Shown: positions 1 through 37,625 of the stretch, one piece after another
Layout of the letters: each line of letters begins with the position of its first letter
How positions within the stretch are numbered: the stretch's first letter is position 1
NCBI GenBank assembly: GCA_938023075.1
Contig: CALHDG010000149.1
Coordinates: 1 to 37,625, forward strand
Reading direction: 5' to 3'
DNA: 37,625 nucleotides
DNA from: an uncultured Chitinophagales bacterium
Lineage (GTDB): Bacteria; Bacteroidota; Bacteroidia; Chitinophagales; JAHDHT01
Notes under the pieces: generated by a model
Database searches by the model: none
What the model saw: only the letters and a program-made list of their open reading frames with translations
Told to the model about the DNA's origin: nothing
Made by a program: the position numbers and the translations under genes

Positions 1-1434
1 TTGTCTGGCACGGTAAGTTCCACTTTCTAAAGATCCGGTTAAATTTAAGATGTTGGGTAGCGCACTGTTAAGGTTGATTTGTACAATGTCGTGATCGTCT
101 TCATCTTCATTGGCATTGGGTCCAGCACCATTAATTTCATCATCTATTACACTTGTTTCATCGTTTTGGTCATTGGGTGTAGAGTCAGCATCTGGTAAAG
201 GGATGGGATTCCTATAGCTATCATAAATATATGGACTGAATGAAGAAACAATTTCTGCTGAGTTGGTTAATAAATCGCCGTTGTAAGCAATATCGATTTT
301 TAATGTAATGGTTACAGAAGAGGATGCTCCAGCATTTAACGGACCTTCAATTGTAGTATATGCGGTGCTATTAAATTCTGACCAATTGGCATCTTCTAAT
401 ATTAATCCTGCAGGTAAATAATTTGCTAACGTAATATCAAGGTTATCTAAGTCTCCCTGATTATGTATGGTTATTTTGCAAGTAATAAAATCACCTGGTT
501 GAAGTGGGAGCTCAGTTTGAGCATCAATGGAAATATTTAATGCTAAATCGTTTTGTCCTACCCTACAATCAAAACTTTCAAATCCAACATTTTCATTACC
601 CTGGTTTATTGTAGATATAGGAACAAACTCCCTAGAATACAAGTCGACTAATAAAAGGGAATTTTGCGAGGTGGAGTATAATTCGCCCAAGTAATTAAAG
701 TTTAAGCCGCTTAAATGATCTTCAAAAAAATCGAAAATTACCTCTTCTGCAAATCCAGTGTAACTATCAAGAACAGTAATTAGTCCACCCATATTATTTT
801 GGTTATGCAAGGCATACAATTGACCTGTGTAGTAATTATAGGCTATATCTTCTACATCATATAAATATCCTCCAAATTGTTCGTCAAAAATTTCAGGTAT
901 TACAACGTAATCTGCTTCCATTCCTGTTGCTCCATCAATCATTGCAAAAGGCACAAGCCCACCGGTTGAAACATCAATTTGAAACAATAGATCATTACTT
1001 TGTGAACCTTCGCCTTCAACTCTATGAGTAGCATACATAATTTGATTAACTTGATCAAAGCTCAAACCATCTATGTTGTTTAAATTAACCGCTCCAAATG
1101 CGCCGTTTCCTATACCCGTTGTTCCAATAGCTGAAAATACACCTGTAGTTGGATCTATAGTTCCAAATACGCCATCTATGCCATTAGCTCCTCCTGAACC
1201 TTCTGCCGCATAAATAATATCTGTTGTTCCATCAATAGCAATTGCTTCTACAAAATTTGTTCCGGTAAGCCCTATTTCGTTCCCCAAAAAGGAGCCACCG
1301 TCAATTTTAAAAAGCACATTTTCCAAACCATTATTAGTGGCTACTGAATAGCAGGGAAAATCAGCTAAATTTTGAGCAAGGTTTAGCGAAATAAATCCAA
1401 ACAATAGAATAATAATTGAAGAAACTGTTTTCAT
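1..1434 (-). CDS. Secreted propeller/DUF11-like protein, 3' end outside window (paralogue of next gene)
   Basis: An open frame of 478 codons starts at an ATG at 1434 on the minus strand and runs off the window start without a stop. It has a signal peptide (hydrophobic residues about 5-20, ending SLNLAQ). It then matches the neighbour at 1643-3238 almost domain for domain. Shared segments include DFPCYSVATNNG, AIAIDGTTDIIYAAEG, IMYATHRVEGEG and a DUF11/CARDB-like segment beginning NDLALNISIDAQTELPLQPG. The visible part ends inside the junction before the expected 3-coathanger domain (TGSLESGTYRARQ). It probably acts at or outside the outer membrane. A tandem duplication is the simplest origin. 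The propeller assignment is inference from repeated loop motifs; the exact function is unknown. Confidence 0.85.
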   Translation of the reverse strand, partial: MKTVSSIIILLFGFISLNLAQNLADFPCYSVATNNGLENVLFKIDGGSFLGNEIGLTGTNFVEAIAIDGTTDIIYAAEGSGGANGIDGVFGTIDPTTGVFSAIGTTGIGNGAFGAVNLNNIDGLSFDQVNQIMYATHRVEGEGSQSNDLLFQIDVSTGGLVPFAMIDGATGMEADYVVIPEIFDEQFGGYLYDVEDIAYNYYTGQLYALHNQNNMGGLITVLDSYTGFAEEVIFDFFEDHLSGLNFNYLGELYSTSQNSLLLVDLYSREFVPISTINQGNENVGFESFDCRVGQNDLALNISIDAQTELPLQPGDFITCKITIHNQGDLDNLDITLANYLPAGLILEDANWSEFNSTAYTTIEGPLNAGASSSVTITLKIDIAYNGDLLTNSAEIVSSFSPYIYDSYRNPIPLPDADSTPNDQNDETSVIDDEINGAGPNANEDEDDHDIVQINLNSALPNILNLTGSLESGTYRARQ

Positions 1435-1642
1435 TTTTGTTAAATTTTTACGTTACATATTAATATAACTTGTGCAAGCTGCAATGTATATAATTTGAAG
1501 ATAACATAAAAATATTATTTTATATGTGAAGGCGTTTATATGAAGCTCAACAATTACAGTTTGTTCAATAAGTACAACGCAGTCTTGACCGTAATAAAAG
1601 ATAATTTGTTAAGACACATCTTTTTTGAGAGCATATAAAATG

Positions 1643-3238
1643 CTACTCTACCAAATCAATTTCAGCATCAAAAAATGTATTAGATTCTACACTAAAACCC
1701 TTATTTAAATTAATGGATTCGCTTGCTTCGAAAACAACAGTACTGGAAGATTCTAACTGTCCATTGGCATTGATGGATTGTCTGGCACGGTAAATATCTT
1801 CTTTAATAGAGCCGGTTAAATTTAAGTTGTTGGGGATGGTACTATTGAGATTGATTTGTACAATATCATGATCGTCTTCATCTTCATTGGCATTGGGTCC
1901 ACCTGCATTTACCTCATTGTCAACAACCTCATTTTCGTCATTTTGGTCATTAGGTATTGAATCAATATCGCTTAATGGAATAGGATTGCCAAAACTATCT
2001 TGAATATCTGGATTAAAAGAAGCCGTGATTTCAACGGTATTGGTTAATAAATTGCCAGTATAGGTTTGGCCAATTAGTAAGGTGATTGTTAAAGTAGTAG
2101 CGGTGCCAACTTCAAGCGGATCGGTTATGGTTGTGGTAGCAGTATGATTTGGCAAATTGATCCAATTAGCATCAGATAGCGTTAATCCGTTAGGTAAATA
2201 ATTGGTTAAGGTGATGTCGGTATTATCTATTCCACCTTGGTTATAAATGGTTATTTCACAAGTAATCAGGTCTCCCGGCTGAAGTGGAAATTCTGTAGAA
2301 GGATCTAAGTTCATTTCTAATGCCAAATCGTTTCTGGCACCATCACAATCGAAACTTTCAAAACCAGTATTTTCATTCGCAGCATCTATAAAAGTAAGCG
2401 GGAAAGTTTGGTCTGTAAAAACATCAATATAAACAAAAATATCGCTTCTTTCAGCAATAGAACTACTTCTGGTAGTTCCATACAACTCACCAAGATAAGT
2501 AAAACTTAAGCCAGCAATATTACTTTCTGATATATCAAGAGCTACAAACTCTAAAGCACCAGAATATGCGTCAAGAATTGAAATAACACCGCCCATATTA
2601 TTTTGGCTATGCAAAGCAAATAATTCACCGGTGTATGCATTAAAAGCAATATCTTCCACATCGTATATATTACCTCCAACACTAAAATCGAATACTTCTT
2701 CTATTAAAGCATAGTCGCTGGAAAATCCGGTCAAGGCATCTATCATAGCGTTAGGTACAAAAGCACCGGTTGAAACATCAATTTGAAATAACAGATCATT
2801 GCTTAGCTGACCATCTCCATCAACTCTATGAGTAGCATACATAATTTGATTTACCGGATCAAAACTCATCCCATCAATATCATTTAAGTTAACCGGACCA
2901 AAAACGCCGTTTCCTGTACCGGTGGTTCCAATTTCGGTAAATGTACCAGTTGTCGGATCGATGGTTCCAAACGCACCATTCATTCCATTTGAATCACTGG
3001 GTCCTTCCGCCGCATAAATAATGCCGGTCGTGCCATCAATAGCAATGGCATCAATAAAATGAGCACCTGTTGTACCGATTATATTCCACTGGTTGGTAGA
3101 AGGGTCAAATTTAAATAAAGCATTTTCTGCACCATTATTATTGGCAACAGAGTAGCATGGAAAAGGAGTTAAAATTTGAGCCAGCGTAATTTTGGTAAAA
3201 ACAATAAGCAAAATAAAGATTGAGATGGAATTTTTCAT
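1643..3238 (-). CDS. Secreted protein with propeller-like region, DUF11-like repeat and 3-coathanger C-terminus
   Basis: The product has 531 residues. A signal peptide covers residues 1-20 (ends KITLAQ). Residues about 25-290 carry repeated short beta motifs such as AIAIDGTTGIIYAAEG and DIAFNAYTGELFALHSQNN, typical of PQQ/NHL/DUF6923-like propellers. Residues about 305-400 look like a DUF11 conserved repeat, with PLQPGDLITCEITIYNQGG and LTNYLPNGL. An acidic D/N/E-rich linker at about 420-465 has GPNANEDEDDHDIV. The last 55 residues resemble the Bacteroidota 3-coathanger stack domain (SSSTVVFEASESINLNKGF), usually found at the C-termini of secreted cell-surface proteins. It lies 208 bp from the tandem paralogue at 1-1434 on the same strand. 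Substrate and role are unknown. Confidence 0.85.
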   Translation of the reverse strand: MKNSISIFILLIVFTKITLAQILTPFPCYSVANNNGAENALFKFDPSTNQWNIIGTTGAHFIDAIAIDGTTGIIYAAEGPSDSNGMNGAFGTIDPTTGTFTEIGTTGTGNGVFGPVNLNDIDGMSFDPVNQIMYATHRVDGDGQLSNDLLFQIDVSTGAFVPNAMIDALTGFSSDYALIEEVFDFSVGGNIYDVEDIAFNAYTGELFALHSQNNMGGVISILDAYSGALEFVALDISESNIAGLSFTYLGELYGTTRSSSIAERSDIFVYIDVFTDQTFPLTFIDAANENTGFESFDCDGARNDLALEMNLDPSTEFPLQPGDLITCEITIYNQGGIDNTDITLTNYLPNGLTLSDANWINLPNHTATTTITDPLEVGTATTLTITLLIGQTYTGNLLTNTVEITASFNPDIQDSFGNPIPLSDIDSIPNDQNDENEVVDNEVNAGGPNANEDEDDHDIVQINLNSTIPNNLNLTGSIKEDIYRARQSINANGQLESSSTVVFEASESINLNKGFSVESNTFFDAEIDLVE

Positions 3239-3528
3239 TGGAGATAAATTAATGTTATATGGAAGTTTTGCACTTCTTGCATTTGAAACTTAAACTGCTA
3301 AGATATGATATTTTTTTTTAAAATGAAAATGAAAGTTGTAGTCATATGATTGAAATGGATTTAAGTTTGACAAATGCCTGACGGGTGAATATAAAATACA
3401 ACGAACTGAAGGCATATTGGTATTGACCGGCAATATTGACATAAGCTACCATTAAAGTAAAATACTAATAATATAAATATTTTGCATTGTCAGACAAGTT
3501 CCAGAACTCCTGACTCCAATTCCTAAAT

Positions 3529-3666
3529 TCAGTACCTCCAGCTTGTTGATTCGTAAAATGATAACGCACAGTTTTGGTATTCAATCCATATTAATTTAGC
3601 ATTCAGTTTAGCATTCAATTTAGTTAATTGCCAACTAATGCCGCCTATTAAAACAATTGTTTTCAT
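3529..3666 (-). pseudogene. Decayed 5' fragment of an aspartate/glutamate racemase-like gene
   Basis: From an ATG at 3666 on the minus strand the peptide begins MKTIVLIGGISWQLT. This is very close to the invariant N-terminus of Asp/Glu racemases (MKTIGLIGGxSWxST). After about 15 residues the similarity ends in LNAKLNAKL, encoded by a small direct duplication (3598-3625), and the frame closes at 3529. The rest of the roughly 230-residue enzyme is absent, so this is read as a remnant. The flanks 3239-3528 and 3667-3800 contain no other gene I can recognise. Alternative: chance resemblance over a short stretch. Confidence 0.45.
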
Positions 3667-3800
3667 CAGCTGAAGATAATTTTTTTTACTAAAGTATGCA
3701 TCTTGCATCCCGAAGAGGTGGATGTAGCACATCCCTATAGTTTAAAGGCAAAATTTTTTAGATGTTGAAACTGCGATAGAACCATTTAAATGAGACTACC

Positions 3801-5360
3801 TTACTTTCTGATCTCTTTTCTAATTTTAATATTGACCATTTCCCTTTCTACTCGTTTTAAATCAATATTGTTTGGGGTATAGGCAAAACCCTCATCTAAT
3901 AAGGTATAGGCTTTGTCAAATTTACTATTAGTTATATAATAATCAATTGCCGAAGCAAAACCCATTGCAATATCTCGATGGTTATAATCCTCTTCATTGT
4001 TAGCCGGATACTCTAGTTTAAACTGATTTAAATAATTTAAAGCACTTAGCTCATCTTCCAATTGAAAATTATCGAACACGAGTTTCATATAGTTGTAAGT
4101 TTTAAAGGTTTTAAAGGTTTTGTCTTCTGCTAAAAAAGGGAAGGTTTGCTGATAATTATTTAGTTGATTTAAGCACAATTCTGCATTGTTATTGTGCTGG
4201 TAGTGTTGCATAATACTGTTAATAATCAATAAATTAAAATCTTTATTACCTGGCAAATAACTTTTTTCAATATAGTTTAAAGCCTTTTCAAATTGCGCGG
4301 CGTTATAATAATAAATAGCCATGTTGTTGTTAAATTCGTGATTTAGTTTTTCAACAATGCCTTCTTCTTTTAAAGTTTCAACCATACATTTACGTAAACT
4401 TGTATAGTTGGCTATACCCTCACTATTTTTTAAAAAATGGCTGGAGTAGTAGTTAAAATTTTCAATAAATTGATTGTCAATATTAGGTTTATCTTTTTCG
4501 TATTCATAAATTTTCGAAAGACAATTGCATAATTCTTTGTCGTTTTGGTTTCCTAAGTTTTGGTTCAACAATTCTACTACATTACCATACAAAAAATCTT
4601 TTATATAATCATTATCGTATAATTGGCTAGCCTTGTCAGCTTGTGTAGCTGCTTTTTCATAATCATCATCATCGTAATATTTAATGGCATTGTTATGATA
4701 TTGTAAACCAATTAATTGTTTTAAATTGATAACTTTATCTTCTAACCAATTTTTGTTAAAGTAATCGTCATCTCTCGCTTCGGCTACTGTCATCATTTTA
4801 TTTTCAACCAAGTATTGCTTATATAGTTGAAGTTTACGCGCATTAATTTGAAAAGGATTGATGCCCGGTGTGGTTGTTTCATAAAATATCCGTTCATTGT
4901 TAGGATGAACAATTAGGTATACATGGGTAGGCATTTCTCTTAACTCATAGTCAATATTCAGGTAATCTAAAGCCAAGGCATATAGGGCAGTGGCAGTAAC
5001 ACAATTGTATTCGCCCTTTACAAAAATGTCATTAAAGTTCGGATTGTCAACATATTTTGTAAAATATTTGGTGTGTATTAACTTAAATATTGTCAAGGCA
5101 TTTTTCTTAAACTTTTTACTGGTAGCCTTAGTTTCGACTAAGCTTAAAAATTTATAAAATGAATCTTTTTCAGTTTGTATTCTAGCTTCATCAGTTACAT
5201 TGTCCACTTCATACAATAAATCAAATGCAGTATTGTTCGAGTACTGTTCAAGTAATTTTATTTCGTTAGTAGAGGTAAATTCATCAGAAGACAAAATGTA
5301 TTGGGAAAATGAACATGAGATGAATAGTAATAAACATAAAGTGGTTGTTACGAGTTTCAT
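3801..5360 (-). CDS. Secreted transglutaminase-like domain protein with TPR-type C-terminus
   Basis: The product has 519 residues. The N-terminus is a signal peptide (MKLVTTTLCLLLFISCSFSQ), possibly a lipoprotein signal with Cys16. Residues about 85-170 look like a transglutaminase-like papain-fold domain: Cys120 in GEYNCVTATALYALAL and His146 in MPTHVYLIV, followed by a strand with FYETTTPG that could supply the third residue. Residues about 210-510 are helical repeats rich in Y/A/L at TPR positions (YYDDDDYEKAATQADKASQL, IYYYNAAQFEKALNYIEKSY). The enzyme class (protease, amidase or inactive scaffold) cannot be told. It stands alone between a racemase remnant and a repeat copy. Confidence 0.75.
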   Translation of the reverse strand: MKLVTTTLCLLLFISCSFSQYILSSDEFTSTNEIKLLEQYSNNTAFDLLYEVDNVTDEARIQTEKDSFYKFLSLVETKATSKKFKKNALTIFKLIHTKYFTKYVDNPNFNDIFVKGEYNCVTATALYALALDYLNIDYELREMPTHVYLIVHPNNERIFYETTTPGINPFQINARKLQLYKQYLVENKMMTVAEARDDDYFNKNWLEDKVINLKQLIGLQYHNNAIKYYDDDDYEKAATQADKASQLYDNDYIKDFLYGNVVELLNQNLGNQNDKELCNCLSKIYEYEKDKPNIDNQFIENFNYYSSHFLKNSEGIANYTSLRKCMVETLKEEGIVEKLNHEFNNNMAIYYYNAAQFEKALNYIEKSYLPGNKDFNLLIINSIMQHYQHNNNAELCLNQLNNYQQTFPFLAEDKTFKTFKTYNYMKLVFDNFQLEDELSALNYLNQFKLEYPANNEEDYNHRDIAMGFASAIDYYITNSKFDKAYTLLDEGFAYTPNNIDLKRVEREMVNIKIRKEIRK

Positions 5361-5431
5361 AAATAAATTTTTACAGTTGGCAATGTATGTTTAAATATAA
5401 CAAAATTAAGTGTTTGTTTAGTATTGAGCAC

Positions 5432-5672
5432 AAATTTATCTAAACAATAACACTTTTGCATTAATTTTTTTTTTTGAAGCGAAACCTTGTTGCATCAAAA
5501 TAACCTTGGTCCCGCTTTCCGCTCAAATGCTATTGCTTGGCTGCAGTTGCTAAGCGGCAAAATAACATAACCGCTGCAATCGGGGCTAGTTTAAAAACTT
5601 CGGTGCTTCGTAGAAAAATAAAAAACGAAGCCACTCGAAAACAGAAAAGTATCCACTACTTTGCTAAACTTT
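5432..5672 (+). repeat. Family-1 structured repeat, copy A
   Basis: This is one of four copies of a repeat of about 245 bp. The outer ends form an imperfect inverted repeat (AAATTTATCTAAACAA at the left, TTTGCTAAACTTT at the right). Next comes a T-run and GAAGCGAAAC, then a highly conserved core (about 5506-5591) with GGTCCCGCTTTCCGCTCAAA and CCGCTGCAATCGGGGCTAG. Between them is a hairpin with arms at 5527-5534 and 5561-5568, ATGCTATT with AATAACAT (one G-T wobble). The hairpin differs in sequence from the other copies but still pairs. A 62-codon open frame through it is not considered a gene. Confidence 0.85.
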
Positions 5673-5789
5673 TTAAAATTAAGGTAATAAAAAACCGCAA
5701 ATTTCTAAAAATTCACCTAATTTAATATCAATTATGCTATTTACATTTAAGTTTAATGAGAAAATAAATGTTCAAATTTTAGCGAAGAG

Positions 5790-5870
5790 ATTTTTCGATA
5801 TACATGGCAAAAAACACAGGGTTAGTGAGGCTAAGACGAGGTTATTAAATGGCAGACAGTTTAAAAACTA
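5790..5870 (+). repeat. Family-2 short repeat, degenerate copy
   Basis: The segment TTTTTCGATATACATGGC AAAAAACAC followed by GGCTAAGACGAGG resembles the family seen better at 15203-15312, at 34300-34396 (minus) and at 36541-36620. It lies in a 700-bp gap (5361-6060) that also holds repeat copy A and two hairpins but no gene. Confidence 0.5.
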
Positions 5871-5964
5871 GCCAAATGCATTTACTAAAAATTCAACTTA
5901 TATCAATTTGATTATAAAAGGGAATACAAAAATTTTGAATATATTTTGGTGAGATACAAACGCA

Positions 5965-6013
5965 GGCATAGTCAGCAGCTATGCCGAGTATTTTTAATCC
6001 CGAAACTTCGGGA
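5965..6013 (+). other. Two adjacent hairpins
   Basis: GGCATAG (5965-5971) pairs with CTATGCC (5979-5985) and is followed by TATTTTT. Then TCCCGAA (5998-6004) pairs with TTCGGGA (6007-6013). The hairpins sit just downstream of the minus-strand DUF1304 gene. The T-run follows the first hairpin on the plus strand, where no upstream gene is evident, so a terminator role is uncertain. Confidence 0.45.
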
Positions 6014-6060
6014 CCAACAATAAAACGAAATTTGTGTTACATTTTATGGTCAATTTGGTA

Positions 6061-6423
6061 TTATACAAATAAAACGAATAATAAGGCGACCATAGCCGGT
6101 AAGGCTTGAACAAAAAATATTTTACGATCAGCCGTTGCTGCCCCATAGATGCCGGCAACAGCAACGCAACTCAAAAAAAATATCGAGATATTTTGCTTCC
6201 ATGCTGGATTACTAATGAAAAATGTCCAGATTAAACCGGCTGCCAAAAATCCATTGTACAATCCCTGATTGGCAGCCATGGCTTTGGTTGGAAGAAACAA
6301 ATCTTTTGGAAAGTTACGAAAAACTTTAGGACCTCTCGAAGTCCAAGCAAACATTTCAAACCATAATATATATAGATGAATGAAGGCTATGATGCCAATT
6401 AAAACCTTAATTATTATTGCCAT
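6061..6423 (-). CDS. DUF1304 family membrane protein
   Basis: The 120-residue protein matches the DUF1304 pattern: an opening hydrophobic helix with FIHLYILWFEMFAW, the FRNFPKDLF segment, then NQGLYNGFLAAGLIWTFF and two further membrane helices, four in total. Length equals the family norm. It is predicted to lie in the inner membrane; no biochemical function is established for the family. It is divergent from the DUF2891 gene with only 51 bp between start codons, so both promoters must lie in or next to that AT-rich spacer. Confidence 0.9.
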   Translation of the reverse strand: MAIIIKVLIGIIAFIHLYILWFEMFAWTSRGPKVFRNFPKDLFLPTKAMAANQGLYNGFLAAGLIWTFFISNPAWKQNISIFFLSCVAVAGIYGAATADRKIFFVQALPAMVALLFVLFV

Positions 6424-6474
6424 ATTTACAGTTCAATTTAAAAATAATATATTTACGAAGTAAAAAAAAATTAA

Positions 6475-7605
6475 ATGATGAACAGACAAGTATACGGAAT
6501 ATTACTGGTAGTTAGTTTGATGTTAGCTTGCTCATCATTATCAAAACAACAAGCCCTTAAACCTGTGCATGTTATGGAACCAACAAAAACCGAACAAATA
6601 ATTAACTTAGATTTAGCAGAGGCAAATAGATTAGCTAATCTGCCTTTGGCTTGCATTCAAGAGCCCTTACCTTATAAAGCCGGATTAACCATAGCCAAAC
6701 CGGCTGATTTAGCGATGCCCATTGAACATCACCCGGCATTTTACGGTTGTTTCGATTGGCATTCTGCCGTGCACGGGCATTGGTCGTTAATTTATTTGCT
6801 CAAAAATTTTCCTCAATTAGAAAGAAGAGCAGAAGCCATTGAAAAGTTACAAGAAAATTTAACTGCCGAAAACATGGAAAAGGAAGTAGCTTATTTTTCT
6901 TTAAATAAAGAAAGTCAATCATTTGAACGCACTTATGGTTGGGCTTGGTTGCTAAAATTGCAAGAAGAATTATACACTTGGGATGACCCTTTATCCAAAC
7001 AATTGTACCAAAACATTCAACCTTTGGCAAACTATGTAGCTCAAGCTTATATAGATTATTTACCTAAATTAGTGTATCCCATTAGAGTGGGGGAGCATAC
7101 CAATACTGCTTTCGGTTTAAGTTTTGCCTATGATTATGCGCTTGCGGTAAACGATACCACTTTACAAAACAGCATTACCATAAATGCTTTACGTTTCTAT
7201 CAAGATGATAAAGGTTGCCCAATCAATTGGGAGCCGAGTGGTTATGACTTTTTATCGCCGTGTCTGCAAGAGATTGATATTATGCGAAAAGTATTGGATG
7301 AGGCTACTTTTGAAACATGGTTTGCCAACTTTTTACCGGAATTATATCAGCAGCAATTACATTTGGAACCAGGTAAAATTATAGACCGGTCGGATGGAAA
7401 GTTAGTGCATTTAGACGGCTTAAATTTTTCGAGAGCCTGGTGTTTATATCCCTTAAAAAATAATATAAATGCTTATAATTTAGCTACAGAACATTTAGAT
7501 TTTTCATTGAGCAAAATTACGGATGGTGATTATGCCGGACAACATTGGTTGGGTTCCTTTGCCTTGTATGCTTTTAAAAGTAAAATTGCTGCTGATCAGA
7601 AATGA
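6475..7605 (+). CDS. DUF2891 family lipoprotein
   Basis: The 376-residue protein has an N-terminal lipoprotein signal (LVVSLMLACSS, Cys19) and the diagnostic DUF2891 blocks: HHPAFYGCFDWHSAVHGHW near residue 85, WEPSGYDFLSPCLQEID near residue 255, LDGLNFSRAWCLY near residue 315, and YAGQHWLGSFALYA near the C-terminus. The repeated His/Trp/Asp-rich motifs suggest an (alpha/alpha) toroid enzyme, but no reaction is established for the family. Two in-frame ATGs (6475, 6478) begin the gene; the first gives MMNRQ. It is expected at the periplasmic face of a membrane. It ends 40 bp from the convergent small membrane gene. Confidence 0.9.
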   Translation: MMNRQVYGILLVVSLMLACSSLSKQQALKPVHVMEPTKTEQIINLDLAEANRLANLPLACIQEPLPYKAGLTIAKPADLAMPIEHHPAFYGCFDWHSAVHGHWSLIYLLKNFPQLERRAEAIEKLQENLTAENMEKEVAYFSLNKESQSFERTYGWAWLLKLQEELYTWDDPLSKQLYQNIQPLANYVAQAYIDYLPKLVYPIRVGEHTNTAFGLSFAYDYALAVNDTTLQNSITINALRFYQDDKGCPINWEPSGYDFLSPCLQEIDIMRKVLDEATFETWFANFLPELYQQQLHLEPGKIIDRSDGKLVHLDGLNFSRAWCLYPLKNNINAYNLATEHLDFSLSKITDGDYAGQHWLGSFALYAFKSKIAADQK

Positions 7606-7645
7606 ACTGTATTTTTGTAGAAAACGATTTCAGTTTAATAGATTA

Positions 7646-7933
7646 TTATGCCTTGTTTTTATTTTTTCTTTCCACAATAATAAGAAGCAACATGGTTATT
7701 CCCCAAGTTAATAGACAATCTATGATTAAACATTCCCCATTCCAACCGGAATTTGGTATTGGACAATTAAGCATAAATTCGTGATAATATTCATATGGGA
7801 ATCCAATGCTTAATTCGTAAAATCCTTCTGTTCTTTTTTGTGGTGAATTGATTTGAAATAGAATGGTTAAAAATGAAATCGAGAAGAAAATTAATATCGA
7901 TAATATTGTTCCTTTAATTATTTGTTTTGTCAT
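7646..7933 (-). CDS. Small two-helix membrane protein
   Basis: This 95-residue protein has membrane helices at about 5-27 and 69-87. Between them is a loop with GFPYEYYHEF, CPIPNSGWNGECLIIDCLLTW, and a basic C-terminal tail (ERKNKNKA). The pattern of a YY-F motif followed by GWN and D-LLTW recurs, as I recall, in small Bacteroidota proteins of unknown function. The start ATG at 7933 is directly preceded by repeat copy B, so the repeat forms its upstream region. Function unknown. Confidence 0.7.
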   Translation of the reverse strand: MTKQIIKGTILSILIFFSISFLTILFQINSPQKRTEGFYELSIGFPYEYYHEFMLNCPIPNSGWNGECLIIDCLLTWGITMLLLIIVERKNKNKA

Positions 7934-7941
7934 TTTTGAAT

Positions 7942-8187
7942 GAGTTTATCAAATTGATTTATGCTTTCTTGTTTTAGGATGTCATCATTTTATATTCTTT
8001 CTACAAAGAACCGAAGTTTTTAAACTAGCCCCGATTGCAGCGGTTATGCCATTTTGCGGAGGCTTTGTAGCGCAGGCAAATGGCATTTGAGCGGAAAGCG
8101 GGACCCACGTTATTGCAAAGCTAAACGGCTTCGCTTCAAAAAAAGATGAGCGGGAAAGTGAACTGCTTTATTGCTTTAATGAACTTT
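7942..8187 (-). repeat. Family-1 structured repeat, copy B
   Basis: In inverse orientation to copy A, this has end motif AGTTTATCAAA at the left, then the core from about 8026 (CTAGCCCCGATTGCAGCGGTT) to about 8105 (TTGAGCGGAAAGCGGGAC), then GCTTCAAAAAAA and the matching far end. The hairpin arms ATGCCATT (8046-8053) and AATGGCAT (8079-8086) are perfect. The flank 8188-8318 holds no gene that I can see. Confidence 0.88.
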
Positions 8188-8318
8188 GCTGTTTTTTGAT
8201 GAATAAAAGAAAAATAAATTAACCTAAAAATCTTTTGATGCCAAACAACTCTTGTCGCGGCTTGTTAGTAAAACTTATTGTCGTTGCGCATGTGTATATA
8301 CAAATGTTGATTTTTAAC

Positions 8319-10430
8319 CTAATACCCACCATTATACTTTCGAATAAACCACTCGAAAGCGAGAAAGCCCAGTAACATAAAAAACAACCATTTTAAATTA
8401 ATAAACGCCCGGTTTTTAAAATTTGAAAACATAACCGGTTTAATGTTTTGTTGATTGAGCAGCGAATCTGTAAGGGCTTCTAAATCGTTTTGATAAAAAA
8501 CCTGCCCACCTGTACGTTCGGCTAAGGTATATAACAATTGATGATTAGCGGTTGTGTTTAAAGCTTCTAATTCGCGAGGAATTACATTGAACTCCCCTTC
8601 TGCATCGTAACTATTACCGGCATATGTGGTTTTAGATTTAAAAGTATACACCCCAACCGGAAAGATGCCGGCATCTAACTTATAGGCATTAGCAGTTTTG
8701 TTAAATATAAAAGGAAACTCTTTACCGGCTTCATCAAATATGCTTAAACTTACATCACTATCGTTAACCAATTGGTAACTGTCGTTATACAACTCGGCAT
8801 CAAAAGTAATGCGTTCATTTTCATAGTATAAATTTTTAGAGGAGTTGGTTCTAAATTTTCGTTTATCACTTTTAACGGATAAATATTGAATCGTTTTACC
8901 AAACAATTCTTCAATGGTTTCTAATTGATTGTCGCCCTGATAATCATACATGCGCCAACGCCAGATACCTTCGCCGGCAAAAGCAGCACTTTTAACTACA
9001 TTCGATTGTTCTAAAATTAACAAGGGGTAATTTGTGTTTACGCTGCCAATTTTTTGCCTTAGTAAAGTAACCGTATTTTCGCCAATAGCATACTCCCCAA
9101 ATGGTGTATTTACAGGCGGCAAGTTGCTTAAGTTTTCTAAAATACCTGGCTCAATGGTAAACAAGGTAAAGTTATCAACGGCTTCAGCTTTGGCATCGTT
9201 CATTTGATTTTTGCTGCCACGTACTAACAACAATGATTGCGCTTTATTGAATCGTTCAATATCGGTTTGCTGGCTTACAATATATAAAACGGGAATACTT
9301 TTTTCTTTAATGGTTTTTAATGCCTTTTCTGATGGATTAGCTTTAGATGGCAAGCCGTGTAAAATCACCAAATCGTACAAACTAATATCATCTTTAAAAG
9401 TGCGGATAAAACCAGTTTTGGTTTCGTAGTTTTCGTTGGTTTCTATAATGGTTTTTAAGGTAGATAAATCGGGATGTGGGGCATCAGCCAATAACAAAAT
9501 CTTTTGGCGGCTGTCTAACACTTCTACATAAATGTTTTGAATATTATTACGCCAGGTTTCTTCTCCTTTTATTTTATCTAATTGAATGGAATACTTGTTA
9601 ATGCCGGGTGTGTTCGCTTCTAACTCAAACTCGTAAGTTTTGGTAAAATCACCTGTTTTTACAATTACTTTTTCTAAGGCAACTCTGTTTTCGTCTCCAT
9701 TTTTATTAATTTTAATGGCTTTTAAATTGGTGCCTTCGCCCTCGCAATTAGTGGCGTACACATCTACCCGAACCGTAAATTTATCTCTTAAATAAGCAAT
9801 TTTATTGTGATAAATACGCTCAATTTTAATGTCGCGTTTTGGAGTAGTATCACCAACGGCAATGCTATAAACCGGCACATTTAATTTACGGTTGCTGTAT
9901 ACTGGGTTGCCCCCTTCATTATAAATACCATCGGTTGATAAAATAACCGCCCCTACATTTTGATTAGTATAACGATCGTATAATTCGCCTAAGGCTTTTT
10001 CAATATTGGTCGTTTTTTCGTTGTACGTATAGTTGAGTTCGTCTTTAAAATTATCAGCAAATTGATAGGAATGGACTGCGTATTTTTCCTCTAGTTTTTT
10101 AATGATATTTTGTGTTGTATTTTGAAAAGTGGTGGTATCTCCATTTAAAGCCGACCGCATCGATTCTGAATTGTCTTGTGCATAAATGATGATGGGATTT
10201 TCCACCTCGGTTACCCGGTTTTTTAACAAAGGCATCAACAACAAAAAAGCCAAAAAGCTAACGGCTAAAAACCGAACCAATGATAACCATTTGATGGCAT
10301 TTTGTACAAACCTGCCTGCATCTTTAAAAGTAGTATCTTTAAAATACAATGCAAAAGCGTACACTGCACCCAGCAGCAAACACAAACCAATGTACCACCA
10401 GGGGTAACTTAAAGCTATAGTTGAATCCAA
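8319..10430 (-). CDS. VWA-domain membrane protein with amidotransferase-like fold region
   Basis: The 703-residue protein has two membrane helices near residues 14-30 and 45-67 and one near the C-terminus (LKWLFFMLLGFLAFEWF), with a large domain between. A von Willebrand A domain begins at about residue 82 (IIIYAQDNSESM), with a DxSxS metal-site motif and a later LSTDGIYNEGG. Residues about 310-520 (ILLLADAPHPDLSTLK, DLVILHGLPSK) resemble the class I amidotransferase-like fold found in this architecture. A beta-sandwich follows. Homologues are often membrane-anchored VWA proteins of unknown function. It is the sole gene of its unit; the hairpins at 10593-10685 lie upstream. Confidence 0.85.
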   Translation of the reverse strand: MDSTIALSYPWWYIGLCLLLGAVYAFALYFKDTTFKDAGRFVQNAIKWLSLVRFLAVSFLAFLLLMPLLKNRVTEVENPIIIYAQDNSESMRSALNGDTTTFQNTTQNIIKKLEEKYAVHSYQFADNFKDELNYTYNEKTTNIEKALGELYDRYTNQNVGAVILSTDGIYNEGGNPVYSNRKLNVPVYSIAVGDTTPKRDIKIERIYHNKIAYLRDKFTVRVDVYATNCEGEGTNLKAIKINKNGDENRVALEKVIVKTGDFTKTYEFELEANTPGINKYSIQLDKIKGEETWRNNIQNIYVEVLDSRQKILLLADAPHPDLSTLKTIIETNENYETKTGFIRTFKDDISLYDLVILHGLPSKANPSEKALKTIKEKSIPVLYIVSQQTDIERFNKAQSLLLVRGSKNQMNDAKAEAVDNFTLFTIEPGILENLSNLPPVNTPFGEYAIGENTVTLLRQKIGSVNTNYPLLILEQSNVVKSAAFAGEGIWRWRMYDYQGDNQLETIEELFGKTIQYLSVKSDKRKFRTNSSKNLYYENERITFDAELYNDSYQLVNDSDVSLSIFDEAGKEFPFIFNKTANAYKLDAGIFPVGVYTFKSKTTYAGNSYDAEGEFNVIPRELEALNTTANHQLLYTLAERTGGQVFYQNDLEALTDSLLNQQNIKPVMFSNFKNRAFINLKWLFFMLLGFLAFEWFIRKYNGGY

Positions 10431-10592
10431 TTGTTGTAGAAATTATAAATACGAAACGCAAAGATCGGTAAATATTTCTGAATTGTGGTATAAAATGTAG
10501 TATAGTAAGGTTATGCAGTTTTTTGACGAATTGATTATTATTGAGTGGCAACTTTTAGTAAAGTTCTAATTCTTGCTTAAAAAACCAGCACA

Positions 10593-10685
10593 AGTGAACC
10601 TTTAAGGAACACTCGTACCAGCGTAGGGCATCATTAAGGGCCTTCTAATAAACGGTGGCACCGTTTGGTGTCATTTATTTATTAG
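10593..10685. other. Two compact hairpins in a 390-bp gap
   Basis: Hairpin 1: AGTG/CACT and CCTT/AAGG arms at 10593-10613, nearly perfect. Hairpin 2: CTAATAAA (10645-10652) pairs with TTTATTAG (10678-10685) and encloses GGCACC-GTTT-GGTGTC. They lie between two minus-strand genes and could be a structured leader, a terminator region of the 136-residue gene, or a mobile-repeat remnant. No other content is recognisable in 10431-10820. Confidence 0.5.
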
Positions 10686-10820
10686 TTAGTGGTTTCAGCT
10701 CTCAACTATAAATTTTTTCTACAAGTCAATTTTTAGATTGATGTTTAGAAAAGCTTAGAATTTCTTATATAATTTTGCTTTTTATTCAACCGAATAGTTG
10801 AGCATAGACTACTCGTAGAA

Positions 10821-11231
10821 TTAGGTTGATGCCAATTCATCAACTCCATTTTCAACAACTTCTTTTATTGCTTCTCTCTCTACAGCTTGTTCGTGTACAA
10901 TGATGTACCTTCCCGCGCCATCTGTTGTAACCCGGTAAGGATTATCGACGGTAACAATTACCATTGTTTCAATACTGGGCTGACTGTTTTTTAGCATTAC
11001 GTTGAGCCGTACTTTACGCGTGGTGGAAGTTTTCATTCGGGTCGAAATACTTAAGTTAAAAACGCGTCCTTCTTTGTTGGCGTTAATTGTAAACTCTGCT
11101 CTGCCGCCGAGTGGTATCCGCTCATTCTTGTCGTTAACCGATATACTGTAAAATGCGGAGGTTTCTACCAAAGCAGAAAAAAGCAATTCGTCTTTTACTG
11201 TTCTTCTTAAATTAATTCTTGAACAAATCAT
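10821..11231 (-). CDS. Hypothetical beta-rich protein
   Basis: This is a 136-residue protein I do not recognise. It is dense in beta-type segments (GRAEFTINANKEGRVFNLSI, RKVRLNVMLKN, ETMVIVTVDNPYRV) with an acidic helical tail (EREAIKEVVENGVDELAST). There is no signal peptide or membrane helix. Its codons look more GC-rich than the flanks, which supports coding. On the minus strand TACTTTTG (plus coordinates 11305-11312) fits the -7 box and would give a leader of about 65 nt. The hairpins at 10593-10685 lie downstream. Small beta proteins of this kind can be adaptor or structural domains, but I do not assign one. Confidence 0.65.
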   Translation of the reverse strand: MICSRINLRRTVKDELLFSALVETSAFYSISVNDKNERIPLGGRAEFTINANKEGRVFNLSISTRMKTSTTRKVRLNVMLKNSQPSIETMVIVTVDNPYRVTTDGAGRYIIVHEQAVEREAIKEVVENGVDELAST

Positions 11232-11530
11232 TTGTTGAATATTTTTTTAGTTATAACCTACTCTGTTATGGCTTTTCGGTAAGGCACCTTTATTAGTAAA
11301 AACTCAAAAGTATTGGTCAAAATCTGATATTACAACTACATTTTTCAGCCAAAAAACATTTTAATAGTAGTATCAAATTTTAGGTTTTAATAGGCAGTAA
11401 AATTTTTAAGTTTCTGACAATCAATAAATTGAAAAATTATATGGTTATACTATAAGCTTAGAATTAAACAATTTAGATAAGCATAATTTTGTGGCTTAAA
11501 TCAAATAGAATATTATGAGTATATTTGAAA

Positions 11531-12985
11531 ATGGTCACGTATCCAAAGTCTGTTCGCCTGCTGCTATCTCTTAGTCAAAAAGAGTGCACAAAGTTTAAAG
11601 ATTATTTAAAGTCTCCTTTCTTTAATAAAAAGAATAGTACTTTATTGAAGCTGTTTAAGCAAATCATAAAAGATTTTAAAATCGATAAAAAAGGCTATTG
11701 TGAGAAAAAATTAATGCAACAGATATATGGAGCATTCAACAAAAGAAAATTCGATTTTGACTTGCAAAAATTAAGAGAGCACTTTGAATATTTTGTAGCT
11801 TTTCAACACATAAAAAACGACTCTGCAAAATGCAATCAATTGGTTTTAGAAGATTATTTAGATAGAGATGGTGGTAGCTTTTTTGAAAGCAAATACAACC
11901 AAATTAAAAAACAGTTAACTGAAAAGCCGGCTGACATTTATCAATATCAGCAGCTTTTTTTTATTGAAGAATTGTTTGACAGCTATATTAAATTATACAA
12001 AGATAACAGGGTAAATGATTCTAATTTGCAAGCCGTTAGTGATGCTATTGATCAAGATTTTTTACTTAAAAAAATGTGCTTCACCGTACTCATGCACAAC
12101 CGTCAAAATATTGCCAAAACTACCTATGATTTTGGTTTAACAGCACCTGTTTTAACCTATTTAAAAGATAAGGAGAACGAAAAAGACCCTTTAACTAATT
12201 TGTTTTACTATGCCTACGAAATACAAACCGGTAACGATAAAAAAAGTGCTTACAAAAAATTAAATGCCGCTTTACAAAAAAAAGATCTCAACATAAATAA
12301 TGAAATGGCAACAGCCTTATTTATGATTTTGCATAATAATTACAAGCACTTAGCCGGCAGTAAGCAACAATTAGATCATCAAGTATTTGATCTTTACCAA
12401 ATTATGATTGGTAAAAACTATATTCAGATCAATGGAAAGTTATCTAGCTCTTTGTTTAAAAACTTGGTTTCTATAGGTTTGGAATTAGATAAGTATGATT
12501 ATGTTGAACAACTTATTGATGAATATAAAAACAAATTGCTACCAGAAGAATATGCTGAACAAGTTTTTGCCTACAGTAAAGCAAAACTGTTGATTTACCA
12601 AAACAAACCGCACAAAGCCAGAGAATTGATTTCAACTATAAAGTTTGGGGACGCCATTTATAAATTTGATTTGAAATGCTTATATATTATGTTGTATTAT
12701 GATTTAAAAGAGTTTACACTTTTAGAGGCACAATTTAGTCGCTTTGATGTAGCCCTTGCCCCAAAAAGACCACCTTTTATTTCGCCGGTTAACACCATAG
12801 CTTACCGGCAATTTATTCTTTTTACCAAAAAACTATACCGGTTGAGCATAAACGCCGTTGCCGCTGAACAAGCAATTGAAGATTTAAATGCAGCATTAGA
12901 ACAAACTATACAAATTGGCTGCAAAAATTGGTTGAAGATGCGTGTGAAAGCACTGCTAACAGAAAAAAGTATTAGCACGGTTTAA
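11531..12985 (+). CDS. Conserved helical hypothetical protein
   Basis: The 484-residue protein is almost entirely predicted helix, lysine-rich, with no signal or membrane segment. It begins MVTYPKSVRLLLSL from an ATG; a TTG six bases upstream is in frame but less likely. A -7 box TAATTTTG lies at 11484-11491. The opening (SLSQKECTKFKDYLKSPFFN, then a KRKFDFDLQKL segment) resembles a Bacteroidota-restricted family of unknown role that I recall only by appearance. The C-terminal half has repeat-like helices (YDYVEQLIDEYKNKLLPEEY). No catalytic motif is visible. It may act as a cytoplasmic scaffold. Confidence 0.75.
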   Translation: MVTYPKSVRLLLSLSQKECTKFKDYLKSPFFNKKNSTLLKLFKQIIKDFKIDKKGYCEKKLMQQIYGAFNKRKFDFDLQKLREHFEYFVAFQHIKNDSAKCNQLVLEDYLDRDGGSFFESKYNQIKKQLTEKPADIYQYQQLFFIEELFDSYIKLYKDNRVNDSNLQAVSDAIDQDFLLKKMCFTVLMHNRQNIAKTTYDFGLTAPVLTYLKDKENEKDPLTNLFYYAYEIQTGNDKKSAYKKLNAALQKKDLNINNEMATALFMILHNNYKHLAGSKQQLDHQVFDLYQIMIGKNYIQINGKLSSSLFKNLVSIGLELDKYDYVEQLIDEYKNKLLPEEYAEQVFAYSKAKLLIYQNKPHKARELISTIKFGDAIYKFDLKCLYIMLYYDLKEFTLLEAQFSRFDVALAPKRPPFISPVNTIAYRQFILFTKKLYRLSINAVAAEQAIEDLNAALEQTIQIGCKNWLKMRVKALLTEKSISTV

Positions 12986-13078
12986 GATAAAAGCCAGATA
13001 ATACGGTTGATAGAAAAAGTGTAATCATTTTTTTTCAACATAAAATTTGGTTGTTTTGCAATAGCAGCATATTTTTAA

Positions 13079-13108
13079 TTGAATATTTCTCACTAAAGAA
13101 TATCTTCG
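13079..13108 (+). promoter_or_regulatory. Bacteroidota-type promoter for the lipoprotein gene
   Basis: TTG at 13079-13081, a 19-bp spacer, then TATCTTCG at 13101-13108 (one mismatch to TAnnTTTG). It is placed about 37 bp before the ATG at 13145. The geometry matches the primary sigma factor consensus of the phylum. Confidence 0.5.
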
Positions 13109-13144
13109 TTGCACAAAATTTAAAAGCACATTTAAAGTTATAAG

Positions 13145-13828
13145 ATGATGATTTCAAAACAAATACAGACCCCATTAATTGCATTATTGTTGAGTGTTTT
13201 ACTTGTTTTTACTTCTTGCGTTTTCGAAGAAGATCAATCTGCCAACAATATTGATGATGCAGCAGAACAAACCAAGCAACTAGTAGATAAATTTAGTGCA
13301 AAAGCGAAAGAACTGTTAAACGATGAAAGTATAGATGAAGTTAAGAATTTGATTGACCAAATTGCCGGTAAAAGTAAAGGCGTAAAAGAAGATGCAGGTT
13401 TCTGGAAAAGCAAATTGCAGGAAATTTCTGAAAATAGCGAATTAAAAGATGAAATAGATGGCTTGGCGAAAGATGCCGATGGTTTACTTCAAAATAAAGC
13501 AGTTAAAGAAACTTTAGATAATTTATTTAGTGGTAAAAATTTGGGTGACATCATCGATCAACTCACTCAAAATCCTGATAAAGGCTTAAACGAAAATTTT
13601 TGGGCAGAAAAGTTTAAGCATTTAAAAGAAGACAAGGAAGTGGATGGTATTATCAATAAACTGAGGAAAAAATCTGAAAAAATGAAAGATGATCAGGCAA
13701 TCAAACAACAAATTGATAAGATCAAAAACGATCCGGATGTAAAAGCTTTGTTAAACAAATACAGCAAAGATGCCGAAGATATTATCCGGCAGTTTGAAAA
13801 GATTTTGAAGAAAGACAAAGAAAGTTGA
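13145..13828 (+). CDS. Helical lipoprotein with internal repeat
   Basis: The 227-residue protein has a lipoprotein signal (LLVFTSC, Cys25) and an acidic stretch at +3 to +5 (FEED), the type of signal that directs Bacteroidota lipoproteins to the cell surface. The rest is charged amphipathic helix. Two homologous units begin at about residues 84 and 159: GFWKSKLQEI then ELKDEIDGLAKDADGLL, and NFWAEKFKHL then EVDGIINKLRKKSEKM, each with a conserved F-W-K pattern. No enzyme motif is seen. It probably forms helical bundles or coiled coils at the cell surface. Confidence 0.8.
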   Translation: MMISKQIQTPLIALLLSVLLVFTSCVFEEDQSANNIDDAAEQTKQLVDKFSAKAKELLNDESIDEVKNLIDQIAGKSKGVKEDAGFWKSKLQEISENSELKDEIDGLAKDADGLLQNKAVKETLDNLFSGKNLGDIIDQLTQNPDKGLNENFWAEKFKHLKEDKEVDGIINKLRKKSEKMKDDQAIKQQIDKIKNDPDVKALLNKYSKDAEDIIRQFEKILKKDKES

Positions 13829-14015
13829 TACAATGAAATGAAAAAACAACTTCGAGCTCCTAACAATTTTAACAAAACCCAGTTGTAGTTGATTTTCTGT
13901 AGGATGTCACAATTTTTGCGACCTTGAAACAAAAGATTGGAACAGAAATCGGGATTGAGGTCTCCACGAAGCGACAACGTTTATTTTCATAAAAAGAGAA
14001 TCTTATTTATATACC

Positions 14016-14792
14016 TTGACCAATCAACAACAACTTAAACAATTTTTAAATAGTAAAGTAAAACTGTACAATACTCCTGGTTTTATTAAAAACGATCCTA
14101 TTCAAATTCCGCATCGCTTTAGTAAATTACAAGATATTGAAATTATGGCATTTTGGACGGCGATGTTATCTTGGGGAAACCGCACAACCATTATTAATAA
14201 ATGTACTGAATTAAGCAGCTTAATGGATCATACGCCACACGATTTTGTGTTGAACCATCAAGACGCAGATTTGAAACGGTTTAAAAACTTTAAACATCGC
14301 ACTTTTAATTTAACCGATACTTTATACTTTATCTCTTTTTTTAAACACTATTATCAACAGCATGAGAGCTTAGAACATGCTTTTAGCAAAGCCATTAATA
14401 CAAATGACGAACATATTGGGGAAGGGCTCATTCATTTCCATCAACAATTTTTTAGTTTAGACAATGCACCTCATCGTACCACAAAGCACGTGGCTAACCC
14501 TTTGCGCAAATCAACCTGTAAACGAATATGCATGTTTTTAAGATGGATGGTGCGAAATGATAACAAAGGCGTAGATTTTGGTTTATGGCAATCCATTAAA
14601 ATGAGCCAATTATTATGTCCTTTAGATGTACATGTGGAAAGAGTTGCCCGAAAATTGAATTTAATACAACGTAAACAGCGAGATTGGTTAACCACCATTG
14701 AACTAACTGAAGCACTTCGGCAATTTGATAAGCACGATCCGGTAAAATATGATTTTGCACTTTTTGGCTTAGGAGTAGAAGAAAAATATTGA
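14016..14792 (+). CDS. TIGR02757/DUF2400 family protein
   Basis: The 258-residue protein matches the family over its whole length: LYNTPGFIKNDPIQIPHRF at the start, AFWTAMLSWGNRTTIINKC, then KRICMFLRWMVRNDNKGVDF, then SQLLCPLDVHVERVARKL, and DPVKYDFALFGLGV at the end. The family has a helical fold reminiscent of HhH-type DNA glycosylases, but no activity is established. The most plausible start is the TTG at 14016; no in-frame ATG lies close upstream. Downstream is the long repeat-rich gap with the candidate small RNA. Confidence 0.9.
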   Translation: MTNQQQLKQFLNSKVKLYNTPGFIKNDPIQIPHRFSKLQDIEIMAFWTAMLSWGNRTTIINKCTELSSLMDHTPHDFVLNHQDADLKRFKNFKHRTFNLTDTLYFISFFKHYYQQHESLEHAFSKAINTNDEHIGEGLIHFHQQFFSLDNAPHRTTKHVANPLRKSTCKRICMFLRWMVRNDNKGVDFGLWQSIKMSQLLCPLDVHVERVARKLNLIQRKQRDWLTTIELTEALRQFDKHDPVKYDFALFGLGVEEKY

Positions 14793-15003
14793 TTTTTTAG
14801 GCTAATTCGTACTTTTTGCGACTGTTTTCCTCTTTTTATCCACATTTTTTAAGTTTTTTTTGCATCAGAACAATAAAATGTATAGATTTGCATCATCGAT
14901 TGTTACATAAATACAATTGTTAGCAAAGTTCTTTTAGTCTTTATAAGTTTTTTAACTTGAAATTTTGCGAATTAATTTTTTTTGAAAAAAAATTTAAAAA
15001 AAG

Positions 15004-15035
15004 TTCGCATAATTTGTGACTTAATCGTATCTTTG
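15004..15035 (+). promoter_or_regulatory. Promoter of candidate small RNA
   Basis: TTCG (15004-15007), a 20-bp spacer and a perfect -7 box TATCTTTG (15028-15035), within a strongly AT-rich tract. No coding frame follows; a hairpin and terminator do. Confidence 0.55.
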
Positions 15036-15040
15036 TGTCA

Positions 15041-15147
15041 TAACAACGCTTTCAAAAACTAAGCAAGTTTTAGAAAGCATTTTAAATAGAATTTGGGTGT
15101 TTTTTAGTAATAAGGTGGCGCAACTTTTGTTGTGCCATCTTTTTTTA
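15041..15147 (+). ncRNA. Candidate small RNA of about 105 nt
   Basis: The unit begins a few bases after a perfect -7 box. It contains a strong stem at 15048-15078: GCTTTC/GAAAGC and AAAACT/AGTTTT arms, separated by a single A-A mismatch, with loop AAGCA. A linker follows, then a canonical terminator. No open frame of note is present. It does not show the SRP, tmRNA or 6S signatures I looked for. It lies between a TIGR02757 gene and repeats, so it is not a leader of an adjacent gene. Identity unknown. Confidence 0.6.
15114..15147 (+). terminator. Rho-independent terminator of candidate small RNA
   Basis: GGTGGCGCAA (15114-15123) pairs with TTGTGCCATC (15130-15139) with two G-U wobbles, followed by eight T (15140-15147). 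Confidence 0.8.
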
Positions 15148-15202
15148 TTTATAGCCTGTTGTAATTATCCATTTCAACGAATCTGATTTCCTTTAGCAAT
15201 TC

Positions 15203-15312
15203 GAAGAAAATAAATCTACTTTTTGTGTCAAAGTCATTTTTTGATAAACGAGGCGAAAAACGTAGTCATAGTAGTGCTAAAGACGAGACTTTTCAACGAG
15301 TATATCAAAAAT
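15203..15312 (+). repeat. Family-2 short repeat
   Basis: It shares AAAATAAATCTACTTTTTGT, TGTCAAAGTCATTTTTTGAT and ACGAGGCGAAAAACGTAGTC with the minus-strand copy at 34300-34396, at high identity over about 90 bp. The ends are inverted: TTTTTGATA near the left and TATCAAAAA near the right. The rest of the gap (15313-15499) has TTGACAAGTTTATCAA at about 15436, resembling a lone end of the family-1 repeat, but no gene. Confidence 0.75.
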
Positions 15313-15499
15313 AGTAAAAACAGAAATGAAGATTTATTTATGAAGCATTACTTAACACTTTAATTGATTACTTAGGTAATGAAACAATTTGAGTGTGTGA
15401 CATATCTGGTGCATCACAATATAAATTAATTAAGTATTGACAAGTTTATCAAGTTAATTGACACTCCCGACACTTTCAATAAAGGTAAGCCAAACAAAC

Positions 15500-15569
15500 G
15501 TCATGCCGGAAACTTGTGCTGGACTCGATCCAGTATCTCAGCTTGCGGAGCAGATTATCCGGCATCTCG
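15500..15569. repeat. Nested CATGCCGG palindromic repeat
   Basis: ATGCCGGA (15503-15510) is inverted as TCCGGCAT (15558-15565), and inside it CTGGA (15519-15523) is inverted as TCCAG (15529-15533). Both inverted pairs are of the GTCATGCCGGA...TCCGGCATCTC type, which looks like one palindromic element inserted into another. It lies immediately before the 83-codon frame and may have displaced its original 5' end. Confidence 0.65.
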
Positions 15570-15611
15570 CCTAAACATCCACCAAGTCTTTTACCTTAGT
15601 CGGACAAAGCT

Positions 15612-15863
15612 TTGGGAGAGATCTTGGATAAATGTTCCGTTGCTCTCCACATTTTCCGAGATGACGCCGGTGGGTTTTGGAGAGTTTTGGAGTATGTTGC
15701 ACCTAATTTGTCACGCACTCAAACAATTTTATTGTGGACCGGAGAAGAAGTGGTATATTGTTTAACAAAAGAAAGAATTAAAGAATTTTTCTTGTACAAA
15801 CTCGAAAACAGAATCGAATATGGGGTTCACAATTTTAATATTACAACATTAGATGAAGTTTAA
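15612..15863 (+). CDS. Short ORF coupled to the TOPRIM gene, probably 5'-truncated
   Basis: The 83-codon frame overlaps the following TOPRIM gene by 11 bp, a typical translational coupling. Its composition is protein-like: HIFRDDAGGFWRVLEYVAPN, TQTILLWTGEEVVYC, then RIKEFFLYKLENRIEYG. The frame is closed by a TAG at 15597, 15 bp upstream of the TTG taken as start and 27 bp after a palindromic repeat. This suggests that an older, longer gene lost its 5' part. The family is not recognised. It could be the partner subunit of the TOPRIM protein, or a degraded remnant. Confidence 0.4.
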   Translation: MGEILDKCSVALHIFRDDAGGFWRVLEYVAPNLSRTQTILLWTGEEVVYCLTKERIKEFFLYKLENRIEYGVHNFNITTLDEV

Positions 15864-16365
15864 TATGGAAAAAGTAAGTGAAAAATTTATGATTACTGAA
15901 GGTAAATTTGACTCTGAGCTTTTGAAAAAAGTATTACCGGCAATCATTAAAGATAAAACAAAATTTGTCACGTCTACTGGTTACAGTTCTGCTATTTCCA
16001 AAGCAAAAAGTCTATCGATCAGGCTAAATAAAAGTATTATTTTGGTACTTGACTCCGATACGAATAACGCTAATAAAACAGAAGAAAAAAAGGAGGAAAT
16101 TGAATATATATTTAAAAGATTAGGTAAAGAACATAGAGTGAAAATATTTCTATTTCAACCTGAAATTGAAGTGATCTTTCTTGAATCAAAGAAACTGAGA
16201 TCAAAATTTGAAGATATTTTCCCGCTATTCTCTAGTAAGATTTCATTAAATGCAAAAAAAACTGGGAAAAGGCAATTACTTGATAATTTAACGCAAGAGG
16301 AAATTGAATCATTAAGAGTAGAAACTTCATTAAAAGTGTTAATAGAATTGTGTACTAAACAATAA
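15853..16365 (+). CDS. TOPRIM-like nuclease-type protein
   Basis: The 170-residue protein has TOPRIM-type motifs: E16 in MITEGKFD, a TSTGYSSAISKAKSL segment, and the DxD motif D67-S-D69 in IILVLDSDT, followed by FLFQPEIEVIFLE, similar to the QPxIExxF segment of OLD-type and related TOPRIM proteins. No ATPase is fused. The start ATG overlaps the end of the preceding short ORF, and the gene ends 12 bp before coaX. TOPRIM proteins of this size usually act with a partner, often in phage defence, but no defence partner other than the short ORF is adjacent. Activity is inference from motifs. Confidence 0.7.
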   Translation: MKFNMEKVSEKFMITEGKFDSELLKKVLPAIIKDKTKFVTSTGYSSAISKAKSLSIRLNKSIILVLDSDTNNANKTEEKKEEIEYIFKRLGKEHRVKIFLFQPEIEVIFLESKKLRSKFEDIFPLFSSKISLNAKKTGKRQLLDNLTQEEIESLRVETSLKVLIELCTKQ

Positions 16366-16377
16366 TTAACTTAGCAT

Positions 16378-17124
16378 ATGCTTCATAATCTTACCATAGA
16401 CGTTGGCAACACCAAAACTAAAATTGGCTTTTTTAAACAACATACTTTACAACATGTTTTTGTTTACGATCATCAAACACCAATTACTTCCCAAATACTA
16501 TCTGCACACATTAATGAATTAAACATTACTCATACCATATTGGTCAATTCAGGCAACTACTCACCTATTATAGATCAGATTTTAACTGAAAAGACGAATT
16601 TTTTAAAACTGACTCATCAAACATCCATACCTCTTAAAAATAAGTATGCAACTCCACAAACTTTGGGGAAAGATAGATTGTGCAGTGCTATAGGAGCAAC
16701 CACGCTTCAAAAAAAGGCGACACCTATATTGGTTATCGATACCGGTACTTGTATTACCTTTAATATGGTTAGTCAACAAGGTGAATATCTAGGTGGAAGC
16801 ATTGCGCCGGGTATTGAGATGCGTTTAAAAGCTTTACCGCATTTTACACATCTACTACCTTTAATTGATTATGATTATACCAAGGTTGATTTAATTGGCA
16901 TCAATACCAAAAGTTCTATTTTAAGTGGAGTAATAAATGGTATTATTGCTGAAATTGATGGACTAATTAACCGATACCGCAATAATTATGAGCACTTAAT
17001 AGTTTATTTGACCGGAGGTGGTTGCATTTTTTTTGAAAAACAACTCAAAAATAAGATATTTGCCGAGCCTTATTTAGTTTTAATAGGTTTAAACAAAATT
17101 TTAACGTACAATGCTACAACTTAA
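16378..17124 (+). CDS. coaX: Type III pantothenate kinase
   Basis: CoaX phosphorylates pantothenate, the first step of coenzyme A synthesis, in the cytoplasm. The 248-residue product has the ASKHA-fold motifs in order: DVGNTKTKIG (residues 8-17), the family motif GKDR (97-100), the acidic catalytic segment IDTGT (120-124), GGSIAPG (139-145) and LTGGG near 220. Length is normal for the family. The start ATG lies 12 bp after the TOPRIM gene, and the 3' end overlaps the next outer-membrane gene by 14 bp, so the two are probably translationally coupled. Confidence 0.97.
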   Translation: MLHNLTIDVGNTKTKIGFFKQHTLQHVFVYDHQTPITSQILSAHINELNITHTILVNSGNYSPIIDQILTEKTNFLKLTHQTSIPLKNKYATPQTLGKDRLCSAIGATTLQKKATPILVIDTGTCITFNMVSQQGEYLGGSIAPGIEMRLKALPHFTHLLPLIDYDYTKVDLIGINTKSSILSGVINGIIAEIDGLINRYRNNYEHLIVYLTGGGCIFFEKQLKNKIFAEPYLVLIGLNKILTYNATT

Positions 17125-18493
17125 GAAGGTAGCTTTTTTATCTCTTCTGTTCACATGTTTATTTTCGGCTTTATTTGCTCAATCCGAGCAAGAAAATTCA
17201 CCGTATTCATTTTTTGGTCCTGGAGATTTAAAAAACACTTTGTTGGCTAAACAAAGAGCCATGGGTGGAGTAGGTATTGCTTCCTCCGCTGTTCAATATG
17301 TCAATCCGGCTAATCCGGCGGCTTTAGGTAATTTGCGTTTTGCTACTTTGCATACGGGTATTTTCGCCAATGCGCATTGGTTACGCAATAGTCAATCTGC
17401 TTCTAACGAGGCATTTCTTAATAATTCTTTTAACGCCTCTATGGAATATTTGATGATTGGTTTGCCAATTACCAAATGGTGGGGCTCTTCTATTAGTTTG
17501 TTGCCTTATGCGAGCACGTCTTATAATTTATTGCGGTTTGTAACCAACACGAACTTGCCCGATTCATTAGGTACAGAAGTCTTTAATTTTATTGGAGATG
17601 GTAGTTTTTATCAATTTCAATGGGGTAATGGTTTTGCAACACCTTTACAAAAAGAAGGCTTTTTCAAAAGCAATCGATTAGCACTTGGTGTACATTCCAA
17701 CTTCTATTTTGGCAACCGCGATCAAACCATTGTCATCCAAAAACCTTTTATTGAAAACAGTTTAGATCTTAGAGAAGTGCAATCCTTAAAATTAAATGAT
17801 TTTGGTTTTAAAACCGGTTTTCAGTATTCAAAGTATTTGTTTAAAAACGTTAGTGCCGATCCCGAAGTAGTTAAAGAAGAAATTAGCCGGATATTAACTA
17901 TAGGGGCATCGTTTAATGCCAAAACCAATATCAATGCCAAGCGTGATTATGTGCTGGAGTCTATTTTGGGTAACCGGCCAATTGACACTATTGGCGAATT
18001 TTTAGACCGGGAAAATATAACTGTAGTGTTACCTATGCAATTTGGCGTAGGCATCAACTATAAAAAACCCGGTATTTGGGAGGTGGAAGCCAATTATGAA
18101 AGAATGAACTGGTCGACTTATCAAGATGGAAGGTTCAATAATTTAGCCGATGCTTACCGCCTATCAGCAGGGGTAAGTGTAAAGCCTGTTCGGTCTAATG
18201 CCGTGTTAACTAATCGATTTAGTGTATTAAATTATTATGTTGGTGGATATTATTATTCAAACCATATTAAAATAAATGAAATCGTTTTACCAGATTTTGG
18301 ATTAACACTTGGCTTCGGATTGCCGTTATACAATAATCTGAAATTTAAACGATTAGCCAATATGAATGTTTCTTTAAACATTGGTAGCAGAGGCAATACT
18401 TTAGATAGCAATGTGAGAGAAACCTATTTTAAAGCAAATTTTGGTTTTACCTTTAATGATGGAAATTGGTTTGTACAGCGCAGATATGAGTAA
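17111..18493 (+). CDS. Outer-membrane beta-barrel protein next to coaX
   Basis: The 460-residue protein has a signal peptide (FLSLLFTCLFSALFAQ) and then SPYSFFGPGDL and AMGGVGIASS, which mark a family of Bacteroidota outer-membrane proteins encoded beside coaX. The rest is alternating-residue beta strands ending in a strand with FTFNDGNWFVQRRYE. The start overlaps coaX. It is probably a FadL-like transport or assembly barrel; its substrate is unknown. A spacer of about 215 bp follows before the TPR lipoprotein. Confidence 0.85.
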   Translation: MLQLKKVAFLSLLFTCLFSALFAQSEQENSPYSFFGPGDLKNTLLAKQRAMGGVGIASSAVQYVNPANPAALGNLRFATLHTGIFANAHWLRNSQSASNEAFLNNSFNASMEYLMIGLPITKWWGSSISLLPYASTSYNLLRFVTNTNLPDSLGTEVFNFIGDGSFYQFQWGNGFATPLQKEGFFKSNRLALGVHSNFYFGNRDQTIVIQKPFIENSLDLREVQSLKLNDFGFKTGFQYSKYLFKNVSADPEVVKEEISRILTIGASFNAKTNINAKRDYVLESILGNRPIDTIGEFLDRENITVVLPMQFGVGINYKKPGIWEVEANYERMNWSTYQDGRFNNLADAYRLSAGVSVKPVRSNAVLTNRFSVLNYYVGGYYYSNHIKINEIVLPDFGLTLGFGLPLYNNLKFKRLANMNVSLNIGSRGNTLDSNVRETYFKANFGFTFNDGNWFVQRRYE

Positions 18494-18708
18494 AAAATTA
18501 TTACAGACTAATTTTAAATGATTAAGCCCTTAACATTATGATAATCAGTAGTTTTGCTATTTATGATTGAAGAATTATGTATCATGAATGATCAATAATG
18601 TCTAATATTAACAAAAAATGACACTCGAAAGGCTTACTTTCGCACCGCCTATATAGTCTAAACAACACATCGTTAATTATAGAATATTTTATCAAAATCA
18701 AATAAAAA

Positions 18709-20145
18709 ATGAAATTTAGATTGTTAAGTATTGCCTTAGCTGCTCTTATTTTTTGGGGTTGCGGAAGCTCAAGCAAGGTAACAACCACAGGTACACAAGA
18801 AGAAAAAGTAGAAACACCAGCAGTAAAAGGGAGTGAAACCAGTACCGGTTTATGTAAAACTTTTACCAACGAAGCTGAGAAAAGCAAAGTATTAGCCGCT
18901 TATTCATTATATCGCGAATCGTTTAAGCAAGAAAATTATAAAGATGCTATGGAGAATTGGACCAAATTGATGGACATGGCTCCTGGTTTTAGAAAAAAAC
19001 CATTTGTTGATGGTGAAGTGATGTATAAGCATTATTATGAAAATGCAAGCAGCGATGCTGAAAAAGAAAAATACATGAACTTATTGTATGATTTATATAA
19101 AGAGCGCATAAAATGCCACGGCGAAGAAGGCAGAGTGCTTGAATCAAAAGGTAAGTTTATTTTAGCCAACATGGAAGGTAAAGAAGCTGAAGCTTATCAG
19201 TTGTTTGAAGAGGCGATGAAAAAGTCGGGCAATAATACTAGTAATTCTGTTATCAAGGCTTTATTAAATAAATACCGTGCAGAGATTAGAGATGAGATCA
19301 CTACAGAAGAAGCCGTGATGCCAATGATCGAAAATATGAAGAAGATTGCCCAGCATAATATTGATGCCGGTAATCAGGTTGAAAAATATACAGAAACTTT
19401 GGAAGCGTTAAACTCGCCATTAAAAGCACAAGTTATTAAAACTACACGTACCGAAACGGTAAAAAAAGGTTTAGAATTTGCTAATTGCCAGGAAGCAATT
19501 ACCCATTATGAAGCACAATTAGCGGAATCACCAGATGATGAAAAAATCATTCAAAACTTTTATGGCAGGTTAGAAAAAATGAAGTGTACCGATGTACCGC
19601 AATATTTAACTATGCTGCAAAAATACAATGCGATTAATCCTTCTACATCAAAATTATATAAGTTAGGTAATTACTATCGTAAAGCCGAACAATACGACAA
19701 GGCTATTGGTTTTTATAAAGAAGCCGTTAGTATAGCGGAAGCGGGTGATCCATCTTTAAGCGGAACTTATTATGCCTTAGCCAGTACTTATTTCAAAAAA
19801 GGACAATACTCAAATGCACGTAATGCCGCAGAAAATGCAGCAAAGGCAAAACCCGGATGGGGCGCACCTTGGTTGTTAATTGGTGGTTTGTATGCCAAGT
19901 CATATAAAGATTGTGGAACCAACGAAGTAGAAAGAGCCGGTGCAATTTGGGCTGCTGTTGATGCTTATGCTAAAGCGAAAGCAGATCCGAAATCGGCTGC
20001 AGATGCACAAGACCGAATGAATAAAATGTATAAATACTATCCTGAAAAAGGACAGTTATTTATGGCGAGTGTTAACGAAGGTGATCCGTATAAAGTAGAA
20101 TGTTGGATACAACGAAACACTACCGTTCGGGTAAAAAAACAATAA
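18709..20145 (+). CDS. TPR lipoprotein
   Basis: The 478-residue lipoprotein has a signal with IFWGCGSSSK (Cys18) followed by a low-complexity linker. The rest is TPR-type helical repeat, for example ENYKDAMENWTKLMDMAPG and QYDKAIGFYKEAVSIAE. The later repeats (residues about 345-420) are closest to the TPR consensus (GTYYALASTYFKKGQYSNAR). The coaX, barrel, TPR-lipoprotein order suggests an envelope function, perhaps lipoprotein or outer-membrane handling, but this is inference. A clear terminator follows, closing the unit. Confidence 0.85.
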   Translation: MKFRLLSIALAALIFWGCGSSSKVTTTGTQEEKVETPAVKGSETSTGLCKTFTNEAEKSKVLAAYSLYRESFKQENYKDAMENWTKLMDMAPGFRKKPFVDGEVMYKHYYENASSDAEKEKYMNLLYDLYKERIKCHGEEGRVLESKGKFILANMEGKEAEAYQLFEEAMKKSGNNTSNSVIKALLNKYRAEIRDEITTEEAVMPMIENMKKIAQHNIDAGNQVEKYTETLEALNSPLKAQVIKTTRTETVKKGLEFANCQEAITHYEAQLAESPDDEKIIQNFYGRLEKMKCTDVPQYLTMLQKYNAINPSTSKLYKLGNYYRKAEQYDKAIGFYKEAVSIAEAGDPSLSGTYYALASTYFKKGQYSNARNAAENAAKAKPGWGAPWLLIGGLYAKSYKDCGTNEVERAGAIWAAVDAYAKAKADPKSAADAQDRMNKMYKYYPEKGQLFMASVNEGDPYKVECWIQRNTTVRVKKQ

Positions 20146-20168
20146 TAAACAAACGAATTAAATAATAT

Positions 20169-20198
20169 AAAGCCAGGTCATTTGATCTGGCTTTTTTT
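20169..20198 (+). terminator. Rho-independent terminator after the TPR lipoprotein gene
   Basis: AAAGCCAGGTC (20169-20179) pairs with GATCTGGCTTT (20184-20194), one G-U wobble, loop ATTT, with the T-run continuing to 20198. Confidence 0.9.
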
Positions 20199-20215
20199 AT
20201 AGGATTTCAGATTAG

Positions 20216-20246
20216 TTGAGTATCTCACTGTGAATGACTATCTTTA
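20216..20246 (+). promoter_or_regulatory. Promoter for the small protein/NTase-dioxygenase unit
   Basis: TTG at 20216-20218, a 20-bp spacer, then TATCTTTA at 20239-20246, close to TTG-N(19-20)-TAnnTTTG. It lies just upstream of the ATG at 20251, which decides against the GTG start at 20230 because that codon would lie inside the promoter. Confidence 0.5.
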
Positions 20247-20250
20247 TGTG

Positions 20251-20454
20251 ATGGAAAAAAAATTGATTAGACAGCCACGCTTTGCCGGTAAATTTGAAGA
20301 TCACGAAAAATTTGAAACAGAAGCATGGATCAATCAACCAGACATTGTCAAGTTAAGTTGGCCCATATATTTTCATTTACTCAATCAAGGGGTTGACCCT
20401 GAAACGTGGCGTTTTAAACGGGTTTTTCATAGTGCTAGAAAAAGAGAAGATTAA
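20251..20454 (+). CDS. Small protein upstream of the nucleotidyltransferase fusion
   Basis: The 67-residue protein begins MEKKLIRQPRFAGKFEDHEK and ends FKRVFHSARKRED. Small proteins of this form (opening KKL-R-PRFAG, ending R-R-KR) often precede, in my recollection of Bacteroidota genomes, a nucleotidyltransferase of the kind encoded next. The start is chosen by the promoter box upstream. The stop is 28 bp before the next ATG, so the genes are probably co-transcribed. It may be a partner protein of the transferase; function is not established. Confidence 0.65.
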   Translation: MEKKLIRQPRFAGKFEDHEKFETEAWINQPDIVKLSWPIYFHLLNQGVDPETWRFKRVFHSARKRED

Positions 20455-20482
20455 AAAAAAACAAGGTGTATCTTACCAAAGC

Positions 20483-21892
20483 ATGAGTAATATATTTAAT
20501 AATGATTTTTTAGATTATATCCAACTACTCAATAAATACAATGTTGAATACGTATTGATTGGTGGTATGGCAGTAAACCTACACGGCTATCAACGAAGTA
20601 CGGGGGATATGGATTTATTTGTAAACCCAATCTTAGAAAATCATCAAAAATTAACAAAAGTACATATTGAATATCGTATGCCCATGGGCGAAATGGAATT
20701 GGCTGCTAACTTTCTAAATACAACTACTTATGATGTCTTTTCTTTTGGAGGAGGGTTTTATAAAATTGAATTGTTAACTGCTTGCAGGGGCTTAAATTTT
20801 GAGGAAACGTTTCAAAACGCTGTCACTAAAAAAATTGAAGGTATTGAAGTAATTTATGTTAGTTATCCATATTTAATTAAGGCAAAAAAAGCCAGTGGAA
20901 GATCAAAAGATTTAAATGATGTTCTTGAGTTGGAAAAAATAAATAAACGACAACAGCAAAACAATTTTAAATTACCAATCACTGAAAAAGAAATATCTAA
21001 GTGGACGAACTTACCAGTTTATGCGCCAATTTATTGCGCGTCTTTAAATGATTTGGATATTGATTCTGATAAGTTTGTAAATTTTTACACCAATTGTTTT
21101 AAACACATGCCTTGGGATTTTTATGACGTTAAACGCAAACAATGGGAAGTGCTACCGGCAAAACTTAAAGTGGATAAAGAAGACATCTTCAAAAAATATT
21201 ATTTGCAAGATGATGCTCAAGTAGACAATTTTATCCAACATTTTGAATTGAGCCAAAAAACTATAAACGAACTAAAAAACATACAGCCTTGGAGAAGACG
21301 ATCAGTCTGTACTTTTCAATTAACCTTGCAACAAGCTATCAACATTAAAAGAATACCAACCGATAATTTTGAACAAAGTTTAGATGCGGCTGATATTCGA
21401 TCCTTGCCCAGAGTTTTTCAGGAAACGGATACCGATTTAGTTGAGCAAGAGTTGTTTTATGATTTTTTACGTAAGATTGCTTTGTATGCCCAAAAAGTTA
21501 CGCCACACGTTGCTATCAAACAGTTAAAAATTGCTGCTCATTTTATGAGTGTAAAAGCACGCAAAGCTGTACCGGGCAACAACTCGCCGGAAGGTGCGCA
21601 TGAAGATGGTGCTGATTTTATCGTCTCAGCTTTAGTGATTAATCGAAAAAACATTTCAGGAGCAAAAAGTCAGGTGATTGAAAAAATGCCAAATGGTGAC
21701 ATGGTTACCCTTTTAGACTATGCCCTACAGCCTGGTGAATTTTTGTTTCAAGCAGATACCGGAGAAGAAAAACATTATGGTAACGATTTGTGGCATTACG
21801 TTACGCCTTTTTATGTTAAAGATGAACAAACCGAAGCCTGCCGCGACATTGTTGGTTTAGATATTTCGATTGTTGAACCAAACCTATTTTAA
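20483..21892 (+). CDS. Nucleotidyltransferase fused to 2OG-Fe(II) dioxygenase
   Basis: The product is 469 residues from the ATG at 20483 (an in-frame ATG at 20393 would overlap the upstream gene). Residues 1-157 form an AbiEii/MNT-like nucleotidyltransferase: VEYVLIGGMAVNLHGYQRST then GDMDLFV (D42, D44), ending with the usual KASGRSKDLNDVLELEK. Residues about 162-469 look like a complete 2OG-Fe dioxygenase family protein (PF10014): SPEGAHEDGADF gives the HxD pair (H373, D375), DLWHYVTPF the second His (H438), and CRDIVGLDI the 2OG-binding Arg (R454). There is no stop and no start codon at the junction. It may be a true bifunctional enzyme or a recent fusion of two adjacent genes. Confidence 0.8.
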   Translation: MSNIFNNDFLDYIQLLNKYNVEYVLIGGMAVNLHGYQRSTGDMDLFVNPILENHQKLTKVHIEYRMPMGEMELAANFLNTTTYDVFSFGGGFYKIELLTACRGLNFEETFQNAVTKKIEGIEVIYVSYPYLIKAKKASGRSKDLNDVLELEKINKRQQQNNFKLPITEKEISKWTNLPVYAPIYCASLNDLDIDSDKFVNFYTNCFKHMPWDFYDVKRKQWEVLPAKLKVDKEDIFKKYYLQDDAQVDNFIQHFELSQKTINELKNIQPWRRRSVCTFQLTLQQAINIKRIPTDNFEQSLDAADIRSLPRVFQETDTDLVEQELFYDFLRKIALYAQKVTPHVAIKQLKIAAHFMSVKARKAVPGNNSPEGAHEDGADFIVSALVINRKNISGAKSQVIEKMPNGDMVTLLDYALQPGEFLFQADTGEEKHYGNDLWHYVTPFYVKDEQTEACRDIVGLDISIVEPNLF

Positions 21893-21949
21893 ACACCCTT
21901 GCCTAACATTTCGCTAACCTGCAAATTTCCGTAGTGGTTAAATAATTTG

Positions 21950-22483
21950 TCATAATTTCCAACGACTGTGTTTCATATCTACATTCATTAGAATTTTATA
22001 ATCGAGTTTGCCGCCTTGTTTTTTTAAATGATCGAGCACAATTAGGGCTTTTTCTAAACGTTTTGGGCTGCTTTTCGGTTTGCCAATTAAATGCAACAAG
22101 CTACGTTGTTTACCCAAGGTTAATTGATGAAACAGTTTATCGCCCTCCGGGTCTTGATGCAAGAGCTCTTGCATTTCTTCGGGCATGGGCATACCATATT
22201 TACTAGTGTCAGGTTTTAAATCAATGGTGATTTCTGAACCTAATTGTAGCAATTGTTTTTTACGTATTTCCGCATTTAACAATATATAATATTGTCCGCC
22301 GCCTTTAGGTATTAAGGCACCTTGCCAGGTAAATTGTTGATTGATGGTACAAACCAAGCGTTTGATATCTTGTTTTAAATAATAGTCACTAACGGCTTTT
22401 GGTACCATTACATGAAAACCATAAACCGCTCCGGCAGAATCTTCTACAATGCCTTTAAAGCTTTTGTTGTGCCCTTCACTCAT
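21950..22483 (-). CDS. DUF1905 plus YdeI/OmpD-associated domain protein
   Basis: The 177-residue protein combines an N-terminal DUF1905 fold (about 8-100: SFKGIVEDSAGAVYGFHVMV, VCTINQQFTWQGALIPKGGG, YYILLNAEIRK) with a C-terminal YdeI/OmpD-associated helical region (about 115-165: KLFHQLTLGKQRSLLHLI, RLEKALIVLDHLKKQGGKLD). No enzymatic role is established. It starts five bases after the GNAT gene on the same strand, so the two probably form an operon. No signal peptide, so a cytoplasmic protein. Confidence 0.85.
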   Translation of the reverse strand: MSEGHNKSFKGIVEDSAGAVYGFHVMVPKAVSDYYLKQDIKRLVCTINQQFTWQGALIPKGGGQYYILLNAEIRKKQLLQLGSEITIDLKPDTSKYGMPMPEEMQELLHQDPEGDKLFHQLTLGKQRSLLHLIGKPKSSPKRLEKALIVLDHLKKQGGKLDYKILMNVDMKHSRWKL

Positions 22484-22488
22484 GCAGT

Positions 22489-23088
22489 CTAAATTTTTGT
22501 TAGATGCTGTTCAAAACCTGCTGGATATAAGGCTGCCCACTCTTCACGCAACATGCCATAACCCACACCATCATAATATTTTCCATCTACAATACGTGCT
22601 TTTCTAAAAGTGGCTTCTAATTGAAAACCGAGTTTTTCAGCTAATTTCATTAAGCCTTTATTACCCGACCAACTGCGCATATCCAACCGAACCAATTCGG
22701 GCATCTGATCAAACAAATATTGACACCATAAACCATAAGCTTCGTAACCAATACCTTTGCTCCAAAATGCTTCGTTGTAAATTATTATCCCGATGCAAAG
22801 CCAATTAGTTTCTTTGCTTGTCCAATAGCGGCTTACTATCCCAATAAAATCTTTGCTTGTTTTGTCCACAATCACCACTTCTCTTCTCGGGGTGTTCCAA
22901 TCATTTTCTTTAATTCGTTTTTCTTTCTTTGCAAGATATACATCCGTTTGAGCTTCATCCATTTTAGGATAATAAGGTCCATCAAATTTTTTCCAAAGAT
23001 GATTGCCAATTAACCATTTTCGATACTTGGGTAAATCTTCTAACTGCCAATCGCGCAAGCAAATCTGTGTTCCTTGTAAGTTTATCAT
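22489..23088 (-). CDS. GNAT family N-acetyltransferase
   Basis: The 199-residue protein has the GNAT pattern: an N-terminal LRDWQLEDLPKYRKWL, a central beta strand with GIVSRYWT, then CIGIIIYNEAFWSKGIGYEA carrying the acetyl-CoA-binding loop, and SGNKGLMKLAEKLGF with the conserved late motif. It is of the RimJ/RimL-like Acetyltransf_3 type; the acceptor is unknown. It is the upstream gene of a two-gene operon with the DUF1905 protein. Confidence 0.9.
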   Translation of the reverse strand: MINLQGTQICLRDWQLEDLPKYRKWLIGNHLWKKFDGPYYPKMDEAQTDVYLAKKEKRIKENDWNTPRREVVIVDKTSKDFIGIVSRYWTSKETNWLCIGIIIYNEAFWSKGIGYEAYGLWCQYLFDQMPELVRLDMRSWSGNKGLMKLAEKLGFQLEATFRKARIVDGKYYDGVGYGMLREEWAALYPAGFEQHLTKI

Positions 23089-23826
23089 GTTTAATCGAAT
23101 TTGAAATCAATTTACAAGCAAAGTTAAGCAGATATATCATAAAAAACATAAGAAATTAACAGGCAAGCTGGTTTTGAAAATGAATATGTATTAAAGTTTT
23201 AAATAAATGTTATATTTGTAGAGGTGTTTTTAGATTGCATTTGTTAATTATACTTCCATAAATATGGATTCAAAAAAATGGTATTGACATTTTTCAAAAA
23301 CTAATTCTTTACAAACTAAAAGAAAGACAACTATCCCTAATTTAATACGCGTAAAATTTATTCCAGAAATACATTTCAGCATATAATGTTCTAATAAAAT
23401 AAATATGTTTATTCTTATCAATGATTTATAAGATGTAAGGTTTTTCGCATCGGTATCGGAAATAGTTGTAAGCTTAACTTAATGTTTGATTTCCGGAATT
23501 AGGTTTTCGGGTTAGAAAGTCGAAGGGTTCATAAAATTAATTTACCAATTTATCAGCATTGTTGAATGTTCCATTTGCTTTGGCTGTAATACCAAACTTG
23601 GGGGAGATCAATTTTTGGCAATTTCACTAATTACGTACTTCAAGACTGATCAATCGTTTAAAATCTTTTACCAAAATTAACCGATTTTTTTTTGAATATA
23701 AATTAGGATTGCTTATCCCTAAAATGGCTGTATAAAATATGTTGGATTGTCAAATTTAATTGAACGTATTCTATGCTTGACAATATTATTAGTCTCACCG
23801 AGAGTAGTTTACCTGAACTGAAGTAC
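23089..23826. other. Gene-free intergenic stretch
   Basis: No gene, clear promoter, hairpin or repeat that I recognise was found in these 738 bp. Short open frames are present but none looks protein-like beyond about 20 codons. Confidence 0.5.
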
Positions 23827-25191
23827 TTATTCTCTTTTGTATTCCTTAACAACCAAAGGCGTAGTTAAAGGCACAATCCAATTATTATTAAACACATTAT
23901 ACCGCTGCTTCGATAAGTCTACGTCGGGATCGATGAGTACTTGCTTTTCGCGTCCATTTAAGCTGGCTTTTACATCAGCATAAACAGAGAGATCTTTGTT
24001 GCCTTTGCGGTTATATGTTTTGGCTAAGTGGTGCGCGTATTGTAAAATCATATCGGGTCGTGTACTCATTTTCCGGTATTGCCGTTTAGAGAGTTTTTTA
24101 CGTGGATCTATTTTGGTGACTTTTTTGGTTTCGTTATTTACTATGCTAAACCTTGCTTTAGCAGATTTTTGCCGCAGCTTCATATGCCAAGCATAGCGAT
24201 GGCCTTCTTCTGTCCAATTGGCATTACCGGGTATAGCATAATGGCGCAATGGATACATACATTGAATGAGAAAATACACCACAAAGCCATAGGTAAGAAT
24301 GTTTTTATATGTTGTGGAAAAAGCCAAGGTAGTAGTTGCTGTTATGTTATGGTCTGTTGTTTGAAACCAACTTAAAACACGCCTTACCCAATTGGGGTTA
24401 AAAAAAATAGTGGTAGCAGCCATCATAAACCATGGAAAAATACCGATCTTAAATAAATTGGCATTAAGAAAATGAAACGTGCAAATAACAATAAAGGCTG
24501 ACATTCTGGTTTTCTTCCAAAATAAAAAAGGAACGATTAACAGATCTAACAATAAACCACCGTAAGAAAAAAAGTAGGCTGCAACGGACAGTGTGAAAAA
24601 TTGACCGATTAATGGAATATCTGTTACATCTAATAACCAATCGCGCATGGGTTCGCCTTTAAGCCAATCGGCATTGAGTTTTGCTACACCACTGTAAAAA
24701 TAAGCTACTCCAATTTGTAGTTGCAAAACCAAAATTGCCCAATAGGGAACGGTTTCGGAAGCGACCCCTTTAAATAATTTGGCATCCAAAGAATATTTAG
24801 CGTGGGCAGGTAACCAAATTAAAATAAAACTTAGGAGGGAGATTAAGTAAAAATGATTGAGATAATTGGATTTATCTAACAAAAAAACATAAGTAAAACC
24901 CAAAAAGAAAAGTATAGTGCTTGCCCGGTAAAACAAACCCAAAGCAATGAAGATTGCCAATACCCCTAAGGCAAAAAAATGGATGTACATAAAGTTATCA
25001 GGCCAAGGAGAAACCCAATGAAAATAACCGTAGCTAAAGTAGAATTCTGGTTCAATCCAATAGCGTTCTATCCAGCCGTAATAAAAATATCGGCAGACCT
25101 CCCAAGTCATTATGCAACCAAAGGCGATACGAAAAAAAGACAAAGACGAGGAATCTTTGTCTTTAAACAATATGTTTTGTAACGTGTTCAA
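23827..25191 (-). CDS. HTTM/vitamin K-dependent gamma-carboxylase-like membrane protein
   Basis: The 454-residue protein has the carboxylase-type layout: several membrane helices in residues about 15-330, with LLDKSNYLNHFY (residues 105-115) and YFYSGVAKLNADWLKGEPM (165-182). The Lys171 of KLNADW aligns with the catalytic Lys region of human GGCX. The C-terminal soluble domain has PGNANWTEEGHRYAWHM and DMILQYAHHLAKTY, also typical. Bacterial homologues are widespread but their substrates, and whether they use vitamin K, are mostly unknown. No propeptide-bearing substrate is visible nearby. Confidence 0.88.
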   Translation of the reverse strand: MNTLQNILFKDKDSSSLSFFRIAFGCIMTWEVCRYFYYGWIERYWIEPEFYFSYGYFHWVSPWPDNFMYIHFFALGVLAIFIALGLFYRASTILFFLGFTYVFLLDKSNYLNHFYLISLLSFILIWLPAHAKYSLDAKLFKGVASETVPYWAILVLQLQIGVAYFYSGVAKLNADWLKGEPMRDWLLDVTDIPLIGQFFTLSVAAYFFSYGGLLLDLLIVPFLFWKKTRMSAFIVICTFHFLNANLFKIGIFPWFMMAATTIFFNPNWVRRVLSWFQTTDHNITATTTLAFSTTYKNILTYGFVVYFLIQCMYPLRHYAIPGNANWTEEGHRYAWHMKLRQKSAKARFSIVNNETKKVTKIDPRKKLSKRQYRKMSTRPDMILQYAHHLAKTYNRKGNKDLSVYADVKASLNGREKQVLIDPDVDLSKQRYNVFNNNWIVPLTTPLVVKEYKRE

Positions 25192-25233
25192 TTGCTATGA
25201 TTCTAAAATTTCAATGAAATTTAAACTTTAAAG

Positions 25234-26127
25234 TTATCGCTTTATTTGGTGTTGTTTCTTTTCTGCCTGAATTTTATTGTCGCGCTTCAAATATTCCATA
25301 CTTTTTTCGTAGGCGGCTTCAATGGCTTCGGGTTGTAAATAATAACCTTTTTGTGCTGCTGGTTTTTCTTCTTCAACCGGTGTTCTAAATTTTTGTGCAT
25401 ACGCATCATTTCTGATACCAGTAATCATCCAACTAACTTCTAAATTGTTGGTTCCTCCAGCAATTTTAAATTGGTTATTGTTAATTTTTTCGGCAATGTA
25501 CACCTGAGCAAAACCACCAATACACGTTAGTTGATATCGATAATCTTTGTTGAGTGCTGTAAACCAATCAGGTAAAGCAACAATGGCTTGCCCATTTTTA
25601 TTTAATACGACATTGCCGTTATAAATGTTCATCATATCGGGCGATTCAACAAAAGAATGGCTTAAGGTTTTATTTTCAGGGTCTAATGGATGATCGATTT
25701 TAAAAGTGCCGGCAGCTTTAGTAAGGGTACCGGTTACTTCAACATTACCCCCAAAGTAACCGGCTCTACCGGTTGAGTTGGTAATAAAAATTCCATCTCC
25801 CCGCGAATCTAAGGCTACAAAACCATCATCGCCAGAGCGAACTGAGAAAAAGGCATCGCCCGAAGGATCGGCAGAAGCATAGCTGTCATCGCCGGCAGAG
25901 GAAACATACATGCCGTCGTCGCCCACGTTCAATGCCTGAAAACCATCTGTAGTGGCATTAAGGCTATCTCTAACAGTAATACCATCGCCCACTACATTAT
26001 CAATCATGGCTCCGGGGCTCACCCCCATTCCTCTTAAGTGCCATAAAAAATCAAAGTTTTGGGCATCTACTGTTTGGATGCTTATTAACAGAAAAATCGC
26101 AATCAATATATTGTTAAAATAACTCAT
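25234..26127 (-). CDS. Secreted protein with GD-rich repeats and a tail-fibre-like C-terminus
   Basis: The 297-residue protein has a signal peptide (IAIFLLISIQTVDAQ). Residues about 45-125 contain repeats of about ten residues with G-D-D/G motifs (NVGDDGMYVSSAGDD, SGDDGFVALDSRGDGIF), like a beta-helix. The next part (FKIDHPLDPENKTLSHSFVE, then NGNVVLNKNGQAIVALPDWF and ITGIRNDAYA) matches a segment I recognise from many large secreted and fibre-like proteins. The C-terminal 60 residues are charged helix. The function is probably surface or structural; not an enzyme by motif. Confidence 0.8.
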   Translation of the reverse strand: MSYFNNILIAIFLLISIQTVDAQNFDFLWHLRGMGVSPGAMIDNVVGDGITVRDSLNATTDGFQALNVGDDGMYVSSAGDDSYASADPSGDAFFSVRSGDDGFVALDSRGDGIFITNSTGRAGYFGGNVEVTGTLTKAAGTFKIDHPLDPENKTLSHSFVESPDMMNIYNGNVVLNKNGQAIVALPDWFTALNKDYRYQLTCIGGFAQVYIAEKINNNQFKIAGGTNNLEVSWMITGIRNDAYAQKFRTPVEEEKPAAQKGYYLQPEAIEAAYEKSMEYLKRDNKIQAEKKQHQIKR

Positions 26128-26154
26128 TTGTTATAATTAAATTGTAAAATGAAA

Positions 26155-26188
26155 AATTGGCTTATCACCATCTTGTGATAAGCCAATT
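26155..26188 (-). terminator. Rho-independent terminator after the acidic lipoprotein gene
   Basis: A perfect 14-bp stem: AATTGGCTTATCAC (26155-26168) with GTGATAAGCCAATT (26175-26188), loop CATCTT. On the minus strand the stem is followed by a T-rich tail, so it ends the gene at 26244-26789. Confidence 0.85.
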
Positions 26189-26243
26189 AAAAAATAATAT
26201 TGTTTTATAAATAAGTATTCGAGTTTAGGCTCAAGTTAAAAAC

Positions 26244-26789
26244 TTATTCTCCTCCTTCCTCATCATCATCGTCTTCTTCAGCATCGTCGTCGTCATCATT
26301 GTCTTCTTCTTCACCTTCATCATCGTCATCGCCATAATCTTCATCGTCATCATCGTCCTCTTCTTCACTTTCCTCTTCTTCATCATCTTCTTCTGAATCG
26401 TCATCATCGTCATTGTCTTCTTCTGAGTCGTCATCATCATCATTATCTTCCTCTTCTTCGCCTTCATCATCATCATCGCCGTAATCTTCATCATCATCCT
26501 CTTCCTCTTCTTCACTTTCATCATCATCCTCTTCTTCTTCACTTTCTTCCTCATCGTCATCATCTTTATCCTTTCCTTTGTCATCGTCATCATCATCCAT
26601 ATCATCTTCTCCTTCGTCGTCATCATCGCCAAAATCTTCATCGTCGTCGTCTACCCCTTTATCAAAGCGCTCTTTAATTAATTGTGCATCCTCTTCTAAG
26701 GTTTGAGGAAGGTCTTTTTGGCAAGCCACCAAAAAAACTACACAGAAAGCCATAATGAGTGTTAATAGCTTACTAAATAAATTATTCAT
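26244..26789 (-). CDS. Extremely acidic surface-type lipoprotein
   Basis: From the ATG at 26789 (a longer frame to 26870 lacks a matching signal) the product is 181 residues with an ideal lipoprotein signal (VVFLVACQKD, Cys23). After a short linker (about residues 24-48) almost every residue is Asp or Glu, broken by few G, S, Y, N and K. A unit of the form EDYGDDDDEGE appears three times with variations. The gene ends at its own terminator. Cation binding or an extended anionic brush is the most natural reading; no homologue is assigned. The DNA is a GAT/GAC/GAA triplet tract, so length variation by slippage is likely. Confidence 0.75.
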   Translation of the reverse strand: MNNLFSKLLTLIMAFCVVFLVACQKDLPQTLEEDAQLIKERFDKGVDDDDEDFGDDDDEGEDDMDDDDDDKGKDKDDDDEEESEEEEDDDESEEEEEDDDEDYGDDDDEGEEEEDNDDDDDSEEDNDDDDDSEEDDEEEESEEEDDDDDEDYGDDDDEGEEEDNDDDDDAEEDDDDEEGGE

Positions 26790-27486
26790 TTTTAAAGAAT
26801 TTTGATATAAATACTTGAATAGAGGCAATTTAAGTGCCAAAATACAAATTAATGGGGCAAATTCACGCAATTTCTTATTCTTTCAAAATAGACTATTATG
26901 GGCAACATTATATTTAAAAATTGTTCAATTGCTTCTTGGTCTCCTTATTTTTAGTGATTTTATGTAATTTATAGCATATTATTATACAATCAAAAAACAC
27001 AGAATTCTTACGTATTCACCTACAAATTGCTTCGTTTTACTTATTATGAATGAGCTGTTGAATTAGGTAGTTTCAACCGTCTCTGCAAAGCACAGTTTGC
27101 CTTGCGCCTTTGGCTATGCTCATCAAAAATTATTTTGTCATATAGGTTAAGTTCGCTCTTTTATTTATTTCTACTAAGTAGCGTTTAAAAAAAAGTTGTA
27201 TTTTTAGCAATTACGCGGGCAGCGGCTTGCTACCTTAGCCGAGCCAATAGCATTCATGTGCAATGGGTTGTTTAGTCGCTAAGTGTTATTTTGCAAGTGG
27301 AAAAATTCGGCATTCAAAAATTGGTGTTCGATATCCGATATTTTTTGAATGCTTATTTAAGGAATAATGAATATCGATTAACGAATAATGAATGTTAAAC
27401 GCTATTAAAAATATAAAATTATATAATTAAATAACCAATGATGAACTTATTATACCCATTTGTGCATTATATATAAACAGACAAAC
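26790..27486. repeat. Gene-free divergent spacer with dispersed-repeat remnants
   Basis: The 697 bp between divergent start codons hold no gene. At 27310-27395 TTGGTGTTCGATATCC and GAATATCGATTAACGAATAA form an AT-rich repeat of a kind common in the phylum. Around 27080-27150 a degenerate piece resembling family 2 may be present (CTTTGGCTATGCTCATCA). Confidence 0.4.
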
Positions 27487-28158
27487 GTGAGTACATTAAA
27501 AAAATTAAAATCGCTATTTATTGAGCAAGACGAAGCCGAAGTTGAAGAAGGAAAAAAACCAGAAAAGCAAGTTGATAAATCTGTTCCTGTTTCCAACGCG
27601 CCTTCTCCAAAGCCTACATTGGGTACAGTAAATGTAGAGGGCAAAGCAGACACTAAAATTGTAGAAACCTTATTGACAGCGGTTGAAAAAAACAACTTAG
27701 ATGGTTTTGATTATTTGGAGTATAAAAAATCGTTGCAGTCAATGAAAAAAATGTCGATGTCGGAAGAGTTGATGTATCAATCGGCATTTGCCACGGCTTC
27801 TACTATGGGGGTAACCTTAGATCGTTTGGTGGAAACGGCACAATACTATGTTAAAATTATGGATAAAGAAATGCATAATTTTGGCGAAGCCGTTTCGAAA
27901 CAAAACAATGAAATGGTGGTGAAGCGAAAAGAACAAAGCCTGTTGGTAGAAGAGCAATTAGCCCAAAAGAAAAAGCAAATAGAACTGTTGGAAAAAGAAA
28001 TTGTGACTCTAAATGAAAAACAACAAAAACTAAAGCACGATATTGAACTATCTTCAAATAAAATAGCACAAACAAAAGCAAATTTTGAAAAATCATTTTT
28101 AAATTTGAGACAACAATTTGAAAGTGATATTGTTAAAATGAAAAAATATTTAAAATAG
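27487..28158 (+). CDS. Coiled-coil protein, first of a coupled pair
   Basis: The product is 223 residues from the GTG at 27487 (MSTLKKLKSLFIEQ); an in-frame TTG at 27460 is less likely. There is no signal peptide. A Pro/Lys-rich linker precedes a small globular helical domain at about 65-130 (KIVETLLTAVEKNNLDGFDY, then MYQSAFATASTMGVTLDRLV). A long coiled coil follows to the end (LVEEQLAQKKKQIELLEKEI and onwards). It ends one base before the next gene, so the two are translationally coupled. I do not recognise the family. A scaffold or regulator of the membrane partner is the natural guess. Confidence 0.75.
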   Translation: MSTLKKLKSLFIEQDEAEVEEGKKPEKQVDKSVPVSNAPSPKPTLGTVNVEGKADTKIVETLLTAVEKNNLDGFDYLEYKKSLQSMKKMSMSEELMYQSAFATASTMGVTLDRLVETAQYYVKIMDKEMHNFGEAVSKQNNEMVVKRKEQSLLVEEQLAQKKKQIELLEKEIVTLNEKQQKLKHDIELSSNKIAQTKANFEKSFLNLRQQFESDIVKMKKYLK

Positions 28159-28159
28159 C

Positions 28160-29185
28160 ATGGCAGAACAATTTAAACCAAAAACATTTTGGCAGCGCCC
28201 CGAAGGTAAGTTAGGTGCCGTTGTAGGGGCAGCGGGCTTGGCAGGCTTAGGCTGGTTAATTTTTTCAAACCTTTCAACCTTAATAGCCTTAACCGCCAGC
28301 GCCATTGGCTTAGTGGTATTATTGAGCGTGCTTGCCGGTTTAATCTATATCATTTTAGACCCCAAGTTTCGCAACTTAATGTTTTACATTTATAAATCCA
28401 TTATGCGAACTATAACGGGTATTTTTATTCAGATAGACCCGATTGGGGTTTTACGTTCGTATGTAGATGATTTGAAAAGCAACTTGCGTAAAATGGACAA
28501 GCAAATTGCCAACTTACGTGGGCAAATGCGCAAGTTAAAAACCATTATTACGCAAAACAGACAAACCATCAACTCGAATTTGGCAATGGCAAATGAAGCT
28601 AAAAAACAAGACAAACGCAATATTATGATTTTAAAAAGTCGTAAAGCCGGGCGTATGCAAGAATCTAATTTAAAGTTAGAAGACTTGTATAAGAAGATGG
28701 AAATTATGTACCGCGTATTGGTGAAGATGTTTGAGAATTCGGAGATTTTAATTGAAGATGTAGAAGACCAGGTTGAAGTAAAAAAGCAAGAACGGGATGC
28801 TATTAATGCCAGTACCAGTGCCATGAAATCGGCTATGAATATTATAAGAGGCAAGGGCAACAAAAAGGAAATGTTTGACCAGGCAATGGAGCATATTGCT
28901 GATGATGTAGGTGCCAAAGTAGGAGAGATGGAACGCTTTATGGAAATCTCCAGCAACTTTATGGATTCGGTAGATTTACAAAATGGCGTTTTTGAAGAAG
29001 AAGGTTTAAAAATGTTAGAAAAATGGGAGAAAGAAGGGGTAAGCATGATTTTAGGTGATGATAAAGATTTGTTAGTAATGCAAGGCAACTCCGATTCTGC
29101 TACTGTTGATTTAGATGCTCCTTTAGAAAAAGGAGCGCGCGGTGAAAATCAATATGCCGATTTGTTTAAGATGTATAACAATTAA
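28160..29185 (+). CDS. Two-helix membrane protein with PspA/ESCRT-III-like helical body
   Basis: The 341-residue protein begins with a short basic segment and two membrane helices (about 18-38 and 43-68: LGAVVGAAGLAGLGWLIF, LVVLLSVLAGLIYIIL). A soluble body of long helices starts at about 95 (VDDLKSNLRKMDKQIANLR). The helical hairpin followed by shorter helices (MYRVLVKMFENSEILIEDV, FEEEGLKMLEKWEKEG) has the look of PspA/IM30/ESCRT-III proteins, but is anchored by membrane helices and has no recognised domain. It is coupled to the coiled-coil gene upstream. Membrane maintenance is inference from shape only. Confidence 0.7.
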   Translation: MAEQFKPKTFWQRPEGKLGAVVGAAGLAGLGWLIFSNLSTLIALTASAIGLVVLLSVLAGLIYIILDPKFRNLMFYIYKSIMRTITGIFIQIDPIGVLRSYVDDLKSNLRKMDKQIANLRGQMRKLKTIITQNRQTINSNLAMANEAKKQDKRNIMILKSRKAGRMQESNLKLEDLYKKMEIMYRVLVKMFENSEILIEDVEDQVEVKKQERDAINASTSAMKSAMNIIRGKGNKKEMFDQAMEHIADDVGAKVGEMERFMEISSNFMDSVDLQNGVFEEEGLKMLEKWEKEGVSMILGDDKDLLVMQGNSDSATVDLDAPLEKGARGENQYADLFKMYNN

Positions 29186-29315
29186 GCTTTACACAAATTT
29201 GCATTTCATTTAAAACATCTACTTGCCAATCCTTAATTATCTTTATGATAATCTGAGGGTTGGATATTTCATTTCCAATACCACATTAAAAAATTCATTA
29301 AACTAAAAAATTAAT

Positions 29316-29825
29316 ATGACTATTTTTAAAAACACATTTGCTGTTATTTTAGTGATGTTGCAAGTAATGGTATCTTGCGCACAAAATGATAAAATGACCA
29401 ATGAAAAGCTTGGTGACATTATTAATAAATTAAGTGGGCAAGTTGAAGGACAAAACGGCAATTGGCAATTTGTTATCGATTCTACACCCTTTATTTGCCT
29501 TACTGATGTTACCCATAACCGTATGAGAATTATTTCACCCATAGAAGAATTGACCAAGCTTACCGAAGATCAACTATTAAAATGTATGGAAGCCAATTTT
29601 CATACCGTGTTAGATTCAAAATATGCCGTTTCAGAAGGAACTTTATGGTCAGTATTTATTCATCCACTAAAAGAACTAAGCGAAAAGCAAGTGATTAGTG
29701 CGATTTCTCAAGTCTATTCAGGAGCCAAAACATTTGGAAGCCTTTACAGTAGTGGGCAGTTGTCCTTTCCAAAAGCAACAGATAAAAATGACCGGAAGAA
29801 GAAAAAGAAGTTTAAGCGAGGTTGA
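29316..29825 (+). CDS. Secreted YbjN-like protein
   Basis: The 169-residue protein has an N-terminal signal (LVMLQVMVSCAQ, possibly lipidated at the Cys) and a domain (about 45-150) with WQFVIDSTPFICLTDVTHN, RMRIISPIEEL and MEANFHTVLDSKYAVSEG, resembling the YbjN/type III chaperone-like alpha/beta fold. A lysine-rich tail ends it. It follows the coiled-coil/PspA-like pair on the same strand after 130 bp and could be part of the same unit. Function unknown. Confidence 0.7.
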   Translation: MTIFKNTFAVILVMLQVMVSCAQNDKMTNEKLGDIINKLSGQVEGQNGNWQFVIDSTPFICLTDVTHNRMRIISPIEELTKLTEDQLLKCMEANFHTVLDSKYAVSEGTLWSVFIHPLKELSEKQVISAISQVYSGAKTFGSLYSSGQLSFPKATDKNDRKKKKKFKRG

Positions 29826-29888
29826 TGGTTTTAATGGAGAAGCTGAACGGAAGTCATTTTATTGATTGATCAAAGATCGGCAACTCTC

Positions 29889-29925
29889 CAAGACCTGATA
29901 GATTTCCAAAAACTGTCAGGTCTTG
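29889..29925. terminator. Hairpin between convergent genes
   Basis: CAAGACCTGA (29889-29898) pairs perfectly with TCAGGTCTTG (29916-29925). It lies between convergent genes (29825 and 30007), so it may serve as a bidirectional terminator. The same palindrome occurs as a dispersed repeat in related genomes in my recollection. Confidence 0.5.
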
Positions 29926-30006
29926 AAAATAAATTTGTGATTATTTCTTTTATGAAGAAGTGAGTTGTAACCTCGTTTTTGAGAATTAAGAACAGGAGTT
30001 ATAAAT

Positions 30007-30648
30007 TTAGGACGTAAAAATGGTTTTAAAAAACAAGGGCATTTGTGAAGTGCCACTATTGGGGTTTTCAAAACTAAATTTTTTGATAGCAGTAGCATGT
30101 TTTAGAGCAGTATTTACGTGCGGCTTTAGTTTTGAATAAATATCATTGTTTCGCTTGACATAGAATTGCCGAGTTTTCTCATAACCAGATAAATATTTTT
30201 TGGTGTTCAAAAGTTTTTCAACTGGTTCACATTTTTGAAATAATTTGTTGGTTTGTTCAAAATGCAATAGAAACCAAAACTCCAAACAGGGGTTATTTAT
30301 GATGAACACCATCTTCTTCTTCAATTCTTCATTTTTCTGAACTTCAATTTCATACTTTATCAATTTCTGAAGTGATGTTTCAGCACCCTTTTTTGATTTT
30401 TTAGTTTCACTCAACACAACATCTAAATCGATGATCCAGAAAACTTTGGTATAATCTTCAGCAAGCACTTTTGCCATCTTAAATTGATCTTCCAGTTTTT
30501 TCTTCACAGGTAGTTTCGGTTCAATATTAATGTTTAAATTTCGTTCGTTACGCTTCAACATTTGCAAATACCAAAATTCGGTTTTGCCTTCAACCACAAT
30601 TGCATAAACGGGTTTACTCTTTCGCAGCTTTTTTCTTCGCCTACTCAT
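30007..30648 (-). CDS. RloB family TOPRIM-like protein
   Basis: The 213-residue protein matches the RloB family: a basic start (RRRKKLRKSK), IVVEGKTEFWYLQML with E20, the acidic pair in FWIIDLDVVL (D74, D76), and the diagnostic NNPCLEFWFLLHF (118-130). The last is the strongest mark. RloB proteins are TOPRIM-fold proteins usually encoded beside an ATPase and linked to restriction loci and to the AbiL abortive-infection system. Its ATG lies two bases after the stop of the ATPase gene, so the pair is co-translated. Nuclease activity is inferred, not shown. Confidence 0.9.
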   Translation of the reverse strand: MSRRRKKLRKSKPVYAIVVEGKTEFWYLQMLKRNERNLNINIEPKLPVKKKLEDQFKMAKVLAEDYTKVFWIIDLDVVLSETKKSKKGAETSLQKLIKYEIEVQKNEELKKKMVFIINNPCLEFWFLLHFEQTNKLFQKCEPVEKLLNTKKYLSGYEKTRQFYVKRNNDIYSKLKPHVNTALKHATAIKKFSFENPNSGTSQMPLFFKTIFTS

Positions 30649-30650
30649 TT

Positions 30651-31925
30651 CTACAGATCAATATAGTAATCTCCTAAATTAGGTACTCCACCTAATTTGC
30701 CACTTTTGTAAGCATTTAAGCGGTTGGTGGTATCCCTTATAACTGAAGAATCAAAATCAGCTAATGAATATAATTCGGTAGCGCAGTCTGGGTTGTTTTT
30801 ATCAGTTATCCAAATAGCATCGTCTCTAAAAATGTCTTTGTTATTTAAGATTTCACGATTATGGGTTGTAGCAAGTATTTGAGAATTATTGGAGTTCATC
30901 AAAAAGGTCGTTAATATATGTAGATATAAATCCGGATGAAGTGCTAATTCTAATTCATCAATTAGTAATAAGCTATATTGTGGAGTGCTAACTAATAACC
31001 ATAAATAGAATGATAAATCAAGAACTCTTAGCGTACCGTTCGACTGTAATTCTGAAGGAAGGGTAAATTTTTTGTTTCCTACTTTATGTTCAAATTCGAT
31101 GTGATAATGTTCTTCAAGTATTTTTTTATCGATTTTTTTTGTGTGATTAATTAATTGAAGGTTTTTTTCTAAAGGTACGTTATACAAATTAGAAATATTG
31201 AAATCCGCTTTTTGTAAAATGCTCAGCATAAAATTTTTGCTGTCCTTATCTTCTACTGCATCCTTTAGATACTGAAAATAATCTTGATTATTAAAAAGTA
31301 ATTGATGCTCAATACTATAAGGCAAATTAGCAAACCAATCAATCACTTCTTTTAATTCTCCTAAATCAATATTTGTTTTTAAAAATCCTCCGAAAACCGT
31401 ATTATTCCATAATGTATTAGATTCCAATGTCTTTTTAAAGGTCTTATCAATTTTTAGTTTATCCCCGAACTTTATTTCAGTAAATTGATTTTTTATATCC
31501 GACTTTCTATTAAAAATAATTGTCTTTTTAGGATCATATTTAATTAAAGACTCATTTACAATAGCTTTCTTAAAAAAGACAATTTCATAATAATATCTAA
31601 TGCCGTTTTGGATGAATTCAATAGAGATGTAACTGTTTGAATTTGGAGTATTTTCATCAAAAAGAAAAGGATTAAAATCTAACTCATCAGTCTTTTTTTC
31701 TTTAGGAAATAATACAATTGTAATCAAAAAATGTAATACATGCAAAACAGTCGTCTTCCCTGAAGCATTCGCCCCATATATCAAACCCAATTTTAACAAG
31801 CGATGGCCAGTTTCTGTTTTAATAACATAAATATCTTCTAAATGAGTTGATTTATCTGCTTCAAAAGATAAGGTCTGCTTATCTTTTATTGAACCAAAAT
31901 TTTGAACACTAAAGTTGATGATCAT
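30651..31925 (-). CDS. AAA/ABC-type ATPase partner of RloB (RloA/AbiLi-like)
   Basis: The 424-residue protein has an SMC/ABC-like ATPase layout: IINFSVQNFGSIKDKQTLSF at the N-terminus, Walker A GANASGKTT (51-59), an ABC-signature-like LQSNGTLR (293-300), Walker B LLLIDELE (319-326) with the LHP D-loop, and the H-motif TTHNREIL (353-360). The middle region (about 75-280) is helical/beta and variable. It belongs to the AAA_15/AAA_21-type ATPases encoded in many phage defence modules with a TOPRIM partner. Sensing a phage signal and activating RloB is the likely mode, by analogy. Its own promoter must lie in the divergent spacer shared with mnmG. Confidence 0.9.
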   Translation of the reverse strand: MIINFSVQNFGSIKDKQTLSFEADKSTHLEDIYVIKTETGHRLLKLGLIYGANASGKTTVLHVLHFLITIVLFPKEKKTDELDFNPFLFDENTPNSNSYISIEFIQNGIRYYYEIVFFKKAIVNESLIKYDPKKTIIFNRKSDIKNQFTEIKFGDKLKIDKTFKKTLESNTLWNNTVFGGFLKTNIDLGELKEVIDWFANLPYSIEHQLLFNNQDYFQYLKDAVEDKDSKNFMLSILQKADFNISNLYNVPLEKNLQLINHTKKIDKKILEEHYHIEFEHKVGNKKFTLPSELQSNGTLRVLDLSFYLWLLVSTPQYSLLLIDELELALHPDLYLHILTTFLMNSNNSQILATTHNREILNNKDIFRDDAIWITDKNNPDCATELYSLADFDSSVIRDTTNRLNAYKSGKLGGVPNLGDYYIDL

Positions 31926-32113
31926 ATCAATATATGTAAATCGTTTACAAAATAAGCTATTTAAATTGATATTTATAGATGTTTTTCATTAAAAACTGAA
32001 ATTGATTTACATAAAAATTCACTAGGTTCTCCTGAAAATTTTGATTGCAACTTACCGCTGTTAGAAAGTGAATTGTTTATGATCATTCGAAATTAAAAAC
32101 CACCTACATATCG

Positions 32114-32121
32114 TATCTTTG
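32114..32121 (+). promoter_or_regulatory. Perfect -7 promoter box for mnmG
   Basis: TATCTTTG at 32114-32121, ten bases before the ATG at 32131. A TTCG at 32086-32089 may act as a -33 element, with a 24-bp spacing. The leader would be only a few nucleotides long. This box also explains why the in-frame TTG at 32119 is not the start. Confidence 0.55.
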
Positions 32122-32130
32122 CGCCCAATC

Positions 32131-33990
32131 ATGTTTCCAACATACGATATAATTATAGTAGGCGGTGGGCACGCCGGTAGTGAAGCGGCAGCAGCAGCCG
32201 CTAACCTTGGCTCAAAAACCTTATTGATTACCATGAATATGGAGGTAATTGCTAAAATGAGTTGCAACCCGGCAATGGGCGGTGTTGCCAAAGGACAAAT
32301 TGTTCGAGAGATAGATGCCTTAGGCGGCTACAGCGGTATTGTATCCGATGAAACCATGATTCAATTTCGGATGCTCAACCGCAGTAAAGGACCCGCCATG
32401 TGGTCGCCGCGTTGCCAGAGTGACCGTATGCGCTTTGCCGAAAAATGGCGATTAATGTTAGAACAAACGCCCAATCTTGATTTTTGGCAAGATATGGTGA
32501 CCGGCTTGTTAATAAAAGGAGATCAAATAGTAGGCGTAAAAACCGGCTTAGGAGTTGAGATTAACTGCAAAGCAGTCGTGCTAACCAATGGTACTTTTTT
32601 AAATGGAAAAATTCACGTAGGCGAAAAGAATTTTGGTGGTGGCAGAATGGGGGAAAAGTCGGCAACCGGTATTACCGCTCAACTGATTGAATTGGGTTTT
32701 GAACATGGGCGTATGAAAACCGGCACCCCACCACGCATAGATGGGCGCAGTTTAAATTACAGCTTAATGGAAGAACAAGCCGGAGAAGAATGTCCTGAAG
32801 GATTTTCATTTACTGATACCCAAAAGCCCACCGGGCAACGTCCTTGCCACATTACTTATACCAATCCAAAAGTTCACGATATTTTAAAAACCGGTTTTGA
32901 AAAATCGCCTATGTTTGCCGGACGAATTCAAGGTATTGGTCCACGCTACTGCCCTTCTATTGAAGATAAAATTAACCGCTTTGCCGAGCGCGAACGCCAC
33001 CAATTGTTTGTGGAGCCCGAAGGTTGGCATACCATCGAAATTTATGTGAATGGTTTTTCTTCTTCTTTACCAGAAGAAGTTCAATATAAAGCCTTGCAAC
33101 ACGTGCCCGGCTTTGAAAATTGCAGAATGTTTAGACCAGGTTATGCAATTGAGTATGATTACTTTCCACCTATACAATTAAAACACAATTTAGAAACCAA
33201 GTTGATTCACAACCTGTTTTTTGCCGGACAAATTAATGGAACCACCGGCTATGAAGAAGCGGCTTGCCAGGGCTTAATGGCTGGTATAAATGCACATCAA
33301 AACATAAACGAGTTAGCCCCTTTAATTTTAAAAAGAGACGAAGCTTATATTGGAGTACTGATTGATGATTTGATTAATAAAGGAACGGATGAGCCTTACC
33401 GGATGTTTACTTCGAGGGCGGAATATCGTATTTTATTGCGACAAGATAATGCCGATATCCGCCTAACTCATATTGGTAACCAACTCGGGCTTGCTGACGA
33501 AAACCGTTTGCAAAAAGTACATGAGAAAAAGCAACAAACCCAAGCTATTGAAAAATGGTTAAGCAAAACCAGTGTTTCTCCCGATCAGGTTAATCCTTTG
33601 TTAACGTCCGTAAATTCTTCTCTCATCAACCAAAAAGTGAAATTAAAAACGATTTTTTTACGCCCTAATGTAGATTTTGATTTGTTGACTAAGATTGATT
33701 TTATACAAGAAGCCCTTGCCGGTTACGATACCGAAGTGTTGCAACAAGCGGCTATTCAAATGAAGTACGAAGGCTATATTGTTCGGGAAAAAGAAAACGC
33801 CGAAAAGATGCATCGATTAGAAAACATTAAATTAAATGAGCATTACGACTATAATCAAATTGTGTCGCTTTCTGCCGAAGGCAGAGAAAAACTGAAAAAG
33901 ATTAAACCGCTAAGCTTGGGGCAAGCTAGCCGGATAAGTGGGGTTTCCGCTGCAGACATTTCGGTATTGATGGTTCATTTGGGGAGATAA
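32131..33990 (+). CDS. mnmG: tRNA uridine-5-carboxymethylaminomethyl modification enzyme MnmG (GidA)
   Basis: MnmG, with MnmE, modifies U34 in the wobble position of certain tRNAs in the cytoplasm, using FAD. The 619-residue product (usual length) starts [20 protein letters not shown], the FAD-binding Rossmann motif. Then come [50 protein letters not shown] and, near the middle, [20 protein letters not shown], all highly conserved. The C-terminal helical domain ends with [20 protein letters not shown], also standard. No MnmE gene is in the window. A repeat copy begins directly at its stop codon, with no terminator in between. Confidence 0.98.
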
Positions 33991-33994
33991 GTAG

Positions 33995-34242
33995 ATAAGT
34001 TTATCAAAGTGGTTGATACTGTATTGTTTTGGATTGTCACCCTTTTTTTTCTTTCTACGAAGTACTGACGTTTTTAAACTAGCCCCGATTGCAGCGGTTA
34101 TGCCATTTTGAGTGGCTTTTGCAGCGCAGGCAAATGGCATTTGAGCGGAAAGCGGGACCACCGTTTTTATCATGCTGCAAAGTTTCGCTTCAAAAAAAAA
34201 TTAGTGCAGAGGACTAAATTACTTTATTGTTTGAATAAACTT
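33995..34242 (-). repeat. Family-1 structured repeat, copy C
   Basis: The orientation equals copy B. It begins GATAAGTTTATCAAAG five bases after the mnmG stop and ends near CTTTATTGTTTGAATAAACT. The core is at about 34078-34158, with hairpin arms ATGCCATT (34100-34107) and AATGGCAT (34133-34140). The 87-codon minus-strand frame across it shares ITAAIGASLKTSVLRRK with copy A, but is not considered a gene. Confidence 0.88.
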
Positions 34243-34299
34243 GTTGATAATTCAAAAATAACTGTCCATTTTTACCTTTGAGATTTTCCGAACTACTTC

Positions 34300-34396
34300 T
34301 TTAAAAATACTCGTCTTAGTTCCCCACTATGACTATGTTTTTCGCCTCGTCTATCAAAAAATGACTTTGACATAAAAAGTAGATTTATTTTCTCCG
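34300..34396 (-). repeat. Family-2 short repeat
   Basis: The inverse copy of the repeat at 15203-15312: in minus orientation it reads AAAATAAATCTACTTTTTAT, then TCAAAGTCATTTTTTGATAG and ACGAGGCGAAAAACATAGTC. It abuts the leucine-rich-repeat remnant at 34399. Confidence 0.75.
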
Positions 34397-34398
34397 CA

Positions 34399-34563
34399 TT
34401 ACTTATAGATGCAAAGAATGGGGACATTCATTTTATTATCTGCAAGAGTTAATATTTTAGGATTTTCCAAATTTCCAATAACATCAGGTAATTGACCGGT
34501 AATACTATTTTCAACCATTTTGACAAATGTAACTTTAGCTAAGTCTCCAATGGCGGCTGCTAT
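34399..34563 (-). pseudogene. Leucine-rich-repeat gene remnant
   Basis: A minus-strand frame reads IAAAIGDLAKVTFVKM, VENSITGQLPDVIGNLE and PKILTLADNKMNVP before a stop at 34399. This is the plant-type LRR pattern (N-x-ITG-x-LP-x-x-IGNL-x-N-x-x-x-LxLxxN). There is no start codon in the right place and no signal peptide or second full repeat, so it is a decayed fragment. Its end coincides with the family-2 repeat. The rest of the gap to nadK (34564-34649) holds nothing recognisable. Confidence 0.6.
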
Positions 34564-34649
34564 ATAGAAAAAATTACACTTCCATATAGCAAAATAAATT
34601 AATCAGCATCGTTTATTGTTATCTGAAAAATTCATTGTAATAACGGCTC

Positions 34650-35528
34650 TTAATTTCTTTTATCTACTCCCCACATCAACTTACTTCTCAACGAATGCAA
34701 AAAGCTACTATCCGGTAAACGGATCAGTTGCAGTTTAAAGTCTGCTTTATTTACTTTGGGTATATCATCAACATTAATAGTGGTATGTCGCGAATCTAAG
34801 GTGGCGATAAACTGATCGTTCCGCCCTTCTGCATCAAAGGAAATCTCTACACTTTCATCAACCACAATAGGGCGTACATTTAAATTGTGTGGAGCAATGG
34901 GCGTAATAACTAAAGTTTTGCTATTGGGCTGAATAACCGGACCACCACAACTTAGTGAGTAACCGGTTGAACCAGTTGGCGTAGCCACTATTACCCCATC
35001 TGCCCAATACGAATTTAAAAACTCTCCATTAATAAAAGCGTGTACCGTAATCATTGAGGAAGAATCTTTTTTATAAATAGTAAACTCGTTTAAGCCGTAA
35101 ATTAATTCGCCAAACAAAGGTTTTGCTAACGATACTTGTAGCAAAGCCCGCTCGTCAATTACATATGTTTTTTGCTGCAAGGCGTTAAGGGCGGTTTCAA
35201 TATCAGCTTTGTTTACCGTAGCTAAAAAACCAAGCCGCCCCATATTTATACCCATTACTTTAACCCGGCTGTTACGCACTATGTTAACACTATCTAACAA
35301 AGTACCGTCTCCACCAAGCGTTAGTAAATAATCAATATGTTGCGCAATGTTGGGTTCATATTGAAATAGCTTAGGCTCGTTTTTAAAAATAATTTTTTCT
35401 TTAATAATTGGATAGAAAAGTTGGTGTACTGCAAAATCAATTTCTTTTTCATAAAGCAAGTTAATCAGTTGCTGAACAAAATCGGTATGTGCTTCGTGCA
35501 ACACTCTGCCGTATAAGCCTATCGTCAT
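34650..35528 (-). CDS. nadK: NAD kinase
   Basis: NadK phosphorylates NAD to NADP in the cytoplasm. The 292-residue protein has the family motifs: LLTLGGDGTLLDSVNIV with GGDGT at 72-76, GINMGRLGFLATV, a NEFTIYKKDSSSM segment, and the second nucleotide-binding motif VIVATPTGSTGYSLSCGGP, then ITPIAPHNLNVRPIVV. Length is normal. It lies 33 bp after lipA on the same strand and so is probably its operon partner. Confidence 0.97.
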   Translation of the reverse strand: MTIGLYGRVLHEAHTDFVQQLINLLYEKEIDFAVHQLFYPIIKEKIIFKNEPKLFQYEPNIAQHIDYLLTLGGDGTLLDSVNIVRNSRVKVMGINMGRLGFLATVNKADIETALNALQQKTYVIDERALLQVSLAKPLFGELIYGLNEFTIYKKDSSSMITVHAFINGEFLNSYWADGVIVATPTGSTGYSLSCGGPVIQPNSKTLVITPIAPHNLNVRPIVVDESVEISFDAEGRNDQFIATLDSRHTTINVDDIPKVNKADFKLQLIRLPDSSFLHSLRSKLMWGVDKRN

Positions 35529-35561
35529 TAATTTAATTCAACTTTATAATTCTTAAAATTA

Positions 35562-36431
35562 TTAGAATACGTGCCTTTCTGCATGGTAAGATGAACGAAC
35601 TAAAGGTCCGCTTTCTACATATTTCAAGCCTTTTTCTAAACCAACGGTTTTGTATAGGTCAAAAATTTTGGGTTCAATAAATTCAGCTACTGCCAAATGC
35701 ATTTTTGTTGGTTGTAAATATTGCCCGATAGTTAATATGTCGCAACCATGCGCTACCAAGTCATCCATAATTTGAAATACTTCTTCTTGTGTTTCCCCAA
35801 CGCCAACCATAATGCCACTTTTAGTGCGCTTTCCATAATTTTTGGTGTGTTGTATTTGTTCTAAACTACGGGCATATTTTGCTTGTGGACGAACTAAGCG
35901 ATACAAACGTTCAACAGTTTCCATATTGTGTGAAACTACTTCTTGTCCGGCACTAATCATTAATTCTAAAGCCTCCCAATTTGCTTTTACATCGGGTATC
36001 AAGGTTTCAATAGTTACTTTAGGGCTTGTGGTTTTAATTGCTCGAACGGTTTCATACCAAATCTGAGCGCCGCGGTCTTTCAATTCATCGCGGTTTACTG
36101 AGGTGATTACGGCATGTTTTACGTCCATCAATTTAATGGCTTCAGCTACACGTTTTGGCTCTTCGGTATCTAACTCGGTTGGTCTGCCGGTTTGTACCGC
36201 GCAAAAAGAGCAAGACCGGGTGCATACATTACCCAAAATCATAAAAGTAGCCGTACCTGCCCCCCAACATTCACCCATATTGGGGCAACTGCCACTTTCG
36301 CAAATGGTATGTAATTTATGCTCATCTACTAAACGGCGTACTTTTTTAAAGTTTTCGCCAGTAGGTAGTTTAACTCTCAACCAATTGGGTTTTTTTCTAA
36401 ATTGCTTTTTTTCAACTACTGTTTCTGCCAT
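35562..36431 (-). CDS. lipA: Lipoyl synthase
   Basis: LipA is the radical-SAM enzyme that inserts two sulfur atoms into protein-bound octanoyl groups to form lipoyl cofactors. The 289-residue protein has the auxiliary-cluster cysteines 44, 49 and 55 ([14 protein letters not shown]), the radical-SAM CxxxCxxC motif at 70-77 (CTRSCSFC), and the C-terminal RSSYHAE (279-285) with the serine that ligates the auxiliary cluster. Length is normal. Start ATG at 36431. It precedes nadK in a likely two-gene unit. Confidence 0.97.
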
Positions 36432-36540
36432 TATTTACTTTAAATAATAAGGCTAAGGTAAGCGATAATGTTGAATTATTAATCATTCTTTTTTATAGAT
36501 CAGTTATGAAGAGAAAATACATCTGCCTTTAGGTGAACGT

Positions 36541-36620
36541 TATTTTTTTGATGGACGAGGCAAAAAACACCGGCATTGCCAAAGCTACAACGAGGCTCTA
36601 TAACAAAGCCCATCAGAAAA
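36541..36620 (+). repeat. Family-2 short repeat, inside the apparent hemolysin reading frame
   Basis: TTTTTTTGATGGACGAGGCA followed by CAACGAGGCTC resembles the other family-2 copies. The ends are inverted: TTTTTTGATGG against CCCATCAGAAAA. It stays open in the frame that leads into the hemolysin III gene. Confidence 0.55.
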
Positions 36621-36700
36621 TAGAGAAGACAGCTTGTAGATTAATTTTTGCAGCCTTACTAAAAAGCTATACCTTACCATTTTTATTCTATTTATTATTT

Positions 36701-37327
36701 TTGGAAGAAAGTCAATATTCTATAAGAGAAGAAAAGTTAAATGTACAATCGCATGCGTTTGGTTTTTTGTTGAGCATTTTAGCATTAATTGTATTGGTTT
36801 TAAAAAGCTATGCACTACAACAACCTACAGTTTTATTTAGTGCTATTGTTTTTGGCAGTAGTTTTATTATTTTATATGCTGCCTCAACTTTGTATCATCA
36901 ATCTACCAATGCCATAACGCGCCGAAAATTACGGATACTCGATCATGCAGCTATTTATGTTTTAATTGCCGGCACTTATACACCATTTGTTATAGTCACA
37001 TTACAATATTGGGCTTTTTTATGGTTTATTTGGGGCTTTGCTTTAGCAGGTATTGTATTAAAGATATTTTTTACAGGCCGGTTTGATGCCTTTTCAACAA
37101 TTATGTATGTGATAATGGGATGGATAGGTGTTATAGCCATAAAACCATTAATGGAACATTTACCTTTGCCAGGTTTATGGTGGCTTTTGGGTGGTGGTAT
37201 TTTATATACGGTAGGTGCCGTTTTTTACAGTTTCAAAAAACTGCCTTACAATCATTTTATCTTCCATTTGTTGGTTTTGATGGGCAGTATATGCCATTTT
37301 ATATCAGTTTATTTTTATGTGTTGTAG
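36701..37327 (+). CDS. Hemolysin III/PAQR family membrane protein
   Basis: The product is 208 residues from the in-frame TTG at 36701, the usual family length. The open frame extends 56 codons upstream (GTG 36533, ATG 36551), but that part is a family-2 repeat and has no family resemblance. Motifs: REEKLNVQSHAFGFLLS near the start, STLYHQSTNAITRRK, LDHAAIYVLIAGTYTPF in the middle, and HFIFHLLVLMGSICHF near the end, which give the conserved Ser, His and Asp residues of the PAQR/hemolysin III family (possible zinc site). Seven membrane helices are expected. Function in bacteria is not established. The start could be elsewhere. Confidence 0.85.
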   Translation: MEESQYSIREEKLNVQSHAFGFLLSILALIVLVLKSYALQQPTVLFSAIVFGSSFIILYAASTLYHQSTNAITRRKLRILDHAAIYVLIAGTYTPFVIVTLQYWAFLWFIWGFALAGIVLKIFFTGRFDAFSTIMYVIMGWIGVIAIKPLMEHLPLPGLWWLLGGGILYTVGAVFYSFKKLPYNHFIFHLLVLMGSICHFISVYFYVL

Positions 37328-37452
37328 CTATACTTAGCCGCGTGTATGAAACAACTGTTTTGTATCAACATTATTAATTTCAAAGACTATTAAGAACCAT
37401 TGCTCGGGTAGTTGAAAAAAATTATGCTTCAAAAAAATATCGAAAAAGGGGA

Positions 37453-37625
37453 CAAGTTTATCCAAACAACAAATGTAGTTGATACTTTTGCATTGATTTT
37501 TTGAAGCGAAACTTCTTAGCTTTATAATACCACCGGTCCCGCTTTCCGCTCAAATGCAATTGCTATGCTTCAAAATCTGCGCTGCAAAATTGCATAACCG
37601 CTGCAATCGGGGCTAGTTTGTAAAC
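37453..37625 (+). repeat. Family-1 structured repeat, copy D, cut by window end
   Basis: It begins CAAGTTTATCCAAACAAC, then GAAGCGAAAC and the core with CCCGCTTTCCGCTCAAATGC. Hairpin arms are ATGCAATT (37554-37561) and AATTGCAT (37588-37595), and the conserved ATAACCGCTGCAATCGGGGC follows. The orientation equals copy A. The right end lies outside the window. Confidence 0.85.

What the first reader, a model, noticed from the sequence alone, without database searches (positions are those of the whole stretch)
5432..37625. Four-copy repeat with a covarying hairpin in an invariant frame
The core of each copy reads (in the orientation of copies B and C) AGCCCCGATTGCAGCGGTT, a hairpin, then TTGAGCGGAAAGCGGGACC. 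The flanks are nearly identical in all four. The hairpin arms are ATGCCATT/AATGGCAT (B, C), ATGTTATT/AATAGCAT (A) and ATGCAATT/AATTGCAT (D). At position 5 of the arm the pair is C-G, T-A or A-T; at position 4 it is C-G or a T-G wobble. Pairing is kept while sequence changes, and the loop differs freely. Each copy has inverted ends (AAGTTTATC-AAA type), so it may be a small mobile element carrying a structured RNA or DNA. I recall similar AGCCCCGAT...AGCGGAAAGCGGGA repeats in Flavobacteriia, but I cannot confirm the identity.
Basis: partly seen in the sequence, partly recalled or inferred. Interest (0 to 1): 0.7.

Follow-up and report, generated by a model that had tools for sequence, protein, structure and literature searches.

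The report
Flavo-1 hairpins riding small transposons
The four repeats are copies of a known but unexplained folded motif (Flavo-1) which in this bacterium has been picked up by a short jumping DNA element and copied around the genome, so a motif listed as a small RNA behaves here as mobile DNA.

Summary
The covarying hairpin is real, here and across genomes of the order. The inverted ends are real: window-type copies sit in a ~250-bp MITE ending GACAAGTTTATC...GATAAACTTGTC. Of 36 well-preserved elements 12 have an exact 8-bp target duplication (0 expected), and paralogous empty sites exist, one for window copy C. The same ends also bound elements without Flavo-1, and copies with the other hairpin type show these ends no more often than chance. 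So Flavo-1 is a separate module captured by a MITE. New anatomy: invariant A.G/G.A/G.G/T.T mismatches between covarying pairs, few G.U pairs (0.96% against 8.3% in tRNAs) and, in other genomes, a covarying closing stem outside the Rfam model. Transcription could not be tested. A RAYT/REP link was tested and not supported. The mobilising transposase was not found. What the hairpin does is inferred.

The parts
5429..5674 (-). Copy A: MITE, 246 bp, both inverted ends somewhat decayed
   Evidence: ends found by pattern and by end-matrix scores 24.8 and 19.6 against 1% thresholds of -5.8 and 1.7; flanking 8-mers alike at 3 of 8 only (read)
5504..5591 (-). Flavo-1 core of copy A; arms ATGTTATT/AATAGCAT with a T-G wobble
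   Evidence: RF01705, 41.3 bits, E 1.2e-5
7939..8189 (+). Copy B: MITE with strongly decayed ends
   Evidence: end-matrix scores 10.7 and 4.2; flanking 8-mers alike at 5 of 8 (read)
8023..8109 (+). Flavo-1 core of copy B; arms 8046-8053 and 8079-8086
   Evidence: RF01705, 42.5 bits, E 5.5e-6
33994..34245 (+). Copy C: MITE, best-preserved ends of the four; flanking 8-mers 33986-33993 and 34246-34253 alike at 6 of 8; sits inside another dispersed repeat
   Evidence: empty paralogous site in L071
34077..34163 (+). Flavo-1 core of copy C
   Evidence: RF01705, 40.0 bits, E 2.7e-5
37451..37625 (-). Copy D: MITE, one end (GACAAGTTTATC at 37451-37462), the other beyond the window
37531..37618 (-). Flavo-1 core of copy D; arms ATGCAATT/AATTGCAT
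   Evidence: RF01705, 37.8 bits, E 1.1e-4

Best explanation
Each copy is a non-autonomous DNA transposon (MITE, about 250 bp, inverted ends GACAAGTTTATC, 8-bp target duplication) whose interior is one subfamily of the Flavo-1 hairpin module. A transposase acting in trans on the ends copied it round the genome (movement shown by target duplications and empty sites; the enzyme is inferred, not found). The Flavo-1 module is separable from this MITE: it occurs in the same genome and in other genomes of the order without these ends, as a dispersed repeat. Its fold, a long hairpin with invariant non-Watson-Crick pairs between covarying Watson-Crick pairs, is kept by selection, most likely because a protein recognises the folded single strand (inference). 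Whether that strand is DNA or RNA is not decided. The scarcity of G.U pairs and the lack of a sense bias towards genes lean to DNA, that is, to the module being a mobile repeat in its own right rather than a dedicated small RNA.
For: Family. Copy number: at least 143 (150 of 1826 candidates scored). Ends: 159 matches to the end pattern with at most 1 mismatch against 3 for its reversed control. Target duplications: of 36 elements of 200-300 bp with at most 2 end mismatches in all, 12 have exact 8-bp duplications (0.000 expected from swapped flanks) and 20 have at least 7 of 8 (null 1.2%); exact lengths 4-7 show no excess. Empty sites: three Flavo-1 elements (L058, L039, window copy C) and one without Flavo-1 (L172), of 35 elements examined that were chosen for like flanks, lie in other repeats whose uninterrupted paralogues match across the junction. 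Separability: L172, L175, L176, L180 have the ends but other interiors; by end matrix 0 of 35 copies of the other (mostly ATCC) hairpin type have an end, against 65 of 112 of the window type (the matrix was trained on 31 of the latter). Fold: 302 double-change cells against 86 in shuffles, 97.0% paired, covariation score 0.660 against at most 0.120 when slid; pair 14-157 shows UA 31, AU 26, GC 12, CG 6. Seven non-Watson-Crick positions with at most one exception each. G.U 11 of 1150 standard pairs against 22 of 265 in 12 tRNAs of the fetched loci. Context: tandem sense 26, tandem antisense 41, convergent 35, divergent 17 of 119.
Against: No autonomous partner with these ends was found, though only part of the genome was read and four DDE transposase families were tried. 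47 of 112 window-type copies have no recognisable end. With a loose pattern (3 of 12 mismatches) 3 of 33 ATCC-type copies show an end-like match, one on both sides; a random window of that length has one in 4.4%, so about 3 are expected by chance. Window copies A and B have lost their target duplications. G.T mispairs outnumber A.C mispairs 22 to 4, so one strand is favoured, which RNA would also explain. Several 5' transcribed regions in F. psychrophilum coincide with Flavo-1 hits (PMC9723704, passages). One measure (further pair types) was reached by 11 of 500 shuffles.
Confidence: 0.8

Rival explanations
1. Flavo-1 is a functional small RNA or cis-acting RNA element, and the MITE merely spreads it as a useful transcript module (like RNA-processing signals carried by Correia-type elements, recalled).
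For: Rfam files it as a gene, sRNA; structure covaries; G.T exceeds A.C 22 to 4, as expected if the + strand folds; in F. psychrophilum several 5' transcribed regions overlap hits (PMC9723704, passages).
Against: G.U pairs are about nine times rarer than in tRNAs; orientation to neighbouring genes shows no sense bias (26 sense, 41 antisense); PMC9723704 found hits indistinctly in sense or antisense of transcribed regions and many outside them; presence is patchy, 58 of 149 genomes of the order at E <= 1e-5 (a lower bound). Transcription was not testable here.
Confidence: 0.3
2. Flavo-1 is a REP sequence moved by a RAYT (TnpA_REP) transposase.
For: Five RAYT genes in three genomes (G082, G095, G052) have a Flavo-1 copy 156-866 bp upstream in opposite orientation; hairpin with conserved mismatches and high copy number resemble REPs; subclass 2.6 RAYTs of Bacteroidetes are reported to be flanked by atypical structures with copies elsewhere in the genome (PMC6006769, passages).
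Against: Of 80 RAYT loci, all titled as Bacteroidota members, 4 have any Flavo-1 match within the fetched flanks (up to 3 kb, some cut by contig ends), none closer than 0.9 kb; the RAYTs of G082 and G095, near-identical relatives in one genus, carry their own different hairpin repeat directly at the gene; words enriched beside RAYTs are others, and the Flavo-1 tail GCCCAAA is not enriched (5 seen, 9.8 expected).
Confidence: 0.05
3. The matching arms are produced by mutation, not selection: template switching within a quasi-palindrome, or exchange of whole hairpins between copies, makes both arms change together.
For: On a tree of flanks and loops most changes at arm pairs are double (25 of 26 events at pair 24), with few single intermediates; exchange of whole hairpins between copies would look like this.
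Against: Template correction would also mend the A.G, G.A, G.G and T.T positions, which are invariant or nearly so; pairs deep in the constant frame covary too, across many genomes.
Confidence: 0.12

Closest known systems
Flavo-1 RNA motif (Rfam RF01705)
   Same: All four copies match the whole 76-position model at E 5.5e-6 to 1.1e-4; frame and constant blocks agree.
   Different: Only one of four reaches the gathering score; the hairpin is of the TTATGC type with a longer loop; the copies sit in a MITE, which the passages I saw in three of the five papers that name Flavo-1 do not mention.
MITEs (non-autonomous insertion-sequence derivatives)
   Same: Short, without a transposase ORF, inverted ends, fixed-length target duplication, many copies, several interiors behind the same ends.
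   Different: Carries a separately conserved, covarying hairpin module; parent insertion sequence not found.
REP repeats with RAYT transposases
   Same: Dispersed intergenic hairpins with conserved mismatches.
   Different: No linkage to RAYT genes in general; the usual GTAG-type foot (PMC6006769, PMC3733652, passages) is not in the Flavo-1 consensus seen here.
Correia/NEMIS elements of Neisseria (recalled, no call)
   Same: Small inverted-ended elements with a structured interior between genes.
   Different: No relation of sequence was tested; RNase III processing and target preference are not known here.

Membership tests
Flavo-1 (RF01705) | covariance-model match over the whole motif | tested here: met
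   four full-length matches at 37.8-42.5 bits, gathering score 42; one above it, three just below; 143 matches at E <= 1e-3 in the genome
Flavo-1 (RF01705) | conserved paired structure | tested here: met
Flavo-1 (RF01705) | expressed as an RNA (Rfam type: gene, sRNA) | not testable with these tools
   no transcript data; PMC9723704 gives mixed evidence in another species (passages)
MITE | terminal inverted repeats shared by many copies | tested here: met
   159 matches against 3 control matches; matrix ends at 65 of 112 window-type copies, both ends at 35
MITE | fixed-length target-site duplication | tested here: met
   8 bp exactly in 12 of 36, expected 0
MITE | precise insertion shown by empty sites | tested here: met
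   three Flavo-1 elements and one other, of 35 joined flanks examined; sites are paralogous repeats, not alleles
MITE | related autonomous element with the same ends | tested here: inconclusive
   none among PF00872, PF12762, PF01610, PF01609 hits of the genome or in end pairs within fetched stretches; most of the genome was not read
REP of a RAYT | flanks a tnpA_REP gene | tested here: not met
   4 of 80 RAYT loci with a match in the flanks, none within 0.9 kb; own repeat of another sequence in G082/G095; five genes in three genomes do have a copy 156-866 bp upstream
Dedicated small RNA | G.U pairs at the rate of structured RNAs | tested here: not met
   11 of 1150 against 22 of 265 in 12 tRNAs; indirect, tRNAs are the only comparison made

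The most novel reading that the evidence does not exclude
Flavo-1, filed as a small RNA, is a single-stranded-DNA hairpin: a mobile palindromic module of Bacteroidota, recognised by a protein not yet known through its invariant mismatch frame, which moves by itself and is also picked up as cargo by inverted-repeat MITEs. The stand-alone unit is larger than the Rfam model (closing stem P1 plus a CCCAAA-like tail).
Probability: 0.3. Interest if true: 0.7.

Novelty: new variant of a known kind. Interest (0 to 1): 0.45.

Why it matters
Flavo-1 was described in 2010 (PMC2864571) and still has no function; it is listed among the most abundant bacterial small-RNA families (PMC9029176, passages). Evidence that copies transpose as DNA in one genome, and that the fold avoids G.U pairs, tells annotators and experimenters to test it as a mobile DNA repeat. 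The extended anatomy (closing stem, tail, invariant mismatch frame) gives a concrete bait for finding the protein that binds it.

Tried and rejected
RAYT/REP hypothesis: first looked promising because several Flavo-1 copies lie 156-866 bp upstream of RAYT genes. Set aside after 80 RAYT loci, 30 RAYT loci of the order of which 5 had a match at E <= 1e-4 (of these L262, L263, L267 and L280 are places already seen), the RAYTs' own repeats and word counts.

IS200-type Y1 transposases: 4 of the 20 Y1 loci with E <= 1.5e-20 (L192, L203, L215, L219) have a Flavo-1 within 1.5 kb, one 49 bp upstream of the ORF as predicted (L219). Two lie in G115, with at least 144 copies, one in G058, with at least 54, and L203 in G012, with 4. 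Not enough to claim a link; left open.

Autonomous partner: among end pairs 330-4500 bp apart in fetched stretches, those with identical 8-mers at both flanks (L085, L097, L181) hold no ORF of 120 codons, and those with such ORFs have no matching flanks. PF00872 is absent. The PF12762 locus (L372), the PF01610 locus (L401, its own inverted repeat begins GGTTCTACAAG) and seven PF01609 loci do not have these ends on both sides; L403, L404 and L405 have single or misplaced loose matches.

Closing stem P1 in the window type: the 5' side (TAGC) does not vary in the 112 copies and GCTA sits at +20 in 28 of them, so it is not supported there. Plasmid and phage collections: no match. Quasi-palindrome correction: set aside because of the invariant mismatches, but exchange of whole hairpins between copies probably inflates the double-change counts. 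One search (search for empty sites of all copies by separate flanks) gave many rows that were other copies or local repeats; one ATCC-type copy (L006) looks inserted in a local repeat, its ends not resolved.

Rows dropped: 27 of 174 regex hits that lacked the frame; for pairs 17-27 only 107 of 112 window-type copies long enough; 26 of 77 rows of TAGC type set aside for the P1 count (with all rows it is 43 of 77 against 5.6%); two of six queries with a match across the junction (L116, L179) matched only their own locus and were not counted.
Full report
What is there. Two constant blocks occur without mismatch four times each in the window, with 0.03 and 0.01 matches expected at up to 3 mismatches. 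Infernal assigns all four copies to RF01705, Flavo-1 (42.5, 41.3, 40.0, 37.8 bits; gathering score 42). The window is part of a 6.12-Mb draft genome in 288 contigs; that genome has 143 matches at E <= 1e-3, a lower bound because 150 of 1826 candidates were scored. In 149 genomes of the same order 58 have a match at E <= 1e-5 with strict filters and 29 candidates scored per genome, and none of 14 control genomes has one. The organism was not identified by name; one other genome of its family turned up.

The mobile element. I fetched 100 stretches of the genome and, with the window, extracted 147 cores. Aligning the flanks of the window-type copies showed a common left end GACAAGTTTATCAAAGTGGTTGATAC and a right end that, read inwards, is GACAAGTTTATC[TC]AAACAA. 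The end pattern occurs 159 times in the genome against 3 for the reversed pattern. Of 36 elements of 200-300 bp with at most two end mismatches (31 of them with a Flavo-1 core), 12 have exact 8-bp duplications at the flanks, where swapped flanks give none; 20 have at least 7 of 8, null 1.2%; no excess appears at exact lengths 4-7, and a single case extends to 9. Joining the flanks of 35 elements (chosen for flanks alike at 6 or more of 8), less one copy of the duplication, found uninterrupted paralogues across the junction for four: L172 (no Flavo-1; 4 subject loci), L058:2511 (8 loci), L039:6120 (3 loci) and window copy C (1 locus, 75% over 152 bp, with only 30 bases left of the junction). 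This is what a DNA transposase acting on the ends leaves behind.

Cargo and vehicle are separable. Four of nine end pairs read (L172, L175, L176, L180) bound 275-294-bp interiors without Flavo-1. Conversely, by end matrix 0 of 35 copies with the other (mostly ATCC) hairpin type have an end, against 65 of 112 of the window (TTATG) type, 35 with both (the matrix was trained on 31 of these). A looser pattern finds end-like words at 3 of 33 ATCC-type copies, about what chance gives (4.4% per side). So the 147 copies mix units with and without the MITE's ends; part of the 47 window-type copies without ends may be decayed MITEs. Copies without these ends are numerous in other genomes: at least 54 in G058 and 144 in G115, where 18 fetched loci (23.7 kb) hold no end-like word at up to 1 mismatch. 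The exact long left-end pattern was found in none of 39 relatives (G058 and G115 not among them).

The fold. Across 76 distinct sequences of many genomes 97.0% of cells pair, with 302 double-change cells (86 in shuffles) and a covariation score of 0.660 (slid controls at most 0.120); the weakest measure, further pair types, was reached by 11 of 500 shuffles. That alignment was fitted to a model that I built from 24 sequences with a structure of my own; on those 24, aligned by MAFFT, the figures are 94.8% and 0.575. In the 147 copies of this genome, taken by regular expression and not by a structure model, seven positions are non-Watson-Crick and nearly or wholly invariant: A.G 147/147, G.A 146/147, A.G 147/147, G.A 146/147, and in window-type copies G.G 107/107, T.T 107/107, T.T 106/107; the Watson-Crick pairs between them covary. 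In many copies of other genomes both strands of the stem carry much the same word, ATTGNARYGG..., so that the stem is nearly two-fold symmetric; I did not test this statistically.

RNA or DNA. Of 1150 standard pairs 11 are G.T (0.96%); in 12 distinct tRNAs of the fetched loci it is 22 of 265 (8.3%). In this genome it is 11 G.T, 2 A.C, 18 other and 2001 Watson-Crick of 2032. The rarity of G.U speaks for DNA, the excess of G.T over A.C (22 to 4) for folding of the + strand; neither is decisive, and cells are not independent. The copies show no sense bias: tandem sense 26, tandem antisense 41, convergent 35, divergent 17, with 12 at stretch ends and 16 inside ORFs of a crude caller. PMC9723704 (passages only) reports for F. 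psychrophilum that Flavo-1 hits seemed indistinctly in sense or antisense of transcribed regions and many were outside them, while several 5' regions coincided with hits.

Beyond the Rfam model. In 51 of 77 rows (26 of TAGC type set aside) the five bases before the core have their reverse complement downstream in 42; five-mers of other rows are found in 185 of 2278 trials (8.1%). Sixteen different five-mers take part, and 32 of the 42 are followed by CC, most often CCAAA (16) (rows of one genus are not independent). This closing stem, P1, often seems to enclose a further hairpin after the core (read by eye). It is not shown for the window type.

What moves Flavo-1 outside MITEs? The best guess, a RAYT, was tested and not supported, as set out under Tried and rejected. 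IS200-type transposases near four copies remain an open lead.

Literature. A whole-word search lists five papers that hold Flavo-1 or RF01705; I saw passages of three (PMC2864571, PMC9723704, PMC9029176) and nothing of the other two beyond the listing. None of these passages describes it as part of a transposable element; PMC2864571's table marks it y for RNA, n for cis-regulatory, n for switch. The best-ranked rows of searches for MITEs, repeats or RAYTs in this group show no such report by title or start of abstract; of these papers I saw passages of PMC6006769 and PMC3733652. The library lacks most subscription journals.

Verdict. A known family inside a MITE for which I found no earlier report in these searches, with a well-supported structure and a real argument that Flavo-1 is, here at least, mobile DNA. 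The function of the fold is inferred, not shown.

Noticed in passing
window 11255-11290 (-): Sub-threshold match to the DUF805b RNA (24.8 bits, cut-off 35.6), just upstream of ORF 10821-11231; that ORF has no Pfam match.
   Followed up: partly
L172, L175, L176, L180: Other MITE interiors (275-294 bp) behind the same GACAAGTTTATC ends; L175 holds the hairpin word GGTCGCAATTTTTGCGACC.
   Followed up: partly
L058 around 2511; L086, L028, L025, L091 and others: A further dispersed repeat of at least 170 bp that serves as target for the MITE.
   Followed up: no
L228, L259, L241, L243: RAYT genes with copies of their own repeat GTTCTGCTCGATTTGCAATCGAGCTGAG...; Flavo-1 copies upstream.
   Followed up: partly
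L219 1349-2094: Flavo-1 copy 49 bp upstream of an IS200-type transposase ORF with a C-terminal extension, between two other ORFs.
   Followed up: no
L292-L371, flanks of RAYT genes: Words GTTTAGCG, GTAACTCG and GTTACGCT are strongly enriched next to Bacteroidota RAYTs, perhaps parts of their REPs.
   Followed up: no

Follow-up and report, generated by a model that had tools for sequence, protein, structure and literature searches.

MenAT1 of M. tuberculosis (PDB 8AN4/8AN5) couples the nucleotidyltransferase (NTase) toxin MenT1 to MenA1, an antitoxin of 68 aa (PMC10435456). MenT1-type NTases target the 3' ends of tRNA (PMC10435456), and when the antitoxin is bound, the Thr located two residues before the first Asp of MenT1 is autophosphorylated and the toxin is thereby silenced (PMC11375011). 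NTases are also found in type IV toxin-antitoxin systems, as AbiEii/DUF1814 proteins. The PF10014 (BsmA) enzymes, represented by IDO of B. thuringiensis, HilB, HrmJ, and BelL, hydroxylate free amino acids (PMC3684760), and proteins of this family differ greatly in their N- and C-terminal domains (PMC13336071). A literature search returned nothing on the function of DUF6036/DUF2204, no NT-dioxygenase fusion, and no description of a dioxygenase-methyltransferase pair.

The locus described here combines an NT domain with a PF10014-type dioxygenase in one reading frame. It shares with MenAT1 the NT fold, and a small ORF directly upstream is a candidate counterpart of MenA1 by place and size, but it differs in that the NT carries a fused dioxygenase and that the small ORF has no sequence kinship to the partner of its family. 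Its likeness to the AbiEii proteins is a weak profile match (PADLOC AbiEii, E=0.012) that does not reach the cut-off, and an AbiEi-like HTH antitoxin is not encoded upstream. The known PF10014 enzymes share the fold and the Fe and 2OG ligands with the window protein, whereas identity is only ~20% and the window protein has an additional helical N-terminal extension of about 105 aa.

RESULTS

Domain layout of the frame

The window, meaning the whole stretch of DNA that was analyzed, is the entire contig C149 (37,625 bases) of a 6.1-Mb genome in 288 contigs that is 97% complete and 0.08% contaminated. Translation of positions 20483-21892 on the forward strand gave a stop-free ORF of 469 aa (511 aa from stop to stop), which was split into the NT (residues 1-157) and the dioxygenase (residues 158-469). 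The features of the region are as follows.

20169..20203, + strand: terminator-like (intrinsic) hairpin with an 11-pair stem and a T tail, 3' of the upstream TPR gene
20251..20454, + strand: 67-aa ORF from the ORF list, candidate small partner by place and size
20483..20953, + strand: NT domain, residues 1-157, AbiEii/MenT-like, PF09970/PF19502 (Pfam, relatives, structure search)
20930..20974, + strand: junction and linker, residues 150-164, LEKINKRQQQNNFKL, with TTG at 20930 (translation, alignment, model)
20934..20939, + strand: run of six A at the junction (sequence)
20975..21289, + strand: N-terminal helical extension of the dioxygenase, ~105 aa, outside the Pfam core (alignment, model)
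21290..21892, + strand: PF10014 2OG-Fe(II) dioxygenase core, with its stop codon at 21890-21892 (Pfam, alignment, fold search)

The Pfam matches in the fusion protein were PF09970 at residues 11-162 and PF19502 at residues 16-151 (DUF2204/DUF6036 nucleotidyltransferase), and PF10014 at residues 270-457 (E=7e-25), the last with 88 bits against a gathering score of 23.1. Together with the invariant columns of both halves given below, these matches bear out the proposal of the earlier note that two complete domains with intact catalytic residues lie in one frame. In a model of the full chain, which that note had advised, both domains were folded and the last NT helix continued into the linker (residues 141-160); the pTM of 0.64 leaves the orientation of the domains open. 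The hairpin separates the TPR gene from the small ORF and the fusion, and is weak by count, with 1 found versus 1.3 expected in shuffles. In the only other genome of the family, the contig breaks off just past its copy of the TPR gene.

Two further loci were observed on the minus strand of the window. At 30007-31925 lies a two-gene phage defense candidate, consisting of an AAA_21 ATPase resembling AbiLi (E=3e-67) and a partner resembling AbiLii (E=5e-19), and at 23827-25191 a single bacterial protein combines HTTM with a vitamin K-dependent gamma-carboxylase lumenal domain.

The nucleotidyltransferase half

Every column that is invariant among 14 standalone NT relatives was kept in the window NT, these residues being G27-G28, H34-G35, R38, T40, D42-x-D44, K135, R140, D143, and D146. 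The NTase motif is present as G27G28 and D42xD44, followed downstream by K135 and K142-D143xxD146. The relatives are about 150-160 aa in length and end at or soon after the 'KDLNDIExL' segment. The NT had been proposed to end at SGRxKDLND, and this junction point was right, as the relatives stop at about 'SGRxKDLNDIExL'.

Among solved structures, the NT was matched best by MenT1 as bound in MenAT1 (8AN5 chain B), with E=7.8e-5, a TM of 0.60 by target length, and only 19% identity over the aligned part. The Pfam AbiEii family PF08843 was not reached by the window NT, for which only PF09970 and PF19502 were matched, while five members of the NT family gave weak matches to PF08843 (E<0.1, best 3e-4). 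The suggested AbiEii/MenT-type kinship is supported by these five matches and by the structural match to MenT1. Within the T-x-D-x-D motif, T40-x-D42 of the window protein has the same spacing as T39-x-D41 of MenT1, the two having been compared by spacing and not by alignment (PMC10435456, PMC11375011). Because this T40-x-D42 is invariant in the NT family and has the MenT1 spacing, a control like the autophosphorylation of the MenT1 Thr is possible for T40. A HEPN-MNT (type VII) pair was rejected because Pfam found no HEPN match in the adjacent ORFs and the upstream ORF has just 67 aa.

The small upstream ORF

The small ORF ends 28 nt upstream of the NT start, and a GTG start at 20230 would extend it to 74 aa. 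Most NT relatives have a conserved ORF of 60-72 aa directly upstream, typically overlapping by 1-8 nt. The 67-residue protein, which had been taken for a likely partner, scored -0.8 bits against a profile of 17 such partner proteins, and 228 of 500 shuffles were as good; left-out true members scored 31-106 bits. Since its score was no better than that of its own shuffles, membership in the partner family is not supported. No convincing relative was found in 299 genomes, a candidate at L133 having been rejected as an out-of-frame chance match, and its role as a partner is consequently left without support. The ORF may be a rapidly evolved partner or a replacement, or no gene at all.

The NT loci L006-L009 and L040-L055 revealed a pair that is widespread in Bacteroidota, in which a protein of 60-72 aa and an NT are encoded in overlapping frames; Pfam has no family for the small protein. 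This pair looks like an uncharacterized MenAT1-like toxin-antitoxin family.

The dioxygenase half and its usual neighbor

The iron ligands H373-x-D375 and H438 and the 2OG-binding R454 were kept and are invariant in 31 sequences (30 relatives and the window). The dioxygenase was modeled with a pLDDT of 90 and was assigned to the IDO/HrmJ/BelL class, with a further match to a BsmA homologue; the fold matched 6LNH, 9DQ0, and 8JMS at E around 1e-12. The HilB profile gave a score of 16 against a cut-off of 350. Residues 164-269 form a helical extension common to all close dioxygenase relatives, which are ~310 aa in length and begin at the equivalent of residue ~160-164, 'LPITEKEIS'.

A profile scan of 84,980 species yielded 33 dioxygenase loci (labeled L032/L034/L057-L087), mostly from Saprospiraceae MAGs. 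At 22 of these 33, the dioxygenase is adjoined by a SAM methyltransferase gene of ~294 aa, nearly always tail-to-tail, which by weak Pfam matches is KsgA/PRMT-like. The usual partner of the dioxygenase, missed in the earlier note, is this methyltransferase gene rather than an NT. The window genome keeps the methyltransferase (G000:C152:7341-8219, 66% identical) without a dioxygenase beside it. In the set of 100 relatives, strong matches to the methyltransferase coincide with the dioxygenase in G000, G065, and G085 only, a co-occurrence that is suggestive given the small sample, two of the three genomes belonging to one genus. The tree groups the window dioxygenase with eight sister rows, and seven of these adjoin a methyltransferase. 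Because its sister rows are mostly methyltransferase-adjacent and the methyltransferase is kept on C152, the simplest reading of the fused, displaced state of the window dioxygenase is that it is derived. The presence of a methyltransferase as partner suggests that the pathway handles small molecules or peptides.

Two side observations concern the dioxygenase family. At L057:2049-2222, about 1.8 kb upstream of a full dioxygenase gene, the 5' end of the gene occurs a second time in truncated form, as a frame of 58 aa with about 52% identity to the window protein. A standalone relative with 31% identity (L131:2935-3852) lies on a 76-kb IMG/VR viral contig, which also holds a ribonucleotide-reductase-like gene, judged by eye.

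A second fusion of the dioxygenase

In Saprospiraceae MAG-187 (L034/L060), a dioxygenase of the same subfamily follows an AHSA1 domain (PF08327) in one frame, joined at the same point.

L034:1042-2421 (= within L060:3497-4918): AHSA1-dioxygenase fusion, PF08327

The N-terminal domain of this protein, ~150 aa, is an unrelated one, and the methyltransferase is still a neighbor, unlike in the window. By the tree and the loci, its nearest kin, L057-L059, are unfused. As AHSA1 is joined at the same point, it is deduced from these sequences that the N terminus of the dioxygenase subfamily is fused at least twice, independently. The chain in the window is better explained by an N terminus that tolerates passenger domains than by a special NT-hydroxylase chemistry. 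A candidate two-gene module of COG3832 (Aha1 family) and ArsR has been listed (PMC2701414), but the gene just upstream of the AHSA1 fusion is an unrelated one.

Occurrence of the joint

Searches with the whole chain covered three overlapping genome sets, namely 100 relatives, 398 members of the order, and 395 members of the phylum, amounting with a profile search to about 1,100 distinct genomes of the phylum. The single match spanning residues 1-469 was the window itself (G000), so that the search for other fused proteins proposed in the earlier note produced none. No NT was found near any of the 33 dioxygenase loci from the 84,980 species, and in G065, where both families are present, they are on different contigs. 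The joint is private to the window genome among those searched. The coupling in one chain had been called unusual; this stands in that the architecture occurs in one genome only, but not in the sense of a recurrent system, as its parts lie apart in relatives. A recurrent NT-dioxygenase fusion was rejected in the absence of a second case in the genome searches or the 33 loci. A phage or plasmid origin of the joint was likewise rejected, as no phage match was obtained and plasmids carry separate halves only, mostly NTs.

The junction

Between the usual NT end and the usual dioxygenase start there are about 13 stop-free codons. At this composition, two adjacent genes would share a frame across an open linker of 13 codons with a chance of about 0.12, and frame continuity alone is therefore weak evidence. 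To this evidence is added the missing start codon of the dioxygenase: most dioxygenase relatives have an ATG just before 'LPITEKEIS', whereas in the window the dioxygenase frame has no ATG before codon 209. The only common in-frame start near the joint is the TTG at 20930 (codon 150). Directly behind the run of six A, each of the other two frames meets a TAA, frame +1 at 20940 and frame +2 at 20944, so that a single base decides between fused and separate genes, and the fusion could be a one-base artifact.

DISCUSSION

The locus is probably a lineage-specific gene fusion in which each half would retain its ancestral chemistry. It is proposed that a mobile NT module of the two-gene type, as in MenAT1 or AbiE, landed immediately upstream of a dioxygenase gene of the PF10014 type, which had earlier left its usual place beside the SAM methyltransferase, and that loss of the NT stop and the dioxygenase start then gave one chain of 469 aa. 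The NT half would transfer nucleotides to RNA or protein, perhaps restrained by the small protein encoded upstream, and the dioxygenase half would hydroxylate an amino-acid-like small molecule, sharing a pathway with the methyltransferase whose gene lies elsewhere in the genome. The linkage would then matter mainly for shared expression and stoichiometry rather than for coupling the two activities into a new reaction. The fusion is seen in one genome, on one contig, and caution is due above all because an error of one base in the length of the A run would split the ORF.

That very error, or slippage, is the first alternative to be weighed, and it is considered unlikely. If the DNA or some of the transcripts had one more A, two ordinary overlapping neighbor genes would result, as NT and dioxygenase are separate genes in all relatives. 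The NT would stop just beyond the A run, a few residues past its usual end, giving about 154 aa as in relatives, and the dioxygenase would start in an overlapping frame, frame +1 having ATG-ATG at 20916/20919 and being closed only by the TAA at 20940. This ATG-ATG, however, stems from conserved Asn-Asp codons and may be there by chance; a run of six A would be short for an error if the assembly is from short reads, and the genome scores 97% for completeness and 0.08% for contamination. One A fewer, conversely, would leave the dioxygenase without a common start codon near its beginning.

It is decidedly unlikely that the sequence is correct and that the TTG at 20930 serves as an additional, or the main, start of the dioxygenase, yielding free enzyme besides the fusion. 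Such a start at codon 150 would give a dioxygenase of 320 aa, near the family length, and the relatives L072, L087, and L088 have TTG and no ATG in a like place, just before 'KLP'. Nevertheless, the TTG sits within the codons of the last NT helix, and ATG is used by most relatives.

Degeneration of the NT half into an inactive N-terminal tail is thought very unlikely. At sites that other members conserve, the window NT has M in place of Y29 and F in place of P92, and it carries an insertion of one residue near residue 73; the upstream ORF, too, is unlike the family partner. Yet all of the columns invariant in the relatives are kept. We regard as highly doubtful a bifunctional enzyme in which the MenT-like NT and the amino-acid-type hydroxylase share a target or cross-regulate each other, for example by control of an NTase toxin through 2OG and O2, and in whose pathway the methyltransferase is the third component. 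Least likely is a functionally coupled bifunctional enzyme whose halves would share a substrate, for example a tRNA-linked or free amino acid that undergoes both nucleotidylation and hydroxylation. In its favor are the intact active sites of both halves, the action of MenT1-type NTases on the 3' ends of tRNA (PMC10435456), and the hydroxylation of free amino acids by PF10014 enzymes (PMC3684760), but the pairing recurs in no relative, the conserved association of the dioxygenase is with the methyltransferase, and a relative's dioxygenase is fused to the unrelated AHSA1 domain.

Returning to the lineage-specific fusion, the NT-dioxygenase chain, if real, is a new domain architecture from two known families in one genome, and would show that the N terminus of the dioxygenase subfamily tolerates fusions, with the NT as the added domain here and AHSA1 in one of the relatives. 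Of greater use is a by-product of the analysis, the dioxygenase-methyltransferase pair, which points to a so far undescribed pathway of hydroxylation and methylation in Saprospiraceae-like bacteria.
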